In this document: piece by piece, positions 1 through 64,000 of the stretch | Numbering within the stretch: the stretch's first letter is position 1 | How the letters are laid out: each line of letters starts with the position of its first letter | Source: Prorocentrum cordatum | Taxonomy: Eukaryota > Sar > Dinophyceae > Prorocentrales > Prorocentraceae | Reading direction: 5' to 3' | NCBI GenBank assembly: GCA_963575745.1 | Contig: CAUYUJ010001368.1 | Coordinates: forward strand, 38,042 to 102,041 | DNA: 64,000 bases | The notes under the pieces: generated by a model | What the model saw: only the letters and a program-made list of their open reading frames with translations | Database searches by the model: none | Told to the model about the DNA's origin: nothing | Program-made: the position numbers and the translations under genes

Positions 1-290
1 CGTTGGGCCCCGTCCGACAGGAATCCCGCGGACAATCTGCCTCGAGGTTTCTACGACCTCAAACCGCAGGGCGAACCTGGAGCGACCCCGGCCAATGTTC
101 TTCGACGTCGCGCCACTGGCCATGATTCCCCACCTCCAGCCGCCCCGAGCTCCCCCGACCTCGACGCACTCAGCCCCCTGCCAGACGCGAACCTTGGCGG
201 TGACCCAGGGCAGCTGGACGGCGGGGGCGGCTGCCTTCTTGGCGGCGGCTCCGTCGGCGATGCGCACCCGGTATCCGACGTCATCGCGCA

Positions 291-1309
291 ATGCGGAGGC
301 TCCCCCAGGGCTCGCGCCGTCTGACGCTCTTCGAGGGCAGCTCGGCCGCGGATGCGACTCGGGAGGGCGACTTCAAGAAGATGCGCGCGTTCCTGGGATG
401 GGCCGCGGAGTCGAGGCTGCACTGGGCGACCCCAGGTGGCAGGCCAGACGCGATGGCCACGCGCACAGAACTGCCGTTTCTCAGGGGCACGGCGAGGGGC
501 GCGGCCAGCAAGACGTCGGCGGCTGCGAAGCCCCACTACCCCAAGGTCAAATGCCACGGGGGCCAGGGCCCGCCGCGCCTTTCCAGGGCGCTCGCAGGCT
601 GTGCCAAGGGGGCGCTCCGAAAGACCCGCTTGCCCGCGCCGCGCGCGCGCTGGCGCCGCTGACCACGGTCGAGCACCTCCTCTGGAGCAGCCTGCTCGAG
701 CGGGCGCCGGCAGCGCTTCTGGCCTTCTACGAGTACCTCCGGCCAGGCGGGCGCGACCCGCTGACGGCGCTGCAGCTGGCGCCGCTCGCGGCTGCTGCGG
801 GCCCCAAATCGGCTCAACGGGGCCTTCTCCCAGGGCCAGCGGAGCCCCAGAAGCCGAAGAAGGCGAATGCGCGGGACGACAGGGTCGCCCTCAAGGGCCT
901 CGGCTTCCTCCACGCGCGCCTTCTCCAGCTGACGCTGAGGCGCCGCCCGTCGAGCCGGAGGATCCGGGCTCTCCCGCCAGGCGACGCCGCGGCGAAGCTC
1001 CGGGAGGAGCCCGGGGAGTTGAGGGCGGCGGCGGCCACGGGCGTCACCGCCGACGGCCCGCGGCGCGGCGGCGCCTCGCTCGGCCCGAGGGCCAAGAGGC
1101 GGAGCGTCCTGCAGGTCTGGGCGAGCGACAGGCGGCACAGCGACGCCACGCCGAAGAGACCCAGCAAGTCGGCGCGGGCCTCGGCGGAGCTACACGTGGC
1201 CACTGGCGCCGCTCCAGGGGCAGGCCCGCACCGGAGCGACAGCGAGGTGAAGGCGAGGCTTCGCCGCATTCTGCGGTGCGCTCTGGAGTCGGCATCGCCC
1301 AGTCGATAG
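291..1309 (+). pseudogene. Decayed tyrosine recombinase-like gene
   Basis: Two reading frames together resemble the tyrosine-recombinase-like proteins that recur in dinoflagellate genomes. The frame from 291 to about 650 holds the N-terminal SAM-like part (AFLGWAAESRL, then FLRGTARGAASKTSAAAKPHY). The frame continuing to 1309 holds the start of the catalytic domain (LLAFYEYLRPGG) and the C-terminal part (GGASLGPRAKRRSVLQVWASDRR). A frameshift near 640-660 separates them, and the segment where the RRY-E-K catalytic tyrosine would lie reads RHSDATPKRPSK, so the nucleophile is not recognisable. I take it as a non-functional copy. The family assignment is by recalled pattern, not search; the start upstream of 291 is uncertain. 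Confidence 0.55.
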
Positions 1310-2083
1310 CAGTTGTTCTTGGAGCCTCTCGCTGGTGAAGCGGGGATGTCCAGGGGCATGCGGCCCGCTGGCTTCGCCTTTGTTTCAGTAGACGTCGTGA
1401 AACAGCCCTGGTTAAATTTGAACCATCCCGTCTTTCAGAAGATACCCTTTGGCTGGATCACCAGTATGTCGCGGTTGCTGCGTGGATGGGGACCCCACGC
1501 TGCACATGGTCCCGGGCCCACCGTGGCCCCCCAGGATCCAGCTGGCGTCGTCTGCGTAGCGCTTCGCATGAGGCCTGTACGCGCGGGGAAACGCCCACTT
1601 CGAGTCCTGTTTGAGGGCCGTTCGGGCCTGCCTCCATGTTCGGGCCCTCGTGGCCCTCGAAATCCCTGGGCCCAGCTGGATGTGGAAGGCTCCCCAGTTT
1701 GCGCGGTTGTTCAGCAGGGTTGCCAGCCACGGTTGCGTCGCTCGCCGACTGCTGCGGATCGGGGGCCAGGTGGCGCAAGAGAACTCGTGCGCAGGTCTGG
1801 GCCCCCAGCTTCTCTATGAGTTTGCCTGCTCTCTGTCATGGCCGAGGGGGAGTGTGTAGTCATTCTGGGAAGCCCCACATCGCCTTGACAGCATTGGACC
1901 AGATCTTTCTTAAATTGTGGACACGTGTCGTTGAGCCTTCTCCTCGTCGGTGTTGTGCCTGTCTTGCCCGAGCCACGAAACGATGCATTGACTCCACTTG
2001 CCTCTGCCGTCTCCGACAGATCTGTGAAGTAAAATTCCGTTACGCGGCTGTCGCCAGAAACTTAGTCGGGGTGATCTGCGGTC
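1310..2083. other. Intergenic, no gene recognised
   Basis: Several short open frames exist on both strands but none shows a recognisable domain or a consistent coding pattern. It may include the 3' flank of the recombinase remnant. Confidence 0.4.
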
Positions 2084-2550
2084 TCTTCTCTCTCCTCCTC
2101 GTTCGTGTGTGTATGTTTGTGGTGTTGTGTCTGTGGTGCCGTGGCGTGTCCGTGTCGTTCGCCCGTCTCCCTCCTTCGTCCTTCTAGCCGAACTCTGCCC
2201 AGGTGCCGCCCTGTCCTACTGGATCCGCCTGGCCCGAGACACACAAAAGAGTCTCCTGGCCAGGGTTAGTGTCACGATGGGCAGTTCTTGAGCAGTAATC
2301 GTAAAACGAGAGGGCCGCTCGGTTTGCAACCGCCACGGCTCAAGTCATTTTTTTTGCCCGCCCTCTACCGCCCTTGTTTGGGGTTTTTTTCTCTCTCCTC
2401 CCCGTTCGTGTGTGTATGTGTGTGTGGTGTTGTGTTTGTGGTGCCGTGGCGTGTCTGTGTCGCTCGCCCGTCTCCTTCTTTCGTCGGTTTGGCCGTCCGC
2501 CAGGCCCAAGACACACAAAGGAGTCTCCTGGCCAGGGTTGGTGTCACGAT
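2084..2550. repeat. Direct duplication (two ~160-195 bp copies)
   Basis: Positions 2084-2278 and 2389-2550 are near-identical. Both contain a CTCTCTCCTC start, a GTTCGTGTGTGTATG stretch, GGTGCCGTGGCGTGT, and an end with AGTCTCCTGGCCAGGGTT and GTGTCACGAT. The first copy carries about 30 extra bases in its middle. The word CCTGGCCAGG near the end of each copy is a perfect palindrome. The copies are about 110 bp apart. Confidence 0.85.
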
Positions 2551-2760
2551 CATCTTCATAATCATCATCACCATCATAAGCATCGTCACCATCATCAGCA
2601 GCATCACCACCACAACCATCATCATCATCGGCACCGTTATCAGCATCATAATCATATCCTGTGTGGCCGAGATTAATGTGCAAAGAAGCCTGCCAGGATC
2701 ACCATCATCATCATCGTCGTCGTTCTGATCGTCGTCGCCATCGTCATTGTTATCCGTCTC
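2549..2760. repeat. CAT/ATC trinucleotide microsatellite
   Basis: Imperfect CAT/ATC repeats run from the end of the second duplicate to about 2656 and resume at about 2700-2760 as ATC/GTC. The long His-rich, Met-rich or Ile-rich open frames here come from the repeat. Confidence 0.9.
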
Positions 2761-2870
2761 TCCCGTGGCGTCTCCCTCCTCATCTTCCCTTGCTACCTTC
2801 AGTTACCTACCCCCACGGAAACTGCTGGGAGCCTCTGAATACAGCCGATTGTCTCCTAATGCTTTCGGAA

Positions 2871-2909
2871 AACAGGGAGGGGCAGGGGGAGGAGGAGGAG
2901 GAGGAGGAG

Positions 2910-2940
<31 letters not shown>

Positions 2941-2976
2941 CAGACGAAGAGGAGGGGAAGGCAGAGGATAACGAGG
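2871..2976. repeat. GGA/GAG microsatellite
   Basis: A purine-only tract of GAG units that reads as poly-Glu, poly-Gly or poly-Arg in the three frames; not evidence for a gene. Confidence 0.9.
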
Positions 2977-4489
2977 AGGCGCCCCATTCTTCGCCTCGAG
3001 AACGAGGGGGAGGAGGGCCCCTATCTCCCCCATTCCCTGTCCTCCGCGGAGCGGCGCCGAGGTTTCCGACATCGCCCGGGCGGTCCCCTTGCCGAATCTC
3101 TTGCTGGAGGCGGTGGTTGCCACCGCCGCGGCCGCCTTCGTCGTGGGAATCGACGTCGTCGACGCCAGAAGAGCAGGAAAAAGTGGACGGGAGGAAAGAA
3201 GGGGGGAAGGGCGGGGAGAGGGAGGGAGGAGGAGAGAAGATGGAAGGATGGTGCTCCGGAGCAAAGATAGATTGGCCTCGCATGTGTTCGATTTGACAGG
3301 CCGGCATCGCTCCCCGCCCCTTCCCTGGACTTGACGGTGATATCTTGAGATGGCACCAGACAGGATACGTGACAGCTTGGTTGCTCAATATCGCAGATGC
3401 TTAGCAGGTGTCGCACTGCGCAGCAGCAGCTGCGTATAGTACCTGACCCTCCGTCCAGGAGCTCTGGTATATACCGCGCTCGCGGGCGGAGGAGATTGCA
3501 GGGCACTCATTGGGCAGGCAGTTGTGATCCTTTTCGTCTTGACACGGGCGGACTTGAGGCCCCCTCCTCAGCGCACGCTACAGAAACGCTCGGGAATGGC
3601 CCGCCACTGCTCAAGGCGAAGAAGCAAACAAAGCTGACATCGGCGGCGCGCACAAGGGAGAGGCGCGAGGGAGGCCCTCCTTCCAAGAAGGCGTGGGGCC
3701 CCTGAGAAGGCAGGGCAGAGGCCTTTGCCTTCCAAGCAGCCCCCGCCTTCCCCCCCCTCGCATTCTCAGAAGGCCACACCTCCCGCGCCACCCGCATGTG
3801 CGAGCCGCCAGAGATATCTTCTTCCTCCTTCATCCTCCCCTCGCGCACGGCAAGACCGACGGGCCGTACATGGCGCCGGAGTCGCACCGCGGCGAGGAGT
3901 GCCACCCAGGAGAATTTTTCTCAGGGCGGGCGGAGGGAGAGCTTGAAGAGGAGAGCGAGGGAGAAGAGAGGCAGAGAGGGAGAGGGAGGGCCAGAGCGAG
4001 AGTGACAGGGAGGGGCAGGAGGGGACAGGCACCAGAGGTTGGTAGAGCCCCCACCCTGCCAGGAGAGTATCAAACGCACCAGCTCGGGTTACGTAGGCGT
4101 GCAAGTGGAACCCAAAGAAAATGTAGCGGCGGCTTCTGTCGTTTCCTCGCCCTCTTCCTCTTCCTCTTCACCCCCTCCTCTCCTAATGGCGGTTGTACTT
4201 CTGGCATGGGCCAGGGTTTCAAGCAGCCGATACACGTGGCAGCTGTGTTTGGCAACCACGCTGCCCTCTCTCCCTCCTGGTCGTCCTCGTCTCTCCACCT
4301 CCTCCTGCTCCTCCTACGGCGGTAGCTGTCTTGTGCCCAGGCGATTTGGGCACTGCACACGCCAACTTCAGGCAACACACTGCGTGTGCGAGCCAAGGCT
4401 TTCGGCTTTCTCTCCGCACCGCCATGGCCAGGACGGATGGCGCTCGCCAGCAGGCAGGAGGTTGGGTCCAGCCATAGCCAGGATCGCGC
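2977..4489. other. Low-complexity intergenic, no gene recognised
   Basis: Purine-rich and pyrimidine-rich blocks alternate. Open frames on both strands are compositionally biased and show no domain. Confidence 0.4.
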
Positions 4490-4521
4490 ACCTTGGCGCC
4501 AGCATCCTAGATGCTGGCGCC
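4490..4521 (+). promoter_or_regulatory. LINE 5' leader word with perfect inverted repeat
   Basis: The 11-bp word GGCGCCAGCAT (4495-4505) is followed after CCTAG by its exact reverse complement (4511-4521), giving a potential hairpin. The 19-nt word ACCTTGGCGCCAGCATCCT at 4490-4508 recurs exactly at 35644-35662, just ahead of ORF1 of LINE A. This suggests a shared 5'-UTR or promoter element of these LINEs. Confidence 0.6.
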
Positions 4522-4682
4522 GAGGAACGTTCAAGGAACGTACGCCCCACTATTAGATTCGAGCGATTCCTGGTGCGACCGACTCCGGCCGCCATGGCGG
4601 TGCATTTTGGCATGCAGGCTGCAGCCCCGCCAGCCGCCCCACTGGGCTGGCTGCCAGCGCCGATGCGGGGGGGACCTCCGAC

Positions 4683-5400
4683 TTGCCGCAGGACCGCATC
4701 GATGGCATGGACATCGAGGCCGATAACTCGGGCGCCACGCAGAGCATGGCGGCCCTGCAGGTGGAACCAGCGGTGCGGCCAGCAGGGCTGGCGGCGGCAG
4801 CATCGGCCGAGCCCATCTTGACATCTTTGCCCGAGAAGCTGTTGCAGGACTTTGTCGCCGTGGATCCGTGGAGAAGGCTTGGCTTGGCGATGTACGAAGG
4901 ACGGGAGCCCACGCTACTGGTCATCGCAGCCCGGAAGGGGACCGCCCTGCTTCTCGAGAGCTTGGCGGCGCAGGCCAATTGGAACATCGCCGATAAGCAG
5001 CACGTTGAGCACTTCATGCAGGCTGTCGAATCGGCCGCCCAGCACTGTGGAGCAGAGATTCCGGCCATTCTGCGGGAGAGGCGCAAGATGAAGGCCAGCA
5101 AGCTCCCCTTTGTACAAGGAACTTGGCCTTCATGCGCTACGGTTTCTTGCTCATCAGGGCACGGACGGAGGGCGAGCTCATGCTTACGCAGTGGTCCAAC
5201 GTCTTGGGCACGGATGCTCTCACCAGGCAGCAGATCCGCGACGTCCGAAGCATCGCGGTGCTTGCGGAGAGGTGACGATCAGGTCTGGGACTGGCTGAAG
5301 GGCAAGCGCGTCACGATGTGGGCTCTGGAGGACCAGAACGCCTTGAACAGGTGTCTGTCGTCGCTGCCTCGACGGGCTGCGCCTGGCAGTCGACCCAAGT
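4683..5400 (+). pseudogene. LINE ORF1-like reading frame, frameshifted
   Basis: The frame from ATG 4683 encodes an alpha-helical-looking segment (EPILTSLPEKLLQDFVAVD, then ADKQHVEHFMQAVESAAQH). It shifts near 5115 into another frame (FMRYGFLLIRARTEGELM) that ends at a stop near 5275, and returns to the first frame around 5265 (DDQVWDWLKGKRVTMWALED). It sits between the LINE leader and the endonuclease, the expected place for ORF1. I do not recognise a zinc finger here, unlike LINEs A and B. The function, presumably RNA binding, is inferred from position only. Confidence 0.45.
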
Positions 5401-6635
5401 CTCTTCGCCTTGTAACCCCGATCGCCTTCCTGCCGGGCATGTCCACGATTGCAGGCATCACGGACTTATGGTGGCATCCTTTACTGAGCGACAAATCGCT
5501 TATGGTGTCGCTTTTGAGAGGTTGTACGTTCACAACGGCCCCCATGGAGATGGTCGATTCTGGACCCAGCGGCCTTCGATCACTCCGAGCCGGCCTGGCC
5601 ATTTTTACCATCCAGGTCGACGTCCCTCGATCACCACCTCGGCTTTCAATCCTCAAGCTCCTTTGCTTCAACTTCGAGCAGCACAGACAGCCACGATCGA
5701 TATCCAGGGGACAGACCTCCCGATGTTGATGGCCCTTTCTCCAGGGCCCGTCGCTCCAGAAAGTCATCTCGCGACACCCCTGGCGAAGCGTCCTTGGCAC
5801 GCGAGAAATTCCTCGGGCCTGCGCGGACATCCCCTTCCCAGACTCCCACACCGATTTGCACATACAACTGCTTCTGCGTCGGCTTCAGCGCAATCGACTT
5901 CCAGGACACGCACATTGGAGCAGGCACTCGATCTACGAGGCGGGCGATGCCATGATACTGGAAGCTTCCGCCCCGAACAATTTGCGTAGGCACTGGGCTC
6001 CTTGCACGCAGATGGTAGCGATCAGAAGCAGCAAGCAGATCACAAAACTCTTGGTCGCGACCGAGGTCGAGGCCCATGTGCGGAGAGCCACCATGGACGA
6101 AATGACGGCGAGGACGCCAGGGAGACATCCGCGCGGCTCAAGTGGAAGGCCTCCCGGAATGGCGGCCGCGCAATCGCCGCCCCGATTGCCGCGACCGCGG
6201 CTCTGGCAGCCCCCCACCGACAGGGCGCCAAGAATGCTTCCAGCATGGACTACCTGACGGACGCGTTGGTCAAGGGGGGGGTCGGCAGGGAGGACGGCGC
6301 TGTCATGGCGCTGCTCCTGAACCACCTGGTCCAGCACACAGGGCTTCGCTTGAAGGAAACTGATTACACTGGGGACCCAAAGCACGGAGAGCACGTCCAC
6401 CTGGCCACCAAGGACGCCGATGCCCCGCCTGGGAGGCTGCGATAGGCGTTAGCTAGCGGGGAGGAGGTGCGGGAAGCAGACGCTGCCTTGCACGGCCAAA
6501 CTCTCCAGGTCGGTAACAATCCCATCGGCATCGAGGAGGACAACTATTGAATATCGAGCCAGGGCGCGCCGGGAAACGGCCTCAGGAGGCGGGGCTAGGC
6601 GCCGCCCGCCCCCCCCGCAACCATCGGGCACATGC
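5401..6635 (+). other. LINE internal region, decayed coding suspected
   Basis: Between the ORF1-like part and the endonuclease are disjoint fragments such as SSMDYLTDALVKGGVGREDG (about 6240-6300) in one frame. No domain is recognisable. It is probably the C-terminal part of ORF1 or the linker to ORF2. Confidence 0.3.
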
Positions 6636-7061
6636 GTGGGGGAATTCGTTTTTGGGCGGACGAGGGCATGGGCGGTTGGGCCCCCTCCGCCACCATGCGT
6701 CCACGTCCTTCTACGGAGGGGCCGCGTCGACTTGGCCACGCTGGTTTTCATCATTCTGGTAGTCATGTATCTTCGAATTCGTTTTCCTTCTCATCTCTTT
6801 CGGGCGCAACGGCTTCATCTACTTCGGCTTCTTGGGGTCGTCTTCTGCCGCGGCCGCCGATCCCCCTCTTCGGGGCGGGCGACGCCTGGCCACGACATCT
6901 GGGAGATCCTTTGTGCGGTGCCCCACTTAGCCTTTATCGCAGGCAGCGCCTGACCGCGTGCTCCGGCAGCGGCGGACTCGCGCAGACACGGGCAATATCG
7001 ATGCGATCTTCGCTGCATCACCTGGGACACCCAGGCTTCCTTCCCGACGAACGACAGTCGT

Positions 7062-8153
7062 CGGGAGGCCAAGCCCCGCTACGTCAGCTCCTCGATGGGG
7101 CGGTGCGACGCGCTATTTGTCACGGAAGTTCACGGTACCACAGGGGCACACGAAGCGCGGCGACCACCGTCAGGGCGCTCAGCTTGGTGGTCTGCGGGCC
7201 CCACCACCCGGCATGCCGGCGTCGGCATTATCATCGCGAACTCTTTCCTAGCGAACTTCGAAGAGAAGCCCCAGTGGACAATCACCCAGCCAGGGCGCGC
7301 TGGGAAGCTGGCACTTCGCGGGCGCCAGGGGGCTGAGTTGGACCTCTACGGCGCGCGCCCTTCACGCCGGGACAGATGCACCTCTTTTCCTGTGCTCCGT
7401 GATCATTTTCGGCAGCGCGTTGGATCAGCGACGTCTCGCCCCGACGCTGCACTTACCATTTTGGGAGATGGTTTCAAGCGGGCACCGGCCGCTCCAGATA
7501 GGCGCGCGACGACCACGGCAACGGCCACAGGGCAGCGAGACCACAGGGGGGAAAACCATGTCCGATCCGTCTTGGCTCAGCCTTTCAAGCGCCACGAGAT
7601 GCACCAGCGGGACATGACGCGCGCCAGTGCTACAGTCGCGGCTGGACCGGCTCTATGGAACCCAGCGCGCGCGCGAACAGCTCGACCAGGAGCTCAAGGC
7701 CGTTGCTTTGGAGTGGCAGCCTGAACTCTCCGGCCATCGAGCAGTCCTCTTTTCTCGGCGAGCTCCGCAGAGACCGATGACAGACGACGTGGGGCTCGCG
7801 GACGGGGCCATCAACCACGTGGACTTCAAGCGCAGGGCGGCTCTGGACTACCACGAGAAGCGCCGGGCTGAGCCAGGGGCGAAGGGACTGAGGTCATTCA
7901 GGCTGCTCAAAACATCCCTGCAGGAGGATGGCGGCCGCCTTTGCCGCGCGCCATGCCGCCGCTGAGTTGGAGGACCGGCTCGGCGCCACGATGAACTATA
8001 TACGGGCTGCAGAGAATGGAGCCACGGGGGGGATCTCCCCCTGTCTCGAACGCCCCCCAGCTGCGCGGGACTTCGTGGACAACCCGCAAGAGGCACCAGG
8101 CAATCTCCCCGTGCATTTGCGGGGTGTCCGCGGCCACGCCCGCGAGCGCGCTT
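7062..8153 (+). pseudogene. LINE ORF2 N-terminal part: APE-like endonuclease
   Basis: A frame around 7095 gives CDALFVTEVHGTTGAHEARR, matching the first strand and catalytic Glu (LQE-x-H type) of AP-endonuclease-like domains of LINEs, followed by HAGVGIIIANSFL, the usual second conserved block. Two frameshifts follow (about 7630 and 7930). The last frame, DRLGATMNYIRAAENG through RGHARERA, is the linker toward the reverse transcriptase. It ends at the giant transposon boundary at 8153; its continuation starts at 27882. The endonuclease nicks target DNA to prime reverse transcription. This copy is broken. Confidence 0.6.
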
Positions 8154-8185
8154 CCCAGAGGTCTGGAAGGACTGTTTTTTAGTCC
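8154..8185 (+). repeat. Left terminal inverted repeat
   Basis: Begins CCCAGAGGTCTG and ends with GGACTGTTTTTTAGTCC (8169-8185), whose exact reverse complement is at 27848-27864. The GGACT/AGTCC pair also makes the end a small hairpin. Confidence 0.8.
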
Positions 8186-8300
8186 GGTGATTATGTTATG
8201 TATGTTGGTCATTATTTATAGTCCCCTTACATATTCGTGTTACATGGTAGTTCGTTAGTTATATACAGTTATTGTTTTTTTTGCTCTGCGCGGAAATGAT
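8186..8300. promoter_or_regulatory. AT-rich left subterminal region
   Basis: Clearly AT-richer than the rest of the window. It contains TATTTATAGTCC at 8213-8224, a word repeated at 27796-27807 near the other end. Subterminal copies of short words commonly serve as transposase binding sites; that role is inferred. Confidence 0.5.
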
Positions 8301-8384
8301 TGACGGTTTGAGCCAAGATGGCCAGTGGATACACGATCGTGCACGCACCTTCTTGAGCCATAACAAGAGAGCACGGCTCGAGGA

Positions 8385-8854
8385 GGATGGAGGAAGAGGT
8401 CGAGGAGGATGAGGACGAGGTCGAGGGGACGAGGGAAGGGGGAGATGGAACGAAGTAGTGGAAAAAGGGGGCACGAGTGTGCGTGGACCGTGACATGCAT
8501 GCAACGCTTGGCTTTCGAAAACCTTTCCAGGCCCCAGGGCTGTCCAGGAGCGAAAATATCTGCCCGCGGGAAGGGCGCGACGCACTGGTCATCAAAAACC
8601 AAGCATTGTGCATTATGGGGGCAATTCCACGTGCGCATCTTGCACATGGTTGTAGAAGAGGATGATCGGGGAGGAAGGGGGGGGCGAAGGGGGGGGAAGA
8701 TGATAAGAACGAGAACGAGATAAAGTATGAAAGGGGGGATGGGGAGGACGATAAAGGAGAAAGAGGATAGGGAGGAGGAGGAGGAGGAACAAAAGGGGGA
8801 TGGGGAGGATGAGTAGTCGTAGTAGCAGTAGTAGTAGTAATAATAGTAGTAGTG

Positions 8855-8900
<46 letters not shown>

Positions 8901-9190
8901 GAGGAGGAGGAGGAGGAGGAGGAGGAGAAATATGAGGGGGGGGGGGGAACATGAGGAGGGATAAGACGATTACGACTAATAATAATAAGAAGGCAATGAC
9001 CAGTAATAACACGAAACGTAAGAATAATACTGCGACGAAGACGACGAGAATTGGGAGGGGGAGTTGGATGGGGGAGGAGGAAGATGAGGAGACGCATGAA
9101 GGGGGAGGAGACAGGAGGAGGAGGAGGTGGAGTAGGAGAAGGAGCAGGAAACGCATGAAAAGGAGGAGAAGGAGGAAGAGAAAGATGACG
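8385..9190. repeat. Purine-rich block with (AGT)n core
   Basis: GGA-rich sequence with a nearly pure AGT/TAG run at about 8813-8900 and GGA runs on either side. Long Ser/Tyr/Thr or Pro/Ser open frames on the minus strand are repeat artefacts. Confidence 0.85.
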
Positions 9191-9314
9191 ACACGCAGGA
9201 GAGGAGAGCCATCACAATTTCCACGCGACGACGGGCCGCAGGTCGTCTGTACTGCACCTGCGCCCGTGATTGACGCGCGGCGGCGGCGGCCGCCGCCGCC
9301 GCGTCTGGCTGGCC

Positions 9315-9596
9315 TCATCGGCTCCTCTGGCCGCGAGTCCTCCTGCGCCTCCTCCGCCGCCTGCCTTCTCCGCCTGGGCTCTTGGCCACGACCCGCGCTC
9401 CTTGGCGCAGTCCTTGCTCGCTCGTCGGAGCGCCCCTGGATGAGTCGGTCCTCGGCGTACCTCCTTTCACCAGCGATAGTGATCCGTTGTGCCACCTGAC
9501 TGTGATGCCATCCTCCGTGATGGCACTGATGTTGCCCGTCTTGCCTTTGAAGGCGACGTCGTCGCCGACGCAGACGTGGCGCTCGAATCTGTGCAC
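9315..9596 (-). CDS. Small KOW/Tudor-like ORF, transposon cargo
   Basis: The 93-codon frame has a compact N-terminal beta-rich segment, VGDDVAFKGKTGNISAITED then GITVRWHNGSLSLVKGG. It resembles a KOW/SH3-like barrel: a VGD-V-x-KG-x-G turn followed by two strands. After about residue 45 it becomes basic and Arg-rich (poly-Arg from the repeat). The start is a GTG or an exon border, so this may be one exon of a larger gene. The role is unknown; such barrels bind nucleic acid or modified peptides. It is the last coding block at the left end of the transposon. Confidence 0.45.
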   Translation of the reverse strand: MHRFERHVCVGDDVAFKGKTGNISAITEDGITVRWHNGSLSLVKGGTPRTDSSRGAPTSEQGLRQGARVVAKSPGGEGRRRRRRRRTRGQRSR

Positions 9597-9667
9597 GAGG
9601 CCGCCCTCGTGGGAACAGATGCACGGCCGCGTCGAGCAGAGACGGGAAGCAAGGTGGACGTGGGCGA

Positions 9668-9865
9668 CGGGGGGAGGAGGATGATGAGGAGGAGGAGGAG
9701 GACGGAAGAGGATGAATGGGGATGATGGGGGGAGGTGGAGGGGGAGGGGGAGGCGGAGGAGGAGGAGGAGGAGGAAGAAGAGGAGCAGGATGATGAGATG
9801 GAAGGGGGGAGTGGATGAGGAGACGGAGGAGGATGACGGGGAGGACGAGGAGGGTCAGGATGAGG
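9668..9865. repeat. GGA microsatellite-like tract
   Basis: Purine-rich GGA/GAGGAT repeats; no coding signal. Confidence 0.85.
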
Positions 9866-9874
9866 ATGCGGTTG

Positions 9875-9936
9875 GTACCGATCATCGATTGTCACCGCTA
9901 ACGGTGAACATCGATGAGTGTCGGTGACCACCGCCG
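9875..9936. repeat. ATCGGTGA-family palindromic block (a)
   Basis: Contains ACCGATCATCGAT, TCACCG, CGGTGAACATCGATGAG and TCGGTGACCACCG, alternating the word CGGTGA and its reverse complement. It lies just beyond the coding block that ends near 9940 on the minus strand. Confidence 0.65.
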
Positions 9937-9939
9937 TTG

Positions 9940-11580
9940 TGCGATGGACGGGGATGCAGCGCGAGCGAGGGTCCTGCGCATCCGCTGTCCTCCTCGGCAG
10001 CTTCCAGCAGTCTGGCGGCACCTTCCCGCGCCTCCGCACCCACTCGCCGCCCGTGTTCCTCTCCAGGAGCAGCTCGGCGGCCTGCTCAGCCTAAGAGGAG
10101 AGAGGCGAGAGGAGGGCAACACATAAGGAACACGCGAGGAGGGATTGATGACTCCAACCGTGTAGTCGGGGTAGGTGTAGTCGGAGCTGCGGCTGGAGCC
10201 CTCCACCTCGCTCAGCGCAGTGCCTCCTCCATGGGCGCCCTCGCTGTACTGGCTGCTGCGCGCCGCCTCCGCCGTCTGCATGGGCGTGCTCCTTGGCGCA
10301 TGGCTCCGACCACGCTGTCCAGCATCGTCCGACACAGGCACCACCGTGCGTACCGAACACCTGGAGCTGCTAGCAGGTATCTCTGTCGGACTTGGCAGCT
10401 CAGTCGGAGTGGGTATCTGAGTCGGACTGGACGGCGGCAGCCTCGACGCGGGCTCGGCGCGGCACCCCTCCGATTTCACCTCTGTCGACAACAGGGGGCG
10501 CATAGAGGAGGAGAAGGAAGCGGGTGAGGATGCGGATGATAAGGATGAATTTGAGGAGGCCGATTACACCGACGAGAATGAGGGATAACGAAGATTATCA
10601 GGACTAATCGGAACATTACTAGCATATGACAATGCGAGGAGGAAGAGGACGAGACGGATTAGAATGACGGGGATGACCTCAACGTCGTCGTCGACGGTCG
10701 CCGCCAATGCCATCTGCACGTCCAACAAGTATTGCCGATCGAGCATCTCATCGGTCTCGGCCACTAGATCCTCAGTTGCCGTGTCCACAGCGACTAGTTG
10801 TCTCCTCTGCCTATCTTTCTGCATGCCGATCAGCTCGCCGCTCAGAAGACGTTCTCGTAGTACTGCTTCGCGATGCTGATTGGTCGCGGTCGCCATCGCC
10901 TTGGCAGATCGCCGCGTGTCCTCCTCAGCCTTTGCCATGTAGATACGCTCCATGCGCTCTGCCCGCCTGGTGTCGCGCTCCTCCTGCTCCCGCTCCCTCT
11001 TCCGTGCCCGCAGCAGCTGCATTGCAGCCTCGAGGCGATCTGCGTCGACGGCGCTGGCGTCGCCGTCCACGTCCACGATGTCTGATCGCCATGTCGCCCG
11101 CGCCATCCTCCGCGGCGTCGTGCTCCTCCTCATCCTCCTCCTCCGATCAGCGCTCTCACCATCGTCACGTTCTCGGCGGCGGCCTCGACTCTCGCTCCGC
11201 CGCCTAGCCCTCCTGCCTGTGGATGAACGGGGCTGGGTGGGTATATAACGGGGGTGGGGAAGAGTGGTATTGGGATGGTGAGTGAGAGGATGCCCACCTT
11301 CTGGCCGAGAGCCAACCACGCTGGCGCTGACCAGGATGAGCCCCCGCCCGCTGTGGCCAGATGGCATTCGCAGCGGTGCCCCCCGTCTCCACGCGTGGCG
11401 GGGGGATGCGCCCGAGGCGCTCGAAGCCCAAGTGGCTGTGGGGGCAGCGGGTGGGATCCCCGACCGTCCCTTTCGACGTGATCGACAGCCCCCTCCTCCT
11501 CCCTCCTCGTCGTCGGTGTCCTCATCGGCATCCGTGTCATCATCCCCCCTCGTGCTCATCTTCCCACATGCCTCCTTCAT
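9940..11580 (-). CDS. Coiled-coil cargo protein, probably multi-exon
   Basis: The clearest part runs from an ATG at 11106 (MARATWRSDIVDVDG) through a long charged helix rich in Arg/Glu (REREQEERDTRRAERMERIY, then RREAVLRERLLSGEL-like spacing) and ends in a hydrophobic stretch near 10600. Two further minus-strand coding-looking blocks follow: 10503-10150 (Pro/Ser/Thr-rich) and 10100-9950 (TGGEWVRRRGKVPPDCWKLP). I infer exons of one gene but did not resolve the junctions. No catalytic motif is visible; a structural or DNA-binding accessory role is possible. Confidence 0.4.
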
Positions 11581-11724
11581 TCCCCGTCATCTGCACCCCC
11601 ACCTCCTCCAGGCCGTCACGTGCTGGACATATGTCGGTTGCGACCCCACGCGCACGCCCCCCCGTTGCAACCGAGCCAGACCCAGGGAGTCTGCGGAAAC
11701 ACGGCTGGCCTGTGACGGGCTACG

Positions 11725-12035
11725 ATGGCGATGAGGTTGTTGATGGTGGTAGTGATGATGGTGGTGTTGGTGGCGCGCATGTTGATGATGTTGTTGATGA
11801 TGATGGCGATGGCAACGATAATACATATGCTAATGTTGAGTGTGATGGGTACGATGCTGGTGTTGGTGATGCCAATGACGATCGTGATGATGGCTGCGTT
11901 GCTGATGAAGCTGCTGAATGTACACATGAGGATGTTGATGTTGATGATGATGGTGATGATAATGATGATGGCGGTGAGTGTGATACCGATGGTAGTGGCC
12001 ATGATGATGACGATGCGGGGATGATGGGTTGATCA
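11725..12035. repeat. GAT/ATG trinucleotide microsatellite
   Basis: Degenerate GAT/GTT repeats give long Asp-rich, Met-rich or Ile-rich frames; no gene. Confidence 0.9.
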
Positions 12036-12452
12036 GGAGCCCGATGATGTCTGGCCAATAGAAATAATTCCACCCCCAGGGTCGCGCGACGGTTACTGCT
12101 GCACGGGAGGAGCAGCATATAAAAGATAGTGGTGACAGGGAAGAGCAGGAGCCCCATCACTAGGGTTAGGCCTGATTGGGGCGATGGTGGCTGGAGGGTG
12201 GACAGGGGGGTGACATGCGTCCTATGTGCGCCAGACTTGTCGGTGTGCTCTAGCATCTACGTCAACATGTGCATGCGAGCGAACGCTGTCGGTGATGTTG
12301 GCCGACCTGTCATCTGCGATTGTGTAGTTCACGTGTGATATATAGTGTCCGTATACTAGTGATGCGACGCGGGTCATTGGTGCGTCTGTGCCTAACAGCC
12401 CATATCCATGCAGCCCCCGACAACGTTCGCCCGCCCGAGACACCCCCAAACC

Positions 12453-13814
12453 TCAGCGCGCGCTCATGGAGCGCCCGCTGTCAGACAACAGAACGCGAAC
12501 CACGATGTGCGCCAACATGGCGCAGAAGTCGCTCGGGTAGTGCGCAGACGAACTCATGGCAGACCTGCGGCCGTTGTACCACCCCTTCTTGCTCCACCCA
12601 GTCGCACCAGTACTCTTGAACCTACGGCCCACTGGAGCTAGTGGGCTAGCGCGGTCACCCAATCTCGATTGCGCATCCTTCTTAGATTTGACAAGCTGGC
12701 GTAGAGCTGCATCGTCACCCGTAGCCCACAGTACTGTTGGTTTCAGAGTAGGTGCTCCCCAGCCTCCCATCCAGAAGAAATATCGTTTAGCCTGGATTCG
12801 GATCATTGTCTTGGCAACGGCTGCGTCGTGAAAGTACATGGAGCCGAGCGGCTGCTCGATCGCGACGTAGACGCCCCTACTCGTCGCCAGGAAGACGATG
12901 TACGACATGCAGGTGATGACACCACAACGCGCGACCGCCACAGCCCCTAGACTCGGAACTGCACGAGCTCATCGACGTTCACCGTGTTCGGTGATCATCG
13001 GTGAGCTTCGGTGAGCCCTGCCCCCCGTCCCCCTTCTGTACGTGTAGATTAAAATCAGACCCCACACTGTGCACATTTATTTACCACATACATTGCTATC
13101 TACATAGTGTGCGTGCCCCCCGAGACGTGTTCAAGTCCGCCCGCAGACGTGATGTACGCCGTATAGTTAGCTTGGCGCACGTCACGTCTCGAAGTGTCCC
13201 CCTCAGTGTTCTTGCGCGTACGTTTGGTGTGTCCAGCTGCTGCCCCTATCCACGTGCTGCATTGCGGCGCCATGTGGCAGACGCCGTTAGGTACCACAGT
13301 GCACACAATGTACACGCAGTAGAGGAGACCCACCTGTGGCCAGATGCAACCATCTCCCACCATATACCATGAGGATGAAAGGGGTAGTTAACACGGGTGG
13401 GGGTGAGCTTGTTGCCACGGGCGATGGCGAGATGAGAGATGCACATGTTGACGAGGATGGCGGGGAATATGGATGACGATACACGGGTGAGTAATATGAT
13501 GGTGTGATGGATGGTGTGATGATTGTCTACCCTTCGTTTACTATCCCAGGTGCAACCAACGTGTAGATATCCTGATGTGGCCCGTCGCACTTGTCGTACG
13601 CCAGCGCCCTGTACCTCAGTATCGAAACACAACGGGACGCTTCGCCTCGCCCTGAGAATACTTCCAGAAAGGCGGTGGTGCGTGGGATCGATGGCGCGTG
13701 GTCAAGTAGAAGGCGAACTGATGCCAGCAGCATTCGCCCACCATGCTCCAGAGTTGTGTCCTCTACCACCCCTTCAGTCCGAAGGCGAGCAGCTCCATCG
13801 ACAGCCCACGCCAT
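12453..13814 (-). CDS. Cytosine-C5 methyltransferase-like protein (transposon cargo)
   Basis: Three exons read in order. Exon 1 (ATG 13814 to about 13557) has motif I (FLEVFSGRGEAS) and the acidic motif II (ALAYDKCDGPHQD). Exon 2 (about 13333 to 13140) has GLLYCVYIVCTVVPNG then APQCSTW, the position of the catalytic Cys motif; the Cys codon is 13259-13261. Exon 3 (about 12950 to stop 12453) has GVYVAIEQPLGS, equivalent to the ENV/ExxP motif VI, then GAPTLKPTVLWATG. A GT-AG intron 13334-13556 keeps the frame. The order I, II, PC, E-x-P matches the Dcm/DNMT fold, though APQC and EQP differ from the canonical PCQ and ENV. Whether it methylates DNA is unproven. The gene starts 66 bases after the transposase stop codon. 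The exon 2/3 junction was not resolved. Confidence 0.6.
12969..13018. repeat. ATCGGTGA-family palindromic block (b)
   Basis: GACGTTCACCG is followed by TCGGTGATCATCGGTGAG and TCGGTGAG. It is within the intron ahead of methyltransferase exon 3, about 20 bases from the exon start. Confidence 0.65.
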
Positions 13815-13879
13815 GCCTGCACCGTGATGCGGAAGGCCAGCGCGCCCCAGACCGCAACGCTGCAGGAACACAGTGATGC

Positions 13880-16800
13880 TCAGATAGGGCCAGATATAAG
13901 CACGAGACATTCCTGGCCCACGAAGTGTTCGCAGATCTGTAACTGAGCTTGCAAGTGAAACAACGAAAACACCCTGGTCTCGAACCGCATTCTGTGTGCA
14001 TACACTGCCACGTCTCTCAGCAGTGAATTTAGTGACTCGTCCAGGAAACACGTATACATCTTCGGCGACCCATGGTCGCTGATCCTGGAGCAGTTTTTGC
14101 ACGCCGAGGTGAACTCGGAAACCTTCACGCCCAGACTAGCCCACGTCCAAACCTGACCCCACCCCCCTGGCACACACGGCTGGTGCATCGTCCAGGCATT
14201 TCCGATGTCGTTGTTTTGCTTGGGGGAGACCGAGCTGCAGGACAGCGACCTGCTTGGGGCGACCGCGTCTAGCGGAACATTGCGCGTGCGATGCATGTCG
14301 CCGATGCGCCTGCTATTCGCAACACCCAGTAGTGGTCCAATACTCGGTCATCGTCAATCCTCCTCGTGGTAGCCTTCTACGTTGCTGTGCACCTACATCG
14401 TTCTACACACCAGCGTCGCCCAATCCCCGCCCCGCGCCCAACGCCCACGCGCCCTGTCCGACTTCCCCTCCCCCCGCCCAGCCGCGCCCGCAGCCATGGG
14501 CACAGCGCGCATGTTGGGGGGGGGGAGGAGTGTGGGCGTTAGGCGGGACATGGATGGGGCGACGCAGTGAGCGAATGCGCCCAGCATGATCGACAGAGGA
14601 CCTAGGCGAGGCGAGGAGAGGAGGGATGTGGGAGGGAAGGAGGGGAGGTAGGAGGCTGGGGAGGGAGGGAGGGAGGTAGGGAGGGCGGGTTTGATTTGAA
14701 CTATCCGCTAACAAAAAAAAAAAAACGCACGCCTGTAGATCAGGTGGCACACCAGGTGGTGCTTAGGCGTGTACGCGATGTGAGCCAGGCGGCAGCTCTT
14801 TAGGTGCACCCACATTGCCATCAGCATCTTGCGCATACTCTCAGGCGGCACGACGCACGTATGGGTGCGCATCTCTTCCAGAAATGTCCCCAACGACAGC
14901 CCAGCATCAATCAGGGCGTCGCCATACGCAGTCCGACCACCGTGTTTACTAAGCAGCTCGTTGGCAAATGGCACCAGGTATCCTATCTCGGCGGCCTTGA
15001 ATGACACAGAGCACCCAGGATGCATCCAGTCCTGCGGTCGGGGGGGAACTCGCTCGAACACTTGCAGACGTTGCGTCCCACTCGTGCCTGTCGACCCCCA
15101 TGGCTCTTTATATCCCGTGTCCCACCGTGTGCATATGCAAACGCGTGCGCATCCATATACATGTATGTATATATCTATAGATATATAGCAGGCGCGCCCA
15201 CGTCGTAGTTTCAGACTCGACCGCCGGCCTGCGTAGTTTTACACAGAACATGTAGGTGCATGTGTGTTACGTAAACCTGCATGCATAGTATGCGTAGCGG
15301 CGGGCTTGACTTGTTATGTGCACGCACGTGTCCACCGTGTGCGTGTGTCTGTGCGCATATACTAATACCATGGGTGGGTTATCTATCTCTCTCTCTCTAT
15401 CGCGCTCTCTCTCTCTCTCTCTCGCGTGTGTATCTACCAATTCCACTCCGACATATGCACCCCCGCACCGCCATAACCACCCTACTAAAACCATGTGGCG
15501 CCTACCCCCCGACATGCGCTGCAGTCGCGCGCACACGCGTTGGGCAGCACCCACACGCACGCCACATTGGAAACCAGAGCGGGGTCCTGCAGCGACCGAC
15601 CCTTGCGGTCCCCAAGCATCTTGAGCGTGAACGTGCCGACCCTGATGGAATGTGGTATGCAGTGTTGTTCTTGCCACAACTGAAGGTCAGCGTTTATGCG
15701 GCGGGAACCAAGCTCGAGAACGTTGTCCAGCGGGCCGCCGTACTTGAACGGATTTCGCAACACAATTCTCCACAATGCAGCGCTCACAAACCGTTGTAGT
15801 GGTCCGTAGTATAGGCAGTGCAGCGAATCTATGGCGAGAGACCGAACTGGACTGGTTCCCAAATGCCTACAGAATAAAGGGCACCTGTGGCTCATCGGGT
15901 CCAAAACTTTGCCACCGACGCCAACTGTTTCCCTCCAGAACGTGATCGTCAGTGGAAGCCGCACACGTTCCAACCAATGTGTGTCCATCAGAGACACAGA
16001 TGGCTCTAACCTGTCTCCTGCTTTGAGGGCGATGCCGTTCACGATAAGGTCAGTGTCCAGAACTCGCCCGCCATGTGACTTCTTGGTTTTCCTAAACTTC
16101 AGCTTCGCCAGCAAATCCCTCCGATCTCTGTCGTGGCGCAATCGCACGTGCACCTCGCACGTCTCGCACGCTGTAAAGAACTCGTCATGTGTGCGAAGTG
16201 GCCAAGGCATCCCGTCGACTAGGTCATCGTAGGAGCCGTGCACCTCGTCCAAGCACATGTGGCAAAAGGAGCAGGGATTGTACAACGACGCCCAGCTCGA
16301 CATGCCCAGTGTTTTCGAATGCTCGGACCAATCGCCTTTGATCCACACCAGGACCCCCTTGAACGAGAGTTCCATATGCGAGCCCAGTGGGTCGTTCGGT
16401 GGCCAGTCTGATCCGTCGTGCCGCCGCGGCGGTCTGCGTCCTCTTGCAATCGCTTCCATCTGCCACCTCGCCACCTCCAAGTGCGGGAATATGGTGCACC
16501 ATCCTTTGCACCCGCACGCGCACATGTCCGATGAGCGGGTCACCGACATCAGGTGTCTCTTTCCCGACAATAAGTTGATCGCCCATATGCCAAGGGTGCT
16601 GTCGGTGCGGCCAGAAGCCGCGGAAATGTAGCGCACCCCGTCTAGATATATGGCGAGTGGAACGGGGAGGTCGTGCCCGTTGGCCACAGCGTCCACCACC
16701 ACAGGATGAGTGGTGTAGCAGGGGAGATCCAGCACGCACGGCTCGCGGACGTCAGGGTCGGAGTTTATCAAATCGAACGTAGCAGGCTCGGTCCGAATCT

Positions 16801-17185
16801 CGGTGTCGAGCGATTCGTACACACACTTCACAGGTACGGCTCTGATCGTGCGCGCAGGCCGCCTGTTCAGATTTACAGGCGTAGGGACACATATGAGATC
16901 CGACGGTGATGGCAATACCCTGGACAGTAAGTCTTGGTATTTGCCACTCTGTTTGCCTGGCGCCATGGCGTACTGTGCAAAGTTTGCGCCTGGCGTGTTC
17001 GCCTTGTCTGCATAATAACAGAGCTGGCATAAATCTGTTGCTGTAAGTTTACATGACGCGTATAAGCGCAGCAGCATCCGTAGCAGCTCCGACCCTGCAT
17101 CGCGTTCGCATTGGTCACTCTGTGCGTACAGTCTGGGCTTCCTGCATGCCGCGTCGGTGCTTCGGCAATGGGCGCGCTTGCCCAT
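13880..17185 (-). CDS. Putative transposase, three exons, 700 aa after splicing
   Basis: Exon 1 17185-15587 (533 codons), exon 2 15031-14733, exon 3 14084-13880; the lengths sum to 701 codons including stop, in frame. Possible RNase H-fold acidic residues are Asp182 (LAIYLDGVRY), Asp285 (WIKGDWSEH) and Asp453 (LAIDSLHCLYYGPLQRF). A Cys cluster CACGCKGWC (222-230) and CSFCHMC (305-311) look metal-binding. Exon 3 adds GSPKMYTCFLDESLNS. This block order matches a transposase-like family I recall from many dinoflagellate gene models; the superfamily is not certain. It is the only plausible transposase in the element, so it is the likely driver of movement. The ATG at 17185 precedes the recognisable part by about 25 residues. 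Confidence 0.65.
14085..14732 (-). other. Transposase intron 2 (GC-AG)
   Basis: The donor is CTACAG|GCGTGCG and the acceptor CTCCAG|GATCAGC. Splicing joins H-L-I-Y-R to I-S-D-H-G-S-P-K in frame. It contains a poly-A/poly-T run on the polypyrimidine side and G-rich sequence. Confidence 0.6.
15032..15586 (-). other. Transposase intron 1 (GA-AG) with 7-bp direct repeat at borders
   Basis: The donor is CTGCAG|GACCCC and the acceptor CCGCAG|GACTGG, so GCAGGAC is repeated at both borders. Splicing gives S-L-Q-D-W in frame. It contains a (CT)n run at 15388-15425. The short duplication at the borders is what an introner-type insertion would leave. Confidence 0.6.
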
Positions 17186-17955
17186 GGTTGCAAACTGCTT
17201 TGGGCCGTGGTATCATTTACAGTGTGGGTGCAGCATTGCTGCGGTGCACAGAAAACATCGGGGGGAGGGGCGGTGGTGGGAAGGAGAAAGGTATGAGGGC
17301 GGACGAGGGAGGGCGGAAGGACAGGGGGGAGCGAGAGTGGGGGAGCAGCGGCATCACACATGAAGGCATCCACATCGGATACCACATTCTTTAGAGCGTC
17401 TCGACACACACGATCGAAGTATCAGAACGTGCACAGCGCGCAACCGACGTGCACCACGCGGGTGGGGCACGTTGCACATGATTGGTGTGATACAGCACGT
17501 GCATGCGCATTCGCAACGCAATGCGTTCCCGTCGGCAGCACGGGCGGGCGGTTGCCCCTCGCCTCGCCCCTTTACCTGATCGGTGGGCCTTCGACCGAAG
17601 GTACTCATTTGCAGCGGGGCACGTCTGTGTAGGAAACTCGGTGGCCACAGACTGCACATCTATATCCCTCCATCTCCCCATATCTCTGCATGCCGTTATA
17701 CATCCATCCCCCCATCATCGGCATCACCATGCTCCTCATGATTATCCTCGCCTCCACAAATTACTCGCCCTCATCCGTCTCGTTCGTTCTGATGCGGTCA
17801 TCTTCGCTACCTTCGTTATCTTCGCACTCTTGCGCCGCCCAGTGACGCCGCTCGCGCCCCGCAACTCACCTGCAGATACGCAACGCACGCTTTCGAGAAC
17901 CCTAGAAACCTACACAGACAGCCATCTGAGGCTCGCCGAGAGACACCCCATGGCG
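17186..17955. other. No gene recognised
   Basis: Short frames on both strands only. It includes the presumed promoter/5' flank of the minus-strand transposase gene; no motif was identified. Confidence 0.35.
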
Positions 17956-18217
17956 CTCATCGGTGCTCATCGGTGAGGGGCTCATCGGTGCGGTGAGCTC
18001 ATCGGCTCCGACCCTGTGATTTCACAGGTATGACGCTCATCGGTATCGATGAGCTCATCGGGGCTCATCGAAATCTCATCGGTGCCGGTGAGCACCGGTG
18101 AGCGCCGGTGAGCCCCCGATGAGCGCCGGTGAGCACCGATGAGCACCGGTGAGCGCCGATGAGCACCGGTGAGCGCCGATGAGCGCCCGATGAGCACCCG
18201 TGAGTCTCGATGAGCCC
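17956..18217. repeat. Minisatellite of GGTGAGC/GATGAGC words (block c)
   Basis: About 260 bp of tandem 8-9 bp words (GCTCATCGGTG, then CACCGGTGAGCGCCGATGAG repeated), an expanded relative of the palindromic blocks elsewhere in the element. It contains an extra hairpin CTGTGATTTCACAG near 18015. It lies downstream of the cargo gene that ends at 18371. Confidence 0.85.
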
Positions 18218-18370
18218 TACAAACCAGATATCCCATGGAGATTTCGGGCAACCCATCAAATTTTTCAAACAAACTGCGAAAATCCAATCGACCACCAAGA
18301 TTTCCCCGCTGGATGGCACATTCGGTCCGAACCACTGAAAGTGTCAAGGCTGATGCAGCCTCGCGAGCAC

Positions 18371-20767
18371 CTACGCTGCCCTCCCCGACCTCTGGCTCTT
18401 CTGAGCCTTGGCGTCCAGCTTGCACTTGTGTACCTGCAGCAGGCACGTCACCAGGCCCGCGATCTTGTGGAGCTTGGGCTCGAGGTTGATGGCGTCCTGC
18501 AAGGCCGCCGAGAAGGGTCCATCCCCGAGCTCCTTCCTGAGCTTCCCAAGGTCGTTCGTCAGGATGCGCGACAAGTTCTCCTTGGTGTGCACGTGCTCCT
18601 GCAGCAGCCTGTGCTGCTTCTTGAGGGCCACGCCGTCATCGTCCTTCAGTGCCCACTGCCACGATTTGTCCGACTCCATGCCAGAGAGGATCGTCATCAC
18701 ATCCGACATCGTCGTCGAGTACATGCTGATGCGCTTCTTTGCATCTGCTGCCAGTTCCTTGATGGGGTCCTTCTCCCTCGGCGTCTTCGCCTTCTTGGGT
18801 TTCTCCTTGCCGCCTGCCGCCTCCTCACCTGCAGGCTGCGCCGCCGCCGCCTCGGCCCCAGCCTTGCCCGCCGCCGCGGGCGCAGCCTTCCTCGCCGCCT
18901 CCTCGGCCGCAGCTGTCGTCGCTGCCACGGCCGCGCCCTCCTGCTGCGCTGCCTCGCCAGCGGTCACCGTGAGCGAACTCGGCCTCGTACCCGCCGTCAC
19001 TGGGTCCTGGCTGGGATGACATACGGGGGCCGCCTGGCCCGACCCTAACCCCCCGCCAATCGTCTCAGATCAGGCTCAGGCAGGGGGGCGGGGAACGACG
19101 TTGCATGAGGCAGAGGATACGGCGACGCCAGAGGAGGACAGAGATGGGGATGATGAGGATTCATAATTCGGAGCAGGCATGAACGATTTAGGAGGGGTGT
19201 CCACGTGTCCTGCCCGCCAGCCGCGATCGCGGCCGTCGGCGCGCCTCCCGCGCAGCCAGTCGATGCCTGGAATTGCATGACTGTATAACGGGGGGGGGAT
19301 CCACAATGAATCTCCAAGGGCTCTTCCGACCGATTTACGATCCTGGGCGAAGTCGTGAGACGCATGCGGGGTCGGGGCACGCGGTGGGCGACGATGGGGA
19401 ATTGACGAGGGGGGTGGGGGAGGGGATGGCAAGGTGAGAGGGGGTAGTATGAGTTGGAGTTGAAAGATGAGTTGGAGGAGGTGGAGGGTTAAGAGGAGGT
19501 TGATGAGACGAGTTGGTCTATGTTCACACCCCTCAACGCCTGTTGACCCTCCAGGCGGCGATCCCGCATGACGTCGCTCTCGATGCTGTCCGACGTCCAC
19601 TGCTCGTACTTAGACCACGCCTCAGTGAACTCAGTGTTCACCCCCTCCGTCACGTACAGTGCCCGTAACGACCTGGTGGCGCTGTCGAACACCACCCATG
19701 GTGGACCTAACTGCATCGCCTGTGTAATGTACCTCACTGCCTGTGGGGCATCCGTACAGCTGGAAGTGGTGGCATGTAGTTGCCGATGTAACTTTGCACG
19801 TGGATATGTAACGTTGTACATGGTTATGGATGTGGTTGCATATTGCTGCGCACTAGTGGTAGAACAGGTCTCGGTGTTGGTTGTGGTTGCGAGGAAGCGA
19901 AGTGAGAGGTGGTTCTTGACGTAGGCTGAGGTGGTTATCGATGCTCGCCGCCAGCGGCAAGCGGGGATGGTTGCATGGGCGGGAGGAGGGTGGCCGAAAA
20001 CACTTGCATTATAACTACAGATGTACGGATTCGACCCACTGTGCCTGCATCCAGCCCAACTTGCCCCCGCCCTCTTTGTGGACGATGCGGCCTAACGGCA
20101 TGTACTGCCCCTTGCGCCATTGCGACTTGACCAGGGTAGTGATCTTCTTCTTCACGACGACGTAGTTCTCGAACGTCTCCTTGGCCCAGTCCTGCCTGAA
20201 CTGCATCTGCGCATCCTGGTTGCCCTTCAGGGCATCATAGTCCTTCTTCATCTGCGGGTTGGCCGCCTTGCGCCGCTCGAACCTCGAGGCGAGGGGGTTC
20301 CCAGCAGCAGCCCTCGCTGGAAATCGAAAGTTGGTCGACTCCGCCGCGCGCCACATAGCAAGCTCACCGAGTGCCTTCGCGTCGAAGCCTGTCGTGTCGA
20401 TCGAGTCGAGCCGCGATGACTCTGCAACGGGCTCCACGCTGCCGTACCCCACCTCGTCGGTCGCCCTCGGCATCTTCACGCACTGCTCCGCATCAGCAAG
20501 CCCCGCAGCCATCGGAGTCAACTCGTCCCGACACACGCCCCTGGCGTCGAAGATCGCGCGCATGTCCGATGAGTGGAAGAACTCGAGCAACATGTTGTTG
20601 ATCCCGATCTCGTCCACAGTCGCCGCCAGTCGTAGCCCGTCCTCGAACCTCAAGAGCTGCGCCTCGATCGAGTGCTTGTGGCGCAGGACTCTCTTGGGCG
20701 GCGTCTCGAACGGCGTCTGTGGCCGCAGTGACATCCAATATTCCGAATCACCATCGATCATTGTCAT
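18371..20767 (-). CDS. Conserved dinoflagellate-type cargo protein, three exon blocks
   Basis: Exon 1 is 20767-20045 (241 codons), with NPLASRFERRKAANPQ and MPLGRIVHKEGGGKLG. Exon 2 starts at 19740 and reads AVRYITQAMQLGPPWVVFD to about 19550. The third block, about 19000-18371, has an Ala/Glu-rich start, a Lys-rich KEKPKKAKTPREKDP and a helical C-terminus ending QRSGRAA. The first intron (19741-20044, GC-AG) is in frame. I recall the same succession (NPL-SR-ER, LPL-RI-EGGG, then a helical C-terminus) in unannotated dinoflagellate proteins, but no function. The exon 2/block 3 junction was not resolved. The order places it directly upstream of the transposase. Confidence 0.55.
19741..20044 (-). 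other. Intron (GC-AG) with 6-bp direct repeat at borders
   Basis: The donor is ATGCAG|GCACAG and the acceptor CCACAG|GCAGTG; CAGGCA occurs at both borders. Splicing joins G-W-M-Q to A-V-R-Y in frame. Confidence 0.6.
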
Positions 20768-20802
20768 TCACCTCCTTGACCTCTCCTCGCCAGCATGACA
20801 GC

Positions 20803-20836
20803 CACCGATGTTCACCGCCAGCGGTGGTCACCGATG
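20803..20836. repeat. ATCGGTGA-family palindromic block (d)
   Basis: CACCGATGTTCACCGCC followed by AGCGGTGGTCACCGATG, between the end of the coiled-coil cargo ORF and the start of the next cargo gene. Confidence 0.65.
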
Positions 20837-22042
20837 CTAGCCAGTTGGGCGGGAAGAGGGCGGCGAATGCACATTGGAGTATCGACAGTGCTCAGGAGGA
20901 TTGGAAGTGCGATGGCTGTGGAGATGGGAGGGAGGAACGACTCGGGCGAGCACCTCCACACGTGCGGGGAGTGCGCCACTATCTCCGCCACATGCCAGGG
21001 GTGCACTCCCAGTCGCCACTCCTGCAGCCGCCTCCGCGCCATCCTCACCAGACACACCTCCAGCCTCGTGGCCGCGCGGTGCCGCCTCGCCGCCTGCAGG
21101 CGCGGACATGCTGCCCCCGTCCGCGATGTCATCTTTGAAGCAGCGACGAAAGAGCTCGGGGTGGTCCGATGGGTTCGGCTGACGATCAGGATATTGACTG
21201 CCACCTGCGCCGCTGAGTCGGGTGTCCCAGCTGTGGCTCGCCTCTGGGTGCGGGGGGGTGCACGGAGCGCCCCTCGTCTCAGCCCGCGACTTCGTCAGGG
21301 TGCGCTCCATGTCCTCCTCCTCCTGCCTCGCCTGCTCCTCATCCTCAGCCGCGGCCGCCTGTGACGCAACCAGCGCTGCCTTCATGTCGGGGTCGTCGGA
21401 TGCACCGCCTGCCTCCTCGGGGCTGTCGTCGATGATGATGGGCGTGGGGTTGTCAGTGGCCGCATCGTTGCCCTCCTCGATGCCGTCGGCCCGCTGCTTC
21501 TTCGATGCCGATGCCGATTCAGCTGGTGCGTCACGCTTCTTGGACAGCTCGCTCACCTGCATCATGAGATCGTTCATCTGCTGCGACTGCGTCTGGATCA
21601 GTTTCTGCATGGACTCGTTCAGCTGCCGCGCCTCCTCCAGCTGCCTGGATTGACTGTCTGCGCGATCCTCTGCATCGCGCACTGCCCTCCACCTCGCATC
21701 CGCCTCCGCCCGCACGGCGCGGGCGCTCTCCTCACCCCCGCGATCAGCTGGCAATGGGACGGCATCGACATCGGACGTGTGCCTCAACTGCGCCAACGGA
21801 GCGGCGTCGTCGCCATCGAGCTGCGCGGCCGCGTTCACGGCCAGCGTCGGCGCCTGCTGCGCGGCGGCGAGCGCGGCAGTGCCATCGGCCACCTGGGTGG
21901 ATGGTGCGGGCTCGGAGTCCTCCCTGGAATCACAGGCCGCCCCCGACATGTCCCCGCCGACGCGGCTGGCGAATGCGCGGCCGATCGGTGTAGTGCGGAG
22001 TGGGCTCCGCGGTACAATGCCCCACTCAACACGGTGCATCAC
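20837..22042 (-). CDS. Coiled-coil protein with SIM- and UIM-like motifs (cargo)
   Basis: A frame of up to 401 codons. Residues about 105-170 form a Gln/Glu-rich coiled coil (ESMQKLIQTQSQQMNDLM). A basic patch KKQR is at 181-184. PIIIDDSPEE (201-210) fits a SUMO-interaction motif: hydrophobic triplet followed by acidic/Ser residues. DDPDMKAALVASQ (216-228) and EEEDMERTLTKS (241-252) resemble ubiquitin-interacting motifs. The C-terminus beyond about 290 is low complexity and may be out of frame or intronic. The true start is uncertain (candidate ATGs at residues 1, 2 and 32). An accessory role in hijacking host SUMO or ubiquitin signalling is inference only. Confidence 0.45.
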   Translation of the reverse strand: MMHRVEWGIVPRSPLRTTPIGRAFASRVGGDMSGAACDSREDSEPAPSTQVADGTAALAAAQQAPTLAVNAAAQLDGDDAAPLAQLRHTSDVDAVPLPADRGGEESARAVRAEADARWRAVRDAEDRADSQSRQLEEARQLNESMQKLIQTQSQQMNDLMMQVSELSKKRDAPAESASASKKQRADGIEEGNDAATDNPTPIIIDDSPEEAGGASDDPDMKAALVASQAAAAEDEEQARQEEEDMERTLTKSRAETRGAPCTPPHPEASHSWDTRLSGAGGSQYPDRQPNPSDHPELFRRCFKDDIADGGSMSAPAGGEAAPRGHEAGGVSGEDGAEAAAGVATGSAPLACGGDSGALPARVEVLARVVPPSHLHSHRTSNPPEHCRYSNVHSPPSSRPTG

Positions 22043-22877
22043 GTCTCGGGGTACTCAAACGGCAGCGAAGCTCGATCGAACCGATTCGATATCGATATGC
22101 CGACACATGATGGTGACGATGTACCTCACACCGTGGCATGACCCTACCTAGTGGTGGTAATGTTGGTGGTGCGTATGGGTGGTAGCCGATGTGGTAGTAC
22201 ACTGGTGGGTCTACATTCACACCCGAACAACCGTGTGGAACGATCGTGTAAGATGTGTTGGTACAGTGATGGTGTCACGTGGTATGTATTGTGGGGGTGG
22301 TGGTGGGACATACGTGCTGTCCATGCTTCTATACCATTCGTACCGAACTCATGCGGCATCTGGTCTATGCCCAGAGGGACCACGTTTTGCTGATGTCGCA
22401 CAGCGCTCAGCGATAAACAGTCAGGCGCCCCGTGCAAGGTGCGCAGGATGCACGCCTACACCACGAGTGACCGAACTCATGAACTGAGTATAGAGAGGGA
22501 TGGGGTGGGGACAGGGCGACCATGAGGAGGAGGATGCCGATGAGGCGGATGATGGTGATGAGGAGGAGTATGCGGAGGATGTCTCCACATAATAACATAT
22601 AAGGTGATGGTGAGGAGCAGGAGCAAGGGCGGGAGAACTGTAACAGCGCGATGGTGCAGCTGTACTTGCGTGCCTGCCGTGTTGGCCCGCTCTCTAGTAC
22701 GTTGAACTCCGTAACCGCCGACGTGCACACCCTTCGTGCATTGGCAAGTGTCCCTCAACCAAGACCCAAGACACCCCATCGCCCTGTCCAACGCAAACCC
22801 GCAACACATGCCAATACACGCACACACATCGCCTATACGCCCCTCTAGAGAGCAAGCTCGAGCCTTATGTGGCTCTA
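22043..22877. other. No gene recognised
   Basis: Short frames on both strands without convincing domains; probably the spacer or introns between two cargo genes. Confidence 0.35.
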
Positions 22878-23876
22878 TCAAAAGTCTGGAATCTCAGTGC
22901 ATCTGGGGGCCCTGGGACGCTGCGGCTGCACAGGCTGACTATCGGACAACGGAGCTGGACCGACTGGCGTCGGCGCCGTCTGCGACGCGACGGGCTGCTG
23001 GGCCGCATCTGACGTGGGGGACTGGATCGGGTCCGCCGGCGTCGGCTTCTTCGGCGTCTCCATCGCCTCGCCCGATCTGGGAGCCTTGGATGCATGCTCG
23101 TGGGCCACATCCGATGCATCCGACGACGGCCGCTTCATGGCCGCACCTCCTGCCGCCGCTGGCCTCCTCCGCGTCGCCTCCTCGGCCTCATCCTCATCCT
23201 CGACCTCGGGCGGACATGTCTCCACCGTCACATCCTTGGTCAGGAAGGCTGCGATGACCGACTTCTCTTCGACTTCTATGTCCGATATGGGCGACTCGTC
23301 CATGTCATTGGTGGCCGCACCTGCATGGCTGCCCCCGCCTGCTCCTTGAACTGCGCCGACCTCGGTGGCCACATCTGAACTGGCCGCATCGCCAGCCTCA
23401 TCCTCCTCCGCTGCATCCTCATCCTCCTCAGCCCCATGCTCCTCATCCCCTGCTTCATCTGCAGCCGTGTCGTCCTTGACAGGCTGCCCGCCCTCGGCGG
23501 CCGCGGCCCCCTTTGCAGCCGCAGGCTTTTTCGGGCAAGCTGCCGCTGGCCGCTTCCTGGCGCCGCGTGCGTCATGAGCCGCGTTCTCCATGAGCCACTG
23601 CCTCTTGGCGTTCTCGAGGTTCGCCTTCGGCTCCCCCTTTGCGTACCTGGCACCCAGGCTCGTCAGGAACTGCGTCGCGTTCGACTTGTCAGCATAACCG
23701 ACGAGCTGCATAACCTGTGTCTTTTTCTCCCTGACGGCCAACTGCAACCACTCCTTGTCGTGCTTCTTGACCAGCTTGACCTGCAGGGCGGAGTCCTCGT
23801 ACGGTATCTGCCACAACACTGCATCTGACACACCAGTTGCAGCCGCCAGTGTATCAGCTGCCGACGCACCAGGCAC
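22878..23876 (-). CDS. RPAAA-rich acidic cargo protein
   Basis: A 332-codon frame starting at a GTG that also follows CAG, so the 5' border may be a splice acceptor (TATCAG|GTGCC). Residues 20-98 look folded (LQVKLVKKHDKEWLQLAVRE, then GYADKSNATQFLTSLGARYA). Residues 107-125 are KRPAAACPKKPAAAKG. There follow a long Asp/Glu-rich tract (131-175), a second basic RRRPAAA motif and a Pro/Ser/Thr-rich tail. KRPAAA tails are common in dinoflagellate proteins. The pattern suggests a nuclear, chromatin-associated protein; the function is not known. Confidence 0.55.
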   Translation of the reverse strand: MPGASAADTLAAATGVSDAVLWQIPYEDSALQVKLVKKHDKEWLQLAVREKKTQVMQLVGYADKSNATQFLTSLGARYAKGEPKANLENAKRQWLMENAAHDARGARKRPAAACPKKPAAAKGAAAAEGGQPVKDDTAADEAGDEEHGAEEDEDAAEEDEAGDAASSDVATEVGAVQGAGGGSHAGAATNDMDESPISDIEVEEKSVIAAFLTKDVTVETCPPEVEDEDEAEEATRRRPAAAGGAAMKRPSSDASDVAHEHASKAPRSGEAMETPKKPTPADPIQSPTSDAAQQPVASQTAPTPVGPAPLSDSQPVQPQRPRAPRCTEIPDF

Positions 23877-23904
23877 CTGATACGACGATCAGCCAAGACG
23901 AGCG

Positions 23905-23981
23905 TCATCGGTATTCATCGATATCTCACTGGTATCGGTGAATGTCGGTGAGGCGTCGGGTCGGCCGATCGTCGCGATTGG
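23905..23981. repeat. ATCGGTGA-family palindromic block (e)
   Basis: GTCATCGGTATTCATCGATA, then ATCGGTGAATGTCGGTGAG, then TCGGCCGATCGTCGCGA. The last word also occurs in block (f). It sits about 25-30 bases upstream of the RPAAA-protein reading frame. Confidence 0.7.
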
Positions 23982-24638
23982 GAGACGTGGTGTGTATTGT
24001 GAGCTCGTGCGCCTTCCACGTCATGGGGTCGGACTCGTCGGAACCTGGCCACGTAGCCACGAGCCGTTTGCTGTCACTGTATATACATGCTGTCGCGTAG
24101 TCCGGCTGCGCACTGGGATTGTCCACTGGTACTCGCCACGCCGCCTGGGAGAGTCAGGATATGCTACCCCCGCCCCCTCCAACCAGCGCACCGTACACGG
24201 ATGTATCCATATCATGGCTGCTGCGATCGACCGATGGGGTACCCCCGACGCTGACCGAAGCTAGTGAATGCCGATGCGAGCACATGGCCCCTTTAATCCC
24301 CCGACCAGTCGATCATCGCACCATGATTGGCACCCATTCATTCAGTTTGAACGTGGCGTGACCGAGCGAGTCGATACGGACGCAAGCCTACCCTCATCGT
24401 TCGAACCGATCGCGCGTGCTCACTACCCGTTGACATCTCAAGCGATTTGGGCAAGGACAGCGCGAGACGCTTCGAATAACACATGCGAACTCTAGGCTGA
24501 TGGTGATGATGAGCACGACGAGACGAGCAAAACCTTGTGTGATATCGCACGCATGGCGAAACGGTCACGAGCGACGATATCATCTAGTCGATCGTGTCTG
24601 GGTTGTCGCACGTGTTCGAGTCAACCGATGTGGATGAG

Positions 24639-24730
24639 GGTGATGCTGACACTGATGATGATGAGGATGATGATGATGATGATGATGCTGATGATGCTGA
24701 TGATGATGATGATGATGATGATGATGAGGT
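24639..24730. repeat. GAT microsatellite
   Basis: Nearly pure GAT repeats with occasional GCT; no gene. Confidence 0.9.
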
Positions 24731-24836
24731 TGCGACTGACTTCGATGCGACTGCGGGACCCGATCGAATATTGGGGCAACCGACGGGGAATGGGACGGTG
24801 CATTGCGATGGTGTAGGTGTGGGGTGTGGAGCATGG

Positions 24837-27489
24837 TTATGTTGCATCTGGCCTGTAGCTCCTTATTGTAGCCCAGCTTGTAGCCGTTCTTCTCGTCAAT
24901 GAAGTCGATCATCTGGCTCTTCGCATGCTTCGTCACCGTGCGGCTGTCGGGCCGCTCCTTCGGGGCAGCGTGATGCCCCCTAGTGGCGGATGTCCGCCCC
25001 TCGGTGGCATCACGCCATCTCTACCTGAAGAGTTGCACGGCTAGCGTCAACTCTCAGACAGCAAATTCAGCACCACCATCATAATCAGCTTACCCCGAAT
25101 CATCATCACCATCATCAGCATCATCAGCATCACCATCACCGTCAGCATCATCATCAGCAGCAGCACCACCATCACCATCAGCATCATCAACATCATCAGC
25201 ATCACCACCGTCAACGTCGTCGTCACCCTCAGCATCAATACCACCATCATCATCGTCGCTTGTACAATCATCATCGCCACAACATCGGCAGCATTACCAC
25301 TATCATCACCATCATCTATACCACCCTCATCGTCATAGCCATTACCACACGCAGCGTCACCGCCGTCATCGGCACTGCCACCATGATTATCATCGCACCC
25401 GCCACCATCCCCAATCATCATGATCATACGGTTTAGTCTCGCCAGAATACCCGCCGCCCGTGCTCACACTCTTCACCACCCCCCATTCATATACCACAGT
25501 CATTGTTCCGCATCCTAACCCCTGACCCATCTTCGTTGTTCCAACACGTACCTTCACGAGCTGCGCATTGTTCATCACATCGATAAGCATCTGGATTTCA
25601 GCATCTGGGACGTCGGCATCAATTGCGTCCCTCAGCACGTGCACTTGGGACTCCATCATCGCGTCCCACAGACCCTCCACGGCCTCAACCCACGCCCACG
25701 CATCGTCACTCGCTTCCCTCATGGCGCTCAGCGCGAACTCAGCGATGTCCTCTGCTCGTCGGCCTCCTCATCCTCCGTCCTCTCCTCATCCTCCTCCTCG
25801 TCGTCCGCGTCCTGCTCCCCATCCCCCTCCTACAATCTCTCCCCCCATCACCCCCCCCGCCCTCATCGGCACCCTCCTCGTCCTCCTCCTCCGTATCATC
25901 CTCCTATCCGTCCTCCCCCATCCTTCTCCTCATCCTCGTCCGCGTCCGCCTCCTCATCCTTCTCTTCGTCTTCTTCAGTATCATCATCCTCATGATCCTC
26001 ATCGTCATCCTCCGCATCATCATCATACTCATCAGTGTCACCAAGCTCAACATCCTCCTCATCCGCATCCTCCTCCTCGCCCACATCATCTTCTTATTCC
26101 TCAGCATCCTCCTCCGTATCATCCTCCGCCTCCCCCTCATCATCATCTAACTCGTCCCCATCAGCCTCGTCCTCCTCCGTGTCTCCGAACCCCATCCAAA
26201 CATACGCGGGTCCTTGTCGGTTGTCTGTTCGTCGTCCAGGGCAAACTGCTTGACCCACTCGGGCGACTTGGGCTTCCTGGCGGATGCCCGCCCCCGCCTA
26301 CCCCCCATTGGCCGCCCGTCGTTTCTCATTGTTCCACTTGTGCCATCTGCGGAGATGGGCACAGGCAGCAATGACGAGACAACTGGGGCTGAGGATGCAT
26401 GGCGCGGCAGAGGATACGTAGAGTGAAGGGAGGGGGGAGGAGGAACTGGACAAGGGCTGAGGGACGCAGCATTAAGAACCAACGTGGAGGCGGGATGCAT
26501 GCGCCCTCAGCCCCGTGCATTCCCCCGTTTCGCTCAAGCCCGATATCCTGTTGATGGCCTTATTCACGTGGCGCAACATCGCCCTCATCATATTAGCATT
26601 GTCCGTCGCCCACGCTCGAGTGGACTTGCTCAGCTTCCACCTGCTCTCATTCGCCAAGGCCACCTGCAGCAACGCAGCCTGCGCGAACGAACGAATGAAC
26701 GCGAGCCGCGACGATCGGCCGACCTGGACGTCATCGACGCTCACCGCATATCACCGAAATCGGTGAGCGTCGGTGAGCTCAACATCGGCCGATCGTCGCG
26801 ACTCGGGAGAAGAGATGTTTAGGTTCGTGACGGAATGGATGTGATGAATAGGAACGGTTACCATTGTGTTAATAACCGTTCCTACCCACCACACCCCAGG
26901 GCTATGGCCTCGGCCACCTTCTGACATACACCTCCGACGCGGCACACTGCTCTGGTAGCCCTCAGCAAGTCCAGTTGTTTCACCAGCTCCTCTACATTAT
27001 GCTCATCCTCGAGATTTGTCGTGTAGTTCAACCTTATGCGGGGGGGCGCCATGAGATGGATAGGCACAGCATGATCAGTGACCATCTACGTATGAGGGGG
27101 AACGAGTCACCCAACGGACGATCAGCGTCATTGAGGGGGAGGACACGGGCAATCCCGCACAACAGGCTTAATCATAGCGAGGGGAAGCCCGACAGATACG
27201 GGCAATGATACATGCAGGGCGTACAACGCTGATAATGTCAAGGTGGGGGGCCAAGGGTAGGATGCCAGGAGCGAGTATGTGCACGACGGGTCTGTCCTCA
27301 GCTCCTCTCTCACATCGTCATCCTCATCCTCATCCTCATCCTCATCTTCCTCATCAGCACCGACCGCCGCAGGGTATAAGGACGCGGCTTGTCTGGCACT
27401 GTGATGTGCTCCGTCCACACTGCAGCTAGTTTCTCAGCGTCTGCATTACTGGCTGGCCGCGGGGGTGCCTTCGATCCTTTTGGGGGCAT
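24837..27489 (-). CDS. Multi-exon cargo gene of unknown function (first gene from the right end)
   Basis: The ATG at 27487-27489 opens a short N-terminal exon, MPPKGSKAPPRPASNADAEK, then WTEHITVPDKPRPYTLRR. Further minus-strand coding-looking blocks follow: about 27030-26890 (RLNYTTNLEDEHNVEELVKQ), 26678-26500 after CAG|G (LQVALANESRWKLSKSTRAW), about 26330-26180 (KPKSPEWVKQFALDDEQ), about 25750-25400 (VEGLWDAMMESQVHVLRDAI) and about 24970-24840 (TKHAKSQMIDFIDEKNGYKL). Each is a plausible alpha-helical segment flanked by microsatellite-rich DNA. Junctions were not resolved, so they could be two genes. No known domain was recognised. Confidence 0.4.
25065..25430. repeat. CAT/ATC microsatellite
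   Basis: Imperfect CAT, CAC and CAG triplets, probably intronic to the multi-exon cargo gene. Confidence 0.85.
25740..26200. repeat. TCC/TCA pyrimidine-rich tract
   Basis: Imperfect TCC and TCATCC repeats that read as poly-acidic on the minus strand; either an intron or an acidic coding tract could be present. Confidence 0.8.
26702..26810. repeat. ATCGGTGA-family large palindrome (f)
   Basis: The longest member. The left arm CGCGACGATCGGCCGA ... CGCTCACCGCATATCACCGA is mirrored on the right as ATCGGTGAGCGTCGGTGAG ... TCGGCCGATCGTCGCGA. The arms are about 50 bp with a few mismatches. It lies in the intron ahead of the cargo exon starting at 26678. Confidence 0.75.
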
Positions 27490-27786
27490 CCTTACAGACC
27501 ACTCTTAGTCATGTGTGGGATCTCAGCCAAAACGGCTGCGCACCGTTCTCCTCCCCTTCCTCAGCACAAGCATTTCTTTTCTAATCCTCTCTTTTCTAAT
27601 CCTCCTGCTCCACCCTCTCTCCGCCCTTCCCCCGCTTTTTTTGTTTTTGTTTGAAGAAACACTGCGGACAAGGGAAAGGAACGCGTAACGCTGTGGACAA
27701 GACGGTCGAACGCTTGACGCGCACGGGCTATTAAGAACATGTCTGCAATTTATATGTAAAACAACACTTTTTCTGCACGCAGAACG

Positions 27787-27831
27787 CATCGGGACTATTT
27801 ATAGTCCTGGGTATTATTTTTAGTCCCGATG
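27787..27831. repeat. Right subterminal 45-nt inverted repeat
   Basis: CATCGGGACTA (27787-27797) is mirrored exactly by TAGTCCCGATG (27821-27831), with a nested GGACTATTTATAGTCC. These are additional copies of the GGACTA/TAGTCC word found in both TIRs. Confidence 0.8.
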
Positions 27832-27847
27832 TTTAGTTAGCACAGCA

Positions 27848-27879
27848 GGACTAAAAAACAGTCCGGTCAGACCTCAGGG
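27848..27879 (-). repeat. Right terminal inverted repeat
   Basis: Reverse complement of the left TIR with 4 of 32 mismatches, ending CAGACCTCAGGG and followed by TT. Confidence 0.8.
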
Positions 27880-27881
27880 TT

Positions 27882-29407
27882 GGGCAGAGTTGGGAAAGGT
27901 CGGGGCGGCGCAGAAGCAGGGCGACCACGAGCGCGCCGCCAGAGCGAAGCGCAAATACTTTCACATACTCCACTGGTCGATGCCGGGCCGCAGCGGCGCG
28001 ACGCTCGCGGCGAGTGCGAAAGACGGCTGCCACGCGACGGAGCCCGGCGAGATGGCCAGCGCGCCCCGGGACCGTTGGAGAGGCGTTTTCAAAGCCCGAG
28101 GCGCGAACAGGGCGCGTCTGCAAGACTGGCTCGAAGAGGACAGAGATACTCGAGGGCAGCAGGGACCTTCTCATCGCGTACTAGGCCAGCTCAGCATTAC
28201 CAAGAAACACATCCACGAGGCCATCAGGCTGTCGAACGACTCCCACCCTGGGCCTGACGGGGTTCCTTACGCCGCCCGGCGCCGGCTTGGGAGTCTAGCC
28301 ACGGCCGTTCTGCACGACGCCTTGGTGGAGCTAAGCCGCGATGATACCGAGGTCTTGATGAGTGAGGAATTCCCGGAGTTTAACGAGAGTCTGCTGATTT
28401 TCTTGCCGAAGAGAGCTGTCGGCCACAAACAGGACGGGGGGGGAATTTTTCGACCCGGGAGGGGTTCGGCCACTGAATATCACCAACGCGGACAAACGTG
28501 CTACTGGCCAGGGCCTGCCGCCTGGCTCTGGAGCCATTACTGAGCCCTCTGATCACGGATGACCAAAGAGGATTCCTCACAGGCAGATCGACGCTAGCCA
28601 ATCTGATCGACGTGGACGAGGCCACGTTGCAGCGGGCAGCCGGAGAGGATGGCGCACATGCTATATCTTTCGATTTCGCTGCGGCGTTCCCGTCGATCGA
28701 GTACGACTTGTTCCGCGAATTCTTCAGTTGTTTACGCTGGCCGCGGCGGCTGCAGAACTTCATCCTCGGCCTCTACCGCAACGACCACTGCGCCATCAAC
28801 CTCGGCGGCTCCAGGCACATGGGCTTCGATATTTCGAGGGTCATCAGACAGGGGTGCCATATTGCACCTCTGCTGTTCGCGGCGGCCTCGGATCTCCTCC
28901 TGCGCGGGCTCGCCCGGGCCTTCCCGTCGGCGCAGCTGCGGGCTGGGGCAGACGATCTAGCCATGGCCCCCCCGCGAGGGGAGGCCTGCCACGCGCGCGC
29001 AGGCGTTCTTCGACGACTTCGCCCAGGTATCCCGGCTCGAATTGAACCTGCCGAAGAACGCGGCGGCGCCGTTGGACCCCTTCGACGAGTCCGCCACCAG
29101 CGCCGAGGTCGCCCTGGCGGCGCCGGGGTGGGGCGGCGCGTTGATATCTGACAGCGCCAAGTATCTCGACGTTTACGTCGGGCCTGGGCGCGGCTGCTTC
29201 TCCTGGCAATCCCCGCTCAAGAAATACTTGGAGAGGTCGAGACTGCGGGGCAGAGTGGGCGCGGGGGCTGCTCTGACACTGCAAGCCCGCTGGGTCTACA
29301 TTGCATCGACGTTGCTGTTCGTCGGGCAACTCGAGGACCTTCTGCGGGATTTCAACGCAGAGGATGCGCGGGCTTGCCAGGCCATGCTCCCAGGACCGAG
29401 ATGTTGA
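27882..29407 (+). pseudogene. LINE ORF2 continuation: reverse transcriptase
   Basis: Continues the frame broken at 8153. Visible RT motifs: PGPDGVPY (about 28250), FNESLLIFLPK (about 28380), RPLNITNADKR (28467-28497), the catalytic ISFDFAAAFPSIE (about 28665-28705), VIRQGCHIAPLLFAAASD (about 28840-28890) and AGADDLAM (about 28945), the YxDD box with Gly-Ala for the first two positions. Frameshifts occur at about 28440-28467, 28497 and 28990-29020. A TGA at 29405 is in frame with the downstream part. The enzyme would copy the element's RNA at the nicked target; this copy cannot make it intact. Confidence 0.75.
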
Positions 29408-30260
29408 AGCACGCCCGCGCGCTTGGAGGAACTGCGCGCGCTGCACTTCCCCGACGAGCTGCTCAACGTAGCGGCGGCCGTGCAGGCGGCCTCGGCCAGA
29501 GTCATCAAGTGGGAATCGTCAGGCAGACTGCGCATCCACGCTCGGGCAAGAGCGATGCGGGAGCTCTCCTGTGCATCCAACGAAACGCCCCTGGCCCGCC
29601 TGGGACGGTTCTGCGCCTGGCGGGAGCGGCGTTTCCTCTTACAGTTGACCCGGGCCGACGACAAGGTCCAAGCGCCGCGGCGGCAGCGCCCGCCGGACGC
29701 GCGGTGGGAGGACAGGGCTGGCTGGCAGAGAAGAGCCGCTGAACTGTTGCGCGGGGAGCAGAGGCTGGGAGCACAGGAGGCTGGCGCGATGGCAGGTCGG
29801 GGCTGCGCCGGGGCGACGCGCGGGCAGGGCGACGCGGGCCCTCTCGGTGATCTCGGCGGCGTGCCAGCCGCGAGTCGCCGCGGCCTGTCTGCGTCTGCCG
29901 CGCAACGGATGGTGCACGAAGGCCCGCTTCCAGGGGCGAGGGGCCTGCAGATTGGGCTGCGGTGCTCCAGTAGACAGCATCGATCATTTGGCTCAGTGCC
30001 CGGTGGCCCGGCAATTATTGTGGCATCATTATCGGATTCCACTTGCGTCGACCGACAGGGCGTTGGATGCCTTCTTGTTCATGGACGGGGGCGCCGAGTC
30101 GCAAAAGGACCAGGACGCCATCCGCAGACGAGCCATTCCAACATATGCTTTTTATCGATGCTACAACTGCTTGAGAACGGGTCGTCTGGCGCCTGGGGAT
30201 TTGCCAGGCGTTTACACGGAGTTTCAGTACGAGGGCAACCGCGGCAGACGCGAGCCGTGA
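29408..30260 (+). pseudogene. LINE ORF2 C-terminal part with zinc knuckle
   Basis: Continues in frame after the TGA (LEELRALHFPDELLNVAAAV), then shifts frame near 29840. The final frame, 29847-30260, has CRLGCGAPVDSIDHLAQCPV, a C-x3-C-x7-H-x4-C knuckle typical of LINE C-termini, and ends RREP-stop. No RNase H domain was seen. Confidence 0.6.
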
Positions 30261-30335
30261 CACGAGAGCCGTGACTTGATTTTGCCGCCCGCGCTCATAT
30301 GTTTGTATATCACTGCGAAGGCCTAAAGGCCAGCG

Positions 30336-31046
30336 CCGCCGACCCTGAAGACGACGAAGATGAAAACGAGCGGGGGGGGGTAGGAGGCGGAGGAGGAGGA
30401 GAAGGAGGAGGAGAAGGAGGAGGAGGAGTGGGGGGGGAAGAGGAAGGGTGGAGAAGGCGGATGAGGGAGGAGGAGGGGGGGGGGGGAGGATGAGAAGGAG
30501 GAGCAGGAGAAGGAGGAGGAGGAGGAGTATGGAGGAGCAGGAGGAGGAGCAGCGAGAAGCAGCGAGTAGGAGCAACCAATTCTGGAGGCTTCGGCGGCTT
30601 CTGCTCTCGACGGAAATGGGAGGGAGAGGGCGGGGACAAAACCTTTCCGAAAATCAATGAGTATGGCCTCTCCGGGCCTTTTTGAGAGTCCTTGTAGGGC
30701 TCTTTTGGCCCGTCTGAGGGCCCCCCTTGGCCGTCCTGTCTTGTGGGGTTTGGGCCGTCTTGGGGCGCGCTTGCGGATCCGTCGTGGCGACCCCCCCCCT
30801 CATCCAGCGCATCTACAGAGGGCCCCTGTGCAAAAACCGCAAATGGGGGATGCGTATCTGGGTGGCGATCCCCCCCCCGGGACCCCCCCCGGGACCCCCC
30901 CCCCGCGGGGAAGGGATCAAAGGGAAGGGGCTTCCTTTCGACGCATTTGCGACGATGCTCATTTTCGTTTTGGTTGGCGCGCTTGAGGAGGAGGGGGAGT
31001 GCTCAGGGAAAGGGCGGGTAGCGCCACACGCCGACAGGGTCGGCGG
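30336..31046. mobile_element. Short MITE-like repeat, copy 1
   Basis: Bounded by CCGCCGACCCTG (30336-30347) and its reverse complement CAGGGTCGGCGG (31035-31046). The interior GGGAAGGGGCTTCC block and the ends match a second copy at 57370-58280. The right end also forms a hairpin, CGCCGAC-AGG-GTCGGCG. Homology extends some 20 bp beyond the left end (GAAGGCCT ... GGCC), so the exact borders are uncertain. A GGA-rich tract (about 30350-30560) and C-runs fill part of it. Confidence 0.5.
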
Positions 31047-31062
31047 ATTTGTTTAGTCCTCG

Positions 31063-31138
31063 TTCCTCTTCTTCTTATTATTATTATGATTGTTCTTATT
31101 CGTATTCGTCTTATTATTATTATTATTAGTATTAGTAA

Positions 31139-31192
<54 letters not shown>

Positions 31193-31505
31193 CATCATTA
31201 TTGTTATTGTTCTTATTATTCTTATTCTTCTTACTTTTCTTCTTATTCTTATTATTATTATTATTAGTATTATTCTTCTTCTTATTATGATTAGTATTAT
31301 TATTATTAGTAGTAGTAGTAGTATTCTTATTCGTAGTATTATTATTTTTCTTCTTATCATGATTATTAGTATTGTGATTGTCATTATTATTATTATTATT
31401 TGTATTATTATTAATATCATCATTATTAGTCTTATTATTTTTTATAATTAATATTATTCGTATGATTATTATTATTATTATTATTATTATTCTGCTTATT
31501 AGTAT
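31063..31505. repeat. ATT/TTA microsatellite
   Basis: About 440 bp of imperfect ATT with CTT and AGT variants, directly upstream of the truncated LINE F frame. Long Ile-rich or Leu-rich frames are artefacts. Confidence 0.95.
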
Positions 31506-31536
31506 TCTTCTTACGTAGTTTTATGTATAGCCGCAC

Positions 31537-34500
31537 GTGGTTGTGGTCCGGCGCATGTTTGGTGCTGTTTTGTTCGACTCCATCCCACGCCTCGCCCCCC
31601 TTTCCCATCCTTCCCCCTCCCCGTCCCTCCTGTCTTCGTCTGCTGGTCGGTCGGTCGTGTCTCGCCCCTCCTCCCTCCTCCTTCCCCCTTCATCGGCCGC
31701 CCCGCGTGGAACGTGGCGGGCGCGCGCTGAGCGCGGGTGCCTGTTTCGTGGTCGAGGCTTGGCCTCCCTTCCCGCTCGTCTCGCCCCTCTCTCGCTCCTC
31801 GTCGTTGTTGTCCGGCTGCTGCTGCTCTCCTCCTTTTTCCCTCCCCTCCCCTTCTTCCCCTCCCTCTTCCCGGCGGCTTGGAGTGCGTGCTTCTTCGCGC
31901 CAAGGTGGCACGCGGCCGTGCCTGCCGCAGCACGCCTATCGAGTGCGATGGTTGATGATTCGCCACCCTCCTCGCTCCCTCCTCCCCTAGACATGGTGAA
32001 ATGTTATGAATGTGTAAACCTCCAGGCCCTCTTAGGGGAGGCCAGGGCCACAGGGTTCCCGCTCCGCTTGGCCTGGATGGCCATCCAGAACTACACCCAG
32101 CCTAGAGCCCTTAGAGCCTTTGGTAGCTTGTCGTACTCGGTTTCCACGGCCCAAGGGATCTTAGCTGGGTGTTCGCTAGCCACCACCCTGCTCACGGTGC
32201 TTCTGTATAGAAGTTTGAACCTGTCGGTGGAGCGATTCCCATCAGTGGAACCCAGGGACCTGATGGATGACGTGAGTTTTAACTGGGCGGGCAGACGCCG
32301 CCAAGGCAAAGATCCAGGAGAGAGCTCGCATGTGCTAGCGCAGGCGGTTCAGTCTTTCTGTCACGATATTGCCCCCCTCGGTTTGAGAGTGCAGGCGAAT
32401 AAGAGCGGGTTTGTGGCCAACACTTGTGCTGCTCGAGACACATTCGCACGGCACATTTCGCAGCTAGGTTTTCGCAGCAAGCTCGGCATGCGTAATCTAG
32501 GGCACGAGATGCACGGAGTCAAGGTTCTGCGGGTCCAAGAGAAGGCCCGACTTCGGGTCTTGCAGTCCAAGAGGCGTAAGGTCTGGGGGCTCCGCCAGGC
32601 TCAACCAGAGGCCGTCAAGGCCCTTTGGCGAACGGGGCTCCTCCCAGCTGCTAGCCACGGTGGTGGCGTTAGCGGAGTGTCCGACGTTTCTCTTCGAGAG
32701 CTTCGAACGTTTGCGGGAGGAATGGTAGGAGCTAAGCCCAAGTCCTGCCTCACTACCTATCTGTGCACGCAAAAGGACGATAGGTTCGACCCTGTGTTCG
32801 ATGTTTCGGTTCCGCTTGTTGTGAGGTTTGCTACTTGTGTCTGGGAAGCCAGGGTCGTTCCTTCACGTCTTGCTCGAGCTTGGCTCGCGATTAAAGACAG
32901 AATTCAGCACAATGCTGCGTGGAAGTATGCCAGGGGTCCTATTTCTTCGGTATGGTATACGCTCCTTCGGATAGGTTGGTCAATGTCGGGACCCACCACC
33001 TTAGTGAGCGACGAGGGCTGGCCCATCGACCTGCTCCGTGTATGTCCTCAGGACGTGCGCGTTTTCCTGGAGCAGGGAATTCGGAGGTGGCAGGCTGCGA
33101 GGGTCCTGGCCCATTTCCCCGACAACGAGGGGCACACTGTTTGGCGTCGTGCGCTTCGAAAATCAGTGCTTGCTCTCCGTGATGGGGGCCGACGTGGGGC
33201 GCTGCGGTCCTTGTGGGCTGCGGGGGTCTGGACTCCAGAGCGCCTCCATTCGATTAATTTGCGCCCGACGCCGTTGTGCTTTGTGTGTAAAGAACAGGTC
33301 GGCACCGAGGCCCACCAGTGGTGGGGTTGCGATGGCATGCTTGAGTGTAGGCCTGAGGAAGCTATGCCCGACAATGTCCTGGAGCACCGTGCCAGCTTGG
33401 TCAAGAGCTACCAGACAGATAACGGCAAGGAAGCTTTCTTTTTAAATTATGGGCTGCCGCCCTTGCCGCCTTTTTCAGAGCCAGTGGCCGACTCGCTTCC
33501 GACGATGGGGTGGGGTGACTGGCGGGGAGTCTGGGGGCCGAAGGTGTACACGGACGGGTCAGGCCTGGCGAAGTCGATGGAAGGCCTGACGCGTTGTGGC
33601 TGGGCCGTGGTCCAACTAGATGAGTCTGGCTGTGTAGTCAGAGCGTTCTACGGCCCGCTTCCAGGTAGGCTTCAGACCGTCCCGAGGGCGGAACATTATG
33701 CTGCCCTACGAGCCATCCAGATCGCAGCGCACCCAGCAGAGATTGTGTCTGATCATCTTAGTTTGGTGAAGACAGGTCGGCAGCTCTCTTCTTTGTGTGA
33801 ATTAGGTGCTTCCCGTCAGGCGTTTATTTGGAGGCAGATCAGGCACGAGATCGGGCAGTCGGAACCTCCCATCTTTCGCTGGACGAGCGCCCATCGTTCC
33901 CTGGACGACGTGTTGCCCCTTGGGGCGGCCGAAGTTTTTGATTTCGTCGGAAACGAATGGGCCGATTATTTTGCAAAATTGGGCTCGCAGTCCCATGCAG
34001 TAGCGCAGGTCCTCGTTGATGTGCACAAATCCAGATTGCAGGTCGCTCGTAAGGACGGTGAGGCCTTTGCCTGGATGGTCCAGGCGGCCGCGCGGAAGGC
34101 GGAGCAGCTGCAGCCAGCTGCCGACGCCCCAGCGCCCCGCAAGGCCACCCCCGCTCCTTCGCTTTCTGTCACATCTCACACGATGATGTTCTGTAAAGCT
34201 ATCTCAGAGTACAGGTGTTCGTCGTGCAATCGTTTCGCTCGCACTGCCCTGTCCTATCGTTTTTTGCGAAACTCGGCTTGCGCTCCCTCGGCCCTTCATC
34301 GGGCCACTGCGGAGCGCTTCTTCCGTTTGACCCCCCAGCACTACGTGTCAGACTCGACGCCGTCGGTGCAGGTGGCGGTCGAGGCCGCAGGAGGCCCGTT
34401 CCATGAGGAGGAAGGAGGTGTGCTGCCTGCCGCTGCTGCTGCTGATGGGGCGGTGGAGGTGTGCACTTCTCTCGGACATCCCGCCGAACGATTCGGCCCC

Positions 34501-34683
34501 GCCGTTATTTGTTTAGCCTGCGGGGCCTTTTCGATAAATGGTGGTCGAAATCCGAAACTCACGTCGAAGGCCTGTAAAGGCCACTCTCCCGTGGCCTCAA
34601 CGCGGGCCAACGAGGAGAGCAATATTTCTAGGGTCCTTAGGGGCCTGCATCCCCGATCGGGCGAACCCTTGTCGTTCGATTGA
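31537..34683 (+). CDS. LINE F: 5'-truncated reverse transcriptase-RNase H ORF, intact
   Basis: 1,048 codons without a stop. Recognisable sequence begins at Met153 (31993, MVKCYECVNLQALLGEARAT), which is inside the RT palm; the first 152 residues are pyrimidine-tract translation and probably not original. RT motifs: QGILAGCSLATTLL and LMDDVSFNW (Asp244, Asp245). RNase H catalytic set: Asp673 (VYTDGSG), Glu719 (RAEHYAAL), Asp739 (VSDHLS) and Asp810 (NEWADYFA). A Cys pair near the C-terminus (YRCSSCNRF) and ICLACGAF could bind zinc. The lack of stops over 2.7 kb suggests a young insertion. The RT fingers and endonuclease are missing. Confidence 0.75.
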   Translation: MVVVRRMFGAVLFDSIPRLAPLSHPSPSPSLLSSSAGRSVVSRPSSLLLPPSSAAPRGTWRARAERGCLFRGRGLASLPARLAPLSLLVVVVRLLLLSSFFPPLPFFPSLFPAAWSACFFAPRWHAAVPAAARLSSAMVDDSPPSSLPPPLDMVKCYECVNLQALLGEARATGFPLRLAWMAIQNYTQPRALRAFGSLSYSVSTAQGILAGCSLATTLLTVLLYRSLNLSVERFPSVEPRDLMDDVSFNWAGRRRQGKDPGESSHVLAQAVQSFCHDIAPLGLRVQANKSGFVANTCAARDTFARHISQLGFRSKLGMRNLGHEMHGVKVLRVQEKARLRVLQSKRRKVWGLRQAQPEAVKALWRTGLLPAASHGGGVSGVSDVSLRELRTFAGGMVGAKPKSCLTTYLCTQKDDRFDPVFDVSVPLVVRFATCVWEARVVPSRLARAWLAIKDRIQHNAAWKYARGPISSVWYTLLRIGWSMSGPTTLVSDEGWPIDLLRVCPQDVRVFLEQGIRRWQAARVLAHFPDNEGHTVWRRALRKSVLALRDGGRRGALRSLWAAGVWTPERLHSINLRPTPLCFVCKEQVGTEAHQWWGCDGMLECRPEEAMPDNVLEHRASLVKSYQTDNGKEAFFLNYGLPPLPPFSEPVADSLPTMGWGDWRGVWGPKVYTDGSGLAKSMEGLTRCGWAVVQLDESGCVVRAFYGPLPGRLQTVPRAEHYAALRAIQIAAHPAEIVSDHLSLVKTGRQLSSLCELGASRQAFIWRQIRHEIGQSEPPIFRWTSAHRSLDDVLPLGAAEVFDFVGNEWADYFAKLGSQSHAVAQVLVDVHKSRLQVARKDGEAFAWMVQAAARKAEQLQPAADAPAPRKATPAPSLSVTSHTMMFCKAISEYRCSSCNRFARTALSYRFLRNSACAPSALHRATAERFFRLTPQHYVSDSTPSVQVAVEAAGGPFHEEEGGVLPAAAAADGAVEVCTSLGHPAERFGPAVICLACGAFSINGGRNPKLTSKACKGHSPVASTRANEESNISRVLRGLHPRSGEPLSFD

Positions 34684-34864
34684 TGCGTGTGCTGCGCCTC
34701 GCCACTCTCAGCCTACATTTCCGCTGGGATGGTGGCCGAGCCTCGGCACATAAGAGCTGGGCACGGGTGGCCAATGTCCCACCTGCCTGGCTTCTCACGC
34801 TCCTGCTGGGGGGTGTCAGTGACCCTGACACCTCTTTCATCGCTGCGCCCTCTTTAGATCGCGT

Positions 34865-34897
34865 CACGGTGCACGCCTCATGGGATCGTGCACCGTG
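34865..34897. terminator. Perfect hairpin in LINE F 3' region
   Basis: CACGGTGCACG, 11-base loop, CGTGCACCGTG: an exact 11-bp inverted repeat about 180 bp after the stop codon. A role in 3'-end recognition by the LINE RT is possible. Confidence 0.5.
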
Positions 34898-35216
34898 CTG
34901 TGAATTGGCGCCCACGCTGGTTGCATGCGCGGGGAGGCCACAACCGGGCCGCCTGGACTCCCTGGCCGCCGTCTCACAGAGGGGTCGCCCCGAGCCCGCG
35001 CTTAGCGGTGTGTCTTCCCCCTGTCTCCCCCCCCCCCCTCCCTCCTCCCCCCGGCTCCTCCCGCTCCTGTCTCACGATGTTGAGTTCTTAGCGCGCACAT
35101 GGCGCCTTCCGCACGAGTAAAACCAAAGGTGGGTTTTGCATCAGTGCTGCTCGTGTTGCCGCAACCTTGCGGTTTTTCTATGTTTCCCTTCCCCCTCCTT
35201 GTCCTCCTCCTCCTCC

Positions 35217-35248
<32 letters not shown>

Positions 35249-35643
35249 CTCCCCCTCCTCCCCTTTCGCAATGGTCAGGTGTTGAAGTGTACGTGGTCGT
35301 TCACTGAGTTTGGGCTCAGATCTTCGAGCGCGCATTTCCGCCAGCAGCCACAGATCTTGGATGCGTGCAACGGCTCGCCTATGGCAGGTTGGCCACAGCG
35401 CTGCTCCTAGTGTTTTGATGTTCCTCGGCTCCCCTCGCCCCTCCTCTTCTTCCCCTCGTTTTCCCCCCCTCGCTCCTCCCCCCCATCGCCCGAAGTCTGG
35501 GGCTCTTGCAGGTTTTCGCATTCATGCCTGCACTGTTGTTGGCTGCCTTGTCGCTTGTGTTTGGGAAGATAGCCCCCCTGAGGGGCATCGGATTTCAAGT
35601 GGAAGTATGCTGCCCTTCCCACCTCCTTTGAAAACAAAAAAAA
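34898..35643. other. Pyrimidine-rich spacer, no gene
   Basis: Contains C-runs near 35030 and a (TCC)n tract at about 35187-35266. No coding signal. Confidence 0.5.
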
Positions 35644-35674
35644 ACCTTGGCGCCAGCATCCTGCCCTGGCAGGC

Positions 35675-36520
35675 TTGCGCAGGATGGGCGGCCAGACAGC
35701 GCAGGGCCGCTACCCGTCCACGCAGTTCCAGGGCGAGTGGACTTCTCGCCGCTGGCGCTGCGGGCAGTGCGGATGCAAGAAGAACTTGGCTTCGTGGCAC
35801 CTGTGCAAGCATTGCGGTAATACCAGGGCTTCCCACAGCGAGGAGTACGACCGCGAGGCGAACTGGTTCGGGTTCGACGGTAGCGGAGTTGCTCTTCATG
35901 CTGCTGGTGGCGGCGCTGCCACTGGGGGAACCCTCACGGCCGACGAGCTCCGCACCATGGTCTCCTTGTGCGAGAAGGCTGGCGACGCCGCGGGCGTGGC
36001 CAAGCACAGGGCAGCGCTCGACCGTCTCACCCGTGGTTGTGCTCAAGTCCCTGTCCAGCAGCGTGTGGCCAAGGCTGACTCTTCGGTGCAGTACTGGGCG
36101 TGGAGCTGGACAAGCTCACTCAGCTGGAGGAGCAGGTCTCTCGACAGAAGGCAAAAACAGCCGACGCGCGTGACAGCCTCAAGGTGGCGGATGAGCAGTA
36201 CAAGTCGCTGGTGCAGGAGCTCGCAGGGGGCATGGTAGCCTGCTAGCGCCCCGCCTCAGCCTGCCAAGCTGGACGTCCAGGACCTTCTGCAGGGCAAGGT
36301 CGCGGTGCTCGACCTGGTTTCGGTGGATTCCCTCTTCCAGTTCGATGAGGCCATGTGCGAGATCTGTCAGACGGACAAGGACATGGAGTCTCGGCGCAAG
36401 CAGCTCAATGATCAGACGAAGGAGGTCTGCAACAAGCTCTTCGCGGATGCTGCTTTTAAAGCGGCGGAAATCCGCGAGGAGCAGACCAAGCCGTTGTTGC
36501 TTGCGCCTTGGCAAGGGTAA
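35675..36520 (+). pseudogene. LINE A ORF1: zinc finger plus coiled coil
   Basis: A C-x2-C ... C-x2-C finger (WRCGQCGCKKNLASWHLCKH, then CGN) lies at residues about 28-48 of the first frame. After a frameshift near 36090 a coiled coil follows (LDKLTQLEEQVSRQKAKTAD), ending ...VAC-TAG at 36244. It resumes in another frame (VDSLFQFDEAMCEICQTDKD, then KEVCNKLFADAAFKAAEIRE) to 36520. LINE B ORF1 has the same order. Role by analogy: RNA-binding chaperone of the retrotransposon particle. Confidence 0.65.
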
Positions 36521-37189
36521 AGGCGATGGTGGCGAGGTTCATGTCGGTGGAGAAGATGAAACTGCTCCTGCAGGTGCCTCTGGCAGCGCTGGATTGACAT
36601 CTAACGTCCCCGGCGCCGCTGCCCCCGAAGCTGTTGGTGATGAACCCGCTGCTGGTGCAGACGCTGGAGGAGGAGCTGATGTACGGGTTCGTGCTGATGC
36701 AGCACTGGGCCATAGAAGTGGCGCCGTCCCCCCTCTGCCTCTGTCGCTGCCTGCTGAGTCCAGCGGGCTGGGAGGCAGAGAGGCAAGGGGGTTTTGACCG
36801 GCACGGTGCCTCCAGGACTGGGAAGGGGCATGGACCAGGCGTCCTTGTCTGCTCCCTCCGCGATCCCACCTCGCTTCCCTGGCAGCGAGCTCGATCGAGC
36901 CCAGATTGTGAACCGTTAAGCTTGATTATCGCTGATATTCCAGCATGTTTTAATTCGCTGTTGAAGTCCGACGGCGGCCCAGCGGCCGCGGAACGTGAAA
37001 GCATGAGTAATGACGCGGTTGGCTTGTCGCCTGCGCCCCGCCTTGCTTATAGCTCTTCATGCCCGTTGGCATATTCCGCACCTCCCGTCGGGCTAAAAGG
37101 ACAAGTTGGCAGTTTTGTTTTTTTTTTTTGCAATTTTGAAGTTTTTGATATACCCCAGGCCCCTGGATCGAATGTGCTTCAAGTGGAGG

Positions 37190-37854
37190 CATGCGCGTGT
37201 AACTGTGCAGCATGGTATTCGGCCCACGAATGGTTGTTGCAAGCTCGGTCCCACACCGCGTTGATGCAAGGGCATCACCTTGTAGGTGATAACGTGGCAC
37301 AAGCGCAATCCTGGCTACCAACGCACGGTCGGAAATTATTTTTCCTGGACGCTAAGGTGACTGAAGATGGTGGTATATCGGCTGGTGCGGCGGCGATGGC
37401 TTGGAATTTCGTTGGCTTGTACGAGCCACAGAGTGCTGTATATATCCAGCAGCATCGTGCCATCGCATCTTGGGCCCACGTTGGGCAGTCGAATCCGATT
37501 TTGGCAGAGAGTATATATTTGCATCAATGTCAGGAGCTCAGTGATGACAACTTGCGCATTATGTCTAAGGTGGGTGTTGCTGCGAGTGCGTCGCTTGCGT
37601 CTTTCATCATGGGTGGTGATTTCAACATAGAGCCAGGCACTCTTGGGGAATGCCTGCACGTGGAGGAACTCGGGGGCCAGCTCGCTTCTTCCCCGAAGGG
37701 GACATGCTTATCTTCGGCGGGATCCCGGGCATGCGATTACTTTGTGGTTCCGGCCAGCACTTCGATGGGGATCAGGGACGTCAGCGTTGATGAGCACGCG
37801 CCGCCGTCGCCGCAGCTCCCTTGCTCGATTACTTTTTTCGAGCAGCACCACTGA
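37190..37854 (+). pseudogene. LINE A endonuclease domain
   Basis: The frame reads NCAAWYSAHEWLLQARSHTA, LMQGHHLVGDNVAQAQSWLP, MGGDFNIEPGTLGECLHVEE and SRACDYFVVPASTSM: the AP-endonuclease blocks N-x-x-x-W, the QE-H block, GGDFN and the late D-Y-F-V block. The catalytic Glu of QEH is Gly here (LMQGHH), so the nuclease is inactive as written. The final H of S-D-H appears as DEHAPPSPQLP. Confidence 0.65.
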
Positions 37855-38879
37855 ACGTTTTGACATTCAGGAAACCGCGCCGCCGCCGACAGATGCGCCA
37901 GCGGGCCTTGCCCTGGCGCCGCCCGATTGGCCCCCCGGAGAGAGAGTTACCCAGTTCATTGCATTCTGATATGGTGAAGCATGGTCGCCGCGGAGCGGTG
38001 CCACGCGTCGTCTGGGCCAGCATCCACCTTCGCGATGCTCGCCCCGCTCGCAATCCTGCGCTCCGCGCTAGCCGGTGGCTCCATCAAGCTTATAGCTATC
38101 GGTGCATAGCCTTCAGAGGTAAGCAGCCGTGTAGTTATCCCGACGGCGTAAATGGCTCCACAAGGTCCCCGGGGGCCCTCTGGGTTCATCAAGCAGCACT
38201 TGCCGCGCAGTCGGTATGCCGACGTTCACGGTAGAGCGCGTGCAATTGTTCAGCGGGAGTACCTTCCCCTGGACGACGCGCGCGACGCATCCGCCAAGCT
38301 TGCTGATGTTTTGACTGATGCTACCAGGGAGGCGCGCCTCGCATCAGATGCTTCGTGGAAGGAATTGCTACATCAGGATATCCAGAAGGGGGGAGGCATG
38401 CGCATTCGTGGACTAAGCCAGTTGAGAGGTGGACTCCGACTTCCACTTGATCGGCTAGAGGCCAAGCGCTCGCAGACCCCTTCCCCCCTCTCACGGCGGA
38501 GGGCCAGAGTTGCGGCTCGCTGATTTTGATCTCTGCGATTACAATACGCCCAAGGCCTTCGCCCCTTGCGAGGAGCTCCCGCGGGTTTCGGGTGGGCGGA
38601 TTTCACGCGCGGCACCATTCAGCGCCGTGCGACGCGGCGCTCGAGATTGTCGCGGCCTTCGTTGCCTCTCCAGATTCGGCTCGCGACGCCGGCGATGGCC
38701 CCCGAAGCCGTGGGGGGGCTGAGGCCATAGGGCGTTTTACTTATACGCACCGTCTTTTGGGAAAGTTGCGACGTTCATACGCTCTGGAGTGGAAGGGGGC
38801 CAACTCGCGCCCCTTCTTCTCGGACCGCGGCCCCAAGTCGGCAACGGACGTGGTCTGGGGGCGCCCGGTCCGGATTGAG

Positions 38880-39365
38880 GCTTCTGCGCGCGGCCGTGGG
38901 TTTGCGCCCGCTATTGTTGGGTTTGCACAAATTTAACGAGCTCATGGAGCTTCAGGCGCTCGAGCAGCGCTGCGCGGACCTGGCTTTCCCTTCGCCCATC
39001 GTGAAGCTCTCTGTCCGTGCTTATCGTAGCGCACGGTATATCAACATCGCGGGTCTCTTGAAGGGCCCTTACCTCGCTCTTCGGGGCGCCGCTGTCGGGC
39101 GCAATCTTGCGACCGCGAATGCGCGGATCTATTGCGCGCGCGCCTTTCAGGGCATGCGGATCACTCACGGCGTTTTTTTCGATGTTAATCGGCGACATTG
39201 GTATATCTGGCAGGGCGCCTTCCCAGGGCGCGCTCGCGGGCCTCCACGCGGGTTCTGCTGCCGCGCATCGGGCCGCGACAGATGATACGAAGGCTGCGGC
39301 CGCCCCTCAAAAGGCCGCAGTTGCGGGGAGCGGCCCCAGGATATGCCACTCACTCGTTTCTTGAT
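38880..39365 (+). pseudogene. LINE A reverse transcriptase palm remnant
   Basis: NELMELQALEQRCADLAFPS, then VKLSVRAYRSARYINIAGLL, then RGAAVGRNLATANARIYCAR, aligns with the palm block of LINE B (TINLKMLLWRARQMHFPLAI). The YxDD box appears, after a frameshift, as MLIGDIGISG, so the first Asp is Gly. The N-terminal RT (38000-38880) is present only as frame-broken traces. Confidence 0.55.
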
Positions 39366-39373
39366 CGGGCACG

Positions 39374-40366
39374 TTGGCGGGGCAGTCAGGCCACGCGGAC
39401 GCAGCGGTTAACTTGGACACCATCGACGCGGCTGGGCGCCCGAGACGCGTTCGCGGCCGCGGGGCTGAGTTCAAGAAGCGCACCAGGGATTTCAGCGCCC
39501 GCGTCTCCGCCAGGATCCAAAAGCAGCAGCGCATTTTGGGCCGTCAGGCCAGGGGGCTTTTCGCGAGCGGCCCGCTGCCCGGCTCGCGCCACGGCGCGGA
39601 CGCCCACGACGCGTGCAGTTTTGAGTCGCCCCGGATCCGCGCGCAGGCAGGCTGGCATATTAGGCCGTCGCTCGGCGGGCGCTACTTTGCAGCCGCGCTC
39701 ATTTTCGACGGCGAGCCGCTTTGGCACGGCACGGTTGCTCCCATTGTTCGGTCGGCGAAGAAGGAGCTTTGGGCAGCTCGCCGCCACGCGTTCCTCTACT
39801 CCATCGGTCTCCCGGAACTTCGCCGGACGCGGTCGAGTGCGTTCGAGGGGCCGGCCCCGAAATCCTGGCGGCAAGTCTCGCGGCCCATCAGCGCGCTGCG
39901 CACGTCCGCGCGCTGGCCAGGATGGCCCGCGAAAAACTTCGCGGCCTTCGTCGACCACGAAGGGGTGGAAATCACGTTGGCCTTCAGCAGCCAGTCCTTG
40001 CTAAAGGATGCAGTGCGTCGCGCTGCAGCTCGTCAACTCGAGCGCCAAGCTGCCGACGAGCCCCAGGTCGGCCGGCCTCGCGCGCTTCGACGTCTTCAAG
40101 GCAGATACCCGCCAGAGGAAATATACGCCTCTGGAGGCGGGTGCGATCGGGAGTCTGGCATGCGGAGGCTGCTGGACGGCCGAACGCGCTTTCTCCTCGG
40201 GGCGCCAGCTTTCGGACGAACAGAGGTTGCGCCCTCTGCGCAAGAAGGCCCCCGACACGGTTATCCGCGGGCCTTGGCAGCGCGAAGCAGTTGCCGGAAC
40301 GCGAATCTTGCGTTGCGGCCTCGGCCCTTGATCACGCGAGTGGCATCGTGTCCGGTGGCGAGATGA
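39374..40366 (+). pseudogene. LINE A RT connection/thumb region
   Basis: The block LWHGTVAPIVRSAKKELWAA, IGLPELRRTRSSAFEGPAPK, PISALRTSARWPGWPAKNFA corresponds to LCWHASVAPITRW..., LSLPELRAAWQAGFEGESPL, PVTALRKSLERISWTTPAF in LINE B. A Cys-bearing stretch in a neighbouring frame near 40150 (ACGGCW) may be the remnant of the zinc knuckle. Confidence 0.6.
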
Positions 40367-40983
40367 TCCCGTTCATTCGGGGATTGTTCGCTCATCCTGA
40401 AGGGTCTCGGCCAGAGCTGCCGACCTCTGGCGGCGCCGAGATTGTTGCTGAGGGGGTCGGTTTCGCCGCGGGCCTGATCCACGGAGCGACTTTTCTCGAC
40501 GGCAGTTGTCGTCGGCGCCCGACCCGCGAGCTTCCGAGGGCCGGTCGGGGAACTGCTTCAGTTGATGTGGACGGCGCGCCTCTTTGCGCGATCGACGGTC
40601 CTGCGCGCGCGCCGCCGGCCCAGACGGCCCCCGCCGCTGAGTTCACGGCGCTCGGGCAGGCCTTCCTGCAGCTGGGCGGCGCGAGCGATTTGCATTCTGA
40701 TTGCCTGGCAGTGCGCGAGCATTTCCTGTTGCCACGAGGCGAACGGCCATCGCGCCGCCGTAAATATACTGGACAGCTGCAGTATATCGACGCCTGCCCT
40801 GACATTGCCAGCTCAACCAAGGCGCGCGCGCACCTAGACCCTCACGAGGAGGGGGTCGAAGAGAGCGAGTCGCGGAGGCGAAAAGGCAACGGACGCAACG
40901 ACACTGCCGCCCATCTAGGTGCCCTGACCCACCCCGTGCGTCCACAGACGCGCATGAATCGTTGGATGCCACCATTGCTGTAG
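40340..40983 (+). pseudogene. LINE A RNase H domain
   Basis: In the frame ending at 40983: ATFLDGSCRRR (first Asp), QTAPAAEFTALGQAFLQLGG (Glu), ASDLHSDCLAVREHF (Asp), KARAHLDPHEEG and GNGRNDTAAHLGA (last Asp). All four catalytic acids are present, so this domain is better preserved than the RT. It ends ...NRWMPPLL-stop. Confidence 0.65.
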
Positions 40984-41663
40984 CGCGCATTGTTTGTCGT
41001 CTGGCTGCGAAGCCATTACCCCTCTGGCCTCGCCTCAAACTGGATGGCGTTGCTTTTTCAGCCAGCGGCCCGAGTGCAATCGGCGCCGCTCGGCTTGTTC
41101 TCACGATTGGAACGGCCACGGCAGCGCGCGGCGCCGCTCGGCGCGCAGGCTGGGATCTCGGTCTGCGTCTGGGGCCTCAGGCCACAGCCCAGCTCTTTTG
41201 TCGCATTTCTGGCGGCGCGGATTGCCTCTTGCGCCTGAGGCGCGGCGCTTTCCTTCATCAGGGAGCCTTCACGAAAGGCATCACGGCAATTCGGTTAGAA
41301 ACAAAATCTTCGAAGGTAAAACACCCGCGCAGGAGTGAGCTCCGCATTGCGGAGACCACGGCCCTGCCGAGCGTCGCCACCGGCCTGAGCCACGGGTTGG
41401 CCGAGGCCGATGCCCGCAGCGATTGTGGCCCCGTTCTGGCGACTCGCCGTGTTGCGACAGCCCTTCCTTTGGAGGAAGGTGCGGGTGACCCGCGGGAGGC
41501 GCCCGCATCTGTTTCGGAATCAGGGTTGAGCGCGCTACAGCGGAGAACCAGCGCGCAAAGTTCTGCCACCGGACGGCTCCGGAATCGGGCTCCGACCGAT
41601 GAATTTGCTATGTTATTCAATTGTTTGCGGGTCTCTGTCTGGTGGGCTTCCGCCCGTCAGTAG
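40984..41663 (+). pseudogene. LINE A C-terminal tail
   Basis: An open frame continues with LPLWPRLKLDGVAFSASGPS and GAARLVLTIGTATAARGAAR. It is the expected position of the C-terminal tail; no zinc motif is clear. Assignment is by position. Confidence 0.35.
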
Positions 41664-41843
41664 CCGCAGCGGACTTCCTGCGAGGTGTTCGTTCGCAGTT
41701 ACGCTGCCAGCCCGGCGTCGCGCAGTCGCCCCCCGCTGGTTGCACACAGTTTTCCCTTGGGAGACTCACCCAGCACCGGCGGTGCATGCGGGTAGTTTTG
41801 CGGACGCTGCAAATCCCCCCACGGCGGAGCGAGGTAGGAGGAT

Positions 41844-42464
41844 TTGAGGCAGAACGTCGGGCGAACCTACGACCTCGAGCCCGACGCGATCGACAATCCC
41901 CCAATGATGCCGCAGAACATCATGGCCAAGATCATGCCCATAGCAAAGGCGGCGCTGGGCAACGCGCCCCAGATCAGGCAGCTCACGGCGGCAGAGTTCG
42001 AGACGATCACGATCGAGGGCGCCTCGTCGCCAGCGAAGGCGGCGCTCCAGGCCGGAAGGGCCCACGCGACGGAGGCGGTCAGACTTCAACGGGAATCGGC
42101 GAGACCCGAAGCAGCTTGTGCCAGAGAGGGGAAGATGGGTCCAGCACGCGTCCAGATATTTGTTGTCGCGCGCGAGGAAATCACGAAAGCGGGCGAGATG
42201 GTGGGCATGGCGAACAAGCGGGCATAGGACACGCAGAAGGCAAACATCGATCAGGTGAAGAGCATGACGGACATGAGCCTCCTGGTCCGCGGCTTCCGCG
42301 TCGGCCACGCGCACGTGGACGGCTTGGCCAAGATGGCGCTTGCGATCGCGGTCGCGGCGATCACGCGCATCTCCTCCGAGCGCGGACCAGCTCGGAGAAG
42401 AGAGGCGCCCAGGGATCGCCCCCCGCGCGAACGCAGAGCGCATGCTGCAGATGGCGGTAGATGA
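41844..42464 (+). pseudogene. Unrecognised ORF fragment, possible ORF1 of another element
   Basis: The frame reads TYDLEPDAIDNPPMMPQNIM, AKIMPIAKAALGNAPQIRQL, TAAEFETITIEGASSPAKAA, stops at TAG 42225, and a frame just after gives QVKSMTDMSLLVRGFRVGHA, HVDGLAKMALAIAVAAITRI. It looks like a genuine helical protein broken by a stop. I do not recognise the family; a retroelement ORF1 or dinoflagellate-specific protein is possible. Confidence 0.4.
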
Positions 42465-42569
42465 GTTCGAGGGTCACTGAGAGGTGAAGAGCACGTTGAG
42501 TCTGGAAAGACTTCCGGCGGCTGCACGCGCACTGGCATGGCTGGCAATATAGAGGGGAGAAGTCGGAGA

Positions 42570-43700
42570 TCATATTCTGCGCACGGGACTGTCTTGAATG
42601 GTCAGTATGCTATGATTAGTGGATGCTCGGATGCTCGAGTAATGATCGCTCGCGCGGAGCGCTGGAGGGCGCTTCGTCTTTCTCGACCCCATGCTTGATG
42701 AGCGGTGAGAGGGAGTTGGTTTGCGACGGCCACGAGGCGCGATCGCGCCGAGCCGAGGCTGCTGCTGCCACCCCTCCTTTTCGCCCTCCTCCCCACCAGC
42801 GGCCTGCCACACGTCAGTGCAGCTTTAAGGAGGAGTTGGTCAAACTTGCGCGCCGCAGACCGCCCAGGTAGCGTTGGCGGGGGGGGGCAGTGAGCAACTC
42901 GTTGGTCCATTGATGGGTATGCCCCAAGAAGGGCACCGTTGGTTCTGTCCCTTCGTCGCCCCGTTTCTTTCCCTTAGACCCCTTCGGGATTCGTCGGCGA
43001 CCCCATTCGGGGCCGCTCTTCTGCCTCACTCTCGCTGGCCAACTTTGGTAGAGCGAGGGCAACTCGGGGACCCCGCCGCTGGGGCCTGCTCGCAGTAGTG
43101 CACCGCGCACGGCAGGTCGCTCAATTCGAAATTTTGTTCGATTGCTGAGGTCTGGCGGGGCACATTCTCGACTCGGCTCGTTACCGCTTCTTCGCCGCCG
43201 CTGCTTCCTCCTCTTCCCCTCCCTCCTCTTCCTACTCCTCCTCCTTCTCCTCTTCTTCCTCATCCTCATACTTTGCCTCCTGACTGACTGACCCATGGCT
43301 GGCGAAGGCGATCCAGTCGCCGTGCAGACCTGTCCCGCCGCTAAGCCCAGTGGGGAGGCGGGGGCGCACCAGGGAGAAGGTGAGAAGCAAAATGCAAGAA
43401 ACGAGGTAACATAATGACCTAGATAGCACTGGGGAGGCGGGGCGCCTGGACCAAAAATGCGGGGTCGACCCCAGCAGGGGGGGAAGAGAGAGAAGATGAG
43501 AACGCACCATCCTAATATCAACAGAGGGGGAGGAAGAAGCGGTGGAGGTATACGACAGCACAGTTGGCCGGTGTATGTGGCCCCCACAGGGGCCCCGTCT
43601 TGGGTCCTCTCCCATTTGGGCCCCCCGACCTCTTGGGGTCGGTGCCCTGGGCGCGCCATGGGTCAACCCTCTTGAGGCGCCCACGTGGACAGAGGATGGG
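42570..43700. other. No gene recognised
   Basis: Includes pyrimidine repeats at about 43195-43270 and low-complexity frames only. Confidence 0.4.
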
Positions 43701-43710
43701 AGGTGGGTGA

Positions 43711-44096
43711 AGGTGGGCACTGAGGTAGCCGAAGGTTGGTTACCCGTGAAAGGTGCCGTCGGCCTTGTTTGCCATGGTGAGGGTATACAGCGCTGCGTCC
43801 CAGGTTGCATAGCAGTTGCTGGCCCTGGTGGCCCTATGCAAGTGTTGCGGTGCCCTGGAAGCTTAGGCGAAGGTGAGACACAGAGGTAGCCGAAGGTTTG
43901 TAAACTCATAAAAGCGCCGTCGGCCCTGGTGGCCCCGTGACGGCGGGCTCTGCAGATGCGTTGGGTTGCTCAGAGTTGGCCCTGTTGGCCACGGTGTGGA
44001 TGGTCCGCGCTGTGGCCCAGGTGGCCCTGTCAAGACCCGTTGTAGCAGTTGCTGGCCTTGGTGGCCCTATTCAAATGTTGCGGTGCCCTGGAGGCT
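43711..44096. repeat. Imperfect tandem duplication
   Basis: GCAGTTGCTGGCC ... GGTGGCCCTAT ... TGTTGCGGTGCCCTGGA occurs at 43813-43860 and 44046-44093 (offset 233). GAGGTAGCCGAAGGTT ... GCCGTCGGCC also occurs twice. The sequence between is rich in TGGCC words. Confidence 0.75.
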
Positions 44097-45100
44097 AGAC
44101 AGCGCCACACGCGGACGAAAAAGTGGATGGTGAGAAGAAGTTAAGAGGGGGTGTAGTGGTGGAGGCTGCAGATCATTCCGCGGGGCCCTGTGCGGGGTGC
44201 CGCTAGCAGCCAGGGAAGGCCCAAGGGCCTCTCCCTCTGCCCATAGGAATCCCCCACAGGCGCCCCAGAGGCCGACGGCGAGATCCCTCGCCTGCAAGCA
44301 GGCGTAGGGTTCTCCGCACGTCGGTCTCTTGGCCGCCTCAGGGGGTTCCACCAGGCTTGAGGGAGGTTTGGGCCCTCCCCTCGCGGTGGCACTCTGCAGT
44401 GCCGGCCACATTCGCCAAGGCTGCACAGGTGGCGGAGGTGGGGCGAGGACGAGGAGCGATCTGCAAATGGAGGTACCTGGTGGCCGCCGCTGCTGAGGCG
44501 ATGGCCATAGACAGGTGGTTAGTTGCGGCCGCGGCCGCCCTGGCCCTTGTCTGGACTGCCTGCGGTGAGTCCAAGCCCTTACCCAGCCCAATATCATGTC
44601 CCCGCCCACCCCGGCTCCACATGAGGGGGGGGGGAGGTTAGCAGGACGAGGCACGAGGACCAGGAAAGTGATGAAAGGTTGGGGGAAGAAGGTGGAATCA
44701 GGTCCCCAAATTGATGTAGGCGGTGCAAGTGAAGTAGTTCCCGTATCCAAGGTATTGCCGCCATTTGTCAGCACATTGCCGCATGTTAGGAAGATGAGTA
44801 AGTAGGTGCGCTCGCGGATGACGGGATCGCACGGTCAGCCGCTGTAAGGTCGGTCCGACCTTGAGGCATGGCTTCAGTGTAGTGGCGTCCAGGTGGAGTG
44901 ATCCTGGTTCGCTCGGAGAAGGTCGAGTCATGGGAGTCGTGGAGAGAGCCATGGTGTGAGCGGGAGAGGTCGGTTGGAGCGTAGGTCGGAGAGGTTGGAA
45001 GGGCATGGTAGGTTGTGTTGTGACGGCGTCGGGCGCGTGGGCACCACGTTCGGCCGTCCAGGCCTGCGTGGGTGATGGCGAGGATGGTTATCGCCAGTGG
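44097..45100. other. No gene recognised
   Basis: Short frames only, no domain on either strand. Confidence 0.35.
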
Positions 45101-45792
45101 TTAGGGGAGTAGTCGGTTGATGGACTCGTTGAGGCCGTCGAGGAACTTGGACGTGGAGTCCTTGGCCGTGGTGATCTCCTTCTGGATGTCGAGGGCCTGG
45201 TTGTAGCTAACATGTTGTTCCCCTACCATCGTGGTGAAGGTGTCCAGCTTCCCCTGGACGTCGTTGCATTGGGAGCGGTACTCGGTGATGATATTTGATA
45301 TCAGGGTTTGTGTTGGTACTTCGCATGGTATTGGTCTGAGTGATGGTGCCCCGTGTCCATATGTCGTTGTTGTCGTTGTAGGGCATGCCGAGGATCATGA
45401 CCTCGTCGCCCTCGTTAACCGTGATGGTGCGGTGCGCGATGGAGTCCTCCAGCTTGCTCTGGTACGGGCGACGTATGGTTGCTCCCATAGGGGAAAGTGA
45501 TTGTGTCGAGGTGGACCTTCTCGTGTGTGATCGTCGCGACGGGGAACCATCCAGTGGGCGTTTGTAGTTCGACGTGTATGGCAGGTGGTTGGTTGTCGTT
45601 TGCTGCTGCGGTGCTGTGGCTGGACGTCGGGTCGGATCTGCTGGATTCGGTAATAGGCACGTGCTGCTCCCTTGAATCGTGCTCCTGCTGTGTGGCCTTG
45701 CCCTCGTCGTCGATCATACCCGTAGGTTGTGTTGCTGTTTCCTCTGCCTCTTCCTCCTCCTCCTCCTCCTCCTCAGGCGGATCCTGCGTCAA
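45101..45792 (-). pseudogene. Unrecognised minus-strand gene, frameshifted or 5'-truncated
   Basis: Three blocks in order on the minus strand. Block 1 follows CAG|G near 45788: DPPEEEEEEEEEAEETATQP, then HVELQTPTGWFPVATITHEK. Block 2, from 45488 in another frame: RRPYQSKLEDSIAHRTITVN, EGDEVMILGMPYNDNNDIWT, a beta-rich, barrel-like piece. Block 3, a third frame: CNDVQGKLDTFTTMVGEQHV, ALDIQKEITTAKDSTSKFLD, ending INRLLP-stop at 45101, helical. Either short introns or frameshifts separate them. Upstream exons would lie where LINE C now is. Function unknown. Confidence 0.4.
45741..45778. repeat. TCC microsatellite at a LINE junction
   Basis: TCC repeats encode the Glu run of the minus-strand gene and abut the first recognisable codons of LINE C. 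Confidence 0.8.
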
Positions 45793-47229
45793 TGACCCTC
45801 TTTGCTCTGGCTCTGGACCCCGTACTGCGATGGATCCGTGCCCGCCGCGTCGAACGTGTAGGTGTCCAATTGGCGTACGTTGATGATTGCTGCTTTGGAT
45901 TACGTGACATTATCATCGATCTCATGCCCACCTTGCTGCTTCTCGACTTGCTCTCTTCCGCGATTGGTCTCTCGTTGAATGTGGGGAAATGCTACGTCCT
46001 GATCTGCGGGACGCTGAATGGAGATGCCCTCGCTGCCCACATGACTCGGAAAGGCAGCCGCGTTGCCTCAGTCCGTTCCGCCACCAGAGTTTTGTACCTC
46101 GGTTTCTGGGTGGGCCCGTCGGCCCATGAGGTGGCCTGGGTGGAAACGATGAATAAGTTCTGGCAGCGAGTTCGACTTCTTCGCTCTCTCTCGCTGGGCT
46201 TGGCGACCACCACCCGCCTGTTCCACTCTAATTGCCTCTCCGTCTTGCAGTATCGGAGTCAGTTGGTGAGAGTCACCCCAGGGGTTCGGCGTCAGTATAG
46301 GGAAGCCTTGCAGATACTTACAGCGGGACTTCGGCACGCGTTGAACTACACTATGCTCACCCAGTTACGTGACATTGGGATCCCCCTTGAATTCGTGGAC
46401 CTGGGACTGTATGATAAAGCTACGAAATTTCGGGTGGTGATGCGGTGCAAGGCATTAGATGATGCGCTATATGAGTTAGATGGCTTAGCTAGTGGCCTGA
46501 CTGATGATGAATGTATTCCTACCCGTATGTTTTCTGGATGGTGGTGCCATTCGATGATACGCACGACGAATGAGGATGCGGCGGACCTCGTGAACTCTCC
46601 CATTGATCGAACTGCCCGTCTTATCCAGGCCAAGGTCCATCGGCACTTACGGTCGGTTCGTATGACCGCCACTCCATTATTGTGTCTGGGTGTACGGGTA
46701 TCGAGGTGGTTAGTTGCAGCATCTCTCGAGGATCTGTTCCGTCTGCGGACTAGATTGCGCGCTGTGGAGCGTGCTACGTGCACACATCTTGCTACCAACG
46801 TTCTCCGTGCACTGTCCAGGGGCGGTTGTACTTCGGCACGTTTTCATGCGAATGACCGTGGGTGTTGCTTTGGGTGTGTGGCCCCTGGTGACCTTTCACC
46901 ACTACAAAATCTGTGATCGATTCCGTGACCTGGCACTGCACCGTCTCCCTGGGTTGGAAGCATTACCCACGCCGTGGGGGGAGATGTGGCAGCACCGAGA
47001 TACGTGGTTTACCTGTCTTTGTCTGATGGGACCTTCCTGTGGGCTCGACCGCGACGTTGCCTGCGCTGCCTTCATCGATGCATTTCTGAAGACACACGCC
47101 CATCATCGGCGCCTGACTCAGGCCCCCTCGTCCCAGGTCTTCGTTGCACGATTGCGTCTTCTGGCTCGTCGGTATACTGGTGTTGCACGACAGTTCAGGG
47201 CACGGCGTATTGGGCGGGCTGCCACGTGA
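45779..47229 (+). pseudogene. LINE C: 5'-truncated reverse transcriptase
   Basis: Begins inside the RT at the block QADPASMTLFALALDPVLRW, followed by QLAYVDDCCFGL (YVDD box, Asp at 45882-45887), LSLNVGKCYVLICG and TRVLYLGFWVGPSA. It then continues through a long connection region to 46916. A frameshift near 46880 moves the frame to YKICDRFRDLALHRLPGLEA, ending at 47229. RT fingers, endonuclease and ORF1 are missing. Compared with LINEs A and B the sequence is distinct; it is closer in style to the split LINE (YLGFxVGP). Confidence 0.65.
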
Positions 47230-50200
47230 AGTGATGTCGTTTGAGTGTGACCGCCCCCTTTCCTCCTTCGCGCGTGTGCTCTTGTGTTCCTTTCTGTGTT
47301 CCCTTGCCTCTCCTGTCGCTTGCTGTCTTCCGTCTCCCCTGCCTCTGCCGCTGCCCCTTCCTTGCGGGGTGGGCGTGGTTGGGTCCTCGGTTTTTCCCGC
47401 CTTTGCTTTCCCCTCTTTCCCCTGCCTTTCTTCCTCCCGCCCCCTCGGTCCTCTTGCTGTTTTCTCCGCCGTGCGTGCGCTGTTGCTGCTGGGGTTGGGC
47501 CCCCGCCTGGCTGGGGGAGCGCGCGCGGGGGCGCGCGTGCACCCGCCCCGCCGCTCCCTGCCGCCCCCGCCGCCCGCCCCGTCGACGACCTGTTCAACTG
47601 TGCCCGCTGCGCCCCTCTGGGAGGTAGGGTGCCTGCCTCTCGATTTTGTCGAGGCGTTTTTCGCGCCTGGGTTGTGGGTCGTGGCGACGGTGCCCTGGGT
47701 TGCAAGCGCCCGAGGCTTGCGGGGCATGGACTCTGTCCTCCCCCGTCACCGAGTGCGCCCCCCCGCCGCCGAGGACTCTCGTTCGGGAGGATCGGTAGCG
47801 GGCGGCGCTGCCCCGCCCCGCCCCGCGCGCGAGGCACCTCGGTACCTCCCACGGGTGGACGAAGATCGGCCACCCGTTGTGCACGGGCGTCAAGTACCTT
47901 GTCCTTTCTCTCCTCCTTCGCTGCTCCTTTGCTGCCGCTCCCCCCCCCCTCCTGCATGGATTTCGACGTTGGCAGGCATGGCCTGCTGCTGCGCTGCTGC
48001 CACAGATCACGGATTACGGACCTGGGATGGGATATTGATGCGCGGGGGGAGGGGGGGGGGGGGGGGATCCTCCTCCCCCTCCTCTTCCATATCCTCCTAC
48101 CCCCCCTCTCCCCCCCCCCCCCCCCCTTGTTGTTCCTCATCCTCCTCGCCCCCCCCCCCCCCCCTACTCCACCTCCTCCACCTCCTCCCCCCCATCGCGT
48201 CCTCCTGACGGCGGTGACGTCTACTTGGCCAGCCTCTGCAGAGCACTGTTGTTGTAGAATTTGCTTGGGGACGGCGGTGATGGGAATGGTGATCGCCCCC
48301 ATGAGTGAAAGCGAGTTTGATGCTCAGACGAATTGCAACGATTGTTCGTCGATTGTCGCCAGCACCGTCATCGGTCCAGCCGCATTGGATAAGGAAGAGC
48401 CCCCACCCTGCCAAGTCGATTAGCACATTTCCCTTTCTCGATTCTCGAGCGGGCGTTGCGGCCGCAGTTTTTTGCGGGCGCGCGCCCGCCAGGTCAGGTC
48501 TGGGGCCGCGTTCATTAAAGGGTAGTTTGTTGTAGTTGATTACGTCCACTTCCTCCCCCTACTCCTCCTCCTCCTCCTTCTCCTCCTCGTCCTCCTCCTC
48601 CTCTTCCTCCTCCTCCTTCAAGAGAGGGGTCGAGGCGCAGAGCAGTTGAGGGGAAATGAGGGGGCGCGCCCCCGGCCTATACCACAGCCTGGTGGATTCC
48701 GCTTGGCCTGGTTACCGATATCTTCCGCGTCGGTTTGGTTTTGGCATCGTTCGGACGTGTGCACTTCACGCGCAAATCCGAAACATGCACGGGGGTGGAC
48801 GTCCGAGCGATGGCGAGTGACGGCCGTGACCGTTCAGCGTGTGGAGCGAAGGTCGGGGGTTTCTCAGGAGGCGCACCTGCAAAATTGACAGTGCCCTCGT
48901 GTCCTCTTGTGTCTCATGTCCCCTTCATGCCTGGAGCACCAATTGCCTTCGGAAGAGACTTGCGTCTTCTCGGTTGTCATCCGCTGGCAGGCAGGGAGCG
49001 CCCATTCCACACCTACACCCATTCTGACCAAGCCGTTGGCCCCAGGATTGGTGCATATGCCTTCAGGCCAAACCAGGGCGAGCGTATGACCCGATCCCCA
49101 GGAGGTTCCACATGGGGACGGTGATCGAAAGCAGTTCCAGCCCATTCTGAACAGGACTCGTGGTCGGCTTCGATGGGGCTTGTCCTTTCGAGAGAAGGAG
49201 TCGCCCGCGAAACAACGCCCGCTGCTGGTTTCGGGCGAAAAATGTTGCTGGGCATCGCACGATGGGGGCATTGGATAGGGAACGTCTTCCTTAGGGTCCA
49301 GACTCTGGCGCATTCCTTCTCAATTCGGGGCGAAGTGGGCGGCACACGACCAGCCGTCCATCCGTCGCGAGGCCGTGGATTTTCTCAGCCAAGGCCTCCT
49401 TATCCAAAGCATCCGCCGCACCCGTGTCGGGCGTGCCAGGAACCTGGGCCCAGGACGGGCCTGGCCAGGGTCGGTGCAGTGGCGCCGCGGGCGCCCCGCC
49501 AAGTGAGGAGGGCGGCCTCGTCGCCGCTCGCGCGAGGCCGCGGGCTGTCGTCGGGCGCGTGCCGAGGGCGGGCGCTTCTGCAGAAGGGCAGGCCGCCGGA
49601 GAGGGATGCAGCACTGGTTGTCGGGGCGGCTACCGTAACGGGGTCAGCGCCAACGAGGGTCGGCCAGTCACCTCCGAGATCCTCTGCATCCCCCCCCCTT
49701 CCGCTGACCAGGGTTTGGGAGCTGCTTCGTGGCCGGCCCTGGTTCGCGACGTGGCCTTGGCTGACTTGGCTTAGTGCGTCCCCGAAGTGGGCCCCTCTCA
49801 GGAGCCCGCCGTCTTCAGGAGGAAGAGGAGGAGGAGGAGGAGGAGGGAGCAGCAGTTGCCATGGAGGAGAGGGGTCCTGAGGGAAGCGGCCCTTGAAGTG
49901 TTTTTGTCGTTCTCGGGATCCTGGGGCCTTCCCGGGTTTCGGGACCTCCGAAAACTGATTCGGGAAAACAAGCTGGTCCTGGGGAAGTCGTCGGGGTCCA
50001 TGACCCGTTCCCGCAGGAGGCAAGTGGAAATTGAAGATGAAGTTGATGATAAAGGGAGCAGGAAGGAGTAGGATGAGGACAAAGGATGCCCATATTCCTT
50101 GATTGTTATACGTTTGATTGTAGCGACGCTGCTCCGGTCCCTTAATGCGTTGGCGTACCTATTATTACTAAATGCAGCGATCAGCTGGACGCAGGACTCA

Positions 50201-50694
50201 CACGTCCAGGCTCTCGGCTTTCATTGTCAGAATCTCTGCTAAGATCTCCGAGAGGGATCAGAGAGGAGCAACAAGTAGGGCTGCGACTGAACGTTCACAA
50301 CGGCGTAACGGGGGAATGCCTTGCCCTCCGCCGTTGTTTCGCTCCAAGTGTTGTGAGTCGCCGTCAGGTGGCGAGAAGCGCGCATTTGCGACGGCAGACC
50401 TTGTCATCTGTGACCGCACTGGAAAGCAATATCCTTCTGAGAAGTCTGCCGTCGCAGGAGGGGACGGCGCCCCCGCTCTCTCCGCCCGCCGCCGCCACCC
50501 TGCGCTCTGCGTCCTCCTCCTCCTCCTCCTCCTCCTCCTCCTCCTCCTCCTCCTCCTCGTCCTCCTGTTCCTCCTCCTCCTCCTGATCCCCCTTCTCATC
50601 CTCCCCCTCCTCCTCCTCGCCATGTTTGTTTTGCCGCCATGGCGCCGCCATGCTCCGTCCAGCGTGTTGCCCCTCCGCAGGCTGCCAGCTGGCC
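47230..50694. other. Low-complexity spacer, no gene recognised
   Basis: C-rich and G-rich runs near 48045-48185, TCC tracts at about 48555-48620 and 50510-50615, a GGA tract near 49818-49850. Long GC-rich frames overlap on both strands without domains. Confidence 0.4.
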
Positions 50695-51879
50695 ATGGCG
50701 CGCTCGGCTGAGAGCGGCTGGGTCCACTTGGGCGGCTTCAGTCCAGGATCTACATGGACGTGCAGTTCGTGTGGATGCAAGAAGAACAAACAAGGATGAC
50801 AGCAGTGCAAGAACTGCTGGGCCTGGCGTGCGACCCCGCGGATGGACCAGCCGTGGCCTCAGCCGCAAGGTGTGCGGGGAGCCGCTGCAGGAGGTCCCGC
50901 GCCCCCAGGGTCGTGGGCACTCGCTGCGAGCCCCGCCCATGCTGATGGCTTACCTCGTCGCCCTGGCCCTCAGTTCTTGGCTGGCTGGGGCGGCCCCCCG
51001 CCTGCGGCGACCCAGCTCTCCGACGTCGACCAGCTGCGCGGGCTCGTCGACGGCTTGCGTCGCATGGGCGGCCCCGAGGCCGCTGAGAAGTGGCAGAAGG
51101 AGCTCGACATTCGGCTGCAGCGCCAGAACGACGAGGCCAGGACCCAGGTCCCTCTGGAGCACCAGGTCAACCGTGCCTTCAACGAGATGCGCGCGCTGGA
51201 GACCAAGCTCGGGAAGAGCCTCACCGCCTTCGGGCGTCTCGAGGGCGAATTGGACCAGCAACGTGATCGTGTTCGTACCCTCGGGACAGAGTTGCAGGTG
51301 GCCGAGGAGAAGCACAAGTCGCTCGTCAGCCAGTTGCAGTCGTCCACGGGTTGCTGACAGGAGCCTAAGCCTGGCCCACAGCTCAGTATCGACGACCTCC
51401 TCAGCGGGAAGACCCTGCCCATCTGCTTGGACAGCCTTCTCACGGCGGAGGAGGAGTACGAATTTTCGGACGACGACAAGCGCGAGGCCACCAAGAGGCT
51501 GGAACAACTCCAAGAAGGTATCCAGGCTGCGGTACAACAACTCTTCGGTGATGCTGCGGCGAAGTCCAAGGCGTTCAAAGATGCTCAGGCAGAACAGCTC
51601 AAGCGTCTACAGGCCAAGCGTGGCAGAATGGGAGAACAAGGTGGTGCACCCGCTGCTGGAGGTGCTGCCCCTGGTGGTGCGCCCAGTGGAGGGAGTGGCA
51701 GTTCACCAGCCGCACGTGCCGCGCCTCCTGGCCAGGGAGGTGAGGGGGCTGCCGCGCCCGCGGCGGCGCCCGCTGGAGACTGCCCGCCAGATCCCGCGGC
51801 TGCGCCTGGCGATGTTCGCGCTCGTGTTGGCCGAGTGTTACACGCAGACCCCCACCCCCCCGCAGGTCCCGACGCCTGA
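50695..51879 (+). pseudogene. LINE B ORF1: zinc finger plus coiled coil, two internal stops
   Basis: From ATG 50695 one frame stays open apart from TGA at 50797 and TGA at 51355. The finger is WTCSSCGCKKNKQG-stop-QQCKNCW, so the first stop lies inside it. The coiled coil runs through EMRALETKLGKSLTAFGRLE to EEKHKSLVSQLQSSTGC-stop. The second half reads LDSLLTAEEEYEFSDDDKRE, RLEQLQEGIQAAVQQLFGDA and ends in a Gly/Ala/Pro-rich tail. The second stop is at the position equivalent to the TAG of LINE A ORF1. Confidence 0.65.
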
Positions 51880-52299
51880 TGGGGGGGAATCAAGGACGAC
51901 TTCTGCCTCCCGAGGGAGGCGTTCATCTTGTACTTGTTCTGAGTTCTGAGTCTTCGGCAGACTGCGTTTCTGACAACTTTTTGGGGTCGACCGAGGGTCG
52001 ACCTTCTTCCTCCTCCCCACCATTTTTCCGCATGCAGCTTCGAGAACCTGGGCAAGAACGCTGGGGCTGTCGAGATGACTGTCTCCAAACTGTGTTCGGC
52101 TCGCCGTGCGTGGATTTTGCAGGCTGACGCCTATGCCGACGGTTCTCGGCCGCGTGCTCGCCCCTCTCCCCTGAAAAGTTGTTCGTCACACGCTGGCAAG
52201 GGCCAAGTCGGCCCTCGTGCGCAGTGACCCGAACCCTCCTCGTAAGTTTTTGGAGCTTCGTGGGCCACTCATGCCTGGTGTCTCACCCAGGCCTCAGGA

Positions 52300-52960
52300 G
52301 CAGCTGCTGCGGCCTCTGGGACCGACGCTTTCCCGCTGGACCAGCTCGCACCAGTTATTGAGACCTGTAACGTTTCTGGTTGGGGATCGGGACAGCTGTG
52401 GTTGCAGAAGACGGCTGCTGACGCGGTGGTCATGCAGGAGCATAAGCAGTTGCAGCACCAGCTGGCATCTGCATCTTCGCGGGCTATTCGCCATGGGTGG
52501 AAGAGCCGGTGGGCGGCGGCGGTGACGGCTAGTGGAGGCGGAGCCTCTGCTGGAGTGGCGCTGTTCGTGCGCGAGTCGCTGGGATTGTCTGCGCCGCCGT
52601 CTGGCCATCGGATTGTCGCTGGACGGGCTCCGGTTGGCATCGTGGACATCCCTGGGCAGGCGCAGCTGGCCATCCTGTCCGCCTATTTCCACGGTTGCCA
52701 GGACTTATCGGATGAAAATATAGATTTGCTCTGCTCGTGTTTGTCATTGGGACAGGCCCTGGGATACCCCTTTTTTCCTGGGGGGCGGATTTCAATATGG
52801 AGCCGACCACGCTGCTCTCGGGAGGCCTCGGGCGCAGGCCGGGTGAAATCCAGTTTTTGATTCCCGACGGGCATGCTTGCAAGTCTACGGCTGGTCTTAA
52901 GCAGTTCGATTGTTTATTGCCTCTGCTGATGTTGCTAAGGCCATTAGCCAAGTCCAGGTG
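52300..52960 (+). pseudogene. LINE B endonuclease domain
   Basis: CNVSGWGSGQLWLQKTAADA and AVVMQEHKQLQHQ retain the catalytic Glu, followed by GASAGVALFVRESLGLSAPP, VDIPGQAQLAILSAYFHGCQ and, after a frameshift near 52770, GADFNMEPTTLL. The late D-Y-F and S-D-H blocks are missing or broken. Confidence 0.65.
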
Positions 52961-52969
52961 ATCCGCGAG

Positions 52970-55800
52970 AGTAGCCTCACCCCCCGCTCGCCCGTGCAGG
53001 CGAAGTTGCATCCCAGCCTGGGACGACTCCACGCCCTGGCTTTTCGGCGCCCTCCGCCGCCCCCCACGTGCCCCCTGGCCCCTGCTCAAGTTTTTGAGGC
53101 GGTTCCTGCGCCCACGAGGGCGCACGCGGTGCTGGAGTCTGCTAGGGCTGCGGTGGGGCAGGGTGATTGGCACAGGGCCCAGGAGGCCCTCGATCGTGCT
53201 TACAAGCTTTGGGCGAATGCTGCTGAGCGCGAGGTGTCCGCGGCCACTGGCAAGGTCTTGCCCGTTTGGGGCTCGAGAGGGAAGCCCCCTCAGATGGTTT
53301 GGAGGCCTATCTTGAACAAAAAGGACCCTGCTTCTCAAGGGCCCCCCAGCAAGTCTAATGAGTTGTTCGCGTGCAGGTGGTTGGCCAACATGTTTTGTCA
53401 CTTCGAAGGCTCCTGGTCAGAGGGCAGCCAGACGGGCATCGACTCGGTGCCCCAGGCCTTGGAGTCGCCGCCGTGGTTTTCGCAGTACTTAGGGCCAGCA
53501 GCCAGCTATCTGTCAGCTCTGCTCGAGTTTATCCGTGAGTTGCCGATGTACGAGGCCAAGGACGGGCCCGTCTTCGACCTCTTTACTCACTTGCAGGGCA
53601 CCTTTCAGGTTGCTCTGTCGGAGGTGGAGGCGGGATCCAGGAGGCAAGCCAACCAGGAATGGAGGGAGCGGCTTCTATTCAAAGCGCATCGGGGGGGGCC
53701 GTCGTGTGCACATGGTCTCCAAGGGGGCCCCTCCCTGGACCCCCGCCACCACCCTGTCCCTGGATGGGGTGGTGGTGGCTGACCCTCTGTCCTTACTCAA
53801 GGCTGAAGCTTCCAAGTTTTCGATGCTCTGGGGGGACGGAGGGACTGGGAGTTGGTTCGAGATTGGTGATTTGGCCCCGCCTCTGCCTCCTGTGCCCGTG
53901 GAAGCCATAAGGGACTTCTCTAGGAAGTTGAAGGACAATACTTCTGTAAGTGTGGATGGCTTTCACATGAAGCACTTCTCGTTTATGAATGACGCGTCGT
54001 TGCTTACGGTCGTGGACCTGTTTGCCTTTATGGAGCTCGCGGCTTTGATCCCTGCCCAGATCTCAGTCACTCTTCTTTCTCTCATCCCCAAAGCGAGTGT
54101 GGGGTTTCGCCCCATTGGGAACTTCTGCGCCCTGCACCGCGCGCATGGGAAGGTGAGGCGCCCGCTGGCCCAGCAGTGGGAATTCACCCACTCTTGTGAG
54201 TATTGTGCGGCGGGCCCCTTCGAGGGGGCTCAGGACGTTGTTTGGAGGCAGGCGGTCCGTGCGGAGACGTCTACCTTGTCTAAAGAAGAAGCGGCTGCGG
54301 TGCTGCTTGACCTCTACAAGTACTAGGGAACCATTAACCTGAAAATGTTGTTGTGGCGCGCCAGGCAGATGCATTTCCCGCTGGCTATCGCTCGGCTGGC
54401 GATTGCCATGCACCTCCAGGCTCGGTTTTTTCGTCTTTAACGGGTTCGTGGATGGGCCCTATTGGGCCGAGGGGGGCATTATCGCGGGGTGTACGTTCGC
54501 CACCGCTTTTATTCGGGTTTATGCTATTCAGGACCTGGACAAGCTTGAGATCCCCCCCCCCCCCCCCCCAGGTGCACTTTAAGCTGTACATAGACGATTC
54601 AAGGGTGAGTGCTACGGGCACTAAGGGATACATCGTGGCCAGTTTGCCTCCTGTTGCTCGTCAGCTGCACTCGGTCTTGGAGGACGGGGCGGGGGCCAAG
54701 GTCAGTAATGACGAAGGGAAGCGGTCGCTGATTTGTTCTTCTAAGGCGCTGGGACGCGAGCTGGCCGCCGAGCTTGGAGGGCTGGCTGGACCACTGGTCG
54801 CGTCGGCGCCAAACCTTGGGGCTGATGATTGTGTTGGCCGGCCTCGTCGAGTCAAGAGACGGAGTGCCAAGCATAAAAAGCGTGAACGGATAAGCGTGGG
54901 GTTCGTTGCTCGGCTGGCCCGTCTGCGGCCCACGGCTGGGGGCCGCGTTGCCCGAAACGCGCTTGCTTCTGGCGCCTTGGCGTCGGAGCTTTTTGGGTCC
55001 GAGGTCCATGGGGTCTCCGATTTCGAGCTCTTGACTTATCGGCGCCAGGCTGGATCTGTTTTGCAGCCGCCGGCTAAGGACCGATCGTTGACGGCTCTTT
55101 TGCTTGCGCACGGAGAGCCGTGTTGGCATGCGAGCGTTGCTCCCATTACCCGCTGGTCTAAGGAGATTTGGTGGGCCCATCACCGATTGCATCGGCACAC
55201 CTTGTCTCTGCCTGAGCTTCGAGCTGCTTGGCAGGCTGGCTTTGAGGGTGAATCCCCGCTGTGGCGAAGTGTTTCGGGGCCCGTCACGGCCCTTCGTAAG
55301 TCTCTGGAGCGCATCTCCTGGACTACGCCTGCGTTCGGGGTCCTGGTGACTGATTTGGGGGAGGAGCTCAAGCTTACGGAGTTTTCCCCCCAAATGATCC
55401 GCACGCTTTTGTTGAAGGCTGTTGCGAGGGGGCTCGAGTCGGATTTGGGGGCCAGGCTCAATATGCAGGGGAGAGCGTGTGTCGATCCTGTCCTCAGCTA
55501 CCTCCATAGCTCCAAATACACCCCTTTTCAGAAAGGTTGTTTGCGGGCTTTTTTTTGCCAGGGGATTTACACTCGCCAACGGGCGGCCAGCCTAGGTTAC
55601 GTGTTGCCTACCACGGTGTGCCCGCTCTGTGGTGATGGCTTAGACACCCTTAGACATCGCCTCTGGGATTGTCAATGCTTCGAGGTGGTCGAGTTGCGTG
55701 ATCAGCTAGTTAAACAGGACATCCAAGGGTGGGCAGCTAAGGCGGATGACAGCTTGGACTGCTACGGCGTCTCCCCCCCCCCCCCCCCCCCCCCCCCAAC
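52970..55800 (+). pseudogene. LINE B reverse transcriptase and connection region
   Basis: Blocks in order over several frames: NTSVSVDGFHMKHFSFM (about 53940-53990), VTLLSLIPKASVGFRPIGNF (about 54070-54125), DLYKY-TAG with TINLKMLLWRARQ following, GGIIAGCTFATAFIRVYAIQ (about 54475-54535), then VHFKLYIDDSRV with the YIDD box at about 54587-54598. A C18 run (54552-54569) just before YIDD adds prolines. The connection region (LCWHASVAPI-type, then FFCQGIYTRQRAASLGYVLP) carries a CPLCGDGLDTLRHRLWDC knuckle. Confidence 0.7.
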
Positions 55801-55815
55801 TTCCCGCAGCCTCTC

Positions 55816-56412
55816 GTGTCGGGGGGCATCAAGGTGGAGTGGGTGGAGGAGGAGGGGGACATTGTCAAGTGTTTCGAGGGTGACGTGTTCGTGGACGGCT
55901 CGTGCACTCGCTTCAAAGTTGGTGAATTTAACCGCGCTGGTTGGTCGATCGCGGTCGTCTCCAAAGAAACGGGGAATGCTATTGTGCGAGTGAAAGGTCC
56001 AGTGTGGGCGCCGTGCCCACAGACGCCGCAGGCTGCAGAATATCATGCCATGTCAGTTGCCGTGCAGTGGGCGACTGGCCCATCCACGATTTTTTCTGAC
56101 TCCCAGGGCTTTGTGGATTTTGCACAGCTACCGTGGCCTGAGATGTGCTCAGGCAAGCGTATGTCTCACCAGCCAGGCTCAGAGCGCTCGGGCACGTGTG
56201 TGCGTGCTGCTCGATTGCTCGGACGGGTCCTTTATTTGTATTTGCCACATGTGCGGTTATATGACCTCGGGGGCCAATTGCGGAACCTCGATAAGAAGTG
56301 TGAACCAGACAAGGTGGCCACACACAGCAATCCGTGGATTAAGTTGAAAAAGGGACTCCATCCAAAAAAGAGTCGGGTCTCCGTCGATTTAAGCACGTTT
56401 TGCCATCTGTGA
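55816..56412 (+). pseudogene. LINE B RNase H domain
   Basis: DVFVDGSCTRFKVGEFN (first Asp), TPQAAEYHAMSVAVQWA (Glu) and TIFSDSQGFVDFAQL (Asp) are clear. The last Asp block is lost by frameshift after about 56150. A C25 run (55773-55797) separates it from the RT. It ends at TGA 56410. Confidence 0.65.
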
Positions 56413-56570
56413 GTGCTATGCCCTGCTTGCACAGTGCAAGGAACACTCGCTGGTCCGTTCCGTTCGTTGTCAGTTCGATCGGTCACGGCTCAGTTTACTG
56501 ATGTCCCTCAGGGCCTCGCCCACCCTGAGTGGTGTATGTGGGCTGCTGCATGGTCCCATGCAAAAAAATC

Positions 56571-56930
56571 CTCCTCCTCCTCCTCCTCCTCCTCCTCCTC
56601 CTCCTCCTCCTCCTCCTCCTCCTCCTCCTCCTCCTCCTCCTCCTCCTCCTCCTCCTTCTCATCCCCCTCCCCCTCCCCTCCTCCCCCCCCTCCCCCCCCT
56701 CCCTCCCCTCCCCCCCCCCCTCCTCCTCCTCCTCCTCCTCCTCCTCCTCCTCCTCCTCCTCCTCCCTCCTCCTCCTCCTCCTCCTCCTCCTCCTCCTCCT
56801 CCTCCTCCCTCCTCCTCTTCCCCTCCTCCTCCTCCTCCTCCTCCTCCTCCTCCTCCTCCTCCTCTTCCTCCTCCTCCCCCTCCCCCTCCCCCTCCCCATC
56901 CCCATCCCCCTCCCCCTCCCCCTATTCATT
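56571..56930. repeat. TCC/CTC microsatellite, ~360 bp
   Basis: Almost pure TCC with C-run interruptions, 160 bp after the LINE B stop. Poly-Ser, poly-Pro and poly-Leu frames are artefacts. Confidence 0.95.
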
Positions 56931-57369
56931 GAAAAACTGCCCCGACGAAAACAAGCGAAGTGACATCATACGTTGTGTTTGACGCTTGGCCAGCACATGA
57001 TGAAACAAACTGATTATTTGACATGTGTCGCACGAGTCGTGACAATCACACAAGAGCACAAGAAGGGAGGGCTGCTGACGCAACGTGTTGGAATTGATGT
57101 TTTGCGGGACTGCCATGCACAGTAAAGATATCGGTATGTATGTTGTGATGCCGCGCATACCCGCCGACACCGCGCTTGGGTAAGCAGCGTGGCGCCGTTG
57201 TATTACTGCTGCAATGCATGCCCATGGCGTGTAGTTGGGGCACCCTACCACGAGGGTATGTCTGTGCATGAGCTTTTGGTGGTGCTTGGGGGGCTCGTCT
57301 GGATTCCCCGAAAACCGAGGTATCCGCATGTTTTTTGCGGACGTTTTTGTGAAGGCCTTATGGCCGGTG
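56931..57369. other. No gene recognised
   Basis: Less GC-rich spacer; no domain on either strand. The last 20 bp (GTGAAGGCCTTATGGCC) match the flank of MITE-like copy 1. Confidence 0.4.
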
Positions 57370-58280
57370 CCGCCGACCCTGAAGACGGCGACGGGGGAGC
57401 AGGAGGCGGGAGGCAGAGGAGGTGCTCCCCCCCCCGGGCATCCGGGCGGGACCCCCCCCACCCACCCCCACCCCTTTGGGGGAGGGGATAAAAGGAAAGG
57501 GGCTTCCATTCCAGTAACTACGACATTGCTCAGATTGGTTTCCCCCCGCGTTGCGGTCGCTCCCCTCCCCCGAGCTGCCCAGGTGTTCCCCCCTACCCCC
57601 CCCTGGGCATCCGGCTAGGACCGCCCCCTCCCACCCCCCCCCAACCCCGGGGGAGGGGATAAAAGGGAAGGGGCTTCCCTTCGAGTAACTACGACGTTGC
57701 TCAGATTGGTTTTTCCCCCGTGTCGCGGCCGCTCCTCTCGCCCGGGGGGAGCTGCCCGGGTACTCCCCCGCTCAGATTGGTTTCCCCCCGCGTCGCGGCC
57801 GCTCCCCCTCCCCCGAAGGGAGCTGCCCATGTGCTCCCCCCTACCCCCCCCTGGGTATCCGGCTAGGACCGCCCCCTCCCACCACCACCACCCCCAACCC
57901 CGGGGGAGGGGATAAAAGGGAAGGGGCTTCCCTTCGAGTAACTACGACGTTGCTCAGATTGGCTTCCCCCCGTGTCGCGGCCGCTCCCCTCGCCCGGGGG
58001 GAGCGGATTGGCTTCCCCCCGGGTCGCGGCCGCTCCCCTCGCCCCGGGGGAGTCGACCACTCCCCCTCTTGGAGCCGACGTGACGATCTCGTGGGCAGCC
58101 CCCTTCCCCCGAGGGGAGCCCACCACCCCTCTCGGAGCCAACGTGACGATCTCGTGGGCAGTGTGAGCGACAACGACGACGACGGCGAAGACGACGTTGA
58201 CGACGTCGACGACGACGTCGACGACCCACGCAAGATGACGAGATCAGGATACGGCTTCCACACGCCGACAGGGTCGGCGG
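57370..58280. mobile_element. Short MITE-like repeat, copy 2, with internal tandem array
   Basis: Bounded by CCGCCGACCCTG (57370-57381) and CAGGGTCGGCGG (58269-58280) as in copy 1. Inside, a unit beginning GGAGGGGATAAAAGG(G/A)AAGGGGCTTCC and holding TAACTACGACGTTGCTCAGA is repeated three times (about 57480, 57652, 57904), with nested repeats of CCGCGTCGCGGCCGCTCC. A second short unit (GACGTGACGATCTCGTGGGC) is doubled near 58075 and 58138, followed by GAC repeats. Confidence 0.55.
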
Positions 58281-60818
58281 ATTTGTTGTCTGATAGTGGT
58301 TTTGGGGCCGTTGTCTTGGGAGTCTGAGGAGCCATTTGGGAGGATCCTTGGAGGCATCTGGAACTGTTTTGGAGGTGTTTGGGGTGATCGTAGGGCAGTC
58401 TTGTGCCAGTCTTGGCCCGGCCATGGGCACGTCATAATGCCGTCTTGTTGTGGCTGGTCTGGGCCATCTGATGTCTGGTCTTCGTTTTCTCTCCACTGCA
58501 CCGCGCGCCGCTGCCTCGTGTTTCCCAGCCGCCACCCTCGAAGCCCTCCCGGAGCCCAAGGTGACCCCAGCTTCTCCAAGGAAGCGCAGATGTTTTCCAG
58601 CGCACCCCCCGCGAGGCCTAGAAGGGCGCCCGGCTGGTCCAAGATGGCGCGAAAGTTTTGGGCATTCTGGGCCAGGGGCGCATGCTCTGACCCCCCCCCA
58701 GACGCAGTGATTTCTCCCCAGCGTAAACCCTCGACACCCTCCCACCGGGCTGGCTTTTCGCCCCGGGCTGTTCTCTGGCCGCCCTAGACCCTAGACCCCG
58801 GCAAGGTTCCCAGAACGAATACGGCAAGGACGTTCCCTGAAACCCGACATCACGGAAAAAGTGCAACATCTTACAAAATCAAACCTGGAGCCGTAGAGCA
58901 ATTTGTACTGATTTGTTCGAGCCAGATCGATCTGCGAGGGCCCCAGGGCCCGAAGCAGGGCGAAAACGTTTGATCCGATCTACCGAGGAGGTCTTGATGG
59001 AATCTTCTGTTGAAGCCGGTGTCTGTCCTGCCACGTGGAGTGCCCAGAATGGCCCCAAGGGATCTTTCGAAATTCCAGTGGCGTTGCATTCGGAATTACC
59101 CATCGGAGAGCTTGGGACAATCAGAAGCTGGAAGTGTTCGACCAGCATTAGCGGTGGGGTCAAAAGTCGTACATCGGATTGAGCCCATGCGCACGTTGGA
59201 CGAAATCGTTGTACGGTAGTCCAGTGGTAGCCCTTTTCTCCCTCCTCCTCTGACGTTGTTGACGCTGCTGGGGCGTTTTGGTTTTCCACCTCGTAAGTCT
59301 CTTCTCGACCAGACTGTCGGCCGCGAGCTTTGATCGTCGCGCTGCTGCGCAATATCCCTCTTCGGCATACCACCGATGTGAAGCACGGCCGAAACCTTCA
59401 GTTCTTTATGCCGTACTGGGTATTACCAAATTCAGCAGGTTCCGCATGAGGGAGGTTAGCAATCCCCGCGATTCAGATTTCCTGACCTTAACTACGCCAG
59501 ACAATTAATTCTTCTCGAAGTCATTTCCCACATCAATCTTCAACACCGACTCCAAAACCGATTGCGGCGCTACGTCCGATCACGATACCATCAAATCAAC
59601 GCCGGTAACCGCGGTATGCTGTAATAACGTCTTCCAGTACCTAATCCCACAAACACCCACATCTGAATAATGAAACTCTATCCCCTGGTCGAGCGGAATA
59701 GGATCCTCCGGTTGGCCTTTTCTTTGATCCTTCTCCAGCCTTTGTTTGCTCCGTTCGACGCCCCGCTTCCGACATTGCTTCAAAATGCAATTATATTTCG
59801 TGACGAAATTGTCTCCGTTCTCGGATTGTTTGAATTTTGCCCGCAGTTACACATGGTATCGACTCCCCTCTCCTCCAATTTCCGGGTGGCAATTCGGTTG
59901 CTGCAGGCAGCATGGTCCGCCCGGTGCAGGCAGGACACGAAGCAGGACAGCCTAACGAAAGCGGCTCTTGCACCCACCCACAATTTGCCACCTTCTCCAC
60001 CCGCGAGGGGACGGCGCCTGACTTCCGAGCGACGACATACGGCACGGGTCTGGCAGGTCAGGTGGATATTATCAGTGACGGCACAAGGCGATTTGGCAGC
60101 GATCCTAATCAATGATTGCATCATCCATTTTGATGCGGCAGAGGGTACGGCACTGCAAACAAAAGCGTGGATGGACAAGGAAATGTGAGTGAGGCCTCCA
60201 TCCACGCTCCTCTTCTCCCCTGTTCCTCGTTTTTCCGCGCTGTTCAACTTGCTGAGTGCGCCGCGTTTCACCTATGTTGTTTTTGGGCGTATTTTGCGAA
60301 ATCGTCCTTTCGTGTCCGATGCGGGGAAAGCGTTTCTGTATGCTCGGCGATGGTGCGCGTCATGGGGGGAAGGGGGGGGGCGGGGAGAGGTATGACCTAA
60401 TGCCCCCCCCCCGCCGTGTGGTTCTTGTACCACAGCAGTGCCCGCGCGCACGACGCGACTTTCGACGAAAGACGAGCGATGATGACGACGAGGACGACGA
60501 TGAGGACGACGCGAGCACAATTCAGGTGGATATGCATCATTACGGGTACAGATCGTTCGCGTCCACCTTAACGCGCGGAAACACTACAACATCTGCGTGC
60601 ACCGTACGAAGTTTGTGCAACGCAGCACGCAGCGCGATTGTACACCAGTGCTTGCGTACAGGACAGTGCTGAGAATCAAATGCGTCGTTTTTCCCTCTTC
60701 CTTCCTCCTCCACCTCTTCTTCTTTTTCTTCCTCTCTTCTTTCTTATTGTTCCGCCTTACCACCTGTCAAATTGACCCATGTACTCAAATTGGTTCAAGT
60801 AAAAAAAATCGAGAGACT
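58281..60818. other. Spacer of falling GC content; no gene established
   Basis: A 172-codon plus-strand frame at 59670-60188 (LRLAFSLILLQPLFAPFDAP near its start) and shorter frames exist, but I see no domain and cannot call any of them a gene. From about 59500 the base composition is clearly less GC-rich than before. Confidence 0.35.
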
Positions 60819-60961
60819 TCCCAGTTCAGATGGTAACTCCGTGGTAACTCCGCGTTCCGACTCAAATGGTAACTTCGTGGTAACTCCCAGTTCAGATGGT
60901 AACTCCGTGGTAATTTCCCAGACTCAGTAAAAAAACTCAGTTCAGATGGTAATTCCGTGTT
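60819..60961. repeat. GGTAACTCC tandem repeat
   Basis: Four to five imperfect copies of a unit containing CAGTTCAGATGGTAACTCCG followed by TGGTAACTCC, some separated by GCGTTCCGACTC. Two A-runs interrupt it. Confidence 0.8.
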
Positions 60962-61006
60962 CCGACTCTTGCTCCGTCCCGGCTCCGACGCCAGCATTCA
61001 ATCAGG

Positions 61007-62104
61007 TTGGAACGATTTCGGTACAGACTCCGATGGTATCGATTCCCAGCTTTGGTCGGCCGCGCGGTCTATAGTGAAAAGTCCCGCGGGGGCTCCCATG
61101 GGAAATCCCAGAGCAGTGCCCCCAGAAACCCGAATGCGAATCAATACAATGTCACTCTTGGGCACCGGACGGGCAGAGACGACGACGAGCAGGGTAAGAA
61201 GGAAGGAGCAAAAGCAAGGATAGCGAACATACCGACTCCAACTCCCGACCTATTTACGTTTTCCCCGACCCCGGCTCCGACCGACGCTTCGACGCTCCCA
61301 CTAACTTTCTTTGTCTTCGTTTCGAAGATATCGACATCGATTCTTGTTATGGCGACGCTGGGTCTTTACCAAAGTCTGGCCTCCGACCATCTTGAAGAGT
61401 CTGTCGCTACAAGTCCGCGTATATTTCCGACAAGATCTCCAACAACTCCGGCTTCGAATCCAATTGCGGGTTCTGACTGGGCATCGGATACAACACAGCG
61501 GTGGTCAATCGTGGCAACATCCATCATGGGCTCAATGTATGTATCAGGCGGATCCGGCATGGCATTTATGAACCGTACGACGGTAACGGCAATGACTTTG
61601 GATATTAACCATGGCACGGGGGTGGCATTACGCAGTATGACCGCCTATATTCCCAACAATATCTTCGACGATCTATTTGTTATTACGGGATCAATCGGAA
61701 TATCAACGCTGCTACGACGGTGGCTGTGTGTTGTAGCCCTACTACCAACACCAACGATAGCACAGACACTACATCCGACGTCAGCACCCACGCCAATTAT
61801 GACGCCAACTACTACTACTGCGGTTTCCTCGAGCACTACCGGTTTAAACTATGTGGTCCGTCACGAATTCCCGCTCCAACTCCACCTTGTGGTCGAAGAC
61901 AACATGGAACAAAGACCGACCACAAAGTGGACGAAGACATGGGTTTATGGCAATGTGGGTGGTGATATTGATTATAATGGTTGTTGGGCTGATGGTGGGT
62001 TGTATGACAGGCGCATTCGCCTACTGAGTTCGGTTCTCAATATCGTCTTCCGGGTCGTGCAAGCGGCACGTTACGATGGATTACCCTTGGACATACGCCA
62101 ATAA
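61007..62104 (+). CDS. Hypothetical 365-codon ORF, function unknown
   Basis: Long for its moderate GC content, so unlikely to be open by chance. Rich in Thr, Ser and Pro with two more hydrophobic stretches (FFVFVSKISTSILVMATLGL; LRRWLCVVALLPTPTIAQ). Other frames here also look protein-like (Cys/Asn/Thr-rich, for example TVAVCCSPTTNTNDSTDT), so the correct frame is not certain. It overlaps the next ORF by 29 bases and may belong to the same retroelement as a 5' ORF or be unrelated. Confidence 0.35.
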   Translation: MERFRYRLRWYRFPALVGRAVYSEKSRGGSHGKSQSSAPRNPNANQYNVTLGHRTGRDDDEQGKKEGAKARIANIPTPTPDLFTFSPTPAPTDASTLPLTFFVFVSKISTSILVMATLGLYQSLASDHLEESVATSPRIFPTRSPTTPASNPIAGSDWASDTTQRWSIVATSIMGSMYVSGGSGMAFMNRTTVTAMTLDINHGTGVALRSMTAYIPNNIFDDLFVITGSIGISTLLRRWLCVVALLPTPTIAQTLHPTSAPTPIMTPTTTTAVSSSTTGLNYVVRHEFPLQLHLVVEDNMEQRPTTKWTKTWVYGNVGGDIDYNGCWADGGLYDRRIRLLSSVLNIVFRVVQAARYDGLPLDIRQ

Positions 62105-63293
62105 AACAATCAGAATTTCTACAATCAAAAATTTGGTGTTACATCGATACCGCTCTATCTACAAACGTGTGGCTACGTCCACACTCCAGCATCTTCCGTC
62201 TAAATTTTCACCGCACGCGGGGAAACGCATTAGGGAAGTTGCCCATCCAGGTCCACCCGGACTCGACAGGGCTTTGCAACTCTTAGGGTTGGGACCGACA
62301 GATGGGAATCGTACGACAGGGGGTGGGCACCGAATTCCACGATCGGCTACTTCACCAACGCCACACCTACGACCAGGACAACAAGTTCGTGGCGTACCAC
62401 CGACTACGGTGTCATCCGGTCCGCCTCCCAACCTCTCTAACGTAACTCCTTATCCATTTGTCCACCCAATCCCCATACCTGCCAACGTCCCCCCTGCCCC
62501 TGCTCCGAACCACTATCCCCAGGCAGAGCCGCATACGACCCGCAGCCTCAGAGACCCCCCATTGATAGGACCCTTCAACCCTTGTGCCTGGAGCCTCCGG
62601 CGGGCACTCACGATGGAACCCCTCATTCCAGCCCCACCTGAAGTACGCGAGCCTGGGGCCCAGACCCAAGCGACGGGCATCTCCACCCCCGAAGGCAGCC
62701 CTGCGAGCCCTCCCTGCGCCCCTCCACCTGGACTTGCTGCCCCCGACTCTCCATCCCATCGCCCTTCCATCGCACTTCCTCCAACTCCGGCACTACCAAA
62801 CCCCCCTCCGCACGGCCCGGCCGCCCTTCCAACTTCTGCCCCGCCCATACCAAACGACCCGCCCGGAGATGGCGGCCCCGACGACATACCGACCTCAGCT
62901 GCTAATCGCGCGGTCGACGGTGCCCGCGGCGAAGATGGACATCCACACCCAGCTCAAAATGAAGTTCCTTCCCAAGTTACGCAAGCTCTGAATGCACTGG
63001 GCCTTGGGCCGCCCGGCAATCCAGCGGCCCACGTCGAGATCAGCGCCGCCGACGGTATGCTAGCTTGCGACATTGGGGGGATGAGCAACCTGGGCAGTGA
63101 TGACGACGACGACGGAGATCCGGGAGATGCGGCTTCTGACGAAGAGGATCGTGGCGAACCTGATTTGGCTCCTGTCCGACCTCCGCCCGACGCGGTGCAA
63201 GCAGCCCACAACTTGCTACGTCTACTGGGGCGCATTCCAGCTGGAGCCGATGACGCGGCTATGCAAAATACCATTGAACAACGCAAATGGTAA
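62076..63293 (+). CDS. LINE G ORF1: proline-rich, acidic-tailed protein
   Basis: 405 codons. The N-terminus is basic; residues about 90-300 are Pro/Ala/Thr-rich and low complexity; then a structured part (SQVTQALNALGLGPPGNPAA, then GMLACDIGGMSNLGSDDDDD), an acidic stretch, and a helical C-terminus (DAVQAAHNLLRLLGRIPAGA). It ends TGG-TAA at 63291-63293, overlapping the start of ORF2 in the -1 frame. By position it is ORF1 of a LINE; no RNA-binding motif is visible. An internal ATG at 62612 is an alternative start. Confidence 0.5.
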   Translation: MDYPWTYANKTIRISTIKNLVLHRYRSIYKRVATSTLQHLPSKFSPHAGKRIREVAHPGPPGLDRALQLLGLGPTDGNRTTGGGHRIPRSATSPTPHLRPGQQVRGVPPTTVSSGPPPNLSNVTPYPFVHPIPIPANVPPAPAPNHYPQAEPHTTRSLRDPPLIGPFNPCAWSLRRALTMEPLIPAPPEVREPGAQTQATGISTPEGSPASPPCAPPPGLAAPDSPSHRPSIALPPTPALPNPPPHGPAALPTSAPPIPNDPPGDGGPDDIPTSAANRAVDGARGEDGHPHPAQNEVPSQVTQALNALGLGPPGNPAAHVEISAADGMLACDIGGMSNLGSDDDDDGDPGDAASDEEDRGEPDLAPVRPPPDAVQAAHNLLRLLGRIPAGADDAAMQNTIEQRKW

Positions 63294-64000
63294 AATTTCA
63301 ATGTGCAAATGACGTGCCTTTGGTATCATGGTTGGAAAATTTACTGACAAATTTCGTCGCCGAATTCCCCACATTCCATGAGCTGGTTGATGCGGGTGCT
63401 GCACGGGGAGCTTTTGACCACATGCGGACTGGAATGCGACACATCGGCATTACGGACACAGCGTCGATGTGTGCATGGTTAACGGCGAACGACCCTCGTA
63501 ACAGAGTGTTTGCGGAAAATAATTACTTCAATGGCAGATTACAAGAACGGCTTCGGGATCAAATTGCGCAGGCTACAACGGCGGCTCGTCGTATGGAAAC
63601 AGTGTATTTTGCGATCACTGTGGGATTGCACAAGGCGCCAGATATACGCAATTACATGGCGGACAGTCTTCGACAGCGACGTCCACCTCCGACCCGACGC
63701 GCAGAAGGACCACCACAACCCACATCGGGTGAAACTCCACCACCGCGACCGCCACGGCACCCCGAACCACGCCTTCCACCTACATCGGGAGGAACACATA
63801 TGCAAGGACGTCCTGGGGTCGCTCGTCTGCCGGATGGCTGGCGGCATATCGATGCAGTGGATATACGGACTGAGGTCGACAACCGCATCCAGACGCTGCA
63901 ATCCATCCCGAAATGCATACGGGGCGCCTTCCTACGCATTCTAACACAATGCTTGGTTGAAGTGGAACGAACGCATTTACATTTCCCCCCCCCCCCCCCC
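63287..64000 (+). CDS. LINE G ORF2, N-terminal part, runs off the window
   Basis: ATG 63287 opens a frame with no stop to the window end (at least 238 codons). It shares ATGGTAA with the ORF1 stop. The first 120 residues look folded (VSWLENLLTNFVAEFPTFHE, MRTGMRHIGITDTASMCAWL), then a Pro/Arg-rich linker, then DGWRHIDAVDIRTEVDNRIQ with LQSIPKCIRGAFLRILTQCL. That last block resembles the segment preceding the RT in Symbiodinium-type LINE ORF2 proteins (W-x-x-IDAx...LR-x-x-P-x-xxRG-x-x-R-x-AL). The RT itself would lie beyond the window. The tail ends in a C16 run (63985-64000). Confidence 0.5.
   Translation, partial: MVKFQCANDVPLVSWLENLLTNFVAEFPTFHELVDAGAARGAFDHMRTGMRHIGITDTASMCAWLTANDPRNRVFAENNYFNGRLQERLRDQIAQATTAARRMETVYFAITVGLHKAPDIRNYMADSLRQRRPPPTRRAEGPPQPTSGETPPPRPPRHPEPRLPPTSGGTHMQGRPGVARLPDGWRHIDAVDIRTEVDNRIQTLQSIPKCIRGAFLRILTQCLVEVERTHLHFPPPPP

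Follow-up and report, generated by a model that had tools for sequence, protein, structure and literature searches.

The window analysed here, a stretch of dinoflagellate DNA 64,000 nucleotides long, contains a 19.7-kb cut-and-paste element that is real and has been recently active. The insert is very probably an autonomous transposon carrying a RAG1-core-like DDE transposase, with the RNase H residues D, D and E and a C(2)C/H(3)H zinc site, in at least three spliced minus-strand exons, and moving by the mechanism proposed below. The transposase is a DDE enzyme of an unnamed family, seen also in a green alga, and its predicted shape resembles that of RAG1, which cuts the antibody genes of vertebrates. 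The features of the element and of its insertion site are collected in Table 1, in window positions.

Table 1. Features of the element and its flanks, with the basis on which each was placed
Feature	Position	Strand	Basis
Left target-site duplication (TSD) copy, TT	8152..8153		flank reading; 2-bp duplications in 6/8 testable copies
Left terminal inverted repeat (TIR), CCCAGAGGTCTG..., starting with the element's first base	8154..8185	+	end alignment, pattern scan, other copies
Terminal palindrome GGACTGTTTTTTAGTCC, candidate transposase-binding site	8169..8185		palindrome scan of element
Methyltransferase-like gene, about three exons (FLEVFSG; APQCSTW; IEQP...KPTVLW)	12456..13760	-	frame reading
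Transposase exon 3: FLDESLN with last catalytic E; start approximate	13883..14077	-	aligned to full-length homologues
Transposase exon 2: PKHHLVCHL, H(3)H motif; ends approximate	14732..15028	-	aligned to full-length homologues
Transposase exon 1: YLDGV (first D), CxCGCxGWC, KGDWxE (second D), C(2)C, DRLEPS, DxLH	15581..17185	-	homologues
Companion gene B, two or three exons (20018-20767; part of 19492-20091; 18374-19069)	18374..20767	-	open frames in copies
ORF, 405 aa	20840..22054	-	ORF list, Pfam scan, copy comparison
ORF, 336 aa	22881..23888	-	ORF list, Pfam scan, copy comparison
Second, subterminal palindrome GGACTATTTATAGTCC, right end	27792..27807		palindrome scan of element
Right TIR, containing palindrome 27848-27864	27848..27879	-	end alignment, pattern scan, 11 right-end matches including window
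Right TSD copy, TT	27880..27881		flank reading
Reverse transcriptase (RT) of interrupted host LINE	28477..29151	+	RVT_1, E 1.9e-12 (Pfam)

Borders of the element

The element occupies positions 8154-27879 (19,726 bp); the interval 8152-27881 takes in both TT copies as well. The preliminary description, made from the sequence of the window, had proposed a TIR DNA transposon with exact borders, and this is borne out by the ends themselves, by shuffled controls and by other genome copies sharing the ends. The left 32 bp and the reverse complement of the right 32 bp are identical at 28/32 positions, the same figure as originally given, and the runner-up placement in the whole window reaches 19/32; a TIR pattern allowing up to three mismatches occurs twice in the window, at 8154-8185 on the plus strand and at 27848-27879 on the minus strand, and in none of 100 shuffles. 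TT is indeed seen on both sides (Table 1). Palindromes of the form GGACT-N(2-12)-AGTCC number exactly three in the 19,726 bp, each within 90 bp of an end: both ends have one at positions 16-32, and the right end has another at 73-88.

Copies in the genome and their age

The genome (4,128,499,153 bases in 21,875 contigs) was searched with the element ends, and the copy counts are lower bounds. The search, which had been suggested at the outset, returned 10 other long left-end matches; with the window, the left end has at least 11 matches of at least 117 bp, at least five more cover the terminal 34-48 bp only, and the right end has at least 11 matches, the window included. Of the other long left-end matches, 9/10 begin exactly at 8154, and that on contig C8447 begins one base earlier. 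The lack of any second copy with these two ends, and borders that differed among copies, had been named beforehand as evidence against the element; what was found is a set of other copies, CCCAGAGGTCTG at 11/11 long left ends (window and other genome copies) and right ends that deviate in three copies, by a single base in C16949 and in C1603 and by two bases in C20355. CCC stands at all 11 long left ends and GGG at 10/11 right ends, with AGG in C20355. That the element is an assembly artefact has a negligible probability, as the identical left border recurs at 11 left flanks, on 11 contigs, that all differ from one another.

Both ends are present in nine copies, the window's included, and three copies are truncated by contig ends (C13874, C5037 and C2996); C299 and C2996 are identical over the 40 bp of right flank compared and were counted as one locus. 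Substitutions relative to the window copy amount to 0.17% in C19988, 0.21% in C8447 and 0.45% in C299, which are young, and to 2.2% in C9047, 2.8% in C16949, 3.0% in C20355, 3.6% in C1603 and 4.1% in C18543. In the young set (window, C8447, C19988, C299, C13874 and C5037) most gene pieces are open. The codon phase of variable sites gives no clear signal over all copies and a weak one on shared changes. Some older copies (L040-L042 and L046-L048) contain nested insertions of 1.5, 2.3 and 3.3 kb, together with shorter A-rich ones. C9047 also has an isolated right end (L018 / L029, G000, right end at 50905), about 2.1 kb long and matching at 90%, with a complete copy about 10 kb away on the same contig.

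The five short end matches are ends of other families, L051-L054 belonging to one and L050 to another, as judged from one end apiece (701 or 801 bp). L051-L054 are four copies, 97-99% identical to each other over 351-437 bp, whose 34-bp end is the same (33/34) and whose palindromes lie at 16-32 and 53-70, while the interior is different; L050 (381-454) represents a third family, with a similar end, a palindrome at 16-32, a second one at 54-72 and again a different sequence further in. The palindrome at 16-32 is common to single ends of two other families.

The insertion site

Eight of the nine both-end copies could be examined for target-site duplications (C9047, with N on its right, was left out), and 6/8 have a 2-bp duplication: TT, AT, TA, TA, AG and AA. 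The two misses are C20355 (TG/TA) and C18543 (TC/CC); flank identity at 3 bp or longer is seen in 0/8 copies, and in a control mismatched flank pairs share two bases in 4/56.

The claim that the insert splits a LINE holds for the RT half, which is recognised by Pfam (Table 1), but not for the endonuclease half, where five upstream ORFs have no Pfam match at E<=0.01. As to the proposal that the insertion site can be reconstructed to the base, joining the flanks minus one TT recovers the stated peptide, E-R-A-W-A-E-L-G-K-V, within a 307-aa open frame; the other two frames across the joint, however, are likewise open (187 and 153 aa), and the open frame over the joint is weak evidence because all three frames are open there. 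Further along the window, a 1050-aa stop-to-stop frame (31531-34683, plus strand) with no Pfam match at E<=0.001 lies just past a 0.5-kb trinucleotide array (about 31012-31490).

The transposase and its family

Exon 1 of the transposase lies inside a stop-to-stop ORF of 575 aa (15488-17212), the largest on the minus strand of the element, and its ends were placed from homologues. The transposase-like protein noticed earlier inside the insert is confirmed by 75 homologues, conserved D, D, C and C residues and a predicted RAG1-like fold. Scoring of 8000 candidates yielded these homologues at E<=0.001, and a protein of the green alga Pyramimonas, at 52%, is the best of them; 3/75 are EukProt Pyramimonas entries, and the rest come from ENA, JGI, LGN or NCBI sources in which the organism is unstated. 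None of the 75 has a Pfam domain. In a tree of 62 rows the window protein and the 52% Pyramimonas protein form a group with support of 100/97. The EukProt Pyramimonas relatives (P0001, P0008 and P0031) fall in separate parts of the tree, which may reflect several lineages or contamination.

All of the D, D, C(2)C, H(3)H and E motifs are carried by the window protein. In the alignment of the 75, gapped rows omitted, the first D is conserved in 65/67, the second D in 74/74, each C in 74/74, the first H in 34/34, the second H in 28/35 and the last E in 21/26. Nineteen homologues plus the window protein agree in 19/20 or 20/20 at the motif positions, a set chosen by a pattern that requires both H and the E; in the 56 rows outside that set the two H are found in 15/15 and 9/16 and the E in 2/7. 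We infer that the three exons would be spliced into one transposase message.

The predicted model for exon 1 (pLDDT 87.1) has RNase H strands. The best structural matches are RAG1, BbRAGL and HzTransib; the predicted fold of a full-length relative matches the greater part of the RAG1 core, over 460 residues (chain 480-1029). At the sequence level a PDB search with the transposase returned no chain at E<=1, and 0/40 family members match any Pfam transposase model, CACTA and Plavaka included, at E<=1, a result compatible with remote kinship. Scans of viral contigs with peptide patterns (one to six per scan) and one DNA pattern gave no transposase relative, TIR match or giant-virus carrier, and one peptide pattern gave no transposase relative in prokaryote genomes.

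The window copy itself probably encodes a working enzyme: exon 1 is open over 575/575 residues in the window, C8447, C19988, C13874 and C5037, and exons 2 and 3 are open too. These open frames stand against the alternative that the window copy is passive, its own genes dead, and was moved in trans by transposase from another copy, a reading which we consider unlikely; it draws on C299, which is 0.45% from the window's copy and has exon 1 divided between two frames, on the 4/5 older copies in which exon 1 is broken, and on the two more families that have the same ends.

Other coding sequence in the element

The preliminary description counted about eight gene blocks on one strand. Some of these blocks at least are exons belonging to a smaller number of genes, as three of them are spanned by the transposase; and the transposase exons are all on the minus strand, but the plus strand carries 50/96 ORFs of at least 100 aa. 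In a Pfam scan of 62 of these 96 ORFs no convincing domain was found. DUF5363 appeared at 8.1e-4 in one of 42 scanned element ORFs, and near-misses under the cut-off (PIN_TASOR at 0.0057, Rrn6_HB at 0.024, and others) were judged to be chance. PHROGs gave weak matches only, the best (0.0073) for ORF 20840-22054. There is no Pfam kelch match that would point to a RAG2-like partner in the 62/96 ORFs, in which introns could conceal one, and the same 62/96, read as unspliced frames, contain no polymerase, integrase, capsid or packaging genes.

The motifs FLEVFSG, APQCSTW, IEQP and KPTVLW at 13760-12456 resemble those of C5 methyltransferases. The methyltransferase-like enzyme proposed earlier amounts to a resemblance at this level, and none of Pfam, PHROGs, PDB and the protein collection backs it: the exon-joined query has no match in Pfam or in PHROGs at E<=5, two chance-like matches in PDB (E 2 and 4.5) and 0/1086 protein-collection candidates, and its exon C has no match in viral contigs. 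The pieces are open in 5/6 young copies, the window included, and C5037 has a stop in the last exon. The first and last exons of companion gene B are open in 6/6 young copies, window included; its product, which has 0/7998 scored candidates at E<=0.01 and no convincing Pfam match, may be an accessory protein. Tandem 10-bp repeats (GCCGGTGAGC-like) occupy positions 18074-18225, between gene B and the transposase.

Proposed mechanism

We propose, as the most likely course, that the transposase would bind the terminal repeats of 32 bp together with the GGACT..AGTCC palindromes that lie within or next to these repeats, and would bring both ends of the element together. Hairpin formation at excision is known for RAG1 and Transib, and by analogy the element may be excised by a similar hairpin route. 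It would then be inserted at another site; that insertion takes place with a stagger of 2 bp is shown by the 2-bp duplications.

Relationship to described transposons

The CMCT clade comprises the DDE transposons EnSpm/CACTA, Mirage, Chapaev, Transib, Plavaka, ESTA and Lanisha (PMC12730594). The element resembles this clade in the order D-D-C(2)C-H(3-4)H-E, in its RAG1-related fold and in its 2-bp duplication (6/8), which falls in the 2 to 5-bp range given there for the clade; it differs in having CCC..GGG ends, as against 5'-CA..TG-3' in most lineages so described, and in lacking Pfam-detectable similarity. It is somewhat doubtful that the element is CACTA/EnSpm proper, or Plavaka, with drifted termini, and no separate lineage. 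CACTA elements can be as long as 20.5 kb and combine TIRs and subterminal repeats with a large gene that is spliced (PMC2613891), and PMC12730594 gives 2-bp duplications for PlavakaA, 2 or 3-bp ones for PlavakaB and, as here, C(2)C followed by H(3-4)H. The termini of the element, however, are CCC..GGG and not CAC..GTG, CATCA..TGATG or TGT..ACA, and the failure of all 40 members to match the CACTA or Plavaka Pfam model at E<=1 also counts against this assignment, though more remote kinship would be compatible with it; the fold comparison lists contain no CACTA structure, so that absence from them says nothing on kinship. The soybean CACTA element Tgmt* (20.5 kb, PMC2613891) is like the present element in its size and in having TIRs, repeats close to its ends and a large gene that is spliced, and unlike it in its tnp2 and TNP1 domains, neither of which is recognised here; a TIR element of about 20 kb thus has a precedent. 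The fungal PlavakaA shares the 2-bp duplication and the C(2)C and H(3-4)H motifs, but its termini are TGT..ACA, and the family of the element matches no Pfam transposase model.

That the element is a RAGL or Transib transposon in a protist is very improbable, even with RAG1, BbRAGL and HzTransib as the best structural matches and with zinc-type C2 and H2 motifs that follow one another as they do in the RAG1 core, RAGL (ProtoRAG) and Transib: the duplication of RAGL and Transib is almost always 5 bp and their ends CAC (PMC7204232), whereas the element has 2 bp and CCC, and no PDB chain matches in sequence at E<=1. No RAG2-like partner is recognised in the 62/96 ORFs scanned. An integrated virus or Polinton-like element using TIRs is more improbable still. 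Its length of about 20 kb, several ORFs and TIRs would suit such an origin, and Polinton-like viruses span 14-40 kb (PMC12220804), but no viral hallmark was found by Pfam in 62/96 ORFs of at least 100 aa, viral contigs have no relative or TIR match by the patterns used, the duplication is of 2 bp, and the sole recognisable enzyme is a DDE transposase.

Mobile elements that carry a DNA methyltransferase (DNMT) have been described as LINE and DIRS elements of Symbiodinium and DNA transposons in marine viruses (PMC5890265). If 12456-13760 has been read correctly, the element would be like these in that a methyltransferase gene is carried on mobile DNA; the Symbiodinium elements are retrotransposons with a Pfam-detectable domain, unlike the DNA transposon found here, in which no such domain is detectable. 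A role as autonomous partner of dinoflagellate Introners (PMC9860276 and PMC10666404) was considered and dropped, since nothing ties the element ends to introns.

Implications

No lineage among the descriptions compared combines CCC..GGG ends, 2-bp duplications, palindromes at the ends and a RAG1-fold transposase family that lacks a Pfam model, and in the open-access literature searched no such element in dinoflagellates is named in titles or in the opening parts of abstracts. This is a complete, young, multi-copy dinoflagellate DNA transposon with its ends, target rule and transposase, and these ends can be used to find further families; its transposase family has no Pfam model, yet has relatives in Pyramimonas and in many assemblies of unstated organism. 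We tentatively hypothesize, at somewhat less than even confidence, that the family, marked by CCC..GGG ends, end palindromes and 2-bp duplications, is an undescribed superfamily-level RAG1-core lineage which is at present active in a dinoflagellate and has spread among algae; at least one of its elements may have taken up a gene for DNA modification. The RAG1-like core predicted for this non-animal family could serve as an outgroup for the origin of the domain plan of the V(D)J enzyme, and the lineage would add an independent, non-animal branch for rooting the origin of RAG1.
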